DNA of 64,000 bases, from positions 186,001-250,000 of the forward strand of contig CANMAW010000001.1 in assembly GCA_947495915.1 (NCBI GenBank). The letters are read 5' to 3'. Below the pieces are notes generated by a model. The model searched no databases. It was not told the origin of the DNA and was given only the letters and a program-made list of their open reading frames with translations. This document shows positions 1 through 64,000 of this stretch, piece after piece (within the stretch, counting starts at the first letter, position 1; the number at the start of each line of letters is the position of its first letter). The stretch comes from Maribacter algarum (ex Lu et al. 2025) (nom. illeg.) (GTDB taxonomy: Bacteria; Bacteroidota; Bacteroidia; Flavobacteriales; Flavobacteriaceae). A program made the translations under genes and the position numbers.

Positions 1-416
1 ATCATTCCATATCGGTTTAACTGTATACCGTAAGGCGCACGTTTTGGTACTCTTGAGTTTGCAACAGCTTCTAAATAGTTGCGAAAATCCGCTAAGCGAT
101 CTACATCAAAAAACTGTGCGACATAAACACCAGGTATAACTTCTTCCCATAAATCGGCAACAGCAGATTCTTTTTCCGGGTTTTCCCAAGCCTCTTTAAT
201 AGCTTTGCGTAAACGCGGGTCAAGCAAAGTTTCGTCAGGAACTAGTAAATCGTCTTTGTTTTCTATTTCCCATTCTGCCCAAGCAGCTTCTAACAATTTA
301 CGGTTTTCATTCCAAAATTGAGAAACAGATGGATCACGTCTTAATGATAATTCTCTTGATGGTACTTCTAGCGCACGAGCTTCCGCAAGTGCATTTGTAT
401 GTTCTATTGTTTTCAT
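1..416 (-). CDS. Partial CDS (N-terminal part), unidentified cytosolic protein
   Basis: A leftward frame starts at the ATG ending at 416 and runs off the left edge, giving about 138 residues without a stop. The start reads MKTIEHTNALAEARALEVPS. It is rich in charged residues and aromatic W/E clusters (for example AAWAEWE, ADLWEEVIPGVYVAQFF), has no signal peptide or membrane segment, and looks soluble. From memory it resembles the N-terminal part of uncharacterised proteins that may carry a 2-oxoglutarate/Fe(II) oxygenase-type fold, but the diagnostic metal ligands would lie outside the window, so no function is claimed. A TAnnTTTG-like -7 element (complement of 466-473) lies about 50 bases upstream and supports this start. 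The real-gene call is firm, the identity is not. Confidence 0.6.
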   Translation of the reverse strand, partial: MKTIEHTNALAEARALEVPSRELSLRRDPSVSQFWNENRKLLEAAWAEWEIENKDDLLVPDETLLDPRLRKAIKEAWENPEKESAVADLWEEVIPGVYVAQFFDVDRLADFRNYLEAVANSRVPKRAPYGIQLNRYGM

Positions 417-619
417 AATTATATGTTTTAAGTATAGCTATTGCTATTGTATTTTTTATCTATAACAAAATTACGCACAACCGGCTGTTCTGCTTTAGTA
501 GTAAAAATGGTAGTTTTAGTAAAAAACAAGGTTTAGATACCAAACCAATGCATACCCCTATTAGAACAAAGAGATGGTGGTATTATCTGGAAAAAAATAG
601 AGGAAATTAAGGGATGCGG
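417..619. other. Intergenic region, 203 bp
   Basis: No gene is seen. The complement of 466-473 reads TAATTTTG, fitting the Bacteroidota -7 consensus TAnnTTTG for the leftward gene at 1-416. No matching TTTG -33 element is seen at the usual spacing. The right part lies downstream of the LytTR gene and has no clear hairpin. Confidence 0.35.
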
Positions 620-1348
620 TTAGATATCTTTTTTATCCCAAAGATTATCCCCAATTATTTTAGGAACGACCTCTTTACGATAATTTCTGCTTAGTGGAAT
701 TTTATGTACTCCTATTTGTAGTTCGTGTTGGGCTACCCCTTCAATTTTATCAATAGCGACTATATATGATTTGTGAACACGTATAAAAGCATCTTGACTT
801 AACTTTTCTTGTACATTTTTCAAGAATAATAATGTAACGTATTTACGTTTAACAGTTTGTATGATCACGTAGTTTTGCATTGCTTGTACAAAAAGAATAT
901 CATGGTGGTTAATTTTCTCATATTTACCATCGCACTTTATAAAAAAACAACCACTTTCCTCTTCTTTCAGCGAGGCTATTCCATTATTTATGAGTTGATA
1001 TTGGTGGCGGGCTTTTGTAATTGCGGTAAAGAAACGATTAAAGGAAATAGGCTTTAACAAATAGTCTAGCACATTAAGATTAAACCCATCAATGGCGTAA
1101 TTTGGAAATGCCGTAGTTAAAATGGTCATAGGCGCATTAGGATTAGATTTTAAATATTCTAGACCGTTCATAAGGGGCATTTGTACATCTAGAAAGAGTA
1201 AGTCTACATCAGATTTTTCTAATATCCGCGGTATATCTAAAGCAGACGTACCTGTGCCTACACAGGTTAGCATATCTATCTGGTCTATGTAGTTGGTTAT
1301 ACATTCCCTAGCCAGCGGCTCATCATCTATAACAATACATCGCATCAT
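620..1348 (-). CDS. LytTR-family response regulator
   Basis: This is a 242-residue two-component response regulator. The receiver domain (about 1-115) has the acidic pair D8/D9, the phospho-acceptor D54 in the LFLDVQMP block, T79 and K99 of LKP. A LytTR DNA-binding domain follows at about 135-235 (FIKCDGKYEKINHHDILFVQ, IRVHKSYIV, IPLSRNYR). It should accept phosphate from the histidine kinase encoded immediately upstream, whose gene overlaps it by 4 bases (1345-1348, stop over start), so the two are surely co-transcribed. The target may be the outer-membrane barrel gene starting at 2717 on the other strand, an arrangement common in Flavobacteriia; that is inference from position. The family call is very secure. 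Confidence 0.95.
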   Translation of the reverse strand: MMRCIVIDDEPLARECITNYIDQIDMLTCVGTGTSALDIPRILEKSDVDLLFLDVQMPLMNGLEYLKSNPNAPMTILTTAFPNYAIDGFNLNVLDYLLKPISFNRFFTAITKARHQYQLINNGIASLKEEESGCFFIKCDGKYEKINHHDILFVQAMQNYVIIQTVKRKYVTLLFLKNVQEKLSQDAFIRVHKSYIVAIDKIEGVAQHELQIGVHKIPLSRNYRKEVVPKIIGDNLWDKKDI

Positions 1349-2481
1349 ACCGAAACCTTTTTTAAGGGTGCCCGAACAATATGGGCAAGTGTTAGTTCTA
1401 GCTTTACGGTGTGTACATCTTTACCTTTTTTAATAAGAAGCACATGCGCATTTTGATAAATTAAATCTAACCTACGCTTTACATTTTTGAGTCCTAATCC
1501 ACCATAATTTATTCCTTCCGGCAATTGATGGCAAACCTCGTAATTGGCACTATTACTCAGTTCAAAATTAAGCTGATTGTTTTCTATACCGATAGAAAGG
1601 TTAAGCCATTTTCGCAATTCTTTATCTTCTGAAATATGTTTAAAGGCATTTTCTATAAACGGAATTAATATAAATGGTGCAACGGTAGGAGTTTCAGCTG
1701 TTATTTTAGGAATCTTAATTTCAAGATCAAAATTATCATTCTGTCTTAAACTTTCCAATTCAATAAAACTTTCAATGTACGCAAGTTCGTTTCGTAGTGG
1801 TATTTGATTGCTATTGCATTCATACAATTGATAACGCATTAAACTGGAAAATTTCACCAACGATTCAGATGCCATTTCAGGATTCTTGTTGATCAACACA
1901 AAAATACTATTGATGGTATTGAAAAGGAAATGCGGGTTAAATTGTGACTTTAGAAATTTCAGTTCGGTTTCTAGCTTCTCTTTTTCCAATAGTTGCTGTC
2001 GTTTTTGAGCATCTAGCCAATTCTTAGCCAACTTAATGCTCATGCCTAAAGTTGTAGCCGAAATACAGGATGATAGAGCATTATGTAAAAAAATAGTTGC
2101 GGGTGTTGCAGGGCTAATTTTGAATAGTACATAAACCGATTGTTCAGAGAAGCTCGCCGCAAAAAAATAATTTGCTGTTATTAGGGCAGCCATACCTAAA
2201 ATTACAATAGCAACTGAAATAAAAAATTGAAGGTACTTACCTTTAATCAAGTATTTTGGAATGAGAACATACAGACAAAAATATACTCCAACCGCTTGTA
2301 CTACCACATAACCCAAATACTTAATAATGGTATGGGTATGTTCAAAAGAGTCTATAACTGCACTAATACTATTGGTATATACCGTCCACCAGACAAAATG
2401 ATAACATGCCCAAAAAAGTACATGATGCACCTTATAGCGTATCAAAAATGATACTACTGTATTTTCATAACTACCAGGCAT
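1345..2481 (-). CDS. LytS-type sensor histidine kinase (His_kinase family)
   Basis: This is a 378-residue membrane kinase. The first 150 residues hold four to five hydrophobic segments (for example around 55-75, 83-105 and 125-145) with no large extracytoplasmic domain. A short coiled-coil linker (about 155-178) follows, then the His_kinase signature QFNPHFLFNTIN with the phospho-acceptor H184. The C-terminal ATPase part has the N-box-like IPFIENAFKH and a GGLGLKNVKRRL glycine motif. It phosphorylates the LytTR regulator at 620-1348, with which it overlaps by 4 bases. The length and architecture are typical of the short LytS-like kinases of Bacteroidota. What it senses is not visible. Confidence 0.95.
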   Translation of the reverse strand: MPGSYENTVVSFLIRYKVHHVLFWACYHFVWWTVYTNSISAVIDSFEHTHTIIKYLGYVVVQAVGVYFCLYVLIPKYLIKGKYLQFFISVAIVILGMAALITANYFFAASFSEQSVYVLFKISPATPATIFLHNALSSCISATTLGMSIKLAKNWLDAQKRQQLLEKEKLETELKFLKSQFNPHFLFNTINSIFVLINKNPEMASESLVKFSSLMRYQLYECNSNQIPLRNELAYIESFIELESLRQNDNFDLEIKIPKITAETPTVAPFILIPFIENAFKHISEDKELRKWLNLSIGIENNQLNFELSNSANYEVCHQLPEGINYGGLGLKNVKRRLDLIYQNAHVLLIKKGKDVHTVKLELTLAHIVRAPLKKVSV

Positions 2482-2716
2482 AGTTTTTTAAAGTCTTTTG
2501 CAACAAGATACAATGGTACCTGCTTTATATCAAAAGATTACGCTAGAACTTGCTATCAGGTAACTAATAATTGACGAAAGGTAATTGATGTCCTATAGGT
2601 GTCTATTGAAGCCAAAAATTGGATATATGCTCCTCTTATAATGAATATCCCCTCGTTCATCAATCGCTTTTTTATTCCGTGCGTTGTTGGCGGTACTTGT
2701 CTTAAAATTAAAAGCA

Positions 2717-5158
2717 ATGAATTTAAGATTTGTAACCACATTAATTGTCCTTAGTATTTCATTTAGTATTTCGGCACAGATAACAGGAAGAATAATGGAC
2801 GAATTGAACAACCCAGTTGCATTTGCCAATGTAACGCTGCATGATGCAAAAACGAACACCTTAATTTCTGGAGGAATTAGTGCTGACGATGGATATTTCG
2901 ATATAGCTATTACTAGTTTGGGCAGTTATAAATTAAAGATAAGTCTACTATCTTTCCAAACATGGCAATCTGGCTTACTTGAGGTTACTTTACTTCCTTA
3001 TGCGCATGATTTTTCAAACATCAATCTGCATGAAGAGGTAACGGAGTTAGAGGGTGTGTTGGTTCAAGGACAACGTAGATTAATACAGCGCACCCAAGAA
3101 GGCAGTGTAATAAATGTTCAAGCCAGTGTTATGAGTAAGGGCACTACCGTATTAAGGCTATTAGAGCGTTCCCCAGGGGTAATCTTAGATCAGTATAACA
3201 ATACGTTTTCTTTGAACGGAAAAAGCGGAACCTTGGTGCTTATTAATGGTAAACCACAAAGAATGCCTACTTCAGACTTGATCGCCATGCTAAATGGTAT
3301 GAGCGCAGATACCATAGAAAAGATTGAACTGCTTACCAATCCTTCGGCTCGGTATGATGTGGACGGTAATGCCGGTATAATCAATATAGTTACTTTCAAG
3401 AATGAAACTTTAGGCTTACAGGGAAATTTAAATGTAAGCGCCGGACATGGTGAGGGACCAAAACAGACCACTAGCCTATCTATAAACCACGGTGGTGAAC
3501 TAGCAAATTTCTTTGGTAGCTATACCTTTTCGTATGACGATTCGTATGATGGATTCAATGCAAAAGGCACCACGGAAATTCCCGTTTTAGGTGGATTTAC
3601 GTCGGTTGATTTTGCAAGTCATACTAAACAAATTAATAGAAATCATAATTTTAACTTAGGATACGAAAGGCAAATTACCAAAACTTCAACTTGGGGTGCC
3701 AATGTATTGTACAACATATCTAAACCATTGGTACTAACTAAAAATAGAGGCATGTACGAGTTTACGAACAATCCTTTTTTAGATGCACAGATTATCTTAA
3801 ACGGAAATGATAAGCTAACTAATTTAAACATGTCCACTTTTTATGAAACACAAAAAGATGATAATACTTTTTCGGTTTCGGCAGATTTTATAAAGTATAA
3901 TACTAGAACACCAAACCATGTCAAAAGTTCTTATTTTGATGAAAATGGCAATTCATTTCAGCCTGAAAATGAAATTTATAATAGAGGAAACCGAGGTTTT
4001 AATGAAACTGACATTAAGGTTGGCGTACTTAAACTAGATTATAAACACCAGTTTAAAGAAGATTTGGTTTTTGAAGGTGGAGTAAAAGGTTCCCTGTCCA
4101 AAACCGAAAACGACGCCCGTATAGAAATTTTACAGAATGATGAATTTGAGCCCGATGACCGCTTTATCAGTACTATTGAAAATATAGAACATATTGGTGC
4201 TATTTATTCCATACTTGATGTTGGTCTCTCAAAAAGAACAAAAGCACAAATGGGTTTACGATATGAATATTGGAATCAAAACTTTGATAATTCAGACTTG
4301 AATCGAAGTTTTGGTAAAATTTTTCCAACAGTATTTCTAACCCATTCATTTTCTGACAATACGGCATTGAATGTTGCATATAATAAACGTATAACTAGAC
4401 CAAATTATTCAGACTTGGCTTCTTTTTTAGTATATAACAGCCCCACTTCTGTATTTAGTGGAAATCCACAATTATTACCCGCCATAACCAACAACATAAA
4501 TATAACCTATAATATTCACTCTTTTAGCGTATCTATTATGGCATCAAATGAGAAAAACCCAATTGCTCGTTATCAAGTTACAAGAAACGCCCAAAGTAAT
4601 GTAGCGGTAATTGCTCCGGTAAATTTGGACTATCAAAGAAATTTAGACGTACTGAGCAACATACCTATAAGGCTCGCAAATTGGTGGAATGTAAACCTTA
4701 ATGCCACAGCAGGTTATAGAACATTTAAGCTATTACATACCGATGAACCTAAAACTCATAACTATATACACTATAATTTTAACGGGAGCCAAACCTTACG
4801 TTTGCCTGCAAATGTATCTTTAGAATTATCGGGTTGGTACACTTCACAACATTTCAACGGAAGTACTAAAGTCAGGGGATTTGGAACTTTAAACGGAGGA
4901 TTAAAAAAAGAGTTTAAAAATGGAAGTAGTTTGCAATTTACGATAACCGATATTTTCGAAAGTATGGATATTCGTTCTCAGATAGGGAGTTTAACCAGAG
5001 AAGCTTTTGGAGACAGATTTAATGTGTCCTATAGTCCAGAATCTGGTTTTTCACGAATCTTGACTATTGGATATACCTATCCTTTTGGCAATAACAAAGT
5101 AAAACGGTCCAATTCTAGAACAGGCGCAGCAACGGAAAAATCTAGATTAGGACAATAG
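2717..5158 (+). CDS. TonB-dependent-receptor-like outer-membrane beta-barrel protein
   Basis: This is an 813-residue protein when started at the ATG at 2717, which begins a clear signal peptide (MNLRFVTTLIVLSISFSISA). The in-frame ATG at 2684 would add 11 residues before it. The mature protein opens with a carboxypeptidase-regulatory-like domain (about 20-100: ITGRIMDELNNPVAFANVTL). A plug-like segment follows (about 125-225; ERSPGVILDQYNNTFSLNGK, INGKPQRM, NPSARYDVDGNAGIINI), then a long series of amphipathic strands typical of the 'outer membrane beta-barrel family' branch. No SusD partner is adjacent. It lies divergently next to the LytS/LytTR pair, which may control it. It may be an importer of small ligands or a surface protein; the substrate is unknown. 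Confidence 0.9.
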   Translation: MNLRFVTTLIVLSISFSISAQITGRIMDELNNPVAFANVTLHDAKTNTLISGGISADDGYFDIAITSLGSYKLKISLLSFQTWQSGLLEVTLLPYAHDFSNINLHEEVTELEGVLVQGQRRLIQRTQEGSVINVQASVMSKGTTVLRLLERSPGVILDQYNNTFSLNGKSGTLVLINGKPQRMPTSDLIAMLNGMSADTIEKIELLTNPSARYDVDGNAGIINIVTFKNETLGLQGNLNVSAGHGEGPKQTTSLSINHGGELANFFGSYTFSYDDSYDGFNAKGTTEIPVLGGFTSVDFASHTKQINRNHNFNLGYERQITKTSTWGANVLYNISKPLVLTKNRGMYEFTNNPFLDAQIILNGNDKLTNLNMSTFYETQKDDNTFSVSADFIKYNTRTPNHVKSSYFDENGNSFQPENEIYNRGNRGFNETDIKVGVLKLDYKHQFKEDLVFEGGVKGSLSKTENDARIEILQNDEFEPDDRFISTIENIEHIGAIYSILDVGLSKRTKAQMGLRYEYWNQNFDNSDLNRSFGKIFPTVFLTHSFSDNTALNVAYNKRITRPNYSDLASFLVYNSPTSVFSGNPQLLPAITNNINITYNIHSFSVSIMASNEKNPIARYQVTRNAQSNVAVIAPVNLDYQRNLDVLSNIPIRLANWWNVNLNATAGYRTFKLLHTDEPKTHNYIHYNFNGSQTLRLPANVSLELSGWYTSQHFNGSTKVRGFGTLNGGLKKEFKNGSSLQFTITDIFESMDIRSQIGSLTREAFGDRFNVSYSPESGFSRILTIGYTYPFGNNKVKRSNSRTGAATEKSRLGQ

Positions 5159-5160
5159 TT

Positions 5161-5188
5161 AATAAAAAATGCCCCATAAATGGAGCAT
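5161..5188 (-). terminator. Rho-independent terminator for the leftward oxidoreductase gene
   Basis: An 8-bp stem with one mismatch (arms 5169-5176 and 5181-5188, loop TAAA) is followed on the minus strand by TTTTTTATT. It lies about 60 bases past the stop of the gene ending at 5251. Confidence 0.6.
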
Positions 5189-5250
5189 TCAACAAACATG
5201 TTAATCGACATATATAGATTAGAAATATACTCCTTCACATATATTTAATT

Positions 5251-6234
5251 TTAGTTCTCTACCACTATTTTACCAATAGCTTTTCCGCTTTGTAAATGTG
5301 CGTAAGCCTCACCAACTTCTTCTAAGGAAAACTTGTTTTCGTCTACTATTGGCGTTAAATGACCTTCATTAGAAATTTCAGCTAAACGCTCTAAAATATT
5401 TCCGTGTGCATCTCTTTTAAAATTGTGCAACATTGGTATTAGCATAAATACTACGTGTAATGATGCTCCTTTAAAATGCAACGGAGTTAGGTCTAACTCA
5501 CACAACGACACCGTAGTAGAAATATGTCCGTTTAAGGCAACAGCTTCAATAGAATTATTCAGGTTTGCACCACCAACGGTATCAAAAACCACATCAAAAC
5601 CACCAGCGGTATATTTTGCCGTATAATCGGCTACTTTTTCAGTTTTAAAATCGATAAAAGTTGCGCCAAATTTTTCAACAATAGCTTTTTGATTATCACC
5701 AGTACCCGTAGCAAAAACTTCTGCTCCAAAATACTTTGCCAACTGCACCGCTAAATGACCAACACCACCAGAACCACCGTGTACCAGTACTTTCTGACCT
5801 TCTTTTACGCCTGCTCTTGTTAAACCTTCATAAGCTGTAATAGCTACTAATGGTAAGGCTGCAGTTTCGCGCATTGTTAAGCCTTTTGGTTTGTGCGCTA
5901 CAAGGTTGCTATCCGCTACAATATACTCCGTTAAGGTTCCTGGTAAATCGGCTAATCCGCCAGCGCAACCGTATACTTCCTCGCCTACTTTAAAACCTTC
6001 TACTCCCTCTCCAACAGCTTCTACAGTTCCTGAAAAATCCATACCTAATAAGGCAGGTGCAGCTGGTGATAATGGTAAATCGGTTCCTATATTCTTAATC
6101 ATAGTGTCAATCGTATTTACACTAGATGCCGCTATTTTTACCAATACATGATTTGCTTTTACTGCTGGTTTTTCAATTTCAGTTGCCGTAAATGTTGCAT
6201 TTTCTCCGTAACTATTCAATAACATTGCTTTCAT
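5251..6234 (-). CDS. NAD(P)-dependent medium-chain (zinc-type superfamily) oxidoreductase
   Basis: This is a 327-residue MDR-superfamily enzyme. It has an N-terminal GroES-like domain (about 25-120, including GMDFSGTVEAVGEGVEGFKVGEEVYG) and a Rossmann domain with the glycine motif GGSGGVGHLAVQLAK (about 153-167). The C-terminal half matches the ADH_zinc_N_2 type (FDVVFDTVGGANLNNSIEAV). The structural-zinc cysteines of classical alcohol dehydrogenases are not apparent, so it belongs with quinone- or enone-reducing NADPH oxidoreductases. It is last in a leftward run with the SnoaL-like and enoyl-CoA hydratase genes, downstream of an AraC-type regulator. The substrate is unknown. Confidence 0.88.
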   Translation of the reverse strand: MKAMLLNSYGENATFTATEIEKPAVKANHVLVKIAASSVNTIDTMIKNIGTDLPLSPAAPALLGMDFSGTVEAVGEGVEGFKVGEEVYGCAGGLADLPGTLTEYIVADSNLVAHKPKGLTMRETAALPLVAITAYEGLTRAGVKEGQKVLVHGGSGGVGHLAVQLAKYFGAEVFATGTGDNQKAIVEKFGATFIDFKTEKVADYTAKYTAGGFDVVFDTVGGANLNNSIEAVALNGHISTTVSLCELDLTPLHFKGASLHVVFMLIPMLHNFKRDAHGNILERLAEISNEGHLTPIVDENKFSLEEVGEAYAHLQSGKAIGKIVVEN

Positions 6235-6285
6235 AATCTAATTCAAATATTTATTCTAAGATTTTAATTTCCTTAGTGCTTTTGC

Positions 6286-6687
6286 TTAATCTATAAATAT
6301 GGACTTTGCATGTAGGGTGTCCATATATTCTTTTATTTTAATAATTTTTCCGTTAGAAAACTGGAACAAAAAATGATATAGATTGTTATACACCTTACCA
6401 TTATTCAAAACACCGTACGATATAAATTCTGCTGCAACTCTATTATCTTCTGCAGTCCACCCAATAGGTTTTAACTCTAGCCCTTTTGGCATCATCGATT
6501 TTACAGTAATAATTAACTCGCCAATTTCTTTTTTATCCATTTTGCCAGACATTGGTAATTCTCCATGTATTCCCATTGCTTGCCAAACCACCTTATCATC
6601 TAAATACCCTAGCGCTTTGTCTACATTGGCTCGTGAAAATTGTTCAAAAAAATTAAGAATAGTCTGCTTATTTTGTTCTGTTTTCAT
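6286..6687 (-). CDS. SnoaL-like / NTF2-fold protein
   Basis: A 133-residue cytosolic protein with the usual cone-fold pattern: an N-terminal helix (ILNFFEQFSRANVDKALGYLDDKVVW), a middle region, and C-terminal strands (VYNNLYHFLFQFSNGKIIKIKEYMDT). The YMD(T/S) ending is common in SnoaL-like polyketide-cyclase or isomerase relatives. It sits 51 bases upstream of the oxidoreductase and 16 bases downstream of the enoyl-CoA hydratase on the same strand, so the three are likely co-transcribed. It could be a small isomerase or a non-catalytic ligand binder; no specific substrate can be read. Confidence 0.8.
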   Translation of the reverse strand: MKTEQNKQTILNFFEQFSRANVDKALGYLDDKVVWQAMGIHGELPMSGKMDKKEIGELIITVKSMMPKGLELKPIGWTAEDNRVAAEFISYGVLNNGKVYNNLYHFLFQFSNGKIIKIKEYMDTLHAKSIFID

Positions 6688-6703
6688 AACAATTAATGAC
6701 TAT

Positions 6704-7552
6704 TTATAGTTGTATTTCTTGTAAATCCATTAACATAGACTCCCAATTCTTTTGGTTGTCATGGTCGAATTGCGCGCCATTTTCATCTGCAATAGTAAAA
6801 CGCTTAATAGCCGGTGTTTTACTCGTTGCTTGAAATAACTGATATGCTTCTTCTTTTAAAGCCTCTTTTATTGGTAAATCAATAGATGCATACACTGCAC
6901 GTTTACATGCTTCGATTGACTCCGCTGGAAATTTAGAAATACGTTCTGCCAAGGCATCTACATAAGGTCCGATCTTATCTGCATCCAATGCCTTGTTAAT
7001 AGTTCCGAATTTTTCAGCTTCGTCAGCATCCCAATCTCTAGCCCCTAAAATAATTTCTAAAGCCTTACCAAGTCCTGCTTGTCTAGCCATACGTGAAGCA
7101 CCGCCACCACAAGGTAAAATGCCCATACCTACCTCCATTTGCATAAATTTAGCTTTTCCTCTTGCTGCAAAACGCATATCTAATGCCAAAGCCATTTCGT
7201 GACCGCCTCCACGTGCAAAACCTTCAATTTTTGCGATGGTTGCTTGTGGTACGTTGCTTAGTCTTTCAAGCACCGATTGTAAGTCTAATAATTGTACCTC
7301 ATTTCTTGGTACCGCCTCCATAGACATATCCCTTAGTAAATTGGTATCATAATGACATACCCAATATCCGGGATTTGAAGATTCAAAAACGACTACTTTT
7401 ACGCTCCTATCGCGCTCTAATCGTAAACAAAGACTGCTTAAGTCTGCAAGCATTTCTTGTCCTTGTACGTTTACAGGACCAAAGTTTATCGTCACTGTTA
7501 AAATTGCTCCTTTTTGTTTTGCTGTAAATGTTTGAAAATTCTTGTAGTCCAT
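6704..7552 (-). CDS. Enoyl-CoA hydratase/isomerase family protein
   Basis: A 282-residue crotonase-fold protein when started at the ATG ending at 7552 (MDYKNFQTFTAKQKGAIL). A longer start at 7600 would overlap the probable -7 promoter box at 7598-7605, so the shorter start is preferred. The core shows the crotonase pattern: VKVVVFESSNPGYWVCHYD, then the oxyanion-hole segment KIEGFARGGGHEMALALDMRFA, then MGILPCGGGASRMARQAG. The usual second-loop glutamates are not obvious, so the reaction (hydration, isomerisation or other CoA-thioester chemistry) is uncertain. It leads the three-gene leftward cluster and lies just downstream of the AraC regulator gene. Confidence 0.87.
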   Translation of the reverse strand: MDYKNFQTFTAKQKGAILTVTINFGPVNVQGQEMLADLSSLCLRLERDRSVKVVVFESSNPGYWVCHYDTNLLRDMSMEAVPRNEVQLLDLQSVLERLSNVPQATIAKIEGFARGGGHEMALALDMRFAARGKAKFMQMEVGMGILPCGGGASRMARQAGLGKALEIILGARDWDADEAEKFGTINKALDADKIGPYVDALAERISKFPAESIEACKRAVYASIDLPIKEALKEEAYQLFQATSKTPAIKRFTIADENGAQFDHDNQKNWESMLMDLQEIQL

Positions 7553-7597
7553 AATGCTGAGTATTAAGTTATTTATTGTTCTGTTATTATCACAGTA

Positions 7598-7605
7598 CAA
7601 AGTTA
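7598..7605 (-). promoter_or_regulatory. Probable -7 promoter element for the enoyl-CoA hydratase cluster
   Basis: The complement reads TAACTTTG, matching the Bacteroidota TAnnTTTG consensus about 45 bases before the preferred start at 7552. No clean TTTG -33 box is seen at normal spacing. Confidence 0.4.
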
Positions 7606-7677
7606 CCTAGGCACCCAAGCTTTGAATTAGTAAAAAACAAAGGGCATTTAGTAAAAAAAGAGGTAAATAGTTATTTT

Positions 7678-8541
7678 TTAGGAAATACTAGCCTTATAAG
7701 CACCAATAGTCATCCCCTTATAACTTTGGAAGGTCTTGTTAAGGTGACTAGAATCTGTAAACCCTAATTCCATTGCAATTTCAGAGAACTGCAAATCGGT
7801 ATATTTTAATCGGGTTTCAACAAGTTTTAATTTGTAATTAAGTATGTATTTTTTTAAAGAAACATCAGTATGCTTTTTAAAATATTCACTCATATAGTTG
7901 TCTGCCATATGAAACTCTTCAGCTAAGTTTTTAGTGGTTAGCAATTCTGAATTGTAAATATTTGCGTGAATAAAATTGATGATTTGTTGAATTTTGGAGG
8001 ACTCAACAATTTTAGTGCTTACATCAGCATTTAGAAACTGAATGTTACGAGCAATTAAATGAAGAATTACAGAAAGTGAATTTTGAATGATAAACAGGTC
8101 GTATGATTTCTTTTTATCGTTTTCGGCCGCGACCATTTTAATTAATGAAATCAAGTGAACTTTATCCGATTCGGTTTCAAAACGCATTTCGCGTAGTTGA
8201 TGGCTTTCACTGTTTAAGATACCTTCAATTTTACGAAACCAATCATTCACTGGAAGATTCGCATTTTGCGGTGCATCTCCCCTAAAAAAGCTCTTCAAGA
8301 ATTTTATGGCAATGGTAGTAGTTGCCGATTCCGGATTTAATATGTAAATATCATCTGGCACAAAAACAAAAATGCTGTTAGCAGAATAATTTACCGTTTT
8401 ACCATTAATTTTTATGCTACCACCACCTTTTTCAAAATAAACAATCTCAAAAAACCTGATGGTAGTATACTTACAAAATTCAAAAAAAGTTTGGTCTTTA
8501 AACTCTTGAATTACAATATTTTCAATTATGGTACGCGGCAT
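7678..8541 (-). CDS. AraC-family transcriptional regulator
   Basis: A 287-residue regulator. The N-terminal half (about 1-150) is a cupin-like sensing region (EIVYFEKGGGSIKINGKTV, IFVFVPDDIYIL). The C-terminal 100 residues hold the two helix-turn-helix motifs of AraC proteins: LAEEFHMADNYMSEYFKKHT, and the signature around FSEIAMELGFTDSSHLNKTF followed by GMTIGAYK. It is encoded upstream of, and on the same strand as, the enoyl-CoA hydratase / SnoaL-like / oxidoreductase cluster, which it probably controls; that is inference from position. The effector is unknown. Confidence 0.9.
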   Translation of the reverse strand: MPRTIIENIVIQEFKDQTFFEFCKYTTIRFFEIVYFEKGGGSIKINGKTVNYSANSIFVFVPDDIYILNPESATTTIAIKFLKSFFRGDAPQNANLPVNDWFRKIEGILNSESHQLREMRFETESDKVHLISLIKMVAAENDKKKSYDLFIIQNSLSVILHLIARNIQFLNADVSTKIVESSKIQQIINFIHANIYNSELLTTKNLAEEFHMADNYMSEYFKKHTDVSLKKYILNYKLKLVETRLKYTDLQFSEIAMELGFTDSSHLNKTFQSYKGMTIGAYKASIS

Positions 8542-8555
8542 AGATGATAAAAATA

Positions 8556-8999
8556 CTATATAATTTTCGCTTTGTTTTCTAGTGCTAAAAATTTATGGAT
8601 CTCACTAACCATTATTGACCCCTCACCTACCGACGAAGCCACTCGTTTTACTGACCCTGAGCGCACATCTCCAACAGCGAAAAGACCAGGTAAACTTGTT
8701 TCAAAAGTGTAAGGTTTTCTGTGGTTGAACACCGATTCTTCAATTAAAGTATTATCAAGATAGCACAAAACCATTTTTCATTAGGTTCTGCCGAATTTAC
8801 AACCGGATGCTTCATTGCGTGAAAATGAGCCGTAGCATGTTTGTTTTTAGAATCGTCACAACATTGCATTACACCGCATTCTTGGCAAGTGCGTAAATGC
8901 CCACCCATCTCCAAGCTTTACACATTCTTTACATACTCGCTCAGCTGCTGTTTTTATTTCAGAAATTGCTTCAACATGATTACATGATTTTTGTGACAT
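8556..8999 (-). pseudogene. Frameshifted remnant: UBP-type zinc finger joined to a thioredoxin-reductase-like C-terminus
   Basis: From the ATG ending at 8999 the leftward frame reads MSQKSCNHVEAISEIKTAAE and then CKECVKLGDGW, the start of a UBP zinc finger. At about 8902 the frame slips: the next frame gives HLRTCQECGVMQCCDDS, then HATAHFHAMKHPVV, then NEKW, the rest of the finger. A second slip at about 8767 is needed to reach CYLDNTLIEE and then PGLFAVGDVRSGSVKRVASS. The last part is the C-terminal FAD-binding motif of pyridine-nucleotide/thioredoxin reductases. The first slip lacks two bases and the second lacks one. The reductase body (FAD and NAD domains) is absent. Either a decayed fusion or two neighbouring genes merged by deletion, or sequencing errors plus a deletion. 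The 72-codon open piece at 8556-8774 is only its tail. Confidence 0.75.
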
Positions 9000-9500
9000 A
9001 AAATGAACCTTTGAAACGAATTAGAATGGTAGACACTCTAAATTACGAAATACTATTTTAAATGGTCCTTGGGTTAGTGAGAATCGTTCAAGTAATATTT
9101 ACAAGTACTTAACTTTTTTCTGGTATAGGTCGATTGCCAATTTAAAACAGTTCTATTTAAAATCAACTTTTGATTTACTTAATATCAAATATATGGTTAT
9201 GGTTTAAACATAAAATAGCTTAGGTCTTTAGAACAATATATCATTGAAGCTATACCTAAACTATTAGAAATTACCGATCAAATTACAGGATATAATCTTA
9301 ACAAAAAAACAATTATTTCAGACTTAATTAACCTAAGTAATACTTCAAAAAAGAGTATATTTTTACTTGATATTAATACATAATGATATTTAAAGGAGGC
9401 TTAAATTCTACTTAAAATACCACGGTTCTTGTATTCAATTAGCATAACCAATAGTTATAGGGCTTTATTAATCAATCATTGAGATAAAAAGTACTACTAC
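9000..9500. other. Gene-poor 500 bp with a possible coding remnant
   Basis: No intact gene is seen. On the plus strand, 9219-9383 reads without a stop for 54 codons (LRSLEQYIIEAIPKLLEITD, then QITGYNLNKKTIISD). It lacks a start codon and is preceded by an in-frame TAG, so it may be the 3' remnant of a decayed gene that I do not recognise. It lies next to another remnant (8556-8999), suggesting a decaying patch. Confidence 0.35.
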
Positions 9501-10556
9501 TTATACCAGCTTTGAAGACGGTTTTTGAAAATATTTCTTACGAAACCAAAATGACACACGCACCAACAATATTAAAGCAGGCACTTCAACTAAGGGGCCA
9601 ATAACCCCGGTAAAAGCTTGCCCTGAATTTAAACCAAAAACAGCGATCGCCACAGCAATTGCTAATTCAAAATTGTTACCGGCAGCCGTAAATGCAACCG
9701 CAGTGGTTTTATCATAATTCGCACCAGTCGCCTTGGTTACGAAAAACCCGATAATAAACATTACCGTAAAATAGATTAATAAAGGAACAGCAATTAATAA
9801 AACATCCATAGGAATTTGCACAATCAACTCTCCTTTTAAAGAGAACATTACTATTATGGTAAACAATAATGCAATTAAGGTTATTGGGGCAATCGATGGA
9901 ATATACTTCTTGTTATACCATTCTTCACCTTTAACTTTTACTAATATTAAGCGACTTAAAATACCCATAACAAACGGTAAGCCTAAATAAATAGCAACGC
10001 TTTCGGCAATTGTACCAATAGAAATATCAACAATGGCACCGTCAAAACCGAAATACGGCGGTAGTACGGTAATAAATATCCAAGCGTAAAAACTATAAGC
10101 AAAAACTTGAAATATACTATTTAAAGCGACCAAACCAGCACCATATTCACTACTGCCTTCAGCTAAGTCATTCCAAACTAAAACCATGGCTATACAGCGC
10201 GCTAAGCCAATTAAAATAAGACCCACCATATACTCTGGATAGTCGTGTAAAAAAGCAAGCGCCAAAACAAACATTAATATTGGGCCAATTATCCAATTCA
10301 GAATTAAGGATACGGAAAGAATTTTAACATTACGAAATACTTTTGGTAACAAGGCGTAATTCACTTTAGCCAAAGGCGGATACATCATAAGAATAAGTCC
10401 GATAGCTATGGGAATATTAGTAGTACCACTACTAAAGGAGTCAACCATTTTAGGGAATGATGGAACAAAATAACCAAAAGCCACACCGAGTGACATTGCA
10501 ATAAATATCCAAAGAGTTAGGTAACTATCTAGAAAACTCAATTTTTTATTTGCCAT
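9501..10556 (-). CDS. acr3: ACR3-family arsenite efflux permease
   Basis: A 351-residue inner-membrane protein with about ten hydrophobic segments. It matches the ACR3 (bile acid:sodium symporter superfamily) arsenite exporter: [14 protein letters not shown] in the second segment, the hallmark [14 protein letters not shown] with the conserved cysteine C121 in the fourth, and the late [18 protein letters not shown] and PLVEVPALI motifs. It extrudes arsenite using the proton motive force. It is the third gene of a leftward cluster with arsR and a DUF6428 protein. No arsenate reductase gene lies in the 100-base gap before it, where related clusters often have one. Confidence 0.94.
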
Positions 10557-10656
10557 TATAAACTATTCTACAATTTTGGTTAGGTTAACAACCATAACCT
10601 TTAAAATCTCCTAAACTATTAAAACTCTAAATTTCGAAATGGTAATTTCAACCCAA

Positions 10657-11124
10657 TTAGCAGCAACCTGAATTTGGGTTGCATGAATTCGCAGGTTGAA
10701 GGTTTGAGAATTTTAACTTTGGTTTGGTTTCAGGAACACCACAATTATCTTTTGCCAAACAATCTGTTTGTTTTTGCGTTAATAGGAAATTTTTTCCATC
10801 GAAGTCTAATCCAAATTTACCGATTGTTTCGGCTTGGTATTCTACCTCAATTTCTAAATCTTCAATGCCTAATACACGTTCTGACAATTCGATAATATTA
10901 ACCAATTTTTCAGGATGTAATCGGTGATTATAATCATCAGCATTCCATAGTTGAAAATTTACTACTTCTTCATTACGAACGGTACCACCACAATCTATAA
11001 AATGCTTGGTAATTTTTCCAACTTCGGTCACATGAAAATGACTAGGTACTAAATCTCCATTTGGTAATTGAAATGCGATTTCTTCTAAACTATTTAATTT
11101 TGATTTAATTTCTGACAACTTCAT
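10657..11124 (-). CDS. DUF6428 family protein of the arsenic cluster
   Basis: A 155-residue soluble protein matching the DUF6428 pattern (GDLVPSHFHVTEVGKITKHF, FIDCGGTVRNEEVVNFQLW). These proteins are found almost only next to arsR and arsenite exporters. The C-terminus is cysteine-rich (QKQTDCLAKDNCGVPE, then SCNPNSGCC at the end), which could bind arsenite or another soft metal. HFH plus several cysteines could form a metal site. The biochemical role is not established. It lies between arsR (122 bases upstream) and acr3 (100 bases downstream), all leftward. Confidence 0.75.
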   Translation of the reverse strand: MKLSEIKSKLNSLEEIAFQLPNGDLVPSHFHVTEVGKITKHFIDCGGTVRNEEVVNFQLWNADDYNHRLHPEKLVNIIELSERVLGIEDLEIEVEYQAETIGKFGLDFDGKNFLLTQKQTDCLAKDNCGVPETKPKLKFSNLQPANSCNPNSGCC

Positions 11125-11246
11125 TTGATACGTTTTTAATTCTTATTGTTGTTTTCAATGGTAATTATTTGCTCTTATTTATATGTTAAAAACAAAAAGC
11201 CACTTTCACTTTATTGCAATATACCGATCATTCAACTCAAATTTTT

Positions 11247-11576
11247 TTAACAACAATCGGATGATTGTAAGTCTTGATCAAGAAAAATATTCATTTTGGC
11301 TTTCATTTTACTCCAATTTTCAGCGTCAATACAATAACAAACACTGGTTCCTTCAACGTTACCTTTAATCAATCCCAGGTGTTTAAGTTCCTTTAAGTGC
11401 TGTGAAATAGTAGGTTGTGCCAAACCAATTTCATTCACCAAATCACCACAAATACAACTGTTAATCTTAAACAAATGCTGCAAAATAGCTACCCGCGCTG
11501 GATGCCCAAAAGCTTTAGCGAATATGGCTATTTCGTTTTGATCATCTGTAAACATTTCCGTTTTGGCTAATCCCAT
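11247..11576 (-). CDS. arsR: ArsR/SmtB-family metalloregulator
   Basis: A 109-residue winged-helix repressor. The helix-turn-helix reads LVNEIGLAQPTISQHLKELK (about 46-65) and is followed by the wing (GNVEGTSVCYCI). Candidate arsenite ligands are C41 and C43 (NSCICGD) at the start of the alpha-3 helix, as in classical ArsR, plus a terminal CC pair (C108/C109). It should repress this cluster and release DNA upon binding As(III). An imperfect palindrome at 11595-11610, between a likely -7 box and the start codon, is a plausible operator. Confidence 0.93.
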   Translation of the reverse strand: MGLAKTEMFTDDQNEIAIFAKAFGHPARVAILQHLFKINSCICGDLVNEIGLAQPTISQHLKELKHLGLIKGNVEGTSVCYCIDAENWSKMKAKMNIFLDQDLQSSDCC

Positions 11577-11594
11577 ATCTCATTTAAATTGTAC

Positions 11595-11633
11595 ATCGCA
11601 ATATTACGATTAATTAATGTGACAACAAAGTTA
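11595..11633 (-). promoter_or_regulatory. Probable ArsR operator with -7 promoter box
   Basis: The 16-base near-palindrome ATCGCAATATTACGAT (11595-11610, one mismatch) lies 19-34 bases before the arsR start. The complement of 11626-11633 reads TAACTTTG, fitting the TAnnTTTG -7 consensus. Repressor binding here would cover the transcript start. Confidence 0.45.
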
Positions 11634-11655
11634 ACTTGAAATAAACTGAAAACGA

Positions 11656-11841
11656 TTAACTGTTTTTTTCAAAGGAAATAACATCTTCCCCTTTTCCCAT
11701 TAAGATCAGATTGGTTGTCGATAAAAACAAACCCGTATCAACAATGCCTGGTATATTTTTAAGCTCTTCATCTAATACTTTCAAATCAATTCTCTTGCTA
11801 ATATCTATAAAAATAGCGGTGAGCATTAGAATAAGGCTCAC
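11656..11841 (-). pseudogene. rpiA: 3' fragment of ribose-5-phosphate isomerase A
   Basis: An open frame of 61 codons. From residue 9 onward (AIFIDISKRIDLKVLDEEL, then KNIPGIVDTGLFL, then GKGEDV) it aligns by eye with the RpiA C-terminus, where the family reads ..ILD..., .I.GVV..GLF, and .G...GV near the end. Everything before that, about three quarters of the enzyme with the catalytic residues, is missing. The upstream edge runs directly into the hairpin terminator of the susD gene. The fragment therefore looks like a breakpoint scar at the edge of the PUL. A short unrelated gene is possible but less likely. Confidence 0.6.
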
Positions 11842-11847
11842 CGCTAT
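11806..11847 (-). terminator. Strong intrinsic terminator of the susC-susD operon
   Basis: A perfect 12-bp stem (arms 11813-11824 and 11836-11847, 11-base loop) is followed on the minus strand by a T-rich run. It lies 26 bases past the susD stop codon and overlaps the upstream end of the rpiA fragment. Confidence 0.85.
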
Positions 11848-11872
11848 AAAAACTAACTCAAACTAACTCAAC

Positions 11873-13399
11873 TCAATTTCCTAAATTTGGATTTCGCGCA
11901 ACGGCATCGGCAGGAATCGGTGCTAAATAATTACTAGTCTCAAGACTACCGATAATAGGATTATGTTCTGGAATAGGGCCACTAACGTTATCTCTTTCTG
12001 AAAGAACCTCTGATACTTTTTCTCTTCGCATCAAATCATACCATCGAACATATTCTCCGGCAAATTCCCATTTCCGCTCAGTAAACGCTAAATCAGCAAG
12101 ATCGCCGGAAGAGATATCAACGCTTGCATCAGGAGTTGCATATGGCAAGCCTGCAGCCCTGCGTCGAATCTTATTTAAAGCTTCCCACGCGTCTGGCGTA
12201 TCATTGCCTGATAGGCCTGAAGCTTCAGCATAAATCAACAATATTTCTGCATATCGCATCAGAAAATCATTTCTAATTGTTAAAAAATCACCAGGATTTA
12301 AATCTCCTTCCGGACCTACAATTTTCTTAAATACCGGACTTTTTTGAGCATTAAATTGCGTCCAATCCAAATCTGTTCTGTACGTCGCTTCTTTTCTTGG
12401 TCCTTCTGGAAAATCTTCAAAAAACTTAATTTCTGCAAAAGTTTCGTTCCAACCTCCTAAATCAGCAGGTAACCCTAATCTTGCAAATTTTCTGTTTGCC
12501 AAACTATTGTTTGGGCAACCTTTACAATACACCAAGGTGAATAACGACTCAGGACTAAATCTACCGGCCACTGTCCATAAAGTTTCCAAATTATCTACCA
12601 ATCCGAAACCATAGGTACCAGCATTGTCAATAACATCTTTTGCAGTGCTTGCCGCAAGTGCATATTTGCTGGTATCTTTAATAGGAAAACCAGCCCAATC
12701 CATATACAATCTAGCTAAAAATGCTTTTGCAGAACCTTTATTTGGTCTTGGTGCCCCAGGCAAAACTCCTGGATACATATCTGGAAGCCTTTCTCTTGCT
12801 TCAATTAAATCAGACTCTATCTGCATATATACATCAAGAACAGGAGATTTTGAAATATTAGGATCTGGAAATTTAGATAACGGAATTGGTATATCACCAT
12901 GAACCCTTGCTAATTGATAAAACATAATACCTCTTAAAAAATATGCCTCACCTATTTGACGCTCTAATATTTCTTGATTAATCGTTTCTAAACCAATTAA
13001 ACCTGCAGATCTTTCTAAAACACCATTAATCGCGTTAATCGCATCATATATCGCATTCCAGTTTCTTAAAAGTCTGTTATTTGAAGACAATACCGCTCTC
13101 TGATCAAACTCTCTAAAATCGGCCTTGTTTAGTGCTCTATGAGTGGTCATATCATCACCTGCCCACGCAGGTGCATAAAATGTTGTCATACGTGCTGCCA
13201 ACACTACCTGACTATATACTCCACCAATACCCTTGTCCATCTGCTCTAAACTACCGAAAGACTCGGGTGGCAAGGCAAATTCTGTGGGGTCAGGATCCAA
13301 ATCAGCACAACTCTGAACTACAAAGCCTGCTGCAATCAAAAGAAGTGAGCCGAAAAACGATGTTCTTTTAAAGGCTCTTTTTAAATTAATTGTTTTCAT
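11873..13399 (-). CDS. susD: SusD/RagB-family outer-membrane glycan-binding lipoprotein
   Basis: A 508-residue SusD-like protein. The N-terminus is a lipoprotein signal (LIAAGFVVQSC, lipidated C31). TPR-like helices of the N-terminal SusD_RagB region follow (DAINAINGVLERSA, QIGEAYFLRGIMFYQLARVH). The C-terminal SusD signature is clear (LTIRNDFLMRYAEILLIYAE, ALNKIRRRAAGLP, RKWEFAGEYVRWYDLMRREK). It caps the SusC barrel encoded 36 bases upstream on the same strand and captures oligosaccharides at the cell surface. The strong hairpin just downstream ends this transcript. Which glycan it binds cannot be read from the sequence. Confidence 0.96.
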   Translation of the reverse strand: MKTINLKRAFKRTSFFGSLLLIAAGFVVQSCADLDPDPTEFALPPESFGSLEQMDKGIGGVYSQVVLAARMTTFYAPAWAGDDMTTHRALNKADFREFDQRAVLSSNNRLLRNWNAIYDAINAINGVLERSAGLIGLETINQEILERQIGEAYFLRGIMFYQLARVHGDIPIPLSKFPDPNISKSPVLDVYMQIESDLIEARERLPDMYPGVLPGAPRPNKGSAKAFLARLYMDWAGFPIKDTSKYALAASTAKDVIDNAGTYGFGLVDNLETLWTVAGRFSPESLFTLVYCKGCPNNSLANRKFARLGLPADLGGWNETFAEIKFFEDFPEGPRKEATYRTDLDWTQFNAQKSPVFKKIVGPEGDLNPGDFLTIRNDFLMRYAEILLIYAEASGLSGNDTPDAWEALNKIRRRAAGLPYATPDASVDISSGDLADLAFTERKWEFAGEYVRWYDLMRREKVSEVLSERDNVSGPIPEHNPIIGSLETSNYLAPIPADAVARNPNLGN

Positions 13400-13435
13400 A
13401 TGATTTTTTTATTTTAAAGATAAAAATTCGATAGA

Positions 13436-16400
13436 TTAAAAAGTTACTTTAACTCCAAGAACTCCGGTTCTAGGGTTTGGATAGGCACCTGTATCAATAC
13501 CTGCACCTGCATCAGCGTTGGCAGTCTCACCACCAAAAGTTCTAACAGTTGATGATACCTCTGGATCAAAACCGCTATAATCAGTAATCAAAAGCAAATT
13601 TTGACCACTAGCATAAAGCTGTAGACTTGTTATTCCTTTAATAATGTTTTCTTTAAATGTATATCCTATTTTAAGATTACTTAATCTAACGAAATCACCT
13701 TTTTCAACCCATCTTGAACTATTCAATACATTACCTGTACCTGCTCTAGGTATATCAGTTTCATTTTCCGGTGTCCATCTATCGTAAACAGTTGGAGACA
13801 AATTACTTCTGTTTCCTCCGTTACCGCTAATGGTTCCTGTTACTTGATTATAAACATCGAAGCCAAATGAACCGTTCCAAAACATATTTAAATCCCAATT
13901 TTTATAGGTAAAGGTATTATTGAAACCCATAGTAACCTTTGGAAGACCACTACCAATAGTATTGAATTCCAACTCATTATTTTCATCTAGTTTAAACTTA
14001 GCATCTCCAGGCTGGAATAATGGGTTACCATCACCATCAACAGGAATATTATCATTGGTTTTCCATGTACCTTGATATTCATATCCCCAGAAAGTACCTA
14101 AAGGCTCGCCAATTTTGATAACGTTTAATCTAATTCCTCCACCGCCAATTCCAGCGGCATTACCTACTATAAAATCAATTTCTGGGTCATTGAGTTTGGT
14201 AACCTCGTTTGAAAGTTGTGAAACATTGAAGCTAGCATCCCAACTAAAATTTTCTTTTTGAACTATTGCGGCTGAAAGCGAGAAGTCAATTCCTTTATTA
14301 TTTACACCACCCGCGTTAATAAAAGTTCGAATAGAAGTACCAGGCACTATGGTTTGAAGTAATAGATCTTCAGTATCTTTATTAAACCAGTCAATAGAAC
14401 CTGTCAATCTATTATTAAAGAAGCCAAAATCAACTCCGACGTTAGTTTGTGTAGTGGTCTCCCAGGTTAGTTCTGGATTTCCTTCTTGTACTTGTACCTC
14501 ACCAGTATCAGAATTCACACCATCAAACGTAAACAAGCCTGTACCGCTATTGGCTGAAAACCTAGCAGAAGCATTTATATTCTGATTTCCTACCTTACCC
14601 CAACCTGCACGTAATTTTAATGAGGACAAGGTTTTACTATTTTTTATAAAGTCTTTATTGCCAAAATTTAAAGCAAGGGCTCCTGACGGGAAATAGCCCG
14701 TTCTGTTGCCTTTGGCAAATCTTGATGACTCATCAACACGCATAGATCCTGTGAGGTACAAAAAGCCGTCATAATTATATTGTAAACGACCAAGATACGA
14801 TTGTATAGCCGACTGATTTCCGTTATTCGAAAAGTTTTCAGCATTACTCTCATCAGCAAGATATAACCCTCCTACATTCAAATCTGAAACGTTATATCCG
14901 TTATTTACCCCACGAGCACCCTGAAATTCATACACTCCAGTAATATCTAAATTACTTTTACCAAATTCTTTGGTCCAATTTAAAATGTTACTGATTTGAT
15001 GTGCTGTACTATTAAAATTATTATAGCCGATGTTAGTGAAACCTGTTGCATCAAAATCACCTTCTACTCTAAAAGATTCGGTTGCACTGTTAATTGTAGA
15101 CACCGATGCTATCAAAGTATAATTAAAATTATCAGTGAAATTATACTTACCATTCAAAGTAAGATTCAGCCGATCAGTCATTACTTCATGGTTACTTAAT
15201 TCTAATCTTCGTATTGGATTGAAGTTGTTATTGGCGACCTCTCTTGGTGATCTTAGAATATAGTTTCCATCAGCATCTCGAACAGCCGCAGTTGGATCCC
15301 AGGTGATAGATCTAAGAATACCACTTCCATCGCCACGATTAAAGGCATCTTGATTATTGACTGTTGTTTCTCTACTAGCCGTAATATTTGCTGCTAGACT
15401 GAATTTATCATTAAACTCTTTACTCAAATTTGATCTGAAAGAGAATCTTTCATACTCTGAAGTAATTTGGATACCTTTTTGATCGATGTAATTTCCAGAA
15501 AGAAAATAACGAACTCCATCATCACTGCCACCACTAACCGATATTTGAGTATTATTAGTTATTCCTGTTTGAAAAATCAAGTCTTGATACCGAATTGGAT
15601 TAGCTTCAAATGCTGCTATTTGAGCAGCTGAATATGGAGCATTGGAAGGATCATTAACTGGGTTTGCGATAAATTCATCATTTTCAAGTTGTGCGAATTG
15701 TGCAGAACTAAGTGTAGGCAATCTCTTTTCTACTGTTGAGAAAGAGACAAACTGATCGATTGCTACAGTTGCCTTACCAGAGCCTCTTTTAGTTGTTACT
15801 AAAATCACCCCATTTGACCCTCTCGAACCGTAGATTGCTAAGGCAGATGCATCTTTTAATACTTCTATCGACTGAATGTTATTAGGGTTGATAGTTCTCA
15901 AATCACCACCAAACACACCATCAACTACAACTAAAGGGTCATTATTACCAGTGATAGAATTAACCCCTCTTACCCTAACTTTAATTCCGGCGCCCGGTTG
16001 ACCTGACCCTGCGACGGTTACACCTGCAGCTCGACCTTGAAGAGCGTCTTCTACCCTAGTTAGTGGTTGGTCTTCGAATTGTTTAGCTGTAACTTGAGCC
16101 ACCGCCCCAGTAACATCACTCTTTTTTGCTGTTCCGTACCCGATAACAACTACTTCATCAAGCTGACTGGCATCTTCAATCAATTGAACATTAATTGTTG
16201 TTTCGTTACCTACGGTTACATTTTGAGTGGCATATCCTAAATAAGATATGACTAATACATCACCCGAAGAAGCCTCAATCGTAAAATTTCCATCAAAGTC
16301 AGATTGTGTTCCAGAAGTTGTTCCTTGAACAAGAATATTTGCCCCCGGAATGGGTCCTCGGGCATCAGAAACTGTTCCCGTAATTGTCTGTTGAGCATGG

Positions 16401-16480
16401 CTGTATTGCATTCCCATAAGTGCTAAAAAAAACACTGTAAACAAACATTTTTTAAAAAATTCAAAAAATGGTTTTTTCAT
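13436..16480 (-). CDS. susC: SusC/RagA-family TonB-linked outer-membrane transporter
   Basis: This is 1014 residues from the ATG ending at 16480; in-frame ATGs at 16486 and 16519 only add residues before the signal peptide (KKPFFEFFKKCLFTVFFLAL, cut near SHAQQ). Domain order: carboxypeptidase-like regulatory domain (TITGTVSDARGPIPGANILV), the TonB-box region (LDEVVVIGYGTAKKSDVTGA), the plug (RVEDALQGRAAGVTVAGSGQ, DPLVVVDGVFGG, IEVLKDASALAIYGSRGSNG) and a long barrel ending in TGVLGVKVTF with the terminal aromatic. It imports oligosaccharides through the outer membrane with SusD. It is the only SusC in the PUL and should define its substrate. Confidence 0.97.
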   Translation of the reverse strand: MKKPFFEFFKKCLFTVFFLALMGMQYSHAQQTITGTVSDARGPIPGANILVQGTTSGTQSDFDGNFTIEASSGDVLVISYLGYATQNVTVGNETTINVQLIEDASQLDEVVVIGYGTAKKSDVTGAVAQVTAKQFEDQPLTRVEDALQGRAAGVTVAGSGQPGAGIKVRVRGVNSITGNNDPLVVVDGVFGGDLRTINPNNIQSIEVLKDASALAIYGSRGSNGVILVTTKRGSGKATVAIDQFVSFSTVEKRLPTLSSAQFAQLENDEFIANPVNDPSNAPYSAAQIAAFEANPIRYQDLIFQTGITNNTQISVSGGSDDGVRYFLSGNYIDQKGIQITSEYERFSFRSNLSKEFNDKFSLAANITASRETTVNNQDAFNRGDGSGILRSITWDPTAAVRDADGNYILRSPREVANNNFNPIRRLELSNHEVMTDRLNLTLNGKYNFTDNFNYTLIASVSTINSATESFRVEGDFDATGFTNIGYNNFNSTAHQISNILNWTKEFGKSNLDITGVYEFQGARGVNNGYNVSDLNVGGLYLADESNAENFSNNGNQSAIQSYLGRLQYNYDGFLYLTGSMRVDESSRFAKGNRTGYFPSGALALNFGNKDFIKNSKTLSSLKLRAGWGKVGNQNINASARFSANSGTGLFTFDGVNSDTGEVQVQEGNPELTWETTTQTNVGVDFGFFNNRLTGSIDWFNKDTEDLLLQTIVPGTSIRTFINAGGVNNKGIDFSLSAAIVQKENFSWDASFNVSQLSNEVTKLNDPEIDFIVGNAAGIGGGGIRLNVIKIGEPLGTFWGYEYQGTWKTNDNIPVDGDGNPLFQPGDAKFKLDENNELEFNTIGSGLPKVTMGFNNTFTYKNWDLNMFWNGSFGFDVYNQVTGTISGNGGNRSNLSPTVYDRWTPENETDIPRAGTGNVLNSSRWVEKGDFVRLSNLKIGYTFKENIIKGITSLQLYASGQNLLLITDYSGFDPEVSSTVRTFGGETANADAGAGIDTGAYPNPRTGVLGVKVTF

Positions 16481-16519
16481 AATCATTGGTTTAAATTGTA
16501 CTAGTTTTGAATTAATCAA

Positions 16520-16925
16520 TCAAAATTATTTGATATTGGTGGTTATAGATATTCTTCTTATTCCGAAATTATTATTTTCTACATCGCAGTCTGTATTCCC
16601 TTATCCAACAATTGTATTTCTGAGTAAAAAATTATTTAGATTATAGATACAATCTGTTTTAATGCTACATACGATTTACAAAAAGAGTTGGTGGTCTTTT
16701 TCGTTTTGATTAAACAGTATTTAAATACATTGAAAATAGATCGACAATAAAAATTTAGTTTTCAACACCTGTAAAATCTATGATCAATAACAAGGGTTAA
16801 ATTAGAGTAATAAAAATGTTTGCTGATATCCTTTTTTAACCAGTAGCAGCACTATTTTAACATTTTGTTATATTGCGGGTGTTATTTTTACGAATCCCCT
16901 AATATTTGTGTAAAAACACGAATAA
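16520..16925. other. 406-bp leader and promoter region upstream of susC
   Basis: No gene is seen. The complement of 16521-16528 reads TAATTTTG, fitting the -7 consensus about 40 bases before the susC start, but with no clear -33 box. The sequence is very AT-rich with several T runs. A weak GTGT/ACAC hairpin at 16908-16919 follows the upstream sulfatase stop. The gap separates susCD from the six-gene sulfatase/GH110 operon. Confidence 0.35.
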
Positions 16926-18344
16926 CTATTTTGCACCTTCCTGTAGTTCAATTGAAGGTACAGCTTCTTTTTCCCAAGCCAACAGTTCCGATTTCAATAA
17001 ATTCGCTTTTTGCAAATTGGTGTTGAATACATCTTTTTCTTCTGAAATATCATCAGAAACATTGAACAATTGGTAGGTACCACTATGATACTTAATCAAC
17101 TTCCAATCCCCTTTAATTATTGAAGTGTATTGATCTTCATAACTTCGAAAAAAGTACAAATTTCGTGCAGGCATTTTTCTACCCTTTAGCAAGGGCATTA
17201 AACTTTTTCCATTAATTTGAGAATCAGTACACTCTTGTCCCGACGCAATTTCTACCAAGGTTGGATAAAGGTCAATAGATTGAACAGGAGTGCTGGTAAT
17301 AGAACCAGCCTTCGTTACTCCTGGATACTTAACTATAAAAGGTACTCGAGCACCACCCTCGCCTAATGTATTACCACCTGTTTTACCACCACTTAATGGG
17401 GCATTAGTAAATTTACCTCCTTGATCAGACAATAAGATAAAAACCGTATTCTCAGAAATACCTTTCTTGTCTAAAGCTTTGCGAATACGACCTACCGACT
17501 CATCCATGGCACTTACCATAGCTGCATATTCGGCATAATCACCTTTAAGGCCTTGAGCCTTGTATTTTTTCAGCCAATCTTTTCGTCCAACAAAAGGGCC
17601 ATGAACATTGTAATACCAAAGGGACAACATAAACGGTTGCCCATTGCTGTAACCATTAATAAACTTTTCTGCTCCATCTGTTAAAACATCGGTTAAATAT
17701 TCATTTTCAAAACCAGATGCAAAACCTTCAGGGTCTTGCTCAGGTTTAAAAAAAGGTGGGTAATAACTTTTCGGGTGTCCAGCATTAGTTGTGCCAAATT
17801 GTGCGTCAAAACCTTGATTTATAGGGTGGTACTTCGCTTCACCTAAATGCCATTTGCCAATAAACATATTATAATAGCCAAACTTTTTTAATCGTTCTGC
17901 ATAAGTTACCTCATCTAATGGCAACCAGTTTCGTGAAGGTCTTTGCACCGGGTCTTTTGGCCAAAGGTTAAATTCTTCATTACCCCCCAATGAGGCTTCT
18001 TTTTCTTTACTATCTATGATATGCCTAGTCATCTGAAAACGAACAGGTTCCTTTCCTGTTAAAAGGGAGGCTCGACTTGGGCTACAAGTAGGTGTGGCAA
18101 TGTATGCTCGATCGAAATTTAATCCCTCTTTTTTTAATTGGTCAATATTTGGTGTATTAAAAATTGAATTGCGAAATCCCACATCAGACCAGCCCCAATC
18201 ATCAACAAATAGCAAAACGATGTTGGGTTGTTTATATGTTGTCTCATTCGCTGTGGTAGCTATACCTTTCTTTTTTTCACTGCAGGAAAAAAAGAAGATT
18301 AAAACAGTGAATAATGGAATGATATCTTTTAAATCTCTTTTCAT
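16926..18344 (-). CDS. Formylglycine-dependent sulfatase (S1 type), lipoprotein
   Basis: A 472-residue type I sulfatase. The lipoprotein signal has lipidated C21 (IFFFSCSE). Metal-binding aspartates sit at D48/D49 (LLFVDDWGWSD). The formylglycine signature is CSPSRASLLTG, with C87 to be oxidised by a maturase. Later GKWHLGE and the C-terminal SIDLYPTLVEIASG and NGKSLMPLL blocks are typical. It hydrolyses sulfate esters on glycans at the cell surface or in the periplasm. It is the last gene of a leftward operon (26895 to 16926), 11 bases from the GH110-like gene. Subfamily and regiospecificity cannot be fixed by eye. Confidence 0.95.
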   Translation of the reverse strand: MKRDLKDIIPLFTVLIFFFSCSEKKKGIATTANETTYKQPNIVLLFVDDWGWSDVGFRNSIFNTPNIDQLKKEGLNFDRAYIATPTCSPSRASLLTGKEPVRFQMTRHIIDSKEKEASLGGNEEFNLWPKDPVQRPSRNWLPLDEVTYAERLKKFGYYNMFIGKWHLGEAKYHPINQGFDAQFGTTNAGHPKSYYPPFFKPEQDPEGFASGFENEYLTDVLTDGAEKFINGYSNGQPFMLSLWYYNVHGPFVGRKDWLKKYKAQGLKGDYAEYAAMVSAMDESVGRIRKALDKKGISENTVFILLSDQGGKFTNAPLSGGKTGGNTLGEGGARVPFIVKYPGVTKAGSITSTPVQSIDLYPTLVEIASGQECTDSQINGKSLMPLLKGRKMPARNLYFFRSYEDQYTSIIKGDWKLIKYHSGTYQLFNVSDDISEEKDVFNTNLQKANLLKSELLAWEKEAVPSIELQEGAK

Positions 18345-18355
18345 ATATGAATTTC

Positions 18356-20239
18356 TTATTTAAATTTCAGTTTAGGCATATATCCATCAGATTCGATGAT
18401 TTGATTAGCCCTTCCCTTGTAAATGTTCTTTTTAAATTCAATATTTCTTGATGTTTTTACTTTTATCGCTGGGTTTTTGGGGTACAACATGGGAAAGGTG
18501 CCCGAATTAGTAATCGTATTTCCTTCGAAAAGTAAGCCATCTGTATTGGCTATTTCCAAAACGAGGTTATCGAAGTGATTAAAGGTATTATCAATGATCG
18601 CTATATTCTTAAAAGCAATATTCTCGTTATCATCATCTGTAACAAATCGAATAACACCCCTATTAAAACCGCTATGCTGGCCATCTTGAAAAACGTTGTT
18701 TTTAATGAGCACATTAGCGGCATTACCTGCCTCAAACCAATGTCCGCTTTCTACGGGAATCAATATTGGCTCCATTTCTGTACTGAAGGTATTGTTTTGT
18801 ATTACTGTTTTCTTCGGATTGGAAATCAACAACCCTCGCGCACGATTGTTTCCTATATTACAGTTTTCAACCAGCAGTTCAGGATAGGCATCTAAATTTT
18901 CAATCAAATCACCGACCATGACTGTTGAAGGAAGCTTTTCATTAAGTTTTATAATCTGATATCTCCCGTTAATTTTTTGAATATTATTTACCGTCAATTT
19001 ATCATAGGGGAAAAAAGAATCACTTAATCTTAAGAATCCGAGGGTGTCATTTGAGCGTCCAATAGTAAATCCCTCTTGCTGCGAATGCCCCATTCGCACT
19101 CCAATGGTATACTCATCTTTTATGTCGACAATCTCTTGGTAAACACCGTGCAAATTTAAACCATCATCGAGCATGTTGTTTAAGGTGCAGTTTCTTAAGG
19201 TAACTTTTCCTCGGCATCCAATAAAATGGGTGGCATCAGCGGTTGTAGAGACCATTCGATCATTAGAAGCTGTTACATTAAAATTATCTAAAAGCACATC
19301 CGAAGAATTCTCCACTATTATTCCCATTCCTCCGGCATGATGTACATTGACGTTTTTTGCAATGAAGCCATTGGTATAGGTAATTCGAAATGAAGGAGCC
19401 ATTCGATTTAAACTTTGATGCCCTTTGCTGGTCAAAATCATTCCTACTGGTGGCATCATTTTTTTATGTCCATGAATTCTAACGACACCTGGTTCAATCT
19501 GCTCTGCCCATATTTTATTTTCAATACCCCAAGATTTATGCAGTTTTGAACGCGGATCAGTTTTATACTTATAATCAATTTGGTTAACATTATGTTGTAT
19601 TGCAGATTTGGTTACCGTTGTTAAATTAGTATAGGCCTCTGTATTAAACATAATCGCTTTACGCTCTGGGTCAAACAATATCGTTTGGCCCACCGTATGT
19701 TCATAATAAGGTTTGATAAAAATGAGCTGCCTATTTCTAATTTCATAGGGATATTCATCAGAAAATTTCCAATCAAAAGTTGCTTTTACCGAATCGTTAG
19801 CAACGATAACTCCCTCACTGTGAAAAGGCACTTGCCAATCAATAGTTACATTTGTAACGGTTATGTTTTCTGAATTTTCAATTAAAAAAGGAATCATTCG
19901 CCCATGAAAAATAAAAGTTGATCCTTGTCCGTCAATCGTTAGGTTTTTAAATTTCTGCAAAGGGAAAGCCGTATAAATAACCACATCATCATGATTAGAA
20001 ATATTACTATATATTTCATAGGCCTTATCAGGATAAAAGTGATAAGTACCTTGCTCAAATGAAATCTTTGAAATAGGGTTTTCAATCGCTGAAAGCACTT
20101 TTTCCAAAACTGCAGAAGAAGCATCATCAGAAATTTCAGAAGTAAAATGAATGTGCTTTTTAGAGTTTTCGTTTTGTGCTTTACCAAAAACCGATGCAAA
20201 CAAAAATATAGAAATTAGGAACTTTTTTAATCGTGGCAT
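18356..20239 (-). CDS. GH110-like parallel beta-helix glycosidase, copy 1
   Basis: A 627-residue secreted protein with a signal peptide (MPRLKKFLISIFLFASVFGK, cut near KAQ). The rest is a right-handed beta-helix with many N/D-rich turns (NITVTNVTIDW, NVLIKNNVF, NTITNSG). Segments TTADATHFIGCRGK and MLDDGLNLHGVY (D358/D359) match the region that holds the paired catalytic aspartates in GH110 alpha-1,3-galactosidases. These are inverting enzymes acting on terminal alpha-galactose, and one marine member is reported to act on carrageenan-derived disaccharides. A paralogue lies 7 bases upstream in the same operon; the two differ in the helix around the active site, so they may cut different linkages. 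Assignment to GH110 is from remembered motifs, not a search. Confidence 0.75.
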   Translation of the reverse strand: MPRLKKFLISIFLFASVFGKAQNENSKKHIHFTSEISDDASSAVLEKVLSAIENPISKISFEQGTYHFYPDKAYEIYSNISNHDDVVIYTAFPLQKFKNLTIDGQGSTFIFHGRMIPFLIENSENITVTNVTIDWQVPFHSEGVIVANDSVKATFDWKFSDEYPYEIRNRQLIFIKPYYEHTVGQTILFDPERKAIMFNTEAYTNLTTVTKSAIQHNVNQIDYKYKTDPRSKLHKSWGIENKIWAEQIEPGVVRIHGHKKMMPPVGMILTSKGHQSLNRMAPSFRITYTNGFIAKNVNVHHAGGMGIIVENSSDVLLDNFNVTASNDRMVSTTADATHFIGCRGKVTLRNCTLNNMLDDGLNLHGVYQEIVDIKDEYTIGVRMGHSQQEGFTIGRSNDTLGFLRLSDSFFPYDKLTVNNIQKINGRYQIIKLNEKLPSTVMVGDLIENLDAYPELLVENCNIGNNRARGLLISNPKKTVIQNNTFSTEMEPILIPVESGHWFEAGNAANVLIKNNVFQDGQHSGFNRGVIRFVTDDDNENIAFKNIAIIDNTFNHFDNLVLEIANTDGLLFEGNTITNSGTFPMLYPKNPAIKVKTSRNIEFKKNIYKGRANQIIESDGYMPKLKFK

Positions 20240-20246
20240 GCTCTGA

Positions 20247-22067
20247 TTACTTTTTAGTTAGTTTCTGAAACCCTTTATTTTTTTTCACCTTTAGCGTTGA
20301 GCGACTCACCTCATCTGCTTCTAAAGAAATCACAGGAACACCTTCATAGCTATTTTTCTCAATAAGCACATTTTTACTATTAATAAGTTCGAATTGTGGC
20401 CTATCAGGGTACAAAGCTTGGGCATCTGTGGTTCTTTTAATAGTATTGTTCCTAATAATAAGTCCGTTCACACGGTCAGCCCAAATAACGGCACTATCAA
20501 AGTTTTCAATGGTATTGTTTTCAAAAACAATATTACTGTCATATAAGATAGTATTATCAAAACTCTTAGCAAGCCGAGGTGTAACGGTCAGCACCGCATG
20601 CGGACTTCCACTATACGCACAGTATTTAAAATTATTATTTCGAATGGTTACATCCTTGACCGCCCCTGATTCATACCAAAAAAAAGTTTCTCCCCGTAAA
20701 AGGATGGATGACATCATCGATGAAAAATCATTGTTTTCAATAAGTATTTTTTCCGGAGTTTTAATAATCACATTTCGAGCTCGGTGATCTTTTATAATAC
20801 AACCACGCATCGTAAAAACGGGATTCCAGGTTTTATTTTCAACGATATCTCCAATTTTTAAATTCTTTGGAACAGGAGATTTAAAAGTCAATTCTGAATA
20901 CTTTTCATTGAGGTATTTTACATCTGTAACTTCATTAATTACTCCTCGTGTAGGGTCTGGATTTTGAATAAACCAAACAGCATCGCCAACATCAGCAAAT
21001 TTGAAACCAGTTTGCTCAAAATGTATAAGTCCTATTCGAACAGTGTATTCGTCAATAACTTCGTCTATTTCAACATAGGTTCCGTGTACGTTAGTACCAT
21101 CATCAAGCATGTGTTTGAACTCGCAATTTTCAATTAATATTTCTCCTTTGCAATTTGCAAAATGCGTGGCATCTGCAATTGTTGAGACCACTCTATTAGA
21201 ACTTTCACGAACAAAAACTCCGCAATTAGCAATTACAATATCTTCAGAACGTTCAAAAAGAAAGCCCATACCCAAAGCGTGGTGAATGGTTATTCCTTCA
21301 AAAAATATATTACTTGATTCTTTTATTTGAAATGCAGGAGCATAACGGTTTTGCGCTTTTTCACCTTTAGAATGTAATATACTTCCAACATTCGGATAAT
21401 GTTTCAAGGCTTCATGAAACCTCAAATTACCATTTGAAAGTTCTTCTACATATCGTGGATCACTGTTCATATCCCAAGCACCATGGGCTACTCGTTTGTA
21501 TGCCTTATCAAACGCTAGAGTACTTCCCATATAATCAAATGAAAAACCATTAATATTCGGAAAATACACACGCCCATTTCTTAATTCCCAAGAATATCCT
21601 TCAGTAAATGGCTTTATATCTCGCCAACCTTCTTTTTCGTTGATTGCTACTACCTCACCTTGAAACGAAAACGGAATATCCCAATCGATAGTTAAATCAG
21701 TAACTTTTATGGCTCCGCAATTCTCGAATTGAAAAGGAGCAACTTGCCCATGCATTTTGAATTCTGAACCGTTACCATTGATTTCAATCGAATCAAAATC
21801 AGTTAGTCGAAAAATTACTTTCTTAAGTCCATTTCCATGATTGGTTACTGTGCTGTAATGTTCTAATGCGTAATCAGGTAAAAAGGTATAAGTGCCCTTT
21901 TCAAAACTAATTTTAACCTGTTTATCTGATATATTTTCAATGGCCTTTCGAACTATTGGGGTCATATCACCTTGTTGGTGCTTTATTTTTATAACTTCTT
22001 GCCCTTGAGCAGAAACATAAAAGAATATGAGGGCGAATAAAGCCAATGATTGTTTAATAAATTTCAT
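20247..22067 (-). CDS. GH110-like parallel beta-helix glycosidase, copy 2
   Basis: A 606-residue secreted beta-helix protein with an N-terminal signal (MKFIKQSLALFALIFFYVSA). It shares with its downstream neighbour the opening KISFEKGTYTFLPDYA, the TIDWDIPF motif, ADATHFANCKGE (about 298-309) and MLDDGTNVHGTY with D322/D323, the presumed catalytic aspartate pair of GH110. The overall length matches GH110 alpha-1,3-galactosidases (about 600 residues). It is encoded 9 bases from the upstream sulfatase and 7 bases from copy 1, so it lies mid-operon. It would act on a non-reducing alpha-galactosyl or related residue, likely after desulfation. A polysaccharide lyase of beta-helix type is the main alternative. 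Confidence 0.77.
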   Translation of the reverse strand: MKFIKQSLALFALIFFYVSAQGQEVIKIKHQQGDMTPIVRKAIENISDKQVKISFEKGTYTFLPDYALEHYSTVTNHGNGLKKVIFRLTDFDSIEINGNGSEFKMHGQVAPFQFENCGAIKVTDLTIDWDIPFSFQGEVVAINEKEGWRDIKPFTEGYSWELRNGRVYFPNINGFSFDYMGSTLAFDKAYKRVAHGAWDMNSDPRYVEELSNGNLRFHEALKHYPNVGSILHSKGEKAQNRYAPAFQIKESSNIFFEGITIHHALGMGFLFERSEDIVIANCGVFVRESSNRVVSTIADATHFANCKGEILIENCEFKHMLDDGTNVHGTYVEIDEVIDEYTVRIGLIHFEQTGFKFADVGDAVWFIQNPDPTRGVINEVTDVKYLNEKYSELTFKSPVPKNLKIGDIVENKTWNPVFTMRGCIIKDHRARNVIIKTPEKILIENNDFSSMMSSILLRGETFFWYESGAVKDVTIRNNNFKYCAYSGSPHAVLTVTPRLAKSFDNTILYDSNIVFENNTIENFDSAVIWADRVNGLIIRNNTIKRTTDAQALYPDRPQFELINSKNVLIEKNSYEGVPVISLEADEVSRSTLKVKKNKGFQKLTKK

Positions 22068-22076
22068 ATATATGTT

Positions 22077-23570
22077 TTATAAGTTTAACCCTGTACCTTG
22101 CATAACAGGGTCATAATCCCATGAGTTGTACCATGGGTCTTTGGTTTTTAGTTGAAAGGCTTTCATTTTATCAATGAGCCGGTTTAGTACTTCTTTGTAC
22201 TGCTTATTACCAGCCAAATTGTGCAGTTCATTTGGGTCTTGACTTAAGTCAAATAATTCAAATTCAGGGCGATGAAGATAGTCTTCGGTCTTTTTGTTAC
22301 CGAAAAGTTCTTTATCATTTCTATAGACCTCTTGCCAGGTTGAAGATGCCCATAAGTCTGAAGCAAATGGATATTCTAGTCCCCAAGCAATATTGCGAAT
22401 CAATTTGAAATTGCCCTCTCGAACTACACGCATTGGATAATACATCGTAATTTCATGAAAAGTATGCGACGCATATACTTCATTCCATTTTTTACGCTCT
22501 GATTTTGCCGTATTTAAAAGAGGTCTGAAAGATTTGCCATGTGTTTTTAGAGCATTCAAGTCTACTTTTGCCATATCTAGAATGGTTGGGGTTAAGTCAG
22601 CCCAAGTTATCATGCCATCGATGGTATTCCCTTTTGCTTCTACCGAAGGATCTTTTACTATACACGGTAACTTCATACCCGGTTCATACAACGTTGTTTT
22701 AGCTCCTGGGAAGGCCATACCATTGTCAGAAATATAAATTACGACAGTATTATTGGCCTTTCCAGATTCATGAAGTATCTGCATCAGCTTCCCAAAACCT
22801 TGATCGATTCGTGAAATACTCTGATAGTATTGGGCGATTTCTTCTCGAGTTTCTTTTGTATCTGGAAGGAATTCAGGTACCAGTACATCCTTGGGGTCAT
22901 AGGTTACCTTTTTGATACCAGGGTAGCCCTCTGGTCGGTTTCCGAAACTGTTTGGGGCGCGCCAATTTTCGGGGTCAGTTGATTGTGCTCGGTGTGGGTC
23001 ATCTGTACAGAAATATAAAAAGAAAGGCTTGTCATCTTTAATTACAGTTTCGCAAGCTTCTGCCATTTCAAATGTACTTCTAGCGTTAGCTTCAAGCACT
23101 TCGGTAAACTTATAAACATCTTCGGGTGCTAAATGATACTTTCCTATTCTAGCTGTCAAATACCCCTCTTGTTCTAATTTAACGGGTAATGAGGTTATGG
23201 TATCATAGGTGCTAAAATGATGGTAGTCATGCACGTGCCCATATGAACCTGTTGCATGACCATATTTTCCTGTTAGTATTACGGAACGACTTGCTGCACA
23301 ACTAGCACTAGTGCAATAAGCATTAGTAAACTTTGCACCTTCCGCAGCTAATTTGTCCAAATTTGGAGTTTTAATGATAGGATTTCCATAGGCCCCAATT
23401 GCATCGAGACCATGATCGTCTGCCACGAAAAGAATAATATTGGGACGTTTTTCTAGTTCTTCGATAACTTCAGCGGTTTCATCCATCTTAATTTCACCAC
23501 AAGCAGTAGCTAAGGCTAAAATCGTTATGATTAGGAATTGTACATGATATTTTTTCAAAGAGTTTTTCAT
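22077..23570 (-). CDS. Formylglycine-dependent sulfatase resembling heparan N-sulfatase-type enzymes
   Basis: A 497-residue sulfatase with a lipoprotein signal (LALATACGE, C24). The active-site signature is CAASRSVILTG (C91), the less common CxAxR variant. Other sulfatase blocks are NIILFVADDHGLDAIGAYGN, IGKYHLAPE and VVIYISDNG. The NAYCTSASCAASRS context and the FFLYFCTDDPHR block recall the group that contains N-sulfoglucosamine sulfohydrolases, so N-sulfate or a related sulfate is possible; this is an impression from motifs only. It lies 29 bases from the upstream sulfatase gene and 9 bases from the GH110-like copy 2. Confidence 0.92.
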   Translation of the reverse strand: MKNSLKKYHVQFLIITILALATACGEIKMDETAEVIEELEKRPNIILFVADDHGLDAIGAYGNPIIKTPNLDKLAAEGAKFTNAYCTSASCAASRSVILTGKYGHATGSYGHVHDYHHFSTYDTITSLPVKLEQEGYLTARIGKYHLAPEDVYKFTEVLEANARSTFEMAEACETVIKDDKPFFLYFCTDDPHRAQSTDPENWRAPNSFGNRPEGYPGIKKVTYDPKDVLVPEFLPDTKETREEIAQYYQSISRIDQGFGKLMQILHESGKANNTVVIYISDNGMAFPGAKTTLYEPGMKLPCIVKDPSVEAKGNTIDGMITWADLTPTILDMAKVDLNALKTHGKSFRPLLNTAKSERKKWNEVYASHTFHEITMYYPMRVVREGNFKLIRNIAWGLEYPFASDLWASSTWQEVYRNDKELFGNKKTEDYLHRPEFELFDLSQDPNELHNLAGNKQYKEVLNRLIDKMKAFQLKTKDPWYNSWDYDPVMQGTGLNL

Positions 23571-23599
23571 ATAATCTATAATTCGGTATTAACTAATAT

Positions 23600-25339
23600 T
23601 TAATCTTTAAAAATGCTATTGTTTATATCAGGAAAAGGTTTTTGAAGTTCTTTCCATTTCTTTTTATTCCAAATTGTCGGCGGCTTAAAATCTTGAGACT
23701 TTTTAAAATAAATTTCTTGCAGCTCATATACTTTTTCTGGCATTAAGGCTGCCAGATTATTTTGCTCAGTTGGGTCTAGGCCTAAATCGAATAGTTCAAC
23801 GACTGGCTCTCTACCTTCCATAAAATCTTTATAAATTCCTTGATCTAAAGTTCCTGTAAATCGCAATAAATAATTGTCTTTTACAATTGCCCAAGCCGGC
23901 GGAGCAAATTGTGCTTCATTACTATGGTTCTTTGTAGTTTTAGTAATTGTAAAACCCCACCTATTAGAATGTATGCCTGCCCAATATAGTTCGTCTCGAA
24001 TTTCTGGAGAATTTTGGTCATTCAATAACGGAAGTAAGCTTTTACCATCTATTGAGTACGGCACATCGCCACCGGAAGCATCAATAGCCGTTGGTAAAAT
24101 ATCCATAGCCGATACTAGGTGTTTTGAGTGATAAGGGTTCTTAATTCCATTTGGCCAATGCACAAAAAGTGGTACGCGAATACCCCCTTGATAATAATTG
24201 CCTTTGTGCCCTGAATAGGGTGCATTTCCCGGGAGCGGTGAACCCGTTTTATGACCATCGTAAGAACCTCCGGCCATGGCTCCATTATCTGAACTGAAAA
24301 TAATCATGGTATTCTCATAAATTCCTTTTGATTTAAGGGAATCCACAATGCGCTTTATATTCTGGTCAACACCATAAAGATGTGCGTAGAAATTATTTAG
24401 GTCATAAGAATCAGATGTAAATCGGTCAAAATACTTTGAGGGAGCTTTGGGCTCTAGTGAATCATGTACTGCATGATAATGAAGCTGCACATAAAACGAT
24501 TCGTCTTTATCGACTTGCTTTTCTATAAAATCTAACGCTTTTGCCGTAAAGGTATCGGTGTTGTAATCTTTTTGCAGGCCAGCATACTCTTTGTTTTCCC
24601 AAACATTGGTAGCATTGTAAAACTGACTGGCCCAATAATTATAGCCATAGAAATAATCGAACCCATGATTTAACGGGTGGTGTTCTTCCGTTGTGGAGCC
24701 CATATAACCACTCTCTATCAATTCAGTATAGATCTCAGGATGCGATTTTCGTAAGCTAGGAAAAGTCAAGGTTTCACTCAAGCCATTCTCTTCTAAAGCT
24801 CTCTTGACCATGTTATTATCAAATTTACCGATATGCCATTTTCCAATGTGAGCGGTTTTATACCCCAAATCTTGCATTTTTTGCGCAAGGTGATTACCTC
24901 GGTCGATTCCGCGTTCTTCTGCATCGGTATTTAGATATACGCCAAAACGGTTTTGTAATATTCCAGTAGCAATACCCATTCTAGAAGGAGCACACAAGCT
25001 GCTCGATGCAAAAGCATTCGTAAAGTATACTCCCCCTTTGGCCAATTTGCTCACCGTTGGCATGGCGGTTTTCGAAAATTCCAAAGATTCTTCCAAAGAA
25101 TAGTGTTGTAGGCTATCTACTAAATGAACAAAATAGGGGTCGAAATCGGAAGTTTTTAAGGTGTCATTATGAATTGCGAATTGGCCGTACCCCAAGTCGT
25201 CCATCAAAACGAAAATAACATTTGGTTTTTTTGCTATATCTTTTTCTTTAATAGGGTGGCACCCCATGAAACATAGTAAGAACAGCACGAGTACCGCTAC
25301 TTTATAATACAATGCTGTTTTATGTTGTAAGGATTTCAA
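23600..25339 (-). CDS. Formylglycine-dependent sulfatase, lipoprotein
   Basis: A 579-residue sulfatase, longer than its neighbours because of an insertion between the first metal-binding block (VIFVLMDDLGYGQ, about 42-54) and the signature CAPSRMGIATG (C116). The lipoprotein signal ends at C27 (LLCFMGCHP). Further blocks are HIGKWHIGKF, MIIFSSDNGAM, SAMDILPTAIDASG and DGKSLLPLL. Substrate class cannot be deduced. It starts 20 bases after the stop of the sulfatase encoded upstream, in the six-gene leftward operon. Confidence 0.94.
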   Translation of the reverse strand: MKSLQHKTALYYKVAVLVLFLLCFMGCHPIKEKDIAKKPNVIFVLMDDLGYGQFAIHNDTLKTSDFDPYFVHLVDSLQHYSLEESLEFSKTAMPTVSKLAKGGVYFTNAFASSSLCAPSRMGIATGILQNRFGVYLNTDAEERGIDRGNHLAQKMQDLGYKTAHIGKWHIGKFDNNMVKRALEENGLSETLTFPSLRKSHPEIYTELIESGYMGSTTEEHHPLNHGFDYFYGYNYWASQFYNATNVWENKEYAGLQKDYNTDTFTAKALDFIEKQVDKDESFYVQLHYHAVHDSLEPKAPSKYFDRFTSDSYDLNNFYAHLYGVDQNIKRIVDSLKSKGIYENTMIIFSSDNGAMAGGSYDGHKTGSPLPGNAPYSGHKGNYYQGGIRVPLFVHWPNGIKNPYHSKHLVSAMDILPTAIDASGGDVPYSIDGKSLLPLLNDQNSPEIRDELYWAGIHSNRWGFTITKTTKNHSNEAQFAPPAWAIVKDNYLLRFTGTLDQGIYKDFMEGREPVVELFDLGLDPTEQNNLAALMPEKVYELQEIYFKKSQDFKPPTIWNKKKWKELQKPFPDINNSIFKD

Positions 25340-25359
25340 ACGAATGTCTATTGGATAAA

Positions 25360-26895
25360 TTAATTTCGTATTTGGTTCTTGAATTGGTCATACTCAGGAT
25401 TAACTTTTGCATCTCTAAACCTAGGTCTATCTTTCCAAAGATTGTAGGTTGCCTCAAGCTGTATCGATGATTCAGGATGTTGCCCTTTATCATTGGTTTC
25501 AATAATCCAATTTTTCAATATGTTTCGGTGTTGCTCAAGAATGGTATTATATTCAGAATTTTCGGCCAAGTTGTTCATTTGATGGGGATCGGCGCTTAAA
25601 TCATACAGCTCTTCTTTGGGTCTTTTGCCAAACCAATGTTCAGCCTGATATGGTGTAAGTTTTCCTTCTTGAAACAGCCGTTTCATATCTTTTACAATGG
25701 GTTTATTATCACGATAACCGGGCTGAAGCATCGGTCTATCAGGAAAATAATTAAAAATATACCGAAAGGTATCGGTACGTACCGTACGAATTCTATCAAT
25801 CGTATAATCGCAGCGGTCTCTTGCGCCTACAACATATTCTGAAGCTTTAAATTTAGTATCAAAAAGACTTTTTCCATCCAAGTATTTAGGTAATACTACC
25901 CCGCCCAAAGCCAATGTGGTTGCAGACACATCTAATAAAGAAACCAGCTCAGAACGAACGGTACCAGGTTTCAATTTTAAATCCTTCCCTTTAATAATCA
26001 ATGGCACATGCATGCCGCCTTCATAACAAAACTGCTTATGTCGCAACGAGGAATTACTTCCGTGGTCAGAAAAGAAAAAAATGATGGTGTTTTCAAGTTC
26101 TCCATCTACTTCCAACTGTTTCAAGATACTTTCTACTTTCGCATCGGCGCCTCTATTTGCATTGTAATGCTCCGTCCATGCTTTTTGCTGAGAAGTCACC
26201 TTTGGAAAATAGGGTGGTAAGGCCACTGCTGCATCATCTAATTTATGCCCCTCACGTACATGTTTCGATCCCGCTTTACCTCCCATTATCTGTACCTGCC
26301 CGAACCAAGGTTGGTTTTTATCTTCCCTAGCATTCCAGACATTTTTGGTAAGCGACATGAAATAATCTGCTCGATTGCCTTGCCAACCGTTCATACCTGG
26401 GGTGTAGTCAATTGCATTACCAACACTATATAAAGCTTCTCGATTATAATGAAAGTTATAGTCGTCTTTACCATTGTTAAAAGTAAAGTAGCCCGCATCT
26501 CTCATCAATTCTGGAATGGTTTTGATACCTTCCGAAAGATTAATCCGTAATTCTTCCGGTACTACCTCTCCATCCGTGGTTCTACTAGAGCGATGGTGAT
26601 GCGTTCCGGTGGAGGTCTGCATAACACCGGTTATCAAAGCGGAACGGCTGGCAGAACATACCGGTGCAGTCGCATAAGCCCTTTTGAACATTACGCCTTC
26701 AGCGGCTAATTTATCGATAACAGGGGTGTACCCTTTGTTTATTTCATCTCCATAACAACCCATAAAAGGGGATAGGTCTTCCGCGATAATCCAAAGAATA
26801 TTGGGCTTTTCGCTCTGCGCTATAACCTTTTGCCCACATATAATGGTTATAAGTACAAACCCTAATAAGAGTTGGTCTAATTTTGAGTTTATCAT
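25360..26895 (-). CDS. Formylglycine-dependent sulfatase, secreted
   Basis: A 511-residue sulfatase with a signal peptide (LLLGFVLITIICGQKVIAQ). It has NILWIIAEDLSPFMGCYGD, where the usual second aspartate of the DD pair is replaced (AED), and the signature CSASRSALITG (C80). Also present are FFFSDHGSNS, GGMHVPLIIKG and LLDVSATTLALGG. The AED/LSPFMGCYGD form and the repeated YNFHYNRE-type region suggest a subfamily distinct from the other five. It is the first gene of the operon. Upstream DNA contains a 12-base direct repeat (27110 and 27160) that may bind the nearby hybrid regulator. Confidence 0.94.
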   Translation of the reverse strand: MINSKLDQLLLGFVLITIICGQKVIAQSEKPNILWIIAEDLSPFMGCYGDEINKGYTPVIDKLAAEGVMFKRAYATAPVCSASRSALITGVMQTSTGTHHHRSSRTTDGEVVPEELRINLSEGIKTIPELMRDAGYFTFNNGKDDYNFHYNREALYSVGNAIDYTPGMNGWQGNRADYFMSLTKNVWNAREDKNQPWFGQVQIMGGKAGSKHVREGHKLDDAAVALPPYFPKVTSQQKAWTEHYNANRGADAKVESILKQLEVDGELENTIIFFFSDHGSNSSLRHKQFCYEGGMHVPLIIKGKDLKLKPGTVRSELVSLLDVSATTLALGGVVLPKYLDGKSLFDTKFKASEYVVGARDRCDYTIDRIRTVRTDTFRYIFNYFPDRPMLQPGYRDNKPIVKDMKRLFQEGKLTPYQAEHWFGKRPKEELYDLSADPHQMNNLAENSEYNTILEQHRNILKNWIIETNDKGQHPESSIQLEATYNLWKDRPRFRDAKVNPEYDQFKNQIRN

Positions 26896-27228
26896 TAAAT
26901 TCTAACTTAAAATAGATGTAACTCAAAATTAATCGATTGGCGGGCTTTTATGTATTTCTAAGTACATAGGGTGTGCTTATGAATAAGCAATTTCATATAA
27001 GGCATTAATTACGGCCACTTTTTCAACCTTCCCTACGCCAATAAATAAAGTGAATTTTATTTTTGATTCTATCAGATTATGAATCTTCGCCCCATTATAA
27101 CCATACCTTAAAAAACGATTGATTTTGTTTAAATAGAGTCAGGGGTACAAACATATTGGAAAAAACGATTGCACTAAATGGTTTATAGAAGCTTTCTCAT
27201 TCTTAATTATTGTTTATTTGTGCTTATA
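26896..27228. other. 333-bp promoter region of the sulfatase/GH110 operon
   Basis: No gene is seen. The complement of 26924-26931 reads TAATTTTG (-7-like), 29 bases before the sulfatase start; beside it AATCGATT (26931-26938) is a small palindrome also seen upstream of the hybrid regulator and inside the LacI operator. The complement of 27148-27155 (TATGTTTG) is a second -7-like box. The 12-mer AAAAAACGATTG occurs twice, 50 bases apart. Confidence 0.4.
27110..27171. repeat. Direct repeat AAAAAACGATTG, two copies 50 bp apart
   Basis: Exact 12-base copies at 27110-27121 and 27160-27171 lie between the hybrid two-component gene and the operon it probably controls. Spacing is close to five helical turns, so both copies face nearly the same side of the DNA. 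A candidate regulator-binding site. Confidence 0.5.
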
Positions 27229-30200
27229 TCAATTAGACAATTGGTTCTTGACAAATTTACCTGGTGACACTTTATACTTTTCTTTAAAAAGTTTACTGAA
27301 ATGGGTTCGACTTTTAAAACCTGCCATAACATATACCTCGCTTACTGATAATTTTTGATCTTTTGCCAAAAGCTCTGCAGCTTTTCTCAAACGATACATT
27401 TTCAGTAATTCAAAAGGAGTTTGGTTTGTCAAACTCTTTACTTTTTGATAAAAATGAGTGCGATTCATAAAAAGCTTTCTGGCGAATGCATCCATATCCA
27501 GATTCTCATTTGATAGGTTATCGGCCATTAATTCATATAGTTTTTCCAGAAAAGCGTCGTCGTTTCTATTGTTGATGTTATTGTCTTTGGCCATGGGCAA
27601 TCCAATTTCAAAACGTTCGCGAAGTCGCTTTTTATTTTCAAGTAATGCCACCGTACGTGTTACCAATTGTCTCGCATCAAAGGGCTTTTGAATGTAGGCA
27701 TCGGCACCATCACGAATACCTTGAATACGGTCTTCAATATCGGCCAAAGCTGTAAGTAAAATAATAGGAATATGACTTGTCTTAATATCTGACTTAACAC
27801 GTTTACATAGTTCGAGTCCATCTATTATTGGCATTTGAATATCGCTAATAATGATATCGGGCCACTGCTCTTCCATGGCATTTAAACACTCCTCTCCATT
27901 CGGGAATACTTCGACTTTAAAATATGCTGAAAGCATTTTTGAAACGTAAACTCTCATATCCACATTATCCTCTACATAAAATATAATTTCTTTTTCGTAA
28001 TCAACAGGTACTTCAATTTTAGCAAACTCCATTTCAACTAACCATTGGTGCTTGTCTTCAACTATATTTTCGGCTGATAAAATTTCAATTCTGCGAGTTT
28101 CTTGATCTAGAGCTGATTCTTTTTTTACAATTGGCAATCTTACCGTCATTATAGTACCCTTGTCTAATTGGCTCTCGGCCTCAATATTACCATAATGCAT
28201 TTCTACCAATCGTTTCGAAAAAGCTAAGCCAATACCAGACCCTGTCGACGGTAAGTTTTGATTTTTTCTAGATCTAAAAAATCGTTCAAAAATGTGTGGT
28301 AAATCTTCGCTATCAATACCTCGGCCTGTATCTTTTACTTTAACATAGAGGTCTTTTTCATTGACTGAATAGTCAACGGTTATTTTAGCACCTGCATCAC
28401 TATACTTAAAAGCATTACTAAGTAAATTATTGAAAATCTTTTCTAATTTATTTCGGTCAGCAGAAACCACAATATTTGTGTTATTAGCGACTACTGTAAG
28501 TTCTCTATTGCTATTTTCTGCAAGGAAGTAAAAGTCAGTTAATAGTTCTTTTAAAAAACCATCGAAATAGAAGCGAGAATAATCCATTTCCATAGTGTTG
28601 CCATCTACTCGTTCAAAGTCATTCACTTGGTCAATCAACTGATTAATTTTTCGCGATTGACGTTCTACTATATTCAATTTCTCTTCGACGTCTTTATCTC
28701 CTTTAAACTTTTCATGAAGTACTTTTACAGGGCTCGATATTAAATTTAAAGGGGTTTTTAATTCGTGAGAGATGTTAGCAAAAAAACGGAGCTTTGCCTC
28801 ATTTATAGTCTTAACGGCATCTTTTTCTAACTTTTCAATTTGAATATTATGTCGCAAACGTTGCATTTTGAGAACATAATACAGTACGGTACCAAGCAGA
28901 AGAAAGCAAATTATGCCATAAAGAATATAAGCTTGATTTGTTTTCCAATAAGGTGGTGCTATTGCAATGAACAGGGTTTTTGGTTGTGTCCATTCACCCA
29001 AAGCGTTAGATGCAGAAACTTGTAAGGTATATTCATCGGGTTGTAATCCGCTATAGCTAATGATTTTTTGATCAGATGTGGTTTCTATCCAATGCTCATC
29101 TACAGGTGTTAATTTATATTTAATTCGATGATTATCAGCAGCTTTAAAGTGTAAGGAATGTATTTCAACAGAAAAAATGTTCTCATTATAGTTTAAATTT
29201 ATAACCGCTGAATCTGACAGACGTTCTTCAATTAGAACCCTTTTATTGAGCAGATCTAAAGGCTGTACCGTTTTGTTTGAGATTTTCAAATTTCCGAATT
29301 GAAGCTCTGGAAGTTCTTCTGACACGGGTACATCTTCTACCGAGAAGTAACAAAAACCTTCGAGCCCCGTAAACAATAGTTTGTCATCAGAAAATTTACC
29401 GGCGGTATACCAAAAATCTTCAAAAGGAAGACCATCTTCTTTTTTAAATCTTCTAAAGGTTTTATCTATTGTAGAAAATTTGTTTAATCCGATATTCGTA
29501 GTAACCCAAAGATTTTCTGACCCATCAAACAAAATACTCTTGACAACATTATTAGAAAGACCATCTTTCTCAGAATAGGTAATAAACTTTGGAGCAGTAT
29601 TGCTATTAACGACGGCACAAATACCAGCTCCCTCAGTACCAATCCAGAGATCTCCGCTAGGTGTACGGGTAATTGTAGATACAAAGTTACTTGGTAAGCT
29701 ATTTTCAAGATCGTTAATTTGGTACTGTTCAACTTCTAGTTCTATCAAAGGCTTATTTGAAGTTATATCTAGACGTATAAGTCCGTCTTCCGAGGTTCCA
29801 AGCCAAACAAAGTCATATAAGGGGTCTGAATAAAGGTATCTAATCAACGATAAGCCATTATTCTTAAAATAAGGGTGTGCATTCAAACTTTCTAAATGAG
29901 ACACACTCCCTGAACCATCAATTTTTAATCGGTAGACATCATTTCTGCAACTAACCCAGAGGTTTCCATATTTATCTTCCTCAAATTTAAAAGCAGGATC
30001 TTTGGCGAAAGCTGGTAGTATGGAAGTGTCAACGAATTTGGGAATTTTATCACCATTCCTCATGAAAAAATATCCCTTGTCAACCACCTTAATCCAGGTG
30101 TTTTTTTTCTTATCAATAAAAATTGCCGCTATTTTAGAGTCATAGTTATTGGGCATCTGAAATTCTACAGGCTCGAACAGATTTGTAGTTGCATTGAAAA

Positions 30201-31359
30201 GAACAACACCCCCTTTATTATTGGTAAGATAGAAGCGATTTTCATCAAGCCTAGCAATATGTCTGATATGACGATTATTTACCCCGAAATCAAGTCCTGG
30301 TGTAGATTTGAAAGTTTTAAAAGGATTTATATCACTATCAAACTGATAAACGCCTTTATCGTATGTTGCCATCCACAAATCAGCATTACGAGTGGATGTA
30401 AAGGCGCTAACTCTTAGCAAACCGGAATATGGTTTAAAGTGGGTGAAATCTTTATAATTACCCTTGATGAAACTTTCTAAACTTTCAAACCTTAATGCTC
30501 CATCGTTGAGCGTACCTAACCATAGTTTTTCTGAAGAATCGATAACCGAAGAATTAAAGCGATAATTTGGTAAGATTTCCTTCTTAACCCTTGTGATACT
30601 GAAGTCGCCTCCCTTGTTTTCATATTCAATTAACGCTATTCCTGTTCGCTTCGTTACAAGAATGGTTTTATCTCCTATTGGCGCAACCGACCAACAAAAG
30701 TCAATTTCATCAGCTAGTATTTTTTGAAATCGACCATTATCAATATTAAATTTTATTAAACCTTTAGAGGTTGCATATAAATATGAATTTTTAGAAATTT
30801 TAGTATTTCTAAAAAACATCGTTTTATCCGGCGAAGCGTCATTATAAATAAACTGTTTGATAAAATTGTAATCTGTATCAAATTTAAGCACCCCATCTGT
30901 TTCAGTACTTACAAATACCGAATTGGTTGCATTATCAAAGGTAAAGCCTCGAACCACAGGCCCTTTTTTATTTTTACCCAACTCCTTATTTGAAAATAGA
31001 CTTTTGAATTTGGATGTTCTATACTCAAAAATGGTGATTCCTTCGTCCGTACCGATCCAAATATTTTCTTTTGAATCTTCGCCAAGTGCCCTAATTCGAT
31101 TACTTACTAATTGTTTACTTTCAAGGGTATTTTTGAAAACCTTTAAATCATTACCATCATAACGATTTAACCCGTCATAAGTACCAAACCACAGAAAGCC
31201 GTGAGAATCTTCGAGAATACATGTAACTCCATTATGCGCTAGACCATCTGAAATGGTCAAATGCCTTTTGTATTCAATCTCATTTTCTTGTGCCAAGAAA
31301 ATAATCGGAGACATACATACAACAAGCATCGCAAAAATATTGCGAAGTACGTAATTCAT
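27229..31359 (-). CDS. Hybrid two-component system regulator (HTCS) of the PUL
   Basis: This is 1376 residues from the ATG ending at 31359, which starts the signal/anchor sequence (MNYVLRNIFAMLVVCMSPII); the ATG at 31383 adds 8 residues. In order: about a dozen two-component propeller repeats (for example ILEDSHGFLWFGTYDGLNRY, EDSKENIWIGTDEGI), a Y_Y_Y domain, one membrane segment (AYILYGIICFLLLGTVLYYV), a HisKA domain with H865 (FFANISHELKTPL), a HATPase domain with N and G boxes (NLLSNAFKYS, GSGIGLAFSK), a receiver domain with D1173 (IIISDIQMP) and a C-terminal AraC-type HTH (about 1270-1376). It senses a periplasmic oligosaccharide and activates PUL genes. AATCGATT at 31387-31394 lies just upstream of its start. 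Confidence 0.95.
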   Translation of the reverse strand: MNYVLRNIFAMLVVCMSPIIFLAQENEIEYKRHLTISDGLAHNGVTCILEDSHGFLWFGTYDGLNRYDGNDLKVFKNTLESKQLVSNRIRALGEDSKENIWIGTDEGITIFEYRTSKFKSLFSNKELGKNKKGPVVRGFTFDNATNSVFVSTETDGVLKFDTDYNFIKQFIYNDASPDKTMFFRNTKISKNSYLYATSKGLIKFNIDNGRFQKILADEIDFCWSVAPIGDKTILVTKRTGIALIEYENKGGDFSITRVKKEILPNYRFNSSVIDSSEKLWLGTLNDGALRFESLESFIKGNYKDFTHFKPYSGLLRVSAFTSTRNADLWMATYDKGVYQFDSDINPFKTFKSTPGLDFGVNNRHIRHIARLDENRFYLTNNKGGVVLFNATTNLFEPVEFQMPNNYDSKIAAIFIDKKKNTWIKVVDKGYFFMRNGDKIPKFVDTSILPAFAKDPAFKFEEDKYGNLWVSCRNDVYRLKIDGSGSVSHLESLNAHPYFKNNGLSLIRYLYSDPLYDFVWLGTSEDGLIRLDITSNKPLIELEVEQYQINDLENSLPSNFVSTITRTPSGDLWIGTEGAGICAVVNSNTAPKFITYSEKDGLSNNVVKSILFDGSENLWVTTNIGLNKFSTIDKTFRRFKKEDGLPFEDFWYTAGKFSDDKLLFTGLEGFCYFSVEDVPVSEELPELQFGNLKISNKTVQPLDLLNKRVLIEERLSDSAVINLNYNENIFSVEIHSLHFKAADNHRIKYKLTPVDEHWIETTSDQKIISYSGLQPDEYTLQVSASNALGEWTQPKTLFIAIAPPYWKTNQAYILYGIICFLLLGTVLYYVLKMQRLRHNIQIEKLEKDAVKTINEAKLRFFANISHELKTPLNLISSPVKVLHEKFKGDKDVEEKLNIVERQSRKINQLIDQVNDFERVDGNTMEMDYSRFYFDGFLKELLTDFYFLAENSNRELTVVANNTNIVVSADRNKLEKIFNNLLSNAFKYSDAGAKITVDYSVNEKDLYVKVKDTGRGIDSEDLPHIFERFFRSRKNQNLPSTGSGIGLAFSKRLVEMHYGNIEAESQLDKGTIMTVRLPIVKKESALDQETRRIEILSAENIVEDKHQWLVEMEFAKIEVPVDYEKEIIFYVEDNVDMRVYVSKMLSAYFKVEVFPNGEECLNAMEEQWPDIIISDIQMPIIDGLELCKRVKSDIKTSHIPIILLTALADIEDRIQGIRDGADAYIQKPFDARQLVTRTVALLENKKRLRERFEIGLPMAKDNNINNRNDDAFLEKLYELMADNLSNENLDMDAFARKLFMNRTHFYQKVKSLTNQTPFELLKMYRLRKAAELLAKDQKLSVSEVYVMAGFKSRTHFSKLFKEKYKVSPGKFVKNQLSN

Positions 31360-31479
31360 ATAAATAGAGCTAGTTCTGTACAAGGTAATCGATTTTTTGA
31401 ATTAAGTGCAAATCTCAATTTTGAATTTTAATTCCTTGAAATCAGTAAGGCTATATTTTACTTATGATAAAATGGTCTG

Positions 31480-32658
31480 TTAGTCTAATACCTGAATTTT
31501 AAGGGGATTCCTTAATTTTTTAGCAAACGAGGCGATATAAGCTTCCCACTCTTCTTGGTTTTTGAACTGTTTGCTTTCTTTCCATCCGAAACCAGCATAA
31601 TAAACCACATTGCCTTCTTTAACCTTTAAGTGCGCATAGGCATTACTTTCATCTTTTTTTGTAGTTATATATTTTTCGTAACCAATCATTGTATTTCCGT
31701 CTGTAACTATTGCGGTACCTAGCATCGAATTTTTATGAGGTTGCCAATAACTGATATAGCCATCTGCTACTTTTGAGATTACCATTCCATCATTTTCGTG
31801 TAAGGTAAGACCAACAGAAAGTGTGTCTATATTTTTCGTTTCAACTTCAAACTTAGAGAGATTACTACCATAATCTAAAGAAATATGTTTTTCCTCAACG
31901 ATGCTTTTGCCATCGACATTCCAATCGGTATAGGTCAGCGTAAAACTGGTACGAATTGGACCAGTGGCTATGGTTTTCCAATTTGCAAAATTTTTAGAAA
32001 CATGATACGTACTATCGGTTTTTATTGCGGTACCCCCGACACCACGACTGACTCCAACATGAAAATTATCAAGCCCCTCACCATTATCCACATGATAAGT
32101 ACCCTCTGTTTCCAATTCTTTTTTGTACCACTTGTTTATGATGGGATATTCTACTTTTTTTAGCCAAGCATCTATTCCGCTTGAAAGTGTTCCACCTGCA
32201 ATACCATCTTCTGTCATTTTTTGGGCGGTTGGGCCATAGGTTCGAAAAGCGACCCTGTTATTTTCCCAAGCATAGTCGTCGGTTCTTTCAGGAACGAATC
32301 GTGAATAACAAAATGCTTCAAAAGTCTTTTTCTCTTCTGGGTCATATTTGAATATTTCAAAAACTTTCGCTGAATTTGCTGCAACCAAGGGTTGAAACAG
32401 TAATTGATCTACCTTGCCGTCACTATTCGAATCGACCAACTGGGAAATCAAAATAGTTTGGCTATTCAATTCTCTTACACCTAAATTATCAAGATTATCA
32501 ACTTTTAGAAAGTCTTTTGTTAAACTAACAGTTTCAAATTGTCTAGTTATATCAAGAGAGTTTTCTACTTTAATTCTTGGCAACCCATTTAATGGTTTGC
32601 ATGAAAACAACAAATAAATCAACAATGCTAGAAATACAAAGCCACCAAAATTTTTCAT
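31480..32658 (-). CDS. DUF4861 family lipoprotein
   Basis: A 392-residue protein with a lipoprotein signal (FLALLIYLLFSC, C20). The body matches the DUF4861 pattern: an opening beta-domain (VKVENSLDITRQFETV), QLVDSNSDGKVDQLLFQ, YAWENNRVAFRTYGPTAQ, GIDAWLKKVEYPIINKWY, and late strands YYAGFGWKES. The family is common in PULs for uronic-acid polysaccharides of marine and gut Bacteroidota and probably has a galactose-mutarotase-like sandwich fold, but no activity is firmly known to me. It lies 34 bases downstream of kduI and shares its transcript. A carbohydrate-binding or lyase-accessory role is possible (inference). Confidence 0.8.
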   Translation of the reverse strand: MKNFGGFVFLALLIYLLFSCKPLNGLPRIKVENSLDITRQFETVSLTKDFLKVDNLDNLGVRELNSQTILISQLVDSNSDGKVDQLLFQPLVAANSAKVFEIFKYDPEEKKTFEAFCYSRFVPERTDDYAWENNRVAFRTYGPTAQKMTEDGIAGGTLSSGIDAWLKKVEYPIINKWYKKELETEGTYHVDNGEGLDNFHVGVSRGVGGTAIKTDSTYHVSKNFANWKTIATGPIRTSFTLTYTDWNVDGKSIVEEKHISLDYGSNLSKFEVETKNIDTLSVGLTLHENDGMVISKVADGYISYWQPHKNSMLGTAIVTDGNTMIGYEKYITTKKDESNAYAHLKVKEGNVVYYAGFGWKESKQFKNQEEWEAYIASFAKKLRNPLKIQVLD

Positions 32659-32692
32659 AAGGTCAATTATTGATTAATCATTCTACTCTTTA

Positions 32693-33526
32693 TTATTTCA
32701 AATCAGTAATTTTAGCTACATCCATATCAGTATAGTCTAAATTTTCACCAGCCATTCCCCAAATAAACGAATAGTTAGACGTTCCTGATCCACAGTGAAT
32801 CGACCATGGAGGAGAAATGACCGCCTGATGATTATGCATCCAAATATGTCGTGTCTCATGAGGTTCTCCCATAAAATGACATACCGCCTGTTCTTCTGGT
32901 ACATCGAGATAAAAATATACTTCCATCCGACGATCATGAACATGAGCAGGCATCGTATTCCAAACGCTACCATTCTTTAATTCGGTCATACCCATTTGCA
33001 ACTGACAGGTTTTCACTAGGCCACCAATGATCATTTGATTTACCATTCGGTGGTTTGATGTTTTCAAAGAACCTAACTCAATCTTATTGGCATCAGCCAA
33101 ACTAACTTTTTTGGTAGGATAATTCATGTGAGCAGGCGCCGAATTAATATAAAATTGGGCTGGCTTCTCGCTATTTTCACTTTGAAAAATAACTTCTTTA
33201 ACCCCCATACCTATATAAAGTGCTTCTTTGTGACCTAAAGTATATACGGTACCATCTACAACGATACTACCATTTTCACCCACATTAATAATTCCAATTT
33301 CTCGTCGTTCTAAAAAATACGATGATTTTAAGGCATCAATAGTTTCTAGTATTTGTGGTTCAAGGGGTACAACCGACCCTACAATGTACCGGTCATAATG
33401 AGAGTACGTCAAATTAATCTCACCTGTTCTCATTAAATCATCTACCAAAAATTCTTTTCGAAGTTGGCTTGTATCATACTTCTTAATGCAATCTGGATTA
33501 GAAGCATATCGTGTATTGTAAGTCAT
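32693..33526 (-). CDS. kduI: 5-dehydro-4-deoxy-D-glucuronate isomerase
   Basis: A 277-residue cytosolic enzyme matching KduI along its whole length (usual length about 278). Start MTYNTRYASNPDCIKKYDTS, then DRYIVGSVVPLEPQ. The zinc site is visible in the late cupin: MPAHVHDRRMEVYFYLD gives two histidines and a glutamate, and WSIHCGSGTSNYSFIWGM gives a further histidine. It isomerises the keto sugar that forms from 4,5-unsaturated uronates released by lyases plus GH88/GH105 hydrolases. No KduD, KdgK or KdgA is in the window, so the pathway must be completed elsewhere. It is divergent from the LacI-type gene across a short region with a 20-base palindrome. Confidence 0.95.
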   Translation of the reverse strand: MTYNTRYASNPDCIKKYDTSQLRKEFLVDDLMRTGEINLTYSHYDRYIVGSVVPLEPQILETIDALKSSYFLERREIGIINVGENGSIVVDGTVYTLGHKEALYIGMGVKEVIFQSENSEKPAQFYINSAPAHMNYPTKKVSLADANKIELGSLKTSNHRMVNQMIIGGLVKTCQLQMGMTELKNGSVWNTMPAHVHDRRMEVYFYLDVPEEQAVCHFMGEPHETRHIWMHNHQAVISPPWSIHCGSGTSNYSFIWGMAGENLDYTDMDVAKITDLK

Positions 33527-33571
33527 ATTCTATAAATAAAGTTAGAACCATAAATCTAATGAAAAATTTCT

Positions 33572-33591
33572 AAATACAATCGATTGTATTT
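33572..33591. promoter_or_regulatory. Perfect 20-bp palindrome, probable LacI-type operator
   Basis: The half-site AAATACAATC is followed by its exact complement GATTGTATTT, with the central CG typical of LacI-family operators. It lies in the 88-base divergent region, 24 bases before the LacI-type start and 46 bases before kduI, so one bound dimer could control both directions. Confidence 0.75.
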
Positions 33592-33614
33592 TTATTATAT
33601 TTACATTTATAGAA

Positions 33615-34661
33615 ATGAAATTCATTGTGAGTCAACCCAATAACATAACAATTCATGATATAGCCGAGGCGTTACAGATAAATAGCTCTACCGTCTCAAG
33701 AGCTTTAAATAATAGTTCGCGAGTAACTCAAAAAACTAAAGCCAGAGTTTTAAAAAAGGCAGATGAAATGGGATATCAACGAAATCTACTGGCCTCGAAT
33801 CTTAGAAAAAGTAAAACTAACACGATAGGCGTAATTGTGCCCAGAATATCAAGACATTTCTTTTCTTCCGCTATTGCCGGTATCGAAGAGGCCGCCTATG
33901 AATCAGGATATCGAGTGATCATATGTCAATCTATGGAACAATTTTCTAGAGAAAAAGATCTTATAGAAACGCTTGTTGCCAACAGAGTAGATGGTATTAT
34001 ATTATCAATTAGCATGGAAACAACTAATGCGAAACATTTGGAAAGTGCTCGAGTTAAAGGAACTTCAGTGGTATTTTTTGATCGTCATTGTGATGGCACG
34101 AACTACAGCAAAGTGCTGAATGATGATTTTCAGGGAGGTTTTGATGCCACTGAACATTTGATTAAACAAGGCTGCCAAAATATAGTTCACTTTTCAGGGC
34201 CACAGCAATTAAAAATCTACGAAAACAGAAAAAAAGGATATCAGCAGGCACTTAAGAAAAACGGAATACCTTATCGATCTGAATTAGTTTTTAATTCAAA
34301 ACTAATGGAAAAAGACGGTGTAGAAAACGCAAAAAAAATACTACAACTACCCCTCAAAATTGATGGTATTTTTTCTGCTAACGATATTTCCGCAATCGCC
34401 GCTATGCAACATTTGAAAAAACAAGGCATACAAATACCTAAAGATATTTCAGTAGTAGGGTTTAGCAATGAGCCTTCGGCGGCCGTAATCGAACCCGCGC
34501 TAACCACTCTTGATCAGTCAGGAAGGAAGATCGGTCAAAAAGCCACCGAAATATTATTCGAAGAAATCAATAATAAATCTGTTTTACATAAACCAAAAAG
34601 CATCGTCATAAAACCTTCTTTACTTCAACGAAGTTCAACACAACGTGCCTCAGACCATTAA
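33615..34661 (+). CDS. LacI-family transcriptional regulator
   Basis: A 348-residue regulator. The N-terminal HTH is ITIHDIAEALQINSSTVSRA (about 11-30), followed by the hinge (KADEMGYQRNLLASNLRKSK). The periplasmic-binding-protein-like sensor domain includes TIGVIVPRISRHFFS, RVDGIILSISME, FDRHCDG and FSANDISAIAAMQHL. It heads a rightward operon with GH88, the lyase-like gene and a sulfatase. With the palindrome upstream it likely controls itself, kduI and DUF4861. The ligand is probably a late uronate catabolite (inference). A cytoplasmic sensor would complement the HTCS periplasmic sensor. Confidence 0.95.
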   Translation: MKFIVSQPNNITIHDIAEALQINSSTVSRALNNSSRVTQKTKARVLKKADEMGYQRNLLASNLRKSKTNTIGVIVPRISRHFFSSAIAGIEEAAYESGYRVIICQSMEQFSREKDLIETLVANRVDGIILSISMETTNAKHLESARVKGTSVVFFDRHCDGTNYSKVLNDDFQGGFDATEHLIKQGCQNIVHFSGPQQLKIYENRKKGYQQALKKNGIPYRSELVFNSKLMEKDGVENAKKILQLPLKIDGIFSANDISAIAAMQHLKKQGIQIPKDISVVGFSNEPSAAVIEPALTTLDQSGRKIGQKATEILFEEINNKSVLHKPKSIVIKPSLLQRSSTQRASDH

Positions 34662-34671
34662 AAAAAATATC

Positions 34672-35868
34672 ATGATAAATAGATCTCTTCTACTAATATT
34701 TTATCTCCTTATTCTTGTGAGTTCTTGTAAAGAAAAGACCACCTATGTTGAAAAACATAAAACTTCTTCTATAGATAGGGCTGTAGAACAACTTTCTCTT
34801 CAACTTATTGAGGCGGAAAAAGCAAACAGATTACCAAGAACAGTCACTGCTGATGGAAAAATACACTGGACAAATCCTCAATTTGACTGGACTGAAGGTT
34901 TTTTTCCCGGTAGTCTTTGGTATTTATATAAAGCTACTCATGACGAGAAGTGGAAAATTGCCGCTCAATCATTTCAAACGATGTTTGAAAATCATAAATA
35001 TCTTACGACAAACCATGATTTGGGGTTTATTTTTAATTGCTCATACGGTAATGGATTTGACCTTACCAAAAACGAGCATTTTTCTGAAGTTATCGTGACT
35101 GCAGCAGACTCATTATCCACTAGATTTAATGCTACGGTCGGCTGCATAAAAAGTTGGGATGTAAACCATGGCTGGCAGTCAACGAGAGATTGGAAATTTC
35201 CAGTGATTGTTGATAATATGATGAATTTAGAACTCTTATTTAAAGCAAGCGAAATTACTGGAAACCCAAAATATAGTGCTCTAGCCACTACCCATGCTAA
35301 TACCACATTAAAAAATCATTTTAGAGAAGATAATTCATCATATCATGTAGTAGATTATGATCCTGAAACTGGTTTAGTTAGATCGAAAGAAACAGCACAA
35401 GGGTTTGCAAATGAGAGTGCTTGGGCCCGTGGTCAAGCCTGGGGCTTATATGGCTATACCGTTTGTTACCGCTATACTAAAGATCAACAATATTTAAATC
35501 AAGCTAAAAAAATTGCCAAATTTATTTCAGACAACAAACCAGAAGATGGCATACCCTACTGGGATTATAACGCCAATAAAATTCCAAATGAGCCTCGAGA
35601 TGTTTCTGCAGCCTCGATTACCTTATCAGCCCTTATTGAACTAGACGGATTTACACAAGAATCATATCTGCCACAAATCGATCAAATTCTTAATTCTTTG
35701 GCTTCTGATAAGTATACCGCGAAGATAGGAGAAAATCATAATTTCATTTTAAAACATAGCGTTGGTAGTATACCGCATAAAAATGAAATTGACGTGCCTT
35801 TAAACTATGCTGACTATTACTATTTAGAGGCCTTATTACGGTACCAACATAGTTATAATAAAAAGTAG
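34672..35868 (+). CDS. GH88-family unsaturated uronyl hydrolase, lipoprotein
   Basis: This is 398 residues from the ATG at 34672, which begins a lipoprotein signal (LLIFYLLILVSSC). An in-frame ATG at 34645 would overlap the LacI gene and precede the signal by nine residues. The (alpha/alpha)6 barrel motifs of unsaturated glucuronyl hydrolases are present: FDWTEGFFPGSLWYLY, TNHDLGFIF, SWDVNHGWQSTRDW, FPVIVDNMMNLELLF, ARGQAWGLYGY and PYWDYNA. By analogy with Bacillus UGL the key aspartates are those in HDLGF and VIVDNMMN. It hydrates the 4,5-unsaturated uronic acid left by lyases and releases the keto sugar that KduI uses. GH88 rather than GH105 is favoured by these motifs. Confidence 0.9.
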   Translation: MINRSLLLIFYLLILVSSCKEKTTYVEKHKTSSIDRAVEQLSLQLIEAEKANRLPRTVTADGKIHWTNPQFDWTEGFFPGSLWYLYKATHDEKWKIAAQSFQTMFENHKYLTTNHDLGFIFNCSYGNGFDLTKNEHFSEVIVTAADSLSTRFNATVGCIKSWDVNHGWQSTRDWKFPVIVDNMMNLELLFKASEITGNPKYSALATTHANTTLKNHFREDNSSYHVVDYDPETGLVRSKETAQGFANESAWARGQAWGLYGYTVCYRYTKDQQYLNQAKKIAKFISDNKPEDGIPYWDYNANKIPNEPRDVSAASITLSALIELDGFTQESYLPQIDQILNSLASDKYTAKIGENHNFILKHSVGSIPHKNEIDVPLNYADYYYLEALLRYQHSYNKK

Positions 35869-35875
35869 TACAGGT

Positions 35876-37432
35876 ATGAGAGCAATTCTTGTAATTTTTA
35901 TCGCTTTTGTAACTTCTTACTCTTCTGCTCAACAAAGTGTATTATGGGAAAATTTTAAAAAAAACAAAGCTAAATCAACTGAACCTATTTTACCAGACTT
36001 TTCGTTTGCCGGATATAAATACAGCGAAGTACCCATTCCAACGGTTGATTATAAGTTATTTGATGTGACTGATTTCGGAGCAGTTGCAAATGATGGCATT
36101 TCTGATAAAAATGCAATTAAAAAGGCAATCGCTGAGGCTACCAAAAATGGTGAAGGCGTTGTTTTTTTTCCAAAGGGAAAATATATTGTCAACACCGCAA
36201 CTGATGACCAAAGTATTATTGAAATCGAGCATTCGAAAATTGTTTTACGCGGTGAAGGAGATCAAAAAAATGGCTCGATAATTTTTTTTGAAAAAGATTT
36301 ACCTCCGGCAGACATGGCAAAGATGTGGACGGTTCCAAAAGCAATTAAGGTATCTACGAAGATTAAAAATAAATTGGTAACAACCATAATCACTGATGCT
36401 AAAAGAGAAACAAATCAAATAGAAGTTGCGGATGCTTCTACATTAAAAAAAGGAGATTGGGTAATCTTAAAAATGCAGAACAATGCCAAAGACTTAATAA
36501 CCTATGACATACAGCCCTTGAAAGTTGATGCAAAATGGACCACATTAATAACAGAAGGCGTACAAGTGAATGAAAGACATCAGATTGCAAAGGTTTCAGG
36601 TAATAAAATAACATTTATAGAGCCTATTCATTATGACATTAAAGCCCTACATGGTTGGGAAATATATTCCTTTTCTCATTTAAACCATGTAGGGTTCGAG
36701 AATCTTAGGTTCATGGGCAATTATACTTCAGATTTTATTCATCATGGGTCGGCTAGAGACGATAGCGGATGGAGCATTCTAGAAATCTCTAAATCTGTTG
36801 ATTCTTGGATTCGTTATTGCACCTTCGAAAACGTAAGTATTCCGATAAGTTTTTCGGCATCAGCAGCTTGTACAGCATTAAATATCAAAATTGAAGGCCG
36901 TACCGGTCACAGTTCGGTACATTCAGGCAATGGTTCAACCGGCATTCTACTTGCTAAAATTAATGATACGGCTGGTATGCATCATGCTACTGGCGTAGGA
37001 GGAGGAAGTACGACAGGAACCGTTATTTGGCGCTCAAAACACCCAGCTACAACTTCTTTTGAAGCTCATGCCTCTCAACCAAGAGCTACATTGTTTGACA
37101 ATGTGGTCGGTGGTTTTTTTAAAGGAAGAGCAGGCGGGGCAATTAAGAACTTACCCAATCACGGAAGGCATCTCGTCTTATGGAATTATTTGGAAACTGA
37201 CGAGGCGGAATCGGACTTCAAATTCATTGCCACTGACAGCCCGTATTGGAGGGTTGTACCTCCTATTATTGTTGGTTTTCATGGGGCAGGCACAACTTTT
37301 AATGAAGATGAAATACAAGTTTTGGAAAGCTTAGGCACACCGGTTATACCAGAATCACTATTTGAGGCACAACTGACCCTTCGTTTAGGTAAATTACCAG
37401 AATGGATAAATAATGTAAAAAAGGAACTATGA
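35876..37432 (+). CDS. Pectate-lyase-superfamily / DUF4955-type protein, candidate polysaccharide lyase
   Basis: A 518-residue secreted protein with a signal peptide (MRAILVIFIAFVTSYSSAQ). The N-terminal beta-helix start is of the pectate_lyase_3 type (FDVTDFGAVANDGISDKNAI, VFFPKGKYIV, IVLRGEGDQ). A middle helix carries HVGFENLRFMGNYTSDFIHH and DSWIRYCTFENV. The C-terminal part (WRVVPPIIVGFHGAG, LGTPVIPESLFEAQLTLRLG) matches my recollection of DUF4955. That domain is associated with lyases acting on uronic-acid glycans such as glycosaminoglycans, possibly PL29; the family link is from memory. It lies 7 bases after the GH88 gene and overlaps the next sulfatase gene by 4 bases, a context that favours lyase activity. 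Confidence 0.65.
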   Translation: MRAILVIFIAFVTSYSSAQQSVLWENFKKNKAKSTEPILPDFSFAGYKYSEVPIPTVDYKLFDVTDFGAVANDGISDKNAIKKAIAEATKNGEGVVFFPKGKYIVNTATDDQSIIEIEHSKIVLRGEGDQKNGSIIFFEKDLPPADMAKMWTVPKAIKVSTKIKNKLVTTIITDAKRETNQIEVADASTLKKGDWVILKMQNNAKDLITYDIQPLKVDAKWTTLITEGVQVNERHQIAKVSGNKITFIEPIHYDIKALHGWEIYSFSHLNHVGFENLRFMGNYTSDFIHHGSARDDSGWSILEISKSVDSWIRYCTFENVSIPISFSASAACTALNIKIEGRTGHSSVHSGNGSTGILLAKINDTAGMHHATGVGGGSTTGTVIWRSKHPATTSFEAHASQPRATLFDNVVGGFFKGRAGGAIKNLPNHGRHLVLWNYLETDEAESDFKFIATDSPYWRVVPPIIVGFHGAGTTFNEDEIQVLESLGTPVIPESLFEAQLTLRLGKLPEWINNVKKEL

Positions 37433-39027
37433 GACCTAAAGCTACCATACTATGTTTTTCGATCATTTCTGTTCTTCTCTTTAATTGTCGAACTAAAACC
37501 GAAAAAATTGAACCAGCAAAAACTCACACCTCAGTAACCGAAAAAAAGCCAAATATCCTCATAATTTATGTCGATCAATTAAGACGTTATAGTGCTGGTT
37601 TCTGGTCTGAGAAAAAATATAAAGATCACGTTCAAGGAAGGCCCGATCCGGTAATTACACCTCATATTGACAAGCTTGCCAAAAATGGCGCGGTGTTTAC
37701 CAACGCCGTTAGCAATTACCCCTTATGTAGTCCGGCACGTGGTATGCTCTTATCGGGCATGTATCCTGAACAAAATGGAATATGGAATAATTGTAGAAAA
37801 GACCGTGATGATAGTCTTCGAGATGATATTCCTACTATGACTGATTTATTTTATCAGGCAGGGTATAATACCGCCTATTTTGGAAAAACGCATTGGCACA
37901 AAAATGATCCTCTCTTTGATGAAAATAGCACCTACATAGGAACCACCGCTGCACCTGGCGGGCACTACATGAATACCTATGACACGTACATTCCTCCTGG
38001 AAAATCTAGACATAGTATTGAATATTGGTATCAATCTATTCGTGACTTGCATTATGATCCATTGGTTTATTCGAATGACTCCAGTGCTATTTTAGGTAAA
38101 AAAGATGGTGAACTACACAAGCCTAAAATCTTTTCACCCAAAAATGAGGCACGGTTAATACAATCATATCTTCAAAATGAGAATGCTATGAGAGATACTC
38201 TAAAACCTTTCTTTATAATGTGGTCTATTAACCCTCCTCATAACCCTTGGTCTAATAGCAATACAGATATGGAAAGTTTGAAAAAAAATTATGATGTCGA
38301 TAAATTCCCTCAAATTGACAGTCTTTTAGTTCGTGAGAATGCCGATTTTAAAGTAGGCAATTATGCTAGACACTACTTTGCTAATGTGACCAGCGTTGAT
38401 AATTACATAGGTGAAGTGCTATACCATTTAGAAGAAATTGATGAGCTTGATAATACCATAGTAATACTAAGTGCTGACCATGGTGAAATGTTGGGTAGTC
38501 ATTCTCGAAAAGGAAAAAATACCTTCGAAACCGAATCTTTAACGGTACCCCTTATTATCCATTGGCCAAAAAAGCTTAAAGATGGTCAAATAAACGATGT
38601 GCTCTTTAGTGTTACCGATATATTACCTACTACAATGGCCATGGCTGGTTTAAAAGATCAAATACCAGATAGTGTAGAAGGTAAAGACTTTTCAAAATTG
38701 GTATTAAATACTTCCGTTAGTACAATTAAAAAACCTGAAGGCGTATTGTTGCTCTTAGGAAATTCTAGGGGTATACTATCGGAGAGATATACGCTTTGCC
38801 TAAAGCAAAATAAAAAGCCTTGGGATACAAAAGAAGGTAGAGAACTTGAGACCGCCTATTTATATGACAATACAGAAGACCCATATCAACTAACTAAAAT
38901 TGAACTCGATCAGCTTCCAGAAGTATCTAATGCCTTATTGACTATACTTGGAAAAGAACTAAAAAGAACCAATGATCCTTGGTATCAAAAAAGGTTATTC
39001 TCTAATATTATTGTATATCCTAATTGA
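37429..39027 (+). CDS. Formylglycine-dependent sulfatase, lipoprotein
   Basis: A 532-residue sulfatase. The lipoprotein signal ends at C20 (ISVLLFNCRT). The first metal block is NILIIYVDQLRRYSAGFW, with a DQ in place of the usual DD. The signature is CSPARGMLLSG (C100). Others are YFGKTHWHKND, FFIMWSINPPHNPW, IVILSADHGEML and the C-terminal SVTDILPTTMAMAG. The DQ/YSAGFW form resembles sulfatases of uronic-acid PULs. It is the last gene of the rightward lacI operon and starts 4 bases inside the previous gene, so translation is probably coupled. Confidence 0.94.
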   Translation: MRPKATILCFSIISVLLFNCRTKTEKIEPAKTHTSVTEKKPNILIIYVDQLRRYSAGFWSEKKYKDHVQGRPDPVITPHIDKLAKNGAVFTNAVSNYPLCSPARGMLLSGMYPEQNGIWNNCRKDRDDSLRDDIPTMTDLFYQAGYNTAYFGKTHWHKNDPLFDENSTYIGTTAAPGGHYMNTYDTYIPPGKSRHSIEYWYQSIRDLHYDPLVYSNDSSAILGKKDGELHKPKIFSPKNEARLIQSYLQNENAMRDTLKPFFIMWSINPPHNPWSNSNTDMESLKKNYDVDKFPQIDSLLVRENADFKVGNYARHYFANVTSVDNYIGEVLYHLEEIDELDNTIVILSADHGEMLGSHSRKGKNTFETESLTVPLIIHWPKKLKDGQINDVLFSVTDILPTTMAMAGLKDQIPDSVEGKDFSKLVLNTSVSTIKKPEGVLLLLGNSRGILSERYTLCLKQNKKPWDTKEGRELETAYLYDNTEDPYQLTKIELDQLPEVSNALLTILGKELKRTNDPWYQKRLFSNIIVYPN

Positions 39028-39217
39028 ATAAAAAAAGGTAATGGTAAAAAGATCTGTATCGATAAAATGGCATTAGGTTTAAAAATAACACCATTCACTT
39101 GGCAAATCATTTTTAGAATTGTTTTATGTCCTTCATTGCGATATAAATGTACATTCCAATCGATAGTTTCTCTTTAATACGATGCTCTTAATTCAATAAT
39201 CAACTACTATATTTCAA

Positions 39218-41317
39218 CTAATTCATTTGGAGGCCAACCGTAAAGTGACCTTTTTTTAATGTCCCATCTTTCATTGTAATGTGGTAGCCATATCCTGGAA
39301 TAACGATACCGTTTTCAATTTTTTGAGATACTGACCCAAGATTGGCAATGACTTCAGTACCCGAAGAATATCGACTTCGTTGTACTTTAAAATCGGCACT
39401 TAAATATTCGTGGCTAAGAAGTTCTGCATAAAATGTTTCTTTATGCACCGGACTCACCAAATCACGCGCCATTTCAATCATTGGCTTCATACCTTCAAAT
39501 TCATAAGGTGCAAAAAAGATGGTTGTTCCTCTTCCGAAGAGCATACTTCTTAGTGCTTTAATTCTAAAATCTCCATTTTCTGTAACCTCATTATCAGGAT
39601 CTTGAATTTTTCCAAAATTGGCGATAGCTTCATGATACACTAAATTAAACAAAGGGGCATGATGAGAAAGCTGACCTAAAGGCCGGGTTTCAAGATAAGT
39701 CATTCCCTCGAACATATCGAAATAAGGAATCCACTGTTCTTGCCCATGTTCTGTACCGTTTACCAAATTGAAACTATCAATGTACTTTGCCAATTCAATT
39801 CTACCTTCTTTACCATCTTCACGATAAGCAGCAAAAGTAATGTCGGTGATATCAGCTTCTAAACCTAAGTAAGATACCTCACTTTCGAAATTCTTACGTG
39901 CTAGGTCTAATTGAAATTTGGGATCGACTCGAGCCCAACGACTTCCCGTAGCTTTCAATTGACCATTTTCATTCCTCCCCATTAATTCGGTTGTAAAGTC
40001 CGGATCATTTTCAAGCATAGGCGAATAAGCATGGTAGGAAGAATACAAATATCCATAAGATTTTGCTAGGTCTACAGCAGCCTTTAATTTTTGAGGACCA
40101 CCTAATACTTCGCTAATCGGAAAATTATGCGGTACAAAGTTCGAAAACGTTCCCCAAGCATGCACAAAGGCTTTTTCTACATTAAAATCATCATGTATTG
40201 TTTGAATGATATTTTTCAATTCATCAAATGTAAAGGCCATGCCCGGCATATTTACATAATGTGGATACCCCCCATAGATACCAAAATAAATTGCTCCGGG
40301 TAATTTCGCTACATTCGGATTACGAGCGAGTTTTTCTTTTAAACTAACAAAATGTCCTCGCTTTATAGCTTCCTTTTTGTATTCTTTAGCCATGGCAACA
40401 TAATCACCAGCTGGAATAAAATGATAGGTTATTTGATGTTTGCTATCCTCACCGTTCAATTTCCATATAGGATCTAAAAACAAAACTCTCTGATAAGGCG
40501 ACATTTTGCCTTCGGCATTAAAAAGGTATTGACCATTATTATTTATGTTATAGAACATTTCGGGTCGTGAAGCCTCATCAACAATACCCATTACAGCTGA
40601 TTTTTTATTGTGTGTACCCCACCAAGGCATTGTAAGACCAGTACCATTATTAAAAAGTTCTAATTTACCTACTGATTTACCGTTATACGTTGCATCATCC
40701 CATTTACAAAAACGACCTCCGTTCATAGGAAAAATATAAGACGGACAAATAATACCTTGTTTCTGTGGTATCACCCCTGCTCCTTTATCTTCGTCTGTTA
40801 TTAAAGAAAACTGTCGCGCAGGATATCTTAAATCGGTTAGTTTAAAATCTTCAGATTTTGTTTCTAAAATTTGAACTTCTAACTTGTGGGAAGCATTGAC
40901 CAAACGCAGCTCAGTTGCAATAGTTACCCCAGAAGCGATCGACCCATCATTAAGAGTAATATCAGCAAATTTTATAGCGATAGTTTTTCCATCTTTTTGA
41001 ACTACCTCAACAGTTTTACTTTTAGAGATATTTACCGTTTGTTTTTTTACATCTTCACTACTTAAGGTTAACAAACCTGCAGCATTTTCCCATGGGTCAG
41101 AACCCCAAACTTGGCCCGATTGTTTTTCTACAACAGTAAAACAAGCTGTTAACTTATTCACAGAAATTTTTAACACGTCATTTTCAATAGTAACAACTTC
41201 AGTGTCTTGATTTGCTGAACGTGCAGTATCAAAAGGCATAAAAGCATAAATTCTTGGGGTGAGTACAAACGCCAGCAGTACAATTAATGTTTTGAAAATT
41301 GTATTCAAATATTTCAT
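39218..41317 (-). CDS. GH101/GH129-like glycoside hydrolase
   Basis: A 699-residue secreted protein with a signal peptide (FKTLIVLLAFVLTPRIYA). An N-terminal beta-sandwich (about 35-310) precedes a TIM-barrel with NVEKAFVHAWGTFSN (about 379-393), YGYLYSSYHAYSPMLENDPD, a probable nucleophile region LGLEADITDITFAAYRED (D492) and NLVNGTEHGQEQWI (E523), and a C-terminal beta-domain. This pattern fits the related families GH101/GH129, which hold alpha-N-acetylgalactosaminidases and marine 3,6-anhydro-D-galactosidases. Exact family and substrate are uncertain. It lies 24 bases downstream of a sulfatase gene on the same strand. Confidence 0.7.
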   Translation of the reverse strand: MKYLNTIFKTLIVLLAFVLTPRIYAFMPFDTARSANQDTEVVTIENDVLKISVNKLTACFTVVEKQSGQVWGSDPWENAAGLLTLSSEDVKKQTVNISKSKTVEVVQKDGKTIAIKFADITLNDGSIASGVTIATELRLVNASHKLEVQILETKSEDFKLTDLRYPARQFSLITDEDKGAGVIPQKQGIICPSYIFPMNGGRFCKWDDATYNGKSVGKLELFNNGTGLTMPWWGTHNKKSAVMGIVDEASRPEMFYNINNNGQYLFNAEGKMSPYQRVLFLDPIWKLNGEDSKHQITYHFIPAGDYVAMAKEYKKEAIKRGHFVSLKEKLARNPNVAKLPGAIYFGIYGGYPHYVNMPGMAFTFDELKNIIQTIHDDFNVEKAFVHAWGTFSNFVPHNFPISEVLGGPQKLKAAVDLAKSYGYLYSSYHAYSPMLENDPDFTTELMGRNENGQLKATGSRWARVDPKFQLDLARKNFESEVSYLGLEADITDITFAAYREDGKEGRIELAKYIDSFNLVNGTEHGQEQWIPYFDMFEGMTYLETRPLGQLSHHAPLFNLVYHEAIANFGKIQDPDNEVTENGDFRIKALRSMLFGRGTTIFFAPYEFEGMKPMIEMARDLVSPVHKETFYAELLSHEYLSADFKVQRSRYSSGTEVIANLGSVSQKIENGIVIPGYGYHITMKDGTLKKGHFTVGLQMN

Positions 41318-41341
41318 GATCTTTTGTTTTTGTTATTAGAC

Positions 41342-42748
41342 CTAATTATGAGCAGGCCAAAATTTATCCATTCGTTCAACGTCATTACGCTCGTATACCT
41401 TTTTTAACAACCATCTGGGGCGTTCTAAAGTAGTTTCCCAAGCAAAGAGTTCTTTATACATTTCTTTATATCGTTCTGGTTCTTCAGACGCCAGGTTATT
41501 CAATTCACGTTCATCTTTAGTAATATGAAATAATTCAGCGGGCCGGTCAGGAAAACGAATCAACTTCCAATCACCTTTTCGAATAGCTGCTCGCGCATCA
41601 CGCTTCCAAAATAGCGTTTCATGAGGTCTTTTTGTATTCTGTCCATTAATGTAAGGAAGTAAATCTACGCCATCAAGGTCGATCAAATCCTTTGAATTAC
41701 CACCAGCAGCTACGAAGAAAGTTGGTAGCAAATCAAAAGTACTAATAGGATAGTTATAGGTTGAGTTCGGCTTAATCTTTTTGGGGTATTTCATGAGGAA
41801 AGGTATTCGAATTCCCCCCTCGAGATGTGTTGATTTTATGCCACTTAGTGGTAAGTTGTTTGAAGCATTCTTATCGGAAGGCCCACCATTGTCGTTCGTG
41901 AAGATTACAATAGTATTGTCTTCAATCCCTAACTCTTTCAGTTTGTTCATGATGGTTCCGGTGGCCCGGTCTAAGGCAAGAGTCATCGCCGCAACAATTT
42001 TTCGCTTTCCTTCTAATTCTGGAAATTTATTCATATCCTCAGGTTTTGCATCCATTGGAGTATGTACAGCATTAAAGGATAAGAACGCAAAAAAAGGTTT
42101 GTTGGCCTTTGCATTTTTTTCAATAAAAACTGTAGCATTTTCAGCTAAGGCATCTGTCAAATACCCTTTATGTTCTTCGAAATTTGCAAACCCACGTTCC
42201 ATTTTATTCAAGGGTTCAGCAGGTTCGTCGGTATATTCAAAATAACTTCTAGCACCACCTCGGAAACCATAGAACTCATCAAAACCTCTTTTTGTTGGGT
42301 GAAATCTATCAGCACCGCCTAAATGCCATTTACCATAAATTGCGGTAGCGTATCCAACTTCCTGTAAATATTCGCCCATTGTTTTTTCTTCAATAGGAAG
42401 CCCCATTTCAGCACCGTCAAACGCAGAAACGGCACTCATAAAACTTGGTACATTATTCTCTTCATAACCGAATCGGTATTGTGATTTTCCGGTGATGAGT
42501 CCGGCACGAGAAGGTCCACACGTAGGATGAGTTACATAGGCTTGCGTAAAACGTACACCTTCAGCCGCTAATTTATCTAAATTAGGGGTTATCATTTCTT
42601 TACTACCCTGAAAGCCAAAATCGGCATAACCGGCATCATCAGCAAAAAGCAAAATGATATTAGGGCGAGTTGTGTTTTTAGATTTTTGTTGACCTAAACA
42701 CAAAGTTGCTATTCCAACACAAAATAAGAGTGTACAAAGTTTTTTCAT
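41342..42748 (-). CDS. Formylglycine-dependent sulfatase, secreted
   Basis: This is 468 residues from the ATG ending at 42748, which begins a signal peptide ([20 protein letters not shown]); the ATG at 42772 only adds eight residues. It has [20 protein letters not shown], the signature [51 protein letters not shown] and [12 protein letters not shown]. It is likely the first gene of a two-gene leftward unit with the GH101/GH129-like gene, so sulfate removal may precede the glycosidase. A 360-base non-coding stretch lies upstream before the island edge. Confidence 0.95.
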
Positions 42749-42772
42749 TACGATAGAATTGTATTTACTCAA

Positions 42773-43095
42773 AAATACTTTTTTAGTATTTAAAACGATA
42801 CACAGAATTTACCCCAAAATAGGCCAATTTTAACATGTGCTGATCGTATTTTCTTTTTTCAATAAACACCAATCATACTAAATTATAAGCGGGTGATTTT
42901 CTTTTCAAGATAATGGTGTTTAAAAGCTAAATACAAAAAGAATAAACCCTTTTTGTTAGATCACTTTCACCCACCTCTACATTCTACGTTTTGACAATAA
43001 AACTTTCATTGATGAATTTGATATATTTTCTGGCACATTAATATTCGAAATAACATCGAGAAGTATAGCAACTAAAAAATGCTTTTAAACAAAAA
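42773..43095. other. Intergenic region between the PUL and the island
   Basis: No gene is seen. It is AT-rich and must hold the promoter of the sulfatase/GH129 unit. A taaaacgata near 42791-42800 resembles the core of the 27110/27160 repeat but is not exact. Confidence 0.35.
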
Positions 43096-43123
43096 AAGCA
43101 GCTACATTTTCATGTAACTGCTT
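43088..43123 (-). terminator. Terminator, probably the original tRNA-Asn terminator
   Basis: Stem arms 43096-43107 and 43112-43123 (one mismatch, loop TTTC) are followed on the minus strand by a run of seven T. It lies directly downstream (minus strand) of the left copy of the tRNA-Asn 3' end at 43133-43160. Confidence 0.75.
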
Positions 43124-43132
43124 TACTTAAAA

Positions 43133-43160
43133 GCTCCCCCTCTTGGGCTCGAACCAAGGA
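43133..43160. repeat. Left attachment site: 28-bp copy of the tRNA-Asn 3' end
   Basis: 28 bases identical to 62316-62343 cover the T-arm and acceptor 3' half of tRNA-Asn. The copy then diverges at once (AGGTAAC here against CCCTCTG in the gene), so this is an att duplication and not a second tRNA. Confidence 0.9.
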
Positions 43161-43187
43161 AGGTAACTTCTTATTTTCCAACTATTT

Positions 43188-43205
43188 GTCAACTCGTCAA
43201 CTTAA
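43188..43205 (+). repeat. Left member of an inverted repeat pair near the island ends
   Basis: Its reverse complement matches 62192-62209 at 16 of 18 bases (core TTGAC, then AGTTGAC). It lies 28 bases inside the left att site. Confidence 0.45.
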
Positions 43206-43254
43206 TGGGTGTCCGAATTGTATGCCTTTTTTATATAAATACTTTATTTAAAAA

Positions 43255-43638
43255 TTACTTTTTTAGATACTTCTTCATGTGTTCATACTTCTTTAAAGTC
43301 AATTCTTCATTTTCCATTAGATCCGTTTTAAGCTTCGAAATATACATGAACCCATTATAACCGCCAATCAGCTTTAAGAGTTCAATATTGGAAAGTTTAG
43401 ATATCATACGGTCAACATCATCATCATTAGAATTTAAAACATAGTCTGGGGCTTGAATACAATTTGTAAGTTTAAATTTAATGGCTTCCTCAATCTCATA
43501 TCTGACTTCCTGAATTTTTTTATTTTTAAAGTATCTCTCTACTTTTTCATATATCATAAACAACCCTATGATTGCCAAAATGAATTGAATTACGCTAATC
43601 CATATTTCTGTATTTATATCACCTATCACCGCTATCAT
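43255..43638 (-). CDS. Small single-span membrane protein, unknown function
   Basis: This is 127 residues from the ATG ending at 43638; a longer start at 43665 adds nine residues. One transmembrane segment near the N-terminus (WISVIQFILAIIGLFMIY) is followed by a charged cytoplasmic helix region (YEKVERYFKNKKIQEVRYEI) and a C-terminal half with regularly spaced leucine and lysine residues. I do not recognise the family. It is the leftmost island gene, on the same strand as the restriction operon but separated from it by about 150 bases. It could be a membrane-bound accessory of island cargo; no evidence decides this. Confidence 0.6.
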   Translation of the reverse strand: MIAVIGDINTEIWISVIQFILAIIGLFMIYEKVERYFKNKKIQEVRYEIEEAIKFKLTNCIQAPDYVLNSNDDDVDRMISKLSNIELLKLIGGYNGFMYISKLKTDLMENEELTLKKYEHMKKYLKK

Positions 43639-43818
43639 GAATTCAAGTTTTAATATCCTATACAAATATCTAAGATATTTCTTTTCGGGAAAGGATAGAA
43701 AAAAATTGGGTTGAATTAAAGTTAATTAAGCTATACCCGCATACTTGTTTACAAGGTGCATGGTACATACAAACTTCATTTTCCATTATTATCAACTATC
43801 GTTTACAGGTGAGACCAA

Positions 43819-44532
43819 TTAATAACTCCAATCTACATGACTATAAGGCAACCTATTTAGCTCTTCTCGATGAAACCTCCATTTGGGCATGAATTCATCC
43901 ATAAACTTTACAAAACGTTGGTTATGGCTTCGTTCTAAGAGGTGTACCAATTCATGGACTATTATATACTCTATACACTCTTTTGGCTTCTTAGCTAGTT
44001 CTAAGTTCAACCAAACGCGCTTTGCTTCTGTATTACAGGTGCCCCACTTGGTACGCATTTTTTTTATTCTCAAATCATTGCTCTGAACCCCAATCTTTTT
44101 CTCCCATTTATGTATTAGTGTGGGAGTTGTCTTTTTCAGCTCAGCTCTATACCATTCATCTAAAATTGTACTTCTTTTTTCAAGAGTGGTGTTTGGTCTG
44201 ATATAAAGATGAATAAACTTGTGGTCTATCTCTACTTTGGGTGGAGCGTTCAATTCATGAATTCTTAATAGGTATCGCTTGCCTAAGAAGTAATGACTTT
44301 CCCTTTCCAAAAACTCTCTCTTAGGCTCTCTGTCTTGGTCTAGAAGTATCCTTTGTTGATCCTTAATCCATTGTAATTTGGAGATAGCAAATATCCTTAC
44401 CGTATCCATATCCATTTTGGAAGGAGCAGCTATGCGAACTCTTCCCTTTGGTGGGTATACGCTTAAATGAATATTCTTAATATTCTTTTGTTCCACCTCA
44501 ATTTCGATATTTCCAAGCTTCAATTCCTGCAT
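43819..44532 (-). CDS. DUF45/YgjP-like M48-type metallopeptidase of the type I restriction operon
   Basis: A 237-residue cytosolic protein. The zinc site is clear: HELVH at 193-197 with a third ligand at H203 (RSHNQRF), and the preceding family block MRTKWGTCNTEAKRVWLNL. These YgjP/SprT-like predicted peptidases are frequently encoded directly beside type I restriction genes. The start codon overlaps the hsdR stop by one base, so it is translated from the same transcript. Its role in restriction is not established; proteolytic control of HsdR after DNA breakage is one idea (inference). Confidence 0.9.
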   Translation of the reverse strand: MQELKLGNIEIEVEQKNIKNIHLSVYPPKGRVRIAAPSKMDMDTVRIFAISKLQWIKDQQRILLDQDREPKREFLERESHYFLGKRYLLRIHELNAPPKVEIDHKFIHLYIRPNTTLEKRSTILDEWYRAELKKTTPTLIHKWEKKIGVQSNDLRIKKMRTKWGTCNTEAKRVWLNLELAKKPKECIEYIIVHELVHLLERSHNQRFVKFMDEFMPKWRFHREELNRLPYSHVDWSY

Positions 44533-47500
44533 TAGTATTCTTTCTGCTCCTTTACAATTTCAAATATCATCTCTACTTTGTTGGGTAATCCATAGCCATT
44601 CGGTGGTTCGGAAACTAATTGGTCCGTTGTTGGGTTCTCAGCTTCTAAGCTCTTTACTAGCGATTTGTAGATGTTATGTTTTACTACATTCTCCTTTGCC
44701 AAATTACCTCTCCAATCCGCAGGGCTATTGGTTTTAAGAGTTTCATCTAATAAGAATACCAAATGTTCACTCTTTTCTAGATTATTATACAAAGCTCTTT
44801 TTCCTGGTGTATTAATGACCTCAGGGGTGTCTTCTGAATGTCCTGCATTGGTTTGTTTAGCTAATTCTGCAATCTTCTTTAAATACTCTTCATAAGTGAT
44901 GGCGTTTGCCTTACGTTGCTTAATTAGCTCGTCTAATAGCTTAGACATTTTTTCAAAGAATGCTGGGTCTAAATGCTGGTCTTTTATAATCTTCTTCCGA
45001 ACATTATTTTCAATAGTTTCTGCAATAGCACCACGGTTGCCTTTCATTCCCTTTGGCAAAGCACCTATAGCGGCGGCAACACCTTCGTTAGATATAATAT
45101 CCAATAATGACATTCCATCAAAAGGGGTAATGTCTTCTGAGTCTTCAGCTTGTATATAGGCATCTAGCAAATGTCTCATATCAGCTTCATAAGTTTTCAT
45201 ATCCAAGGTTTCCCCAGATGCTTTCTTAATTTGCTCTCTAAGCTTTAGGTAGAAATCCTGTTCTCTGTCAATAGTAGCAATTTCCTTAGCTGAATATCCT
45301 GCTTCCTCTAATTCACTTGCTATGTTTGCGTAGGCTCGAATAAGTGCAACTGTTTTCTTATATAATTGTGTTCTTCGTAATGCGGTATCTTTTAAATCAG
45401 ATTCTTTTTCAGAATTACCACAGAAATAATGTTGATATTCTAGGGTGCCTTTGGGAGGAGCTACTGGTTCACATAATAATGCTAATTCTTCCAAGGCATT
45501 ATCTAATCTTTTCTTACCAGCATCCAAACGATCTTGGAGCATAATACCAATATCCTCGGATTCAAAATCATCCATATCTAGTTCAGAAGTATAGACTGAT
45601 ATGGCTTGACCCACACTATCAAAAAGCCCTCTATAATCTACTATATACCCATAGTCTTTGTCTTCTCCATCCACACGGTTAGTTCTGCAAATAGCCTGAA
45701 ACAAGCCATGGTCTTGCATACTTTTATCTAGATAGATGTATGCGCAACTTGGAGCATCGAAACCAGTAAGTAATTTTGAAACTACTACCAGTACTTTCAT
45801 ATTGGCAGGTTCTTTCTTAAACTTGTTCTTAGCCCAATCTTCGTAGGTTTCAGTTTTAGATTTGTTGCCTTGAGGTATAACTTCTTTCAGTATTTCCTCA
45901 TAGAGGTTATAGATAGCCTCTTTTTGTGTTTCTGTGTTGGTCCCTGTATCATCGGTATTTATGTCTCCAGAATGTGGATTGTATGATGTAACGACCGCAC
46001 ACTTGCCTTTAAATGATGTTTTTTGAAACAACTTGTAATACTCACACGCTTCATAAATGGAATTAGCTACGACAATGGCATTACTACGCGATGACATTAA
46101 TAACCGCTTAGTGCCAAAATCAAAAATAATGTCAGTAACAATTTTATCCATTCTTGAGCGGCTACTTAGCACACTCTGCATGGTGCCCCACTTCTTTTTT
46201 AGCTCAGCTCTTTGAAAATCATTCAAGCCTTTGGTTTTAGCTTTGAACCATTCATCGACCTTTTTCTCTGATGTTAGTTTTTGGTTAATATCTCTAGCTT
46301 CATACATAAGGTCTAGTATTACCTTATCCTCTACACCTTCGTTAAACTTATAGGTATGAATGTACTTACCGAAAACTTCTAAACTAGTCTGCTTGTCCTT
46401 TTTAAGTAATGGCGTACCTGTAAAACCAATAAAAACAGCATTGGGTAACATGGCTTTCATAGTCTTATGAAGTTTACCACTTTGAGTACGGTGGCACTCA
46501 TCTACAAACACAAATAACTCGCCAGATACCTGAACAGGATTCTCTTGTAATTCTGCTAAGTATTTTTCAAAATTCTTTACATCTTTTTTACCAAATTTAT
46601 GAACTAGAGAGCACAACAAACGAGGAGAAGGTTGGGTAAGTTTACCCATTAAATCTCTACCGCTCTTGGTTCTAAAAATGGTTTCACCTGCATCTGTGAA
46701 CACATCTTCAATTTGCTTATCCAATTCATCTCTGTCAGTAACGATGGCAATACGAGCCTTAGGATTGCTTTCTAATATCCACTTGGCTAAGTATACCATA
46801 GAAATACTTTTACCGCTCCCTTGGGTATGCCAAATAATACCACCCTCATAACGGTTCACATACTTTTGAGATTCTTTAACTCCAAAATATTGATGTACAC
46901 GAGGTAATTTTTTGATTCCTGCATCAAAGATTATAAAATCATAAAGTAGCTCAATAATGCGTTCTTTGGAACACATTTTAATCAAATACTTATCAAGCAA
47001 TAAGCGAGAGGTATCGTCAACATCTTCTTTCCAACTGAAGTAGAATTTTTCTTCACTACTTATGGTGCCATAACGCAATCCTTCTGAATCACTACCTGCA
47101 AATAGTATTTGATTAGTTGCAAAAAAAGGGCGTATGAACCTATCTTGCATATTGGTAATGTTTTGGCGAATGCCCTCACCAATATCTACAATACCTCTCT
47201 TAAGTTCTAATACGGCAATGGCAATACCGTTGATGTATAAAACAATATCAGGGCGTTTGGTTTTATTACCCTTATAAGTAACCTCATCTGCTATATAAAA
47301 ATCATTATCAGTTGGGTCTTGCCAGTTGATGAGTTTGATGGTGTCATAGTTTTCACCAGCACTTACTTTTACTTTTACACCATTACGTAGTTTACTGTAC
47401 ACATTTTTGTTAGTGGTGTACAAACTGTCATTAAAGTTGGTAGCTACTTGTTGTAATTCAAAAATTGCTTTGCTGATTTGCACATCCGAGTAGCCTTTGC

Positions 47501-47651
47501 GAATCAAGTATTTTTTTAGGTATTCCTCCTCAATATTGCTATTGCCTTCACGATCCTCCCAATCTCCTAAGTAAGTGTACCCTAATTCTTCTTTAAAGAG
47601 TTTTACCACCCTATGTTGGGTGACTCTTTCTATATCGGTTGGTTTGCTCAT
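44532..47651 (-). CDS. hsdR: Type I restriction enzyme, R subunit
   Basis: A 1039-residue restriction/translocase subunit. The N-terminal nuclease of the PD-(D/E)xK type shows D135 (RPDIVLYI) and E149/K151 (VLELK). The helicase motor has Walker A GSGKS (278-282), the DECH box (384-387), motif III GFTGTP, and later KLLTGFDAP and QAICRTNRVD. A C-terminal helical region (about 800-1039) probably binds the methylase core. It cleaves DNA lacking the system's methylation after ATP-driven translocation. It overlaps hsdS by 4 bases and the peptidase gene by one base. The reading frame is intact. Confidence 0.96.
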   Translation of the reverse strand: MSKPTDIERVTQHRVVKLFKEELGYTYLGDWEDREGNSNIEEEYLKKYLIRKGYSDVQISKAIFELQQVATNFNDSLYTTNKNVYSKLRNGVKVKVSAGENYDTIKLINWQDPTDNDFYIADEVTYKGNKTKRPDIVLYINGIAIAVLELKRGIVDIGEGIRQNITNMQDRFIRPFFATNQILFAGSDSEGLRYGTISSEEKFYFSWKEDVDDTSRLLLDKYLIKMCSKERIIELLYDFIIFDAGIKKLPRVHQYFGVKESQKYVNRYEGGIIWHTQGSGKSISMVYLAKWILESNPKARIAIVTDRDELDKQIEDVFTDAGETIFRTKSGRDLMGKLTQPSPRLLCSLVHKFGKKDVKNFEKYLAELQENPVQVSGELFVFVDECHRTQSGKLHKTMKAMLPNAVFIGFTGTPLLKKDKQTSLEVFGKYIHTYKFNEGVEDKVILDLMYEARDINQKLTSEKKVDEWFKAKTKGLNDFQRAELKKKWGTMQSVLSSRSRMDKIVTDIIFDFGTKRLLMSSRSNAIVVANSIYEACEYYKLFQKTSFKGKCAVVTSYNPHSGDINTDDTGTNTETQKEAIYNLYEEILKEVIPQGNKSKTETYEDWAKNKFKKEPANMKVLVVVSKLLTGFDAPSCAYIYLDKSMQDHGLFQAICRTNRVDGEDKDYGYIVDYRGLFDSVGQAISVYTSELDMDDFESEDIGIMLQDRLDAGKKRLDNALEELALLCEPVAPPKGTLEYQHYFCGNSEKESDLKDTALRRTQLYKKTVALIRAYANIASELEEAGYSAKEIATIDREQDFYLKLREQIKKASGETLDMKTYEADMRHLLDAYIQAEDSEDITPFDGMSLLDIISNEGVAAAIGALPKGMKGNRGAIAETIENNVRKKIIKDQHLDPAFFEKMSKLLDELIKQRKANAITYEEYLKKIAELAKQTNAGHSEDTPEVINTPGKRALYNNLEKSEHLVFLLDETLKTNSPADWRGNLAKENVVKHNIYKSLVKSLEAENPTTDQLVSEPPNGYGLPNKVEMIFEIVKEQKEY

Positions 47652-48898
47652 ACTAATCTAATTTTACCTGTGAGTAGTTGCTGAAGTATTCCTTGTTTGA
47701 CAAGTTGGTATTTGGATAGTTTTTGCTCTAAATTATCTATTTCGGAGTCAATTTCTCTAACTATCGAAGCGATTTGAACTTGATCTTCATACACAGGTAA
47801 TGTTAATGTTGATTTCAAAAAGTTAGTTTTTGAAAGATTATATCGGGTTGCACCTTGAGCAAGACTATAGAAAAAATTTCTTCCTAATGAGCTTCTGAAA
47901 AAATATGCTAGAAAAAGACTGTCATATTGTTTTGTATTATGTATCCTAAATCCAAAACAAAAACTGTTTAAGTACAAATTATCCATTTGTTCTAACAAAG
48001 TCGAACAAAATCCAACTTCTTCAGGTGTCTCCGATGAACCATTAAATAATAAATCTCCTTTTAATATCTTATTTTGGGTTTCTCCCTTTTTTATGTTGAC
48101 TGAATCTAAATATCCAGTATCAATTATAGGATTACTCATTACATTCATAAATGGAACATAATGAGCATTTCCATTTGAAAAATCTGCTTTTGTTTTACCG
48201 GACATACCACCGTAAGGTTGCCCAACAGATGATACTTTTGATTCTATCCAATTTTCCTTAGGCGTAAGCAATTTTTGCATCACCCCTTTTTTGATGTCTT
48301 TCTTCTTGGCTATCTTTTGTTCTAAGGCTTGTATTAAAGCATCTGTATCCGATAGGACTTGTGCTATGCCTTTTTGTTCGGTGAGTGTTGGTGGTAGAGG
48401 GATTATTAGTTTTCCTATTAATTCAGTATTTAGATTTGGTTGTCCATTACCAGTTGCAATATCTTCTCTTAGCTTTTTAGTAATTGAGTTGATAAAATAT
48501 ACTAAGTATTGAGGATAAATATTTTTACGAATACTTTGTAATGCCGCAACGCCATCATTTGCGCAACAAGTTATCCCAAGTAATTTGGCAACACCGAGTG
48601 TAGCGCCGCTATTTGCTATTATTAGTGTTCCTTTATCTAGCTTACGACTTTGAGAAGAACCAGCCTCGGTTAAAAATGATTTTGTTTCATTCACAAATAG
48701 CTGAGAATCTGGAATATTCGTTAACGATGCAACGGTCAACCATGGAATAAAATTTCCATTAAAATAAAGTGGAGAACCAGCAGGTCGCGGTGAACCACCT
48801 CTAACAGGTGAAGAAAAGTCTGATATACATTTTATTTTCCAATCTTCAGGAATCAAACCCACTTCAGTTTGTTTATATTTTTTTACTGTTAGTTCCAT
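47648..48898 (-). CDS. hsdS: Type I restriction-modification specificity subunit
   Basis: A 416-residue HsdS with two target-recognition domains, each followed by a conserved helix. The first TRD spans about 10-170 (EDWKIKCISDFSSPVRGGSP) and its helix runs LPPTLTEQKGIAQVLSDTDA. The second TRD spans about 215-375 and ends in LPVYEDQVQIASIVREIDSE and KYQLVKQGILQQLLTGKI. It determines the bipartite DNA target for HsdM and HsdR; the target cannot be read. It overlaps hsdM by 10 bases and hsdR by 4. Confidence 0.95.
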   Translation of the reverse strand: MELTVKKYKQTEVGLIPEDWKIKCISDFSSPVRGGSPRPAGSPLYFNGNFIPWLTVASLTNIPDSQLFVNETKSFLTEAGSSQSRKLDKGTLIIANSGATLGVAKLLGITCCANDGVAALQSIRKNIYPQYLVYFINSITKKLREDIATGNGQPNLNTELIGKLIIPLPPTLTEQKGIAQVLSDTDALIQALEQKIAKKKDIKKGVMQKLLTPKENWIESKVSSVGQPYGGMSGKTKADFSNGNAHYVPFMNVMSNPIIDTGYLDSVNIKKGETQNKILKGDLLFNGSSETPEEVGFCSTLLEQMDNLYLNSFCFGFRIHNTKQYDSLFLAYFFRSSLGRNFFYSLAQGATRYNLSKTNFLKSTLTLPVYEDQVQIASIVREIDSEIDNLEQKLSKYQLVKQGILQQLLTGKIRLV

Positions 48899-51600
48899 GC
48901 AAATCCCATTTTTTCAAGGTGCGTATTCACGGTGTTTTCTAAGTCGGTTACTAATCTATTAGTTGCTGGTAAAGGTGTGCCGTAGCGTTCTGCCAGTTCT
49001 TTTATACGGTTGGTAAGTCGTTGGCTTATTTGGTCTATTTCACCACTTACAGCATTACTAATAGTTGTGAGCCATTTGTCGTTCACCACTAAGAGCTTAA
49101 TTTCTTCTTCTGTTAATTCCGGGTATTTGGCATAGAGCTTATCATCAAGGTCTTTCTCTTTTTCTTTAATTTGTTTTTTAAGTTCACTTTCGCCATCTCT
49201 TAACTTAATGTATTGGTTGATAATAGTGAGCTCAAATATGTACTCCAAGGTTTTATCTTCTTCAATTTTACCTTGTATTGATTGCTCAATCTTCTCTTCC
49301 AACACTTTAATAGCTTTCTTAGTAGCAGAAACACTATCATTGGTATCTAGCCAAACTTTTAATGTTTTGGCGTTTTCTGCATCGGCATCTATTCCTTTAT
49401 AAGCCTTAGCAATTCCAGTCTTAGTTAAATTGCCCTTAGCGTTTTTTAAGCCATCAAATACAACATTCTGGCTCTGTTCTATAAGTTCTTTGGTTTGGTC
49501 TATAAGAAGTTCACTTAAGTCATTTTGCTTTTTGTGCATCTCAGGAAAGTACTTGCTCAATGCTAAATCAGTAAACTCAGCAAGGTTGGTTACAGCATCT
49601 GTTTTTTTACTAACTTCATACAAAGCAGCCTCTTCAGCATTGTGTTCCTCCTCCAGTTCTTGATATTTTGATACTGTAGCTTCTAAATCAGTATTTAGCT
49701 TTTCAATTTCTAATTTTTCCGTTTTAAAGAACCGGTCAATGACTAAATCTTTGGGCACAAGGTCGCATGTCCAACCTTTATCTACCATTTTCTTTTTGCT
49801 ATTCTCTTTGTATATGCGGTAGGTCTCAGCCTTCCATCCATCATAAGAAATAATATAGGCATCATCTTGCATTACCTCGTTCCAGTAGCTTAACAAGTAT
49901 TGGTACACATCATAATTATCAACCAACGGCTTATCCTTATAAGCATGTAATAGCCTTTCAGAAATAGTTGCTATAACTTGCTTAGGATGGCAATTTTTGC
50001 CCAAGGCTCTTAGATACTCATCAGTTTCAGTTGACCAAGAATTAAACAGAGCTTCCATTTTCTCCATAAAAGCTACAAACTCGTCATGCTCGTAAATAGC
50101 CGTATTAATTTGGTCATTATTTATTCGCAATGTTGAGTACCCTTTTCTATCAGGAGCATATAAATCTGCTTTAAGTGTTGGGAATACTTTCCAATATTTT
50201 TCTAAGGCATCTATATCTACATTGGGTATGCCACCATTAAGGTGCGCATCAATGTCCTGTATGTCTTCTTTTTCTTGTCCGTCTATGTAACGAGGGATAT
50301 TTAAATTGTATTCGTTCTCTTCAATGCTAGCAATAGACACCACCTTGCTATACCCATCTTCTATTTTTTGGGCATTAAAGACATCTGTTATCTTACGAAT
50401 ATCTTGATCTCGCAATCTATTTTTATTACCATCTTTAATAAAGCCTTTGCTAGCATCAACCATAAAAATAGCCTTGCGGTTTTGTGCATTTTCTTTATCA
50501 ATAAAAATGATACAAGCAGGAATGCCCGTACCATAGAACAAGTTGGCAGGTAAACCAATGATACCTTTAATGTAGCCTTTCTTAATTAAGTTCTTTCTTA
50601 TTTCAGCTTCCGCATTACCCCTAAACAATACCCCATGAGGGAGAATTACAGCACCTTTACCATGTCTTTTAAGTGAACGAATAATATGGAGCATATAAGC
50701 AAAATCCCCATTCTTAGAAGGAGGTATTCCAAACCCATCAAAACGATTATACTTACCATCTTCTGGCAATGACAAGCCATTACTCCATCGTTTATCACTA
50801 AAGGGAGGATTAGCCACAACATAATCGAATTGCTTCATGTTGTTGTTTTCCTCAAAAAGCGGTTTGGACAAGGTGTTACCTTGCTTAATTTCAGCCGTTG
50901 GGTAGTCGTGTAGAATCATATTCATACGAGCCAACGCAGAAGTTGCAGAATCCTTTTCTTGTCCATATAACGTAACCTTTGTGTTAGCTGCAGTACCAAT
51001 TCTTAATAATAAAGAACCCGACCCACATGTTGGATCATATACAGTTGTATTGGCACTAGTTTGTGCATCAGATATACCAATTATCATTGCCATGATACGA
51101 CTCACTTCTGCAGGGGTATAAAACTGCCCTTTACTTTTACCACTTTCAGTTGCAAAGTGGCGCATAAGGTACTCGTATGCATCGCCTAAGATGTCATCTC
51201 CTTCAGCTCTGTTCTTGCTGAAGTCTAATTCTGGTTTTTCAAATATGGCAATTAAATTGCTGAGGCGGTCAATCATTTCTTTGCCATCACCTAATTTGGC
51301 AACGTCATTGAAATCAGGCATGTCAGAAAGATTGTTAGCATCCTTAAGAGGGGCTATAATCTTCTTATTGATTTGGTCACCAATATCTGTTTTACCTTTT
51401 AGAGCAACCATGTCTTTAAAACCAGCACCTTCAGGAATCGTAATTGGCGCATAAGGCTGACCAGCCCATTTATCACTAATATATTTTATAAAGAGCATTA
51501 CCAGTACATAGTCTTTGTATTGGCTAGCATCCATTCCTCCTCTTAATTCATCACAGCTTGCCCATAGAGAGCTATATAATTCGGATTTTTTTATTGCCAT
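48889..51600 (-). CDS. hsdM: Type I restriction-modification N6-adenine methylase subunit
   Basis: A 903-residue M subunit. The N-terminal HsdM helical domain begins KKSELYSSLWASCDELRGGM. The SAM-binding motif I is DPTCGSGSLLL (189-199) and the catalytic motif IV is NPPF (264-267). FYTPAEVSRIMAMI is also typical. The protein is about 400 residues longer than the classical HsdM: residues about 500-903 form a predicted helical, coiled-coil-rich extension (DLEATVSKYQELEEEHNAEE, ELKKQIKEKEKDLDDKLYAK). Such long M subunits exist in some type I systems. It is the first gene of the four-gene operon and is separated from the upstream GIY-YIG gene by a terminator. Confidence 0.95.
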   Translation of the reverse strand: MAIKKSELYSSLWASCDELRGGMDASQYKDYVLVMLFIKYISDKWAGQPYAPITIPEGAGFKDMVALKGKTDIGDQINKKIIAPLKDANNLSDMPDFNDVAKLGDGKEMIDRLSNLIAIFEKPELDFSKNRAEGDDILGDAYEYLMRHFATESGKSKGQFYTPAEVSRIMAMIIGISDAQTSANTTVYDPTCGSGSLLLRIGTAANTKVTLYGQEKDSATSALARMNMILHDYPTAEIKQGNTLSKPLFEENNNMKQFDYVVANPPFSDKRWSNGLSLPEDGKYNRFDGFGIPPSKNGDFAYMLHIIRSLKRHGKGAVILPHGVLFRGNAEAEIRKNLIKKGYIKGIIGLPANLFYGTGIPACIIFIDKENAQNRKAIFMVDASKGFIKDGNKNRLRDQDIRKITDVFNAQKIEDGYSKVVSIASIEENEYNLNIPRYIDGQEKEDIQDIDAHLNGGIPNVDIDALEKYWKVFPTLKADLYAPDRKGYSTLRINNDQINTAIYEHDEFVAFMEKMEALFNSWSTETDEYLRALGKNCHPKQVIATISERLLHAYKDKPLVDNYDVYQYLLSYWNEVMQDDAYIISYDGWKAETYRIYKENSKKKMVDKGWTCDLVPKDLVIDRFFKTEKLEIEKLNTDLEATVSKYQELEEEHNAEEAALYEVSKKTDAVTNLAEFTDLALSKYFPEMHKKQNDLSELLIDQTKELIEQSQNVVFDGLKNAKGNLTKTGIAKAYKGIDADAENAKTLKVWLDTNDSVSATKKAIKVLEEKIEQSIQGKIEEDKTLEYIFELTIINQYIKLRDGESELKKQIKEKEKDLDDKLYAKYPELTEEEIKLLVVNDKWLTTISNAVSGEIDQISQRLTNRIKELAERYGTPLPATNRLVTDLENTVNTHLEKMGFAWN

Positions 51601-51639
51601 TATTAGTTATTTAAGTGCGGTTGAAGTTAAGGCTTAAAA

Positions 51640-51668
51640 CAAAAAAGGGCAACATTTCTGTTACCCTT
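51640..51668 (-). terminator. Terminator between the GIY-YIG gene and the restriction operon
   Basis: Stem arms 51645-51654 and 51659-51668 (one mismatch, loop TTTC) are followed on the minus strand by TTTTTTGTTTT. It ends the leftward GIY-YIG transcript, so hsdM must have its own promoter in the roughly 40 bases left. Confidence 0.75.
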
Positions 51669-51691
51669 CTGCTTAAACTTTATCATATAAC

Positions 51692-52339
51692 TTAACTATA
51701 CTTCCAAACATAACCAACGGACTGTTTCCGCTCGCCTCTACAACATCTAGAGATACAGGTTTTTGAAACCCCTGAACTTCTTGAAGCTTCAGCAACAGAC
51801 TTATATTCTGAAACTATGTTATGATTCAAGTCCAATTGGACAACCTTTTTCTTTCTTTCATCCTTCTTTCCCGTTGGGGCAGTAGGAGAATACGACCATA
51901 GGAATCCCTTACAGGTTTTAGATTGACCAGTACTAGCACTACTAATACCTGTTTTAGATGCACCAACGGAATTAGCTGCATCTTCCAAACAAGCATAAGT
52001 ACTAACCAAACTACCATCTTCAATTGCATATTGATACACCGTTTTTTTCATTCCACCACCAGCATCTGAATTGTAACCTAGTTCTTGGCTCTTATATTGG
52101 CTTATATATTTCTTCTCCTTTTCCGCCAATTCATTAATTGAATTTGAACAATCAATTTGAGACCATACAAAGGCGTTTGTCCAGCATGCAAGAGCATTGT
52201 ATAACTTTCCATTTTCACCTCTACCAGCCCTTTCTAAATGGTCCAGTTTTCGTTGCTTTATTGAATTTGTTGTAGCCCCTATGTAGACCTCACCTGTCCA
52301 CACATTTTTGACTTTATATATTATATAATTTTGACTCAT
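51692..52339 (-). CDS. GIY-YIG nuclease with NUMOD1 repeats (homing-endonuclease-like)
   Basis: A 215-residue protein. The N-terminal GIY-YIG domain (about 3-95) reads NYIIYKVKNVWTGEVYIGAT, with the arginine/lysine helix IKQRKLDHL and the glutamate helix NELAEKEKKYISQY. Two NUMOD1-type DNA-binding repeats follow: VYQYAIEDGSLVSTYACLED with GASKTGISSASTG, and VVQLDLNHNIVSEYKSVAEA with GVSKTCISRCCRGE, each ending GxLWxYS or GYVWKYS. This is the layout of phage-type homing endonucleases. It is free-standing, not inside an intron or intein here. It could cut competing elements or simply be selfish. Confidence 0.9.
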   Translation of the reverse strand: MSQNYIIYKVKNVWTGEVYIGATTNSIKQRKLDHLERAGRGENGKLYNALACWTNAFVWSQIDCSNSINELAEKEKKYISQYKSQELGYNSDAGGGMKKTVYQYAIEDGSLVSTYACLEDAANSVGASKTGISSASTGQSKTCKGFLWSYSPTAPTGKKDERKKKVVQLDLNHNIVSEYKSVAEASRSSGVSKTCISRCCRGERKQSVGYVWKYS

Positions 52340-52882
52340 TTCTTATGTTTTAAGCTTTTTTTCACTACCTCATTATAAAGGAACTACTCCTCATTGAAGT
52401 ATCTTATTTTCATCCTGAAAATTACACCATATAGCCCTATTCATCAATTGAACTTTATAGCTAAAAAGTACTTTATAAAGATAGAATAAGGGGCTGTTTT
52501 CGGAAAGTATAGTGCTTCAGAGTTATCAACGAAAGTTCCTTACTAGTGGTATTTTTTATATCATGCCCTCATATTGAAAAAAAACCAATTAAGTACCCGT
52601 ATTCACTTTGTCAATTTCACTTTTTAGCGATATATAATAATGCGAATAATCTGTTTTGCTTTGTTTCTTGGATAAAAAGAAGGTGTTTCGGATTAGTAAG
52701 AGAAAAAGTTGGAGTAGTAAATACCCAATCTTTCTCTGTATTATTCGATAATCCTTATTTAACTTAAAGACTTTATCGAACCAACATCACCTTAGATAAC
52801 AATTACCTAGAACTGAACAATAGAATTAAAAAGTAAACGTATTACCATAAGGCATTTGTTGCTCATGTATCATAACCACTAA
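52340..52882. other. 543-bp divergent intergenic region
   Basis: It separates the leftward GIY-YIG gene from the rightward helicase gene. A 73-codon rightward frame at 52546-52767 has no start context, no family resemblance and odd composition, and is not called. No clear hairpin or promoter pair is seen. Confidence 0.35.
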
Positions 52883-55162
52883 ATGACCAATTTAACATCA
52901 ACTACAGAACTGTTCATTTCAGATTATTTATCTGAAGTGAAAGAAGATATTTTTAAGATAATTGATCAAGAACATAGAGTACTGATTCAAGCAGATCCTG
53001 GCGCTGGAAAAACCCAGCTATTTAAAAAGCTTGCAAAGGACATAACTACAAATAAGAAAAAAGGAAAATTAGTATTTACAGCTCCTTATCTTATAATTTT
53101 AGAACAATTTAATAATGATTTAGCATTAGATAACATCAACGTTGACTTAGAGTTGAAAGGAACTTCTAAGCGTAAAAACTTACTAAATACAGATAGGATA
53201 ATCACTTCAACATATCAAAGTCTTAGTTACATTATTGATGATTTAACAAAGGATGATATTTTAGTGGTAGATGAGGCGCATGCCCTATTCTTCAACTACC
53301 AAAAAGCTTTAGAAACAAGACAATTTTACACGACAACCATACAAAACCTATACCATACCAAATCTAAGCTTGTACTAATGTCTGGTACTCCTAATTTAAG
53401 TTTGCTCTCCATTCTAAGGTTGCATCATGTTGTTATACGCAAACTAAATACCCTCCAAGCTCAAATAGATATTGAATATTGTAACATAAATAGAGATGAA
53501 GTTATTAAGGTATTTTCGGAACAGGCCATACATGAAAATGGAGCAGACAAGTTAAACATCATCTATAGGAAAAGTGTTAATGATTGTATTAAGATTAGTC
53601 AAATTCTTATTGATAGAGGCTATAAGACTGAGGTAATTACTTCCCTACACAAAGATTCAGAGACGTATAATAGTATTGTAGAATCCCAATTGGTACCTCA
53701 AGACATTCAGTTCTTAGTAACTACGAATGTGATCAGTACCGGCACGAATATTAAGAACGCAAATATTGGTAGTGCCCTGATGTTAGATGAGTATAGCCCT
53801 CAGGAAATTAAACAATTTTCCAAAAGGTTTAGAAGAAAACTTGACCTAAAAGTAATAGTGGTCAACAAAGGCTACGTTAAAGGCATAGTAACTTATAATG
53901 AATCTGTTATTCAAAAACAGCGAAATTATTTGTCTGATGCTTTAAGAAATTTTGAAGGGTTCAAGAATATACCCAATACGAATTTTGACTATTCAGAATC
54001 TTATGATAAAACAGCATTAGGATCACCAAATTCATTTATCAATCAAACGCTAGAAAGGTACCTAAAGCAAGAAAGCTTCTACATAGACGATGCTCAACAG
54101 TCTTATGATTCGCCAAATCGGTTAGCTCTGGAGTTAAACAAATTTGATGATATCAATACACAGGTAATCTACGATTATGACGCCGTTAAAAAGCTAAATT
54201 TTCAACTCGGGATAGATGCAAAAAATTCCAAAATGGAAGGTGAATTTGAGGCTAAGGTAGCTAAGTTGATCACGGCATTTGAAAAGGAACCTGAAGCCTA
54301 CTTATCTGCAATGGTTAATGAAAAAATCATGGACTATTACAGTAAAAATAAGATTAGAAATCTAGTAGCAAAGGAAATGCCCAAAAAGCAATCCTATTCA
54401 GATGAAGTTGTTGAGCACCTAAAAACTCCATTGTTCAATAAGAATATCTTGATGCCATTTCTTCAGTATAGAGAGTACTTTGAATCAACCAAAGATTTTA
54501 TCAAACTATTAAAAAGTAAAAAACATAAGAGCTCATATCTGCCAAGTTTAGTATTCAATAAGATTCTTACCAATCATTTTGATATTGCAACAACAGAAAC
54601 AACCATTGAACCAACAGAAAGCTACCTAACACATTTTCTTAGACCCAAAGACACAGTATTTCAACAGTTTAAATCAAATGAACTATTGATTATTTTTAGA
54701 TTTATTGAATTGACCTTTAATTACTGCTATGATGAAGAAAAAGTAATTGTTGAGAAACTGAAACAAGTACTCGAAAGTGATAGTAGACTTAAAAAATTAA
54801 TCTTAGAGAAAAAAGAGCTGAAAACATATCCTCTCAACACAATATCTGTTAAGACTAATGCCTTCACTATCAATGATTTTTTTGCGAAAGGGCTAATACA
54901 GGGTATATTCTACACCAATCAAACGTTGAAAAAGATGGTGGTAAAAGGTATTCCTATGAGAGCTTTGAAATTAAAAGACAATATTCCAGTTGGGCATAAT
55001 AATCAAAAGCTTGATGTATCGTCTAGGATATATAGTCTGAATTCCAGGATAACAGCAAAAAGCTTAGCCATGTCTAGAACAAAAAAACCACTTGTTCTTA
55101 AAGAAGGAAAGAATTTTAATTTCGTTAATAGTTATGAGCTAATTGTTAAAGAACAAATGTAA
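52883..55162 (+). CDS. Superfamily 2 DEAD/DEAH-type helicase-like protein, orphan
   Basis: A 759-residue protein with helicase motifs in the first half only: Walker A ADPGAGKTQ (38-46), ITSTYQSLSY, the DEAH box in VVDEAHALFF (129-138), SGTPNLS (motif III), and a motif V-VI-like stretch NVISTGTNIKNA with EIKQFSKRFRRKLDL. The C-terminal 400 residues have no domain I recognise and are rich in lysine, serine and tyrosine. It resembles replication-origin or D5-type helicases carried by mobile elements, but the match is weak. It is the only large rightward gene in the island besides the protease, standing between the nuclease and the DUF3871 block. It could be an island replication helicase or an anti-phage effector. 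Confidence 0.75.
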   Translation: MTNLTSTTELFISDYLSEVKEDIFKIIDQEHRVLIQADPGAGKTQLFKKLAKDITTNKKKGKLVFTAPYLIILEQFNNDLALDNINVDLELKGTSKRKNLLNTDRIITSTYQSLSYIIDDLTKDDILVVDEAHALFFNYQKALETRQFYTTTIQNLYHTKSKLVLMSGTPNLSLLSILRLHHVVIRKLNTLQAQIDIEYCNINRDEVIKVFSEQAIHENGADKLNIIYRKSVNDCIKISQILIDRGYKTEVITSLHKDSETYNSIVESQLVPQDIQFLVTTNVISTGTNIKNANIGSALMLDEYSPQEIKQFSKRFRRKLDLKVIVVNKGYVKGIVTYNESVIQKQRNYLSDALRNFEGFKNIPNTNFDYSESYDKTALGSPNSFINQTLERYLKQESFYIDDAQQSYDSPNRLALELNKFDDINTQVIYDYDAVKKLNFQLGIDAKNSKMEGEFEAKVAKLITAFEKEPEAYLSAMVNEKIMDYYSKNKIRNLVAKEMPKKQSYSDEVVEHLKTPLFNKNILMPFLQYREYFESTKDFIKLLKSKKHKSSYLPSLVFNKILTNHFDIATTETTIEPTESYLTHFLRPKDTVFQQFKSNELLIIFRFIELTFNYCYDEEKVIVEKLKQVLESDSRLKKLILEKKELKTYPLNTISVKTNAFTINDFFAKGLIQGIFYTNQTLKKMVVKGIPMRALKLKDNIPVGHNNQKLDVSSRIYSLNSRITAKSLAMSRTKKPLVLKEGKNFNFVNSYELIVKEQM

Positions 55163-55427
55163 CTGTAACAATTGGGACAAATATTTTATTTCTAAGGCTC
55201 TTTATATAATAATAAGCACAAAATATGTCCTTAAACTAACAGCTAATTCAATGGCTTTTTAATGGTGCTAGAAAAGAAAGAGAAAAAGTTAAGGTTTAAA
55301 GGCCATGCACTCTTTCTCACTTCTATTCCAATGCACATATAACATTTTCAGGGGTATTTTGATATAGGAGATACCGTCTCAAAAGTTTGGCTATACAAAA
55401 TGCAGCATAACTCCTCTGACTGTCTTA
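55163..55427. other. 265-bp convergent intergenic region
   Basis: It lies between the rightward helicase gene and the leftward genes ending at 55428. No gene, strong hairpin or promoter is evident. Confidence 0.3.
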
Positions 55428-55679
55428 TTAGTCAATCAAAATGTCAAAGTGATAGTAGTAGTAAGCACTGCCCTCAACAATGAAAACAGTAGTTAAGTTC
55501 AAAGTAATTTTGACTTCTTCCACATACACAATTTGACCTCTTTTCAAACATCCAATAGAGCCCAATACAGTTACTCTGAAAGGAACTATTAACTGTTTCA
55601 GTACATTATTCCAGGTTACAACATATAGCCACTTAGGCGAGCTGTATTGGAGTAATTCCGTTAGGTCTTGTTTGTTCAT
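55428..55679 (-). CDS. Small protein of unknown function
   Basis: An 83-residue protein (MNKQDLTELLQYSSPKWLYV), probably a small soluble beta-rich protein; VTVLGSIGCLKRGQIVYVEE suggests strands. The start lies 18 bases after the stop of the DUF3871 gene on the same strand, so they are co-transcribed. I recognise no family. Confidence 0.6.
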   Translation of the reverse strand: MNKQDLTELLQYSSPKWLYVVTWNNVLKQLIVPFRVTVLGSIGCLKRGQIVYVEEVKITLNLTTVFIVEGSAYYYYHFDILID

Positions 55680-55696
55680 ATTTCATTCAAAACCTA

Positions 55697-56674
55697 TTAA
55701 TTTAGAAACCAATTGTAAGTCTGATTCTGTAATGAGTTAGCCATGCCAGAAACAAACTCAAAAGCATTTGCATTGCGCTCAAGATTTGAGTCAATATAAC
55801 TTGACTTGTTGGCATCGGTCATTAGATTATAGAACTCCCAAAGATTAATTTCTCCATTTTCATTTCTAGAGAAATTGGCGTCCTCATAGTAATTCTTCAC
55901 TACTGTTCCTATCTGATTATCATTCATTAATAGCGTCAACTTGTCAACTTTTTCACCCTTATTGAGATGCTGGTACAATTTCATTTTACCTACCGTATGC
56001 GCAAATTGCAACTCATTAAGACTGAATTTGCTCATACGTTCCATATTACCTAGAAACCTATCCTTATCAAATTGTTGGATGAGCTCGTTAATCTTATCTT
56101 TTAATTCTGCTACACTACTTACTCTAATATCTGCGTTCAACCCGTCTGTACTAATACAAAGATTAGTACATACTTGATTCTTGTAACCTATAAACACTTT
56201 AAACTTTTCTAAGCTTCTCTTGCTGTACAGATTCTCTTGGTTTAATGCTCTTACACCTCCAATAGTTAGTGAAAGTTTATTATTATTAACATTTTCAGAT
56301 AAACTAGGCACTTCTATCATAAAAGCGCAGCGTTGGTAATAAATTGTCTTCTCCTCTGGACTTAGCTCCTTAACGGACTTGCCTATTGCTGTTGGAACTC
56401 TTCCTTTAATTACATGAGAAGTCCTTATGTTAGGCTGTAATACTTGAACGTCTGAAAAGTTTGCCCTAACCACTTCGGAGGTGGTCTCTATAAATTCCGA
56501 ATGCGCTATGGTACTTTCTGAGTCAGAATAATTTGGAATTATACACTCCCTTTTAAGATGGCTTAGTGTCACCTGTTCTGTATTAGCCTCTATAAAACTT
56601 CCTCGTGATACCGTAACTTCTTCTTCAGGTATTACCTGACTTTCTATATTATTATTTATTGCTATCAATTCCAT
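55697..56674 (-). CDS. DUF3871 family protein
   Basis: A 325-residue protein that fits the DUF3871 pattern: EEVTVSRGSFIEANTEQVTL near the start, HVIKGRVPTAIGKSVKEL, YYQRCAFMIEVPSL, SLTIGGVRALNQENLYSK, LEKFKVFIGYKNQVCTNLCI and STDGLNADIRVSSV. The family is restricted to Bacteroidota mobile elements and resembles phage DUF932-type proteins in position and layout; its function is unknown. It overlaps the ATPase gene by 23 bases, so the two are probably produced together. A link to island DNA replication or recombination is likely from context only. Confidence 0.82.
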   Translation of the reverse strand: MELIAINNNIESQVIPEEEVTVSRGSFIEANTEQVTLSHLKRECIIPNYSDSESTIAHSEFIETTSEVVRANFSDVQVLQPNIRTSHVIKGRVPTAIGKSVKELSPEEKTIYYQRCAFMIEVPSLSENVNNNKLSLTIGGVRALNQENLYSKRSLEKFKVFIGYKNQVCTNLCISTDGLNADIRVSSVAELKDKINELIQQFDKDRFLGNMERMSKFSLNELQFAHTVGKMKLYQHLNKGEKVDKLTLLMNDNQIGTVVKNYYEDANFSRNENGEINLWEFYNLMTDANKSSYIDSNLERNANAFEFVSGMANSLQNQTYNWFLN

Positions 56675-57545
56675 TTTCTTGGTTTTTTGTTTGTTGAGTT
56701 ATCTGATTGTGAGGAATCACTTGTGCATCTAAATGCTCTAGTGATTCTTTCTTTTCTAAAATGCTTGGCTTAATCTCCTCTCGAATCGTTGCGTATTTGG
56801 AGTAGATTTCCTTTAATTCTTTTATGCTTTCACAAGCCCTGATTTCTAGCATAGCTTTTTCTACTTCTGACCCGGAACCTTGCCCGCACCACTGCATTAT
56901 CTTTTTGCCAGTACTAGCATTGATTGTAAATTCTGGTTTATCAATAAATAGCCCTGTACGATCCTTGGAAGCTTTAGCATTATGTGCAGCATCAATATCA
57001 AAGACAATTGTAAATTCATAGTCTAGGTCATTTCTTTGAATAGCTTTAAGTCCAACTTTTTCAGGAACCATTTTGCCATTTTTATTGTTGAGCACATAGT
57101 CTTGTTTTACGCGCATCGTAGAAATAATATGAGCATTAGAGCGTAACATTTTATTCACAAAAGCATTTTGTCTAGGCGTAACCTTTCCCCAGTTGGTAAA
57201 GCTATTACCAGGCATTTTACTGTGTATATCTAAAAGAAAATCCCAACAATGAGAAATGCTATCGATAATAATTACCTCAATTCCTGACTTCTCACAAAGC
57301 TCTATTGCTTCTATGTATCTCTCAGGAGAATAAGGAGGTTTCATAGATACTACGTTATAGCTTCCCAAATGCGCATATAAGTCACCTGAACCATTCTCTG
57401 TGTCTATAATGGCTGTCTTACTAAAATCACCACTAACTAAGCCTTTAGCAATTAATAATGATGAATAGGTTTTACCGCTTCCAGCGCTACCTTGCAAGGC
57501 AAGTTTAATCTTAGCTTTTTTCCTTTCGGATATTCGTATTTCCAT
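56652..57545 (-). CDS. Sak4-like RecA-fold ATPase (AAA_24 type)
   Basis: A 297-residue ATP-binding protein. Walker A is GSAGSGKT (19-26) and Walker B is EVIIIDSISH; IIDTENGSGDLYA sits between. The length, the RecA-core pattern and the position beside a small OB-like protein recall phage Sak4 single-strand annealing recombinases. The C-terminal 60 residues are charged and probably disordered. It would load on single-stranded island DNA to aid recombination or replication (inference). It overlaps the DUF3871 gene by 23 bases and lies downstream of the OB-like gene, with a strong terminator between them. Confidence 0.8.
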   Translation of the reverse strand: MEIRISERKKAKIKLALQGSAGSGKTYSSLLIAKGLVSGDFSKTAIIDTENGSGDLYAHLGSYNVVSMKPPYSPERYIEAIELCEKSGIEVIIIDSISHCWDFLLDIHSKMPGNSFTNWGKVTPRQNAFVNKMLRSNAHIISTMRVKQDYVLNNKNGKMVPEKVGLKAIQRNDLDYEFTIVFDIDAAHNAKASKDRTGLFIDKPEFTINASTGKKIMQWCGQGSGSEVEKAMLEIRACESIKELKEIYSKYATIREEIKPSILEKKESLEHLDAQVIPHNQITQQTKNQENGIDSNK

Positions 57546-57576
57546 AAGTGTTGTTTTAAATTTTTTAGTAAATAAG

Positions 57577-57609
57577 AAAGGGCTTATACACGAATGGTAT
57601 AAGCCCTTT
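57577..57609 (-). terminator. Intrinsic terminator after the OB-like gene
   Basis: A 13-bp perfect stem (arms 57577-57589 and 57597-57609, 7-base loop) sits directly after the stop of the leftward gene ending at 57631. T residues flank it on both strands, so it may act partly in each direction and limit read-through into the Sak4-like gene. Confidence 0.7.
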
Positions 57610-57630
57610 TAAAGGATGGAGAAGAACATT

Positions 57631-57999
57631 TTAAATTACTGCTTCATCATTGATTAGTTGTTTTGAAACTTGCAATAGTCCAGCGAAATCTTCTGCAGAA
57701 GCTCTATCTGCATTTGAAAGGTGTGACATTCTAATTTGTGGATTAGCTTCGTTGTCATAGCTAAGGTTACATAAATAATCCTTGCCTTCTTCTAATCCGT
57801 ACTTGTAGTTAGATTGGTAACAAATAGCTGTTCTTTCTACTTCCTCACCATCTGGTAGGTTAAATTTCAAGGTTACTACTTTAAATTGCTTCTCATTAGC
57901 ATTCTCAAGAACACTCTTTCCAATTTTCAATAAGGTAGCATTGAACTGAAATTCCATTTCTCCTGTTTCAGGATTTTCAATTTGTTTATACTGTGTCAT
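57631..57999 (-). CDS. Small protein, possibly OB-fold single-strand DNA binder
   Basis: A 122-residue acidic, beta-rich protein (IENPETGEMEFQFNATLLKI, FKVVTLKFNLPDGEEVER, GLEEGKDYLCNLSY). The pattern of five strands with short helices fits an OB fold, but no SSB signature or acidic C-terminal tip is clear. Phage Sak4 proteins work with their own SSB, and this gene is next to a Sak4-like one, which supports the guess. Function is otherwise unknown. Confidence 0.5.
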   Translation of the reverse strand: MTQYKQIENPETGEMEFQFNATLLKIGKSVLENANEKQFKVVTLKFNLPDGEEVERTAICYQSNYKYGLEEGKDYLCNLSYDNEANPQIRMSHLSNADRASAEDFAGLLQVSKQLINDEAVI

Positions 58000-58152
58000 C
58001 TATATAAGATTTTAATTCTAAGACAAGACTATTCTCATCCCAGAATTTAACAAGGGTAAAGAAGTTTTATTCCCGAGCGAAGCGAGTGCTTTATCATCAT
58101 AGAGGTTAAGTAAATTTACACAGAAGGCAAATCAGAATAGCTGCAATAAAGA

Positions 58153-58192
58153 AAGCCCCCAAGCAACCCTTTTTATAGGTTGGAGGGGGGTG
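58153..58192 (-). terminator. Possible terminator after the TIMP-like gene
   Basis: Two nested stems (five G-C pairs outside, CAACC/GGTTG inside, small internal loop) are followed on the minus strand by CTTTCTTTATT. It lies about 40 bases past the stop at 58232. Confidence 0.45.
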
Positions 58193-58231
58193 TCTTATAG
58201 ATTATCTAGGATTTGACTTTTTTTTAAAAAA

Positions 58232-58684
58232 TTAAAAATTTTTAAAATTCTCTTTTGTAACCTTACCTGATTTTATCAACGATAGATATTCTAAAGCTCT
58301 AGGAAATTCACTAAGCAATATGTTCCACATGCAAATGTTGGTTTCGTACAGACCATCATTTTTAACGGTATAGCGCGCATAATATCCAAAAATGACATAA
58401 TCCTCACCAATAGTAAAATCATCTCCACAATCCCCATCTCCCATACCAGTAATGAGCTGTATAGTTTGCTTATTGTCACCTTTAAATGATTTGGTCATTG
58501 CAATGGAATATAACTTAACAGGCCGATTATTTTCTAGTTCACAGTATTGAACACTTAATACCTTACCAGAGAAAATAATCTCCGCATTGGCGAACCGTTC
58601 AATCATGTTGTTCGAATATTCACAGCTACATGCGCAACTTGGAATTGAAAATCCTATAAATAGTACTAGCATTAGTTTGGTCAT
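58232..58684 (-). CDS. TIMP/NTR-like secreted protein
   Basis: This is 150 residues from the ATG ending at 58684, which begins a signal peptide (MTKLMLVLFIGFSIPS); a longer start at 58708 adds eight residues. The mature N-terminus is cysteine-rich (CACSCEYSN), followed by AEIIFSGKVLSVQYCE, then MTKSFKGDNKQTIQLITG with GDCGDDFTIGEDYVIFGYYA. These are the elements of bacterial TIMP-like (netrin-module) proteins; the first cysteine may be lipidated or disulfide-bonded. It is an unusual cargo gene for an island, as family members are normally chromosomal secreted proteins of unknown role. Confidence 0.7.
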   Translation of the reverse strand: MTKLMLVLFIGFSIPSCACSCEYSNNMIERFANAEIIFSGKVLSVQYCELENNRPVKLYSIAMTKSFKGDNKQTIQLITGMGDGDCGDDFTIGEDYVIFGYYARYTVKNDGLYETNICMWNILLSEFPRALEYLSLIKSGKVTKENFKNF

Positions 58685-59657
58685 AGTATTAGTGTTTTTA
58701 GTAATCATTAATATTTTTTTATACGCTTGATATTTTTGTTTTTTCTATCCCGAAACACCTGCATGCATTAGTGTTTCGTTAATAAGTTATACACTTATGA
58801 TGATACCAATATTTGAATCAGCTCAATATGCTTACTATCTTTACAGAATTAATACTATCTCATTGTTAGAATAGTTCAACTTCCACAGCTAATTGTAGAA
58901 AGCAAGTAAAGGGCATGGAATACTAGGGGGTTATAGAGATGGTTATGAATTTAGGAAACCCATTGCATATAAATTTAAGTTAGGATAGACGTGCCACAAG
59001 TAATAAGGCTGCTGAGTTCACAGTAAATTACTATCCTTTGCCATCCTTTAGGACACACTGCTTAAATGAAATTGTAATAAAAACTATTCCTTGGCAGCCT
59101 TCATGCTGAAAGCTGCAGGGATTTTCATTTTTAATTTTGAAAGTTCTCTTATTGTTACAATATCAAATATTTTATAAAGTAAATTGACATAGCTATGATA
59201 ACGATTTATTGAATGGGTGTCCAAAGACTACGTATAACTTCGCTACAATCCGGTATCAAAACTAAATCCCAAAAGAATTACACTATTAAACACATTACTA
59301 ATAAAAATAGTGAAGCAAGAGAAAAATAGAATAAATATTAGAACGCTCAATTAACTACTTCTGCTATTCTTAAAAACTCAACCGTTTAGTTACATTGAGT
59401 TACGTGTTAGCATCACTAGTACTATCTACTCTATAGGATTGGCCACAAGATTTAATAAAACAAGTAAACCTGAATAAAGGCTTCGGATTACAGAAAAATT
59501 ATAATAAATTCATAAACCACTAGCCAAATTGTTTTAGATATCAAGGATTTATTATCTTAGTAAGGATAAGAAAGGTAGCCTCAATAATACTAACCAATTT
59601 TTAGTAGCAATATGAGCAAAATTCGTGCGTTTAAACTAATATATTTATATTTGTACC
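58685..59657. other. About 950 bp without a recognisable gene
   Basis: The longest gene-free stretch in the island. A hairpin (arms 59094-59102 and 59108-59116, one mismatch) followed by T-rich sequence could be a rightward terminator. AATGGGTGTCC at 59212-59222 also occurs at 43204-43214 near the left island end. No long frame, tRNA or repeat array is seen. The complement of this region serves as leader for the TIMP-like gene and the plus strand leads into the 59658 ORF. Confidence 0.4.
59646..59653 (+). promoter_or_regulatory. -7 box next to the small-ORF start
   Basis: TATATTTG matches TAnnTTTG and ends five bases before the ATG at 59658. If real, transcription would begin at or near the start codon (leaderless). 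No -33 TTTG is seen at proper spacing. Confidence 0.35.
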
Positions 59658-59861
59658 ATGGGAAATGAAACAAAAAAAGTAGATTCTACTGAAAAAGAAA
59701 ATTTCACCAAAGAATATAACCAAATTATAGATTCTTCTAAAACATCAGTTATAATTGAATCTGAATGGTCAAAAGATGGTGATTATTTTCAAAAGCTATC
59801 AATGTACGATAATAACTACACACCTATTCCAACCCTAGGAGGGACAACATTGATTAGCTAA
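59658..59861 (+). CDS. Small hydrophilic ORF upstream of the serine protease
   Basis: A 67-residue protein (MGNETKKVDSTEKENFTKEY, then SSKTSVIIESEWSKDGDYFQ), acidic and probably partly disordered, with no recognised family. It ends seven bases before the protease start, so the two form a bicistron. It could be a substrate, inhibitor or recruitment factor for the protease. Coding potential is supported by the tight spacing and plausible composition, but is not proven. Confidence 0.55.
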   Translation: MGNETKKVDSTEKENFTKEYNQIIDSSKTSVIIESEWSKDGDYFQKLSMYDNNYTPIPTLGGTTLIS

Positions 59862-59868
59862 AGAGAGT

Positions 59869-60792
59869 ATGCCAAATTGGAATGAGGTAATTGTTGAAAT
59901 TCAGCAAGAGCAAAATAAAAATCCTAGCGTTAACGCATTAGATACCGTAAGAAGGAAATACCTTAGAAAGGTTTCAGAAATTACAGGAAGAAATACTATT
60001 GCCTACTATTCTGGCTGGCTTCAAAAACCTCAAGCTCCTGGAACCGCAGTAGGAGACAAAGATAAATCTGGATTTATGTTAGGAATAAACAAACTTGACA
60101 GAAGTCATGGTTTGGATTTAATTCTGCACACTCCAGGGGGTGACATTGCTGCTACAGAATCTTTAGTAGATTATCTTTATTCAATGTACGGAAAAGATAT
60201 TCGCGTTATCGTTCCTCAAATTTCGATGTCAGCGGGTACAATGATTGCTTTCGCTTCGAAAGAAATTGTCATGGGTAAACATTCAAATCTAGGCCCTATA
60301 GATCCTCAAATGGGAGGTTTAGCTTGTCAAGCTGTTCTAAATGAATTTGAACAAGCAAAAGAAGACATTAAACAAAACCCTCATTCAGCTTCTTTATGGC
60401 AAGTAATTATCAGTAAATATCACCCAACTTTTTTAGGAGCATGCCAACAAGCAATAGATTGGTCTGAAAAAATGGTTTTTGAGTGGTTAGAGAATAATAT
60501 GTGTGGAGGAGACAAAGATAAAGTTAAGAAAATTGTTGATACCTTTTCAAACCATACTATTCAAAAATCACACGCAAGACATATATCTAAAAAGGAATGT
60601 GTAGATGTTGGTTTAGTAATTTCAAATCTTGAAGAAAATCAAGAATTACAAGATGCTGTTCTAACTACTCATCATGCTTTTATGCATACATTTTCAAATA
60701 CACATTGTGTGAAAATAATTGAAAATCACAATGGTGTTGCATATATTGAACAAGCTGCTCCTCCTGCCCCTGCTCCAACACCAAATAAATAA
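59869..60792 (+). CDS. SDH_sah / ClpP-crotonase-fold serine protease
   Basis: A 307-residue protein of the serine dehydrogenase proteinase (SDH_sah) type. Motifs: GLDLILHTPGGDIAATESLV (about 81-100), the nucleophile elbow VPQISMSAGTMIAFAS with the likely catalytic S121, and HSNLGPIDPQMGG (about 138-150). There is no signal peptide or membrane anchor; residues 30-60 are basic and the C-terminus is proline/alanine-rich (APPAPAPTPNK). Family members are ClpP-fold proteases, some in mobile and defence contexts. Here it sits with a small upstream ORF in the cargo slot beside the integrase. Function is unknown. Confidence 0.85.
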   Translation: MPNWNEVIVEIQQEQNKNPSVNALDTVRRKYLRKVSEITGRNTIAYYSGWLQKPQAPGTAVGDKDKSGFMLGINKLDRSHGLDLILHTPGGDIAATESLVDYLYSMYGKDIRVIVPQISMSAGTMIAFASKEIVMGKHSNLGPIDPQMGGLACQAVLNEFEQAKEDIKQNPHSASLWQVIISKYHPTFLGACQQAIDWSEKMVFEWLENNMCGGDKDKVKKIVDTFSNHTIQKSHARHISKKECVDVGLVISNLEENQELQDAVLTTHHAFMHTFSNTHCVKIIENHNGVAYIEQAAPPAPAPTPNK

Positions 60793-60885
60793 TTTCGTTA
60801 CCAACAAAACTTTTAAAATAGGATTTAACTATGTACATTGTTAAATAATAAGCTAGTTTGACCCCACTATTTTCATAACAATTCA

Positions 60886-62097
60886 TTAACTTAATTTCCT
60901 AGAAACCCTCCCCATTTCTTCACTAATCCTTTTCTGAACAACCTTACCATAATGCTCTTGGGTAATTTTCATACTTGAATGACCTAATAATTCACTCACT
61001 ATCTCCATAGGCACATCATTATAAAGTAGCACAGTAGATGCAAATGTCTTTCGAGCAGTATGATGACTAATTGATTTGTTGATGCCTACAATCCCTGCTA
61101 TTTCCTTTAAGTAAGAATTAATCTTTTGATTGCTAAATTTTGGTAGCACAAACTCTGTTTCCTTTCGATACTTACAAACTATTAAGTCTGCTTTAGGGAG
61201 AAGTGGAATTGAAATTAATTTATCCGTTTTTTCTCGTTTCATTTGAATCCAATCATGACCATCGAAGCCTTTTATGACATGTTCCTTTTTTAAATTAGAC
61301 ATTTCATGGTATGCCAATCCTGTATAGCAACAAAAGATAAAAAGATCTCGAACTAATTCTAATCTAGGTTGCGTAAAGGCATGTTCTTCCAATAGTTTTA
61401 GCTCTTCAGTTGAAAGAAATACTACTTGCTTCCTTACCCGACCGGGTTTGTGTAATACAAATGGGTCCTTCAAAAGATATCCTTCCGCTACGGCCATCTT
61501 AATAGGCTTCCTTAACCTTTGGATTGCCTTATTAATAGTTACTTGCTTTTGATTCTTTACCGTTTTAAGATAGTATTCAAAATCTGTTAAAAATGATTGA
61601 TTCAACTTTTCTAAAGAATAGTCATTTTCCCCATACTTGGACTTGATAAAAGCACTTACATCGTTACATACATATTCAGATTTCTTCCATGTAGAAATCT
61701 TAAGGTCTTTACCTATTAGCTTCAACTGTCTTTTTAGAAACTTATGAAAATATGAAACCACTTTTTCTTCTTTCTTTTCCGTTTTGCCTAGATATTTGTT
61801 AAGGATTTCTGTAATTCCATATTCGTCATCACTAGTTTGCAATTGTAAATGAGCTTTCTTTATGTTAGCTGTTATAATATCTAGTTGCAAGTTAATTTGT
61901 TGATTAGAGATGGTCTTAGGACTAGCTGTTTGACCTTTAGCGTTCCATTCAAAGGGGTTAATAAACTCGCCTGTTGAGAATTGCTTTCTTTTTTTTAAAT
62001 AAGTAATTCTGCAATAGATAGGACAAGTTCCTTTTTGGTTGGTCTTATCTTTCTTTAGTAAGAATAAAACGGATAAATTGTTTTGATTCATAATCAA
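60886..62097 (-). CDS. int: Tyrosine recombinase (integrase) of the tRNA-Asn island
   Basis: A 403-residue phage-integrase-type recombinase. An N-terminal arm-binding domain (about 8-60) and a SAM-like core-binding domain (about 110-205) precede the catalytic domain. Catalytic residues: K293 (TDKLISIP), H346 and R349 (HHTARKTF), H373 (LLGHSSMKI) and the nucleophile Y383 (EHYGKV). The position of the first catalytic arginine holds A262 (YTGLAYHEM); CTnDOT-like integrases of Bacteroidota also lack it, so this does not imply inactivity. It lies about 220 bases from the tRNA-Asn att site and surely drives integration. Confidence 0.95.
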   Translation of the reverse strand: MIMNQNNLSVLFLLKKDKTNQKGTCPIYCRITYLKKRKQFSTGEFINPFEWNAKGQTASPKTISNQQINLQLDIITANIKKAHLQLQTSDDEYGITEILNKYLGKTEKKEEKVVSYFHKFLKRQLKLIGKDLKISTWKKSEYVCNDVSAFIKSKYGENDYSLEKLNQSFLTDFEYYLKTVKNQKQVTINKAIQRLRKPIKMAVAEGYLLKDPFVLHKPGRVRKQVVFLSTEELKLLEEHAFTQPRLELVRDLFIFCCYTGLAYHEMSNLKKEHVIKGFDGHDWIQMKREKTDKLISIPLLPKADLIVCKYRKETEFVLPKFSNQKINSYLKEIAGIVGINKSISHHTARKTFASTVLLYNDVPMEIVSELLGHSSMKITQEHYGKVVQKRISEEMGRVSRKLS

Positions 62098-62137
62098 TTG
62101 ATTTTAAGGTTAAACAATTGACATGCAATTCAGAAAG

Positions 62138-62179
62138 TGGGGTACCTGAGAATTTTAATGGGGTACCGAATGGGGTACC
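62138..62179. repeat. Three copies of TGGGGTACC upstream of the integrase
   Basis: Exact 9-base copies at 62138-62146, 62159-62167 and 62171-62179 (start spacings 21 and 12) fall between the integrase start and the tRNA. They are G/C-rich in an AT-rich setting. Candidate binding sites for the integrase, an excisionase or a regulator. Confidence 0.65.
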
Positions 62180-62191
62180 TAATTTCCAGTA

Positions 62192-62209
62192 TTAACTTGA
62201 CAAGTTGAC
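62192..62209 (+). repeat. Right member of an inverted repeat pair near the island ends
   Basis: TTAACTTGACAAGTTGAC matches the reverse complement of 43188-43205 at 16 of 18 bases. Inside it, 62194-62206 is itself a perfect 6-1-6 palindrome. Confidence 0.45.
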
Positions 62210-62268
62210 TTTTTATTGGAAAGAGCTGAATCAGCCTAAAACAGCGCAAACGACCGTAAAAATTGACC

Positions 62269-62308
62269 AAAAACAAAAAATCCAACCTAAATAAATAGAT
62301 TGGATTTT
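62269..62308 (-). terminator. Island-borne terminator downstream of tRNA-Asn
   Basis: A 9-bp stem (arms 62277-62285 and 62300-62308) is followed on the minus strand by TTTTTTGTTTTTGG. It lies 8 bases past the tRNA 3' end and replaces the original terminator now at 43088-43123. Confidence 0.75.
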
Positions 62309-62315
62309 ACTTTTT

Positions 62316-62343
62316 GCTCCCCCTCTTGGGCTCGAACCAAGGA
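62316..62343. repeat. Right attachment site: 28-bp att repeat within tRNA-Asn
   Basis: Identical over 28 bases to 43133-43160. It covers the 3' part of the tRNA (T-arm and acceptor strand) plus one base beyond the discriminator, leaving the tRNA gene whole after integration. Confidence 0.9.
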
Positions 62344-62390
62344 CCCTCTGATTAACAGTCAGATGCTCTAACCAACTGAGCTAAGGAGGA
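62317..62390 (-). tRNA. tRNA-Asn (anticodon GTT)
   Basis: A 74-base tRNA read on the minus strand. It has a 7-bp acceptor stem (TCCTCCT with AGGGGGA, one G-T pair), a D-arm GCTCAGTTGGTTAGAGC, an anticodon arm TCTGACTGTTAATCAGA with anticodon GTT, a T-arm with TTCGAGC and discriminator G. CCA is not encoded. It is the integration target of the island and remains intact. Confidence 0.97.
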
Positions 62391-62477
62391 AAATATGTAA
62401 CTTTAATTGCTTAAAGCGGGTGCAAATATAATCGTTTTTTAAAATTCCGCAAACAAAAAAAACGTGATTTTACAATC

Positions 62478-63794
62478 TTAAAGAAATCTTTTAACGATAT
62501 TCCAAATATCATTACCAAAAACCAAGGCCATAAGCCCCATTACGATTACAAATCCTACAATTTGACCACGTTCTAAAACTTTTTCACTTGGTGGTCTTCC
62601 TGAAATCATTTCGTAAAGTAAAAACATGACGTGACCACCGTCAAGAGCAGGTATCGGTAACAGATTTACAAAAGCTAACCATACCGAAAACATGGCTAAG
62701 AAACTCCAAAAGAAGCCCCAATTCCATTTGGCAGGCATCATTTCAACAATACCAATGGGCCCTTTAACTGATTTATAGGCTTTTGTTTTGGGTTTGGCAA
62801 TAATTTTAAATTGCTTCACCTGTTTTGTTAAAACATTTATAGTTTCATTAAAACCAGCAGGTATGGAAGGAAAAAAATCATAGTTATCAGTTACTGTAAT
62901 ATCTTCTACAAAAGGCCCAACACCAATGGTTGAATCTTTGCCTACAGTTAATTGAATTAACTTCTCTGAGCCATCTCTTTCAATAGTAAGAGCCACATTT
63001 TTATTTGCATGAAATGGTATTTGTGAAACAAACTCATTCCAATATGTTAGTGGTTTGCCGTTAAAACCAACAATTTTATCACCTGATTCTAATCCGGCAC
63101 TTGAACCCGATTTGCCTGGTACTACACTATCAATGACTGCGGGTACTCTATAACCCAAAAAGCGTTTTCCTTTGGCGCCAAGAACATCGGCAATACCTTC
63201 TTCAGAAACCGGAAAGGTTACGACTTTGCCATTACGATCTACTGTGATTTCATCGCCTAAAATAATATCAAGCATGGCGTCATCAAACTTCTTCGTCTTC
63301 TTACCGTCAATCGATAAAATTTTATCTCCAGTTTGCAGACCAATACGCTCACCAATTGAGTCTACTAAAATTCCGTATTTTACATTATCTGCAGGAATAT
63401 AAGTATCTCCGTTAATAAACAATAGTGAGGTATAAATAATCCAAGCTAGAAAGAAATTTACAGTTACCCCACCCAGCATAATTATTAATCGTTGCCATGC
63501 AGGTTTGCTTCGAAATTCCCACGGTTCAGGATCTTTCTTCATTTGTTCGGTATCCATACTTTCGTCGATCATACCTGAAATCTTAACATAACCACCTAAA
63601 GGCAACCAACCAATACCCCATTCGGTTTCACCAATTTGCTTTTTAAAAAGTGAAAATTTCCAATCAAAAAACAAGTAAAACTTCTCTACTCTAGTCTTAA
63701 ACCATTTCGCAGGTAAGTAGTGTCCGAATTCATGTAAAATCACAAGAATCGAAATGATTAAAACAAAAGTTAATATCTGAATGAGTAAATCCAT
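62478..63794 (-). CDS. rseP: RseP-family site-2 zinc metalloprotease
   Basis: A 438-residue inner-membrane protease with an N-terminal membrane segment carrying HEFGH (H21, E22, H25). Two PDZ domains follow (about 120-290; GILVDSIGERIGLQTGDKIL, SVVPGKSGSSAGLESGDKIV), then C-terminal membrane segments with the third zinc-ligand motif LPIPALDGGHVMFLL. It performs regulated intramembrane proteolysis of anti-sigma factors and cleaves remnant signal peptides. It is the first chromosomal gene right of the tRNA-Asn, 87 bases away and on the same strand. Flavobacterial rseP usually follows dxr; that gene is not upstream here. Confidence 0.95.
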   Translation of the reverse strand: MDLLIQILTFVLIISILVILHEFGHYLPAKWFKTRVEKFYLFFDWKFSLFKKQIGETEWGIGWLPLGGYVKISGMIDESMDTEQMKKDPEPWEFRSKPAWQRLIIMLGGVTVNFFLAWIIYTSLLFINGDTYIPADNVKYGILVDSIGERIGLQTGDKILSIDGKKTKKFDDAMLDIILGDEITVDRNGKVVTFPVSEEGIADVLGAKGKRFLGYRVPAVIDSVVPGKSGSSAGLESGDKIVGFNGKPLTYWNEFVSQIPFHANKNVALTIERDGSEKLIQLTVGKDSTIGVGPFVEDITVTDNYDFFPSIPAGFNETINVLTKQVKQFKIIAKPKTKAYKSVKGPIGIVEMMPAKWNWGFFWSFLAMFSVWLAFVNLLPIPALDGGHVMFLLYEMISGRPPSEKVLERGQIVGFVIVMGLMALVFGNDIWNIVKRFL

Positions 63795-63934
63795 TGAAAA
63801 ATTCTAAAATTAAAACGCACAAAAGTAAGGTTTTAAGGGGTCTTATAAAAAGAAACTATAACCCTGCTTGGTATTTTATGAAAGATTTGGCAGCTGTATG
63901 ACATTTAATTCTTGAACTACTTCGTCTACTAATG

Positions 63935-63942
63935 TATCTTTG
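63935..63942 (+). promoter_or_regulatory. Probable -7 promoter element
   Basis: TATCTTTG matches TAnnTTTG, and CTTG about 20 bases upstream resembles a -33 TTTG. It lies 13 bases before the ATG at 63955 of a rightward gene. Confidence 0.5.
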
Positions 63943-63954
63943 TGAAAAATTGAT

Positions 63955-64000
63955 ATGCGATCTTTTTTTGCAAAGTTTAAACTTTTCGGCATTGTTCTTT
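63955..64000 (+). CDS. Start of a rightward gene cut by the window end
   Basis: The first 15 codons read MRSFFAKFKLFGIVL, a basic N-terminus entering a hydrophobic segment, so the product is probably membrane-anchored or exported. It resembles the start of SCO1/SenC-type proteins as I remember them in Flavobacteriia, but fifteen residues are not enough to assign it. Confidence 0.5.
   Translation, partial: MRSFFAKFKLFGIVL

Follow-up and report, generated by a model that had tools for sequence, protein, structure and literature searches.

The region described here covers positions 11873 to 42748 of the window, by which the whole analysed stretch of 64,000 nucleotides is meant, and its genes form one closely spaced run (Table 1). 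Pfam assigned SusD, SusC, six PF00884 sulfatases, two GLAA-B (GH110) proteins, a hybrid two-component sensor (HTCS), DUF4861, KduI, LacI, GH88 and DUF4955 to it. All proteins named in an initial annotation, the GH129-type one included, were recovered as open frames at the places given there, in agreement with Pfam for SusC/SusD, six sulfatases, the GH110 proteins, GH88, DUF4955, KduI and DUF4861, and the families behind its pairing of a uronate lyase-pathway set with alpha-galactosidase-type enzymes were borne out. The proposed end at 42748 agrees with the first in-frame ATG of the last open reading frame, that of S_F, and the "different signatures" of the S1 sulfatases were found as six distinct cysteine pentapeptides (CSPSR, CAASR, CAPSR, CSASR, CSPAR, CGPSR). 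The HTCS gene, the LacI gene and the split into blocks were absent from that list.

Table 1. Features of the region, with window positions, strand and the matches used for assignment (percentages refer to the G184 counterpart).
Feature	Positions	Strand	Basis
SusD-like protein	11873..13399	-	Pfam; 82% to G184
SusC-like TonB-dependent transporter	13436..16519	-	Pfam; 82% to G184
S1 sulfatase S_A	16926..18344	-	Pfam; nearest solved structure kappa-carrageenan S1_16, 259 bits
GH110_1, alpha-1,3-galactosidase family	18356..20239	-	PF23763/PF23764; 80% to G184
GH110_2, lambda-carrageenan GH110A type	20247..22067	-	9beh, 763 bits
S1 sulfatase S_B, motif CAASR	22077..23570	-	nearest solved structure 4mhx, 297 bits
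S1 sulfatase S_C	23600..25339	-	Pfam; 77% relative in G184
S1 sulfatase S_D, S1_8B type	25360..26895	-	9bbd, 388 bits
Hybrid two-component sensor (HTCS)	27229..31383	-	Pfam; 67% to G184
DUF4861 protein (BT_3233 family)	31480..32658	-	PF16153, 293 bits; NCBIfam 405.6, cut-off 320
KduI, 5-dehydro-4-deoxy-D-glucuronate isomerase	32693..33526	-	NCBIfam equivalog 444.4, above cut-off 250
LacI-family regulator of the cassette	33615..34661	+	Pfam
GH88 unsaturated uronyl hydrolase	34645..35868	+	3wiw, 344 bits
DUF4955 single-domain PL29-like candidate lyase, 518 aa	35876..37432	+	PF16315, 202.7 bits
S1 sulfatase S_E, S1_27-like	37429..39027	+	like chondroitin/dermatan 4-O-endosulfatases
3,6-anhydro-D-galactosidase, DagB type ("GH129-like")	39218..41317	-	solved 3,6-anhydro-D-galactosidase 5opq, 1222 bits
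S1 sulfatase S_F, exo-4S-kappa-carrageenan sulfatase type	41342..42772	-	6prm, 659 bits

Judged by sequence, the block at 11873-31383 is a lambda-carrageenan-type set. The marks of a lambda-carrageenan polysaccharide utilization locus (PUL) in the window are the GH110 pair and the S1_8 2-O-sulfatase type represented by S_D. GH110_2 shares 56% with the plasmid-borne GH110A of Pseudoalteromonas carrageenovora and S_D 44% with the S1_8B-type enzyme of that plasmid, while GH110_1 is related to a Flammeovirga plasmid gene (53%) and to the second GH110 of P. carrageenovora (30%). Relatives of S_A (58-77%) lie near GH110_2 in the genomes G184, G289, G001, G236, G219 and G246; S_B shows 61% to a Flammeovirga gene adjoining GH110 and is found close to GH110_2 within the GH150 loci of G180 and G084, and the HTCS shows 40% to the Flammeovirga locus. 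The nearest solved structures of GH110_2, S_D, S_F and the GH129-type protein are carrageenan enzymes, which speaks against the initial annotation where it saw no match to carrageenan PULs. Two GH150 lambda-carrageenase queries gave no match in the own genome, the second of them matching two (G180 and G084) of the 9 genomes, and neither an S1_15 6-O-sulfatase nor a GH2 beta-galactosidase was recognised by Pfam among the scanned PUL proteins; a GH2-like open reading frame is present on contig C4.

The gene pair at 39218-42772 bears marks of the kappa/iota regulon, namely a predicted 3,6-anhydro-D-galactosidase and an S1_19-kind 4-O-sulfatase. The earlier label GH129-like held only in part: the protein matches the solved anhydrogalactosidase but scores 20.8 bits against the GH129 profile PF11308, below its cut-off of 25.6, which does not place it in GH129 in the strict sense; a new family was proposed for ZGAL_3152 homologs in PMC5698469. 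An alpha-GalNAc reading of this protein was rejected, as the match to NagBb reached 37 bits versus 1222 for the anhydrogalactosidase. Its relatives occur in six other sampled genomes (61-80%). S_F scores 321 bits against chains named S1-19 and has a 79% relative adjoining GH129 in G184. No clear kappa-carrageenase was found in the own genome, where the GH16 query matched weakly and only at its C-terminal stretch.

Between these two pieces lies a uronate cassette (31480-39027) in the order DUF4861-KduI / LacI-GH88-PL29-like-S1_27-like. The DUF4955 protein, modelled as a beta-helix (pLDDT 89.8), has the PL29 (BT3328 family) domain together with the common conserved residues H235, H289, H290, H345, H370, H398 and R403, which are kept in all rows of three main groups (44, 9 and 31), and is a candidate lyase; against the NCBIfam model BT_3328 it scored 436 bits, below the equivalog cut-off of 1100, with three gut controls at 1131-1324. 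S_E matched 6s21 (an endo-4-O-sulfatase, which we take to be S1_27) with 328 bits, 8di0 with 298 bits and 6j66 with 215 bits. GH88 and a 4-O-endosulfatase type are the marks of a chondroitin sulfate/dermatan sulfate/hyaluronan (CS/DS/HA) PUL present in the cassette. GH88 scored 168-181 bits against unsaturated uronyl hydrolases other than 3wiw, presumably an enzyme acting on heparin disaccharides; heparin as cassette substrate on the strength of 3wiw was rejected, GH88 specificity not being readable from a best match. The PL8 profile PF02278 had no match in the own genome and matched in G002 and G237, and PF09093 matched neither the own genome nor any control genome. A KduD relative (79%) is located at C4:328662. 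The DUF4861 protein gave a weak beta-sandwich model (pLDDT 68; best TM 0.47, to GH38-type chains). Its assignment to P29_PDnc was dropped; the literature passage concerned predicts such putative dehydratases alongside PL37. Word searches of the literature collection used returned no match for DUF4861, for DUF4955 or for S1_27 combined with carrageenan and chondroitin.

All 11 carrageenan-type window genes (SusD, SusC, S_A, GH110_1, GH110_2, S_B, S_C, S_D, HTCS, GH129 and S_F), which lie on the minus strand, are syntenic at 67-83% identity with one 80-kb stretch of G184 that carries no uronate genes, and no close DUF4955 relative was found in G184 (best E 3e-4). Relatives (60-89%) of 15 other G184 genes (5, 17, 18, 22-28, 33, 37 and 41-43) are present in one stretch of the own contig C4, where the neighbours matching genes 33 and 37 have no 34-36 between them; of these, the window has 35 and 36, and contig C1 has 34. 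Three marker proteins had no match in two genomes of the same genus at the limits used. Elsewhere in the family, the cassette core occurs at 12 loci, spread over 11 of 298 genomes. Among 44 named loci of lyase relatives, which overlap with these 12, GH88 was present in 42, S_E in 28, chondroitinase-type PL8 in 12, KduI and DUF4861 in 8, LacI in 6 and GH110 or GH129 in none, and GH110/GH129 were likewise missing from all 80 loci of lyase relatives searched with 10-kb flanks. Of the 16 sampled genomes that carry a GH110_2 relative of at least 57%, six also contain the cassette lyase, where simple multiplication gives an expectation of about 0.6; in these six, the close relatives of GH110_2 and of the lyase lie on separate contigs or at distances of about 130 kb and 290 kb.

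Families, synteny, the partition and the existence of the cassette away from GH110/GH129 can be read from the DNA; we infer all activities, the substrates and which way the rearrangement went. The region is most probably a mosaic of two catabolic systems, a piece of a carrageenan locus and a uronate cassette. The initial annotation had proposed one substrate with both kinds of residue. Such a single functional PUL, directed at one sulfated glycan with uronic acid and alpha-galactose/anhydrogalactose, such as a galactan of red algae that bears uronate branches, would suit the closely spaced gene run, whose cassette borders measure 96 and 190 bp, and the excess of genomes holding both GH110_2 and the lyase. 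It would also suit S_C, which is found both in the G184 stretch (77%) and directly adjoining GH88-DUF4955-S_E in the locus L165 (55%), an observation that counts against the mosaic and leaves room for a mixed substrate. However, the synteny with G184 without a cassette, the 0 of 80 lyase loci with GH110/GH129, the distance between the two sets in the six genomes and the separate regulators (HTCS and LacI) make it unlikely. Very unlikely, too, is a recruitment of the cassette to the carrageenan locus for a composite glycan in which a sulfated alpha-galactan bears, or is joined to, uronate-containing stretches with 4-O-sulfation; if true, this would make the single-domain PL29-like clade a new family of lyases for that glycan and S_C the common sulfatase. 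A misjoining of two loci is conceivable in a draft genome of 35 contigs, but is hardly credible given the 1.24 Mb length of contig C1, a window without N, the short borders, the similar GC of the blocks (36.5, 36.2 and 37.5%) and the lack of any long or exact repeat at the cassette borders among the repeat families shown. GC gives no separation between the blocks, and this likeness also counts against the mosaic.

The mosaic itself is surer than a glycosaminoglycan (GAG) reading of its cassette; the animal-type GAG idea of the initial annotation fits the cassette but not the whole region. Within the mosaic, and as part of its probability, the cassette may possibly, if doubtfully, serve a uronate polymer of algae or bacteria, be it ulvan-like, fucose-containing or of another kind. 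Several observations point in this direction: the compact locus L159 has a fucosidase, GH43 and DUF5060 as neighbours, the G213 locus has a GH95, the host genome carries a second set of KduI, KduD and DUF4861 together with rhamnosidase genes (Bac_rhamnosid, Glyco_hydro_106) at one locus, and PL8 is present in only 12 of the 44 lyase loci. Against it stand the nearness of S_E to the chondroitin 4-O-endosulfatase type and of the lyase to the BT3328 family of gut CS/DS/HA loci, and the chondroitinase-type PL8 in several lyase loci. The scarcity of PL8, of KduI and DUF4861, and the fucosidase and GH43 of L159 count against the mosaic as well, as do the SusC proteins of the cassette loci G072 and G246b and of L206, which are nearer to the window SusC (672-724 bits, 41-42%) than those of other cassette loci (at most 472 bits, or 565 bits in L165).

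The mosaic lies in a variable region adjoining tRNA-Asn. The PUL as cargo of an integrase island was rejected, as the 28-bp tRNA-Asn repeats enclose only the island at 43133-62343.

In the mosaic reading, SusC/D would import sulfated galactan oligosaccharides, the S1_8-type and other sulfatases would take off sulfates and the two GH110s alpha-1,3-galactose (lambda type), the DagB-type enzyme and the 4-O-sulfatase would serve kappa/iota units, and the HTCS would sense the product, with other parts of the regulon probably elsewhere in the genome (C4 at about 178-213 kb, C1 at about 5-16 kb). The PL29-like lyase would cleave a sulfated glycan with uronates, most likely one similar to chondroitin/dermatan, from which the S1_27-like sulfatase would take off 4-O-sulfate; GH88 would free the unsaturated uronate and KduI isomerise it, under putative control by LacI, with DUF4861 as a presumed accessory and KduD possibly supplied from C4. 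Neither pathway is shown complete in the genome, because GH150, a clear kappa-carrageenase and PL8 were not found; this, too, counts against the mosaic. New here are a clade of PL29-like proteins with a single domain and the way in which the two gene sets are combined. A cassette recurs around this candidate GAG or uronate lyase, and the case shows that a PUL read from its gene list alone may mislead, since neighbours need not have a common substrate.

The lambda-carrageenan PUL of Pseudoalteromonas distincta U2A and P. carrageenovora likewise has two GH110s and an S1_8-type sulfatase (PMC12549532, PMC6262041); in contrast to it, the present genome yielded no GH150, its scanned PUL proteins included no GH2 and no recognised S1_15, and HTCS and SusC/D are present. 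PUL 23 of Zobellia galactanivorans combines GH110 and S1_8 without GH150, like the window, and the passages of PMC6262041 mention no uronate cassette for it. They note growth of Zobellia on lambda-carrageenan and an inferred, unidentified carrageenase; ours is one more genome with lambda-type GH110 genes in which GH150 was not found. The kappa/iota regulon of Z. galactanivorans (ZGAL_3145-3159 plus distal genes) is described in passages of PMC5698469 as holding the DagB-type 5opq enzyme and a 4-O-sulfatase and as spread over several loci, as here; unlike there, the pair adjoins GH110 genes and a uronate cassette. With the CS/DS/HA PUL BT3324-BT3350 of Bacteroides thetaiotaomicron, homologs of GH88, the 4-O-endosulfatase and PL29 are common to both according to passages of PMC6994673, whereas here PL8 was not found in the genome, the lyase consists of one domain of 518 aa and scores below the equivalog cut-off, KduI and LacI are linked, and the window shows no SusC/D belonging to the cassette. 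Close counterparts are two compact cassettes, L159 and L196, from Lutibacter citreus and an uncultured Lutibacter, which have the same order DUF4861-KduI / LacI-GH88-DUF4955-S_E and, unlike the window, stand apart from carrageenan-type genes.

All genes listed in the initial annotation of the PUL were found in place as open frames with the domains assigned to them, and the cysteine is retained in all six sulfatases, within six differing pentapeptides. The accompanying proposal, that the whole PUL serves one unusual sulfated glycan with both uronate and alpha-galactose, is probably wrong. The genome containing the window (G000) has a size of 4.17 Mb in 35 contigs; the window spans positions 186001-250000 of its contig C1.

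Features in and around the PUL and at related loci (L###, individual fetched loci); bit scores refer to the closest structure or enzyme
Feature	Position	Strand	Closest match or content
SBF-family transporter (PF01758), DUF6428 gene	9501-11124		outside PUL, to its left
S_A, sulfatase	16926-18344	-	kappa-carrageenan S1_16, 259 bits
GH110_2	20247-22067	-	GH110A of lambda-carrageenan cascade, 9beh, 763 bits
S_B, sulfatase	22077-23570	-	sulfamidase, 297 bits
S_C, sulfatase	23600-25339	-	
S_D, sulfatase	25360-26895	-	S1_8B, 388 bits
HTCS	27229-31383	-	
Uronate cassette	31480-39027		
DUF4955, candidate lyase	35876-37432	+	
S_E, sulfatase	37429-39027	+	endo-4-O-sulfatase 6s21, 328 bits
'GH129-like' protein	39218-41317		3,6-anhydro-D-galactosidase 5opq, 1222 bits
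S_F, sulfatase adjoining 'GH129-like' gene	41342-42772		exo-4S-kappa-carrageenan sulfatase, 659 bits
Restriction island	43133-62343		type I restriction-modification
28-bp repeats	43133-43160, 62316-62343		tRNA-Asn 3' end, exact
KduI-KduD-DUF4861 set	L151:2467-5294		G000, contig C4, ~327-330 kb
FG-GAP/UnbV_ASPIC proteins	L155:4338-7703, L131:4781-8164, L040:5891-9211		~1100 aa

Most PUL enzymes outside the uronate cassette resemble carrageenan enzymes. GH110_2 has 56% identity to the P. carrageenovora plasmid enzyme, and S_B has 61% identity to a gene in a lambda-type locus on plasmid p1 of Flammeovirga kamogawensis. S1_8B is described as an exo-2-O-sulfatase on lambda-neocarrageenan oligosaccharides that works ahead of GH110 (PMC12549532), and 5opq as Zobellia DagB (PMC5698469).

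Counterparts of SusD, SusC, S_A, GH110_1, GH110_2, S_B, S_C, S_D and HTCS with 67-83% identity are located at C1:1395001-1475000 of G184, a genome of the same family, and those of GH129 and S_F, within the same identity range, follow further along this stretch. The G184 interval from HTCS to GH129 comprises 19 other ORFs, 0/19 of them cassette genes, and no close DUF4955 relative was found in G184 (best E 3e-4). Among the fetched G000 stretches, the best relatives of G184 genes 5, 17, 18, 22-28, 33, 37 and 41-43 (60-89%) lie on a single C4 stretch at ~183-213 kb, accompanied by a SusC/D pair at 178-182 kb. Those of genes 31 and 34 lie at 1-20 kb of contig C1 (67 and 75%; gene 30, 51%), and further parts of C4 carry those of genes 29 and 46-48 (54-71%). 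Genes 11-14, 16, 21, 32, 38-40 and 44 were unmatched among the stretches fetched, a small fraction of the genome. The counterparts of genes 33 and 37 adjoin on C4, and the window contains those of genes 35 and 36 (anhydrogalactosidase and 4-O-sulfatase). These sequence comparisons are most simply read as one carrageenan regulon that lies in several pieces in G000.

For GH150, neither the Pseudoalteromonas nor the Flammeovirga query matched in G000; the latter was positive in two of the nine genomes searched (G084, G180) and negative in G000, G184, G129, G289, G001, G236 and G219. In G000, a kappa-carrageenase query gave only weak, partial matches. Use of lambda-carrageenan is described for Z. 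galactanivorans, with GH110 and S1_8 in its PUL 23 and a genome without GH150 (PMC6262041). Judging from the activities of relatives, SusC/D would import carrageenan oligosaccharides, which would be desulfated and shortened by the anhydrogalactosidase and GH110. Proteins of the FG-GAP/UnbV_ASPIC kind were seen repeatedly close to SusC/D: in a carrageenan-type stretch, at the GH110 locus of G236 (GH150 not found in this genome) and in cassette loci.

The cassette is placed between HTCS and the anhydrogalactosidase, with DUF4861 and KduI on the minus strand and LacI, GH88, DUF4955 and S_E on the plus strand. The closest structure to GH88 is 3wiw (344 bits), and 6s21 is presumably BT3349. In the CS/DS/HA PUL, BT3349 is described as an S1_27 4S endo-sulfatase, BT3348 as GH88 and BT3328 as PL29 (PMC6994673). 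Of 298 other genomes sampled from the family, 11 contain relatives of the DUF4955 protein at 60-67% identity (12 in all); beyond these, identity is at most 41%. In their surroundings (40 kb each, two shorter), GH88 was found at 12/12 loci, S_E at 9/12, KduI at 7/12 and GH110 or GH129 at 0/12. Pfam identifies PL8 chondroitinase-type lyases near the cassette lyase in G002, and homologs of them occur in G003, G180, G237, G238 and G269. Additionally, the best 80 of 89 loci from named genomes, a set overlapping with the Flavobacteriaceae sample, were scanned; the 44 with lyase identity of at least 54% contain GH88 (42), S_E (28), HTCS (19), SusC (14), PL8 (12), KduI, DUF4861 and SusD (8 each), LacI (6) and KduD (4), as lower bounds given 10-kb flanks, some ended by contig ends, and identity limits on matches. 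GH110 or GH129 was found near the lyase in none of these best 80 of 89 loci within 10-kb flanks. The gene order of the window's cassette is repeated in two Lutibacter loci (L159, L196).

By analogy with its relatives, the cassette would generate, desulfate and release unsaturated uronate, which KduI would isomerise, and a KduD relative on C4 (79%) could reduce the product. The KduI-KduD-DUF4861 set in L151 is a second one; its locus also includes genes for sulfatases and rhamnosidases, and it perhaps serves another uronate polymer, e.g. ulvan.

In a 102-row tree built by a quick method, the DUF4955 protein falls into a 45-row, mainly Flavobacteriaceae clade (SH-aLRT 100), and gut Bacteroides and Alistipes rows sit on a separate branch. 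Against NCBIfam BT_3328 (cut-off 1100) it scores 436 bits, three relatives 418-501 and three gut controls 1131-1324. H235, H289, H345, H370 and H398 are conserved in 44/44, 9/9 and 31/31 rows of the three main groups; a fourth, remoter group (n=17) retains H289, H345, H370 and H398, with H235 in 5/17. The structure is confidently predicted as a right-handed beta-helix (pLDDT 89.8), and matches of the model to tailspike depolymerases, lyases and GH110 (TM <=0.49) would inform on the fold class only. In L159, L166, L171, L174, L178, L185, L196 and L234, the cassette lyase is followed downstream by a second, remoter DUF4955 relative (26-30%), which forms its own clade.

The restriction island (hsdR, hsdS, hsdM, DEAD-type helicase, DUF3871 and tyrosine integrase), delimited by the tRNA-Asn repeats, begins ~360 bp past the PUL end. 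In two same-genus genomes (G270, G050) the right flank of this tRNA-Asn is conserved and the left flank differs, which places the PUL within a variable region covering the window left of the tRNA and ~6 kb further (loci compared, L242-L245). Colinear genes restart to the left of the window, ~6 kb past its start, in G270, and none were seen across 24 kb in G050. GH110_2, GH129 and DUF4955 had no match in either genome at the limits applied. The variable region of G270 contains sulfatase-like and HTCS-like ORFs.

GH110_2 relatives of at least 57% identity occur in 16 other sampled genomes, six of which (G001, G002, G072, G180, G237, G246) also have the cassette lyase, compared with about 0.6 expected by multiplication; in these six, both genes are on different contigs or are separated by ~130 kb (in G180) and ~290 kb (in G246). 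The co-occurrence agrees with broad polysaccharide degraders and would also be expected from a link. An S_C relative occurs in both contexts, with 77% identity in the G184 stretch and 55% adjoining GH88-DUF4955-S_E in an uncultured Maribacter (L165), and the SusC of the cassette loci G072, G246b and L206 is nearer to the window's SusC than that of the remaining ones; both likenesses would speak against a clean separation. A GAG is the likely cassette substrate, and it is graded no higher because the compact cassette locus L159 has a fucosidase, GH43 and DUF5060 as neighbours and the G213 locus includes GH95. The region is probably a mosaic in which two systems, both of known kinds, are combined, with a little-described lyase clade.
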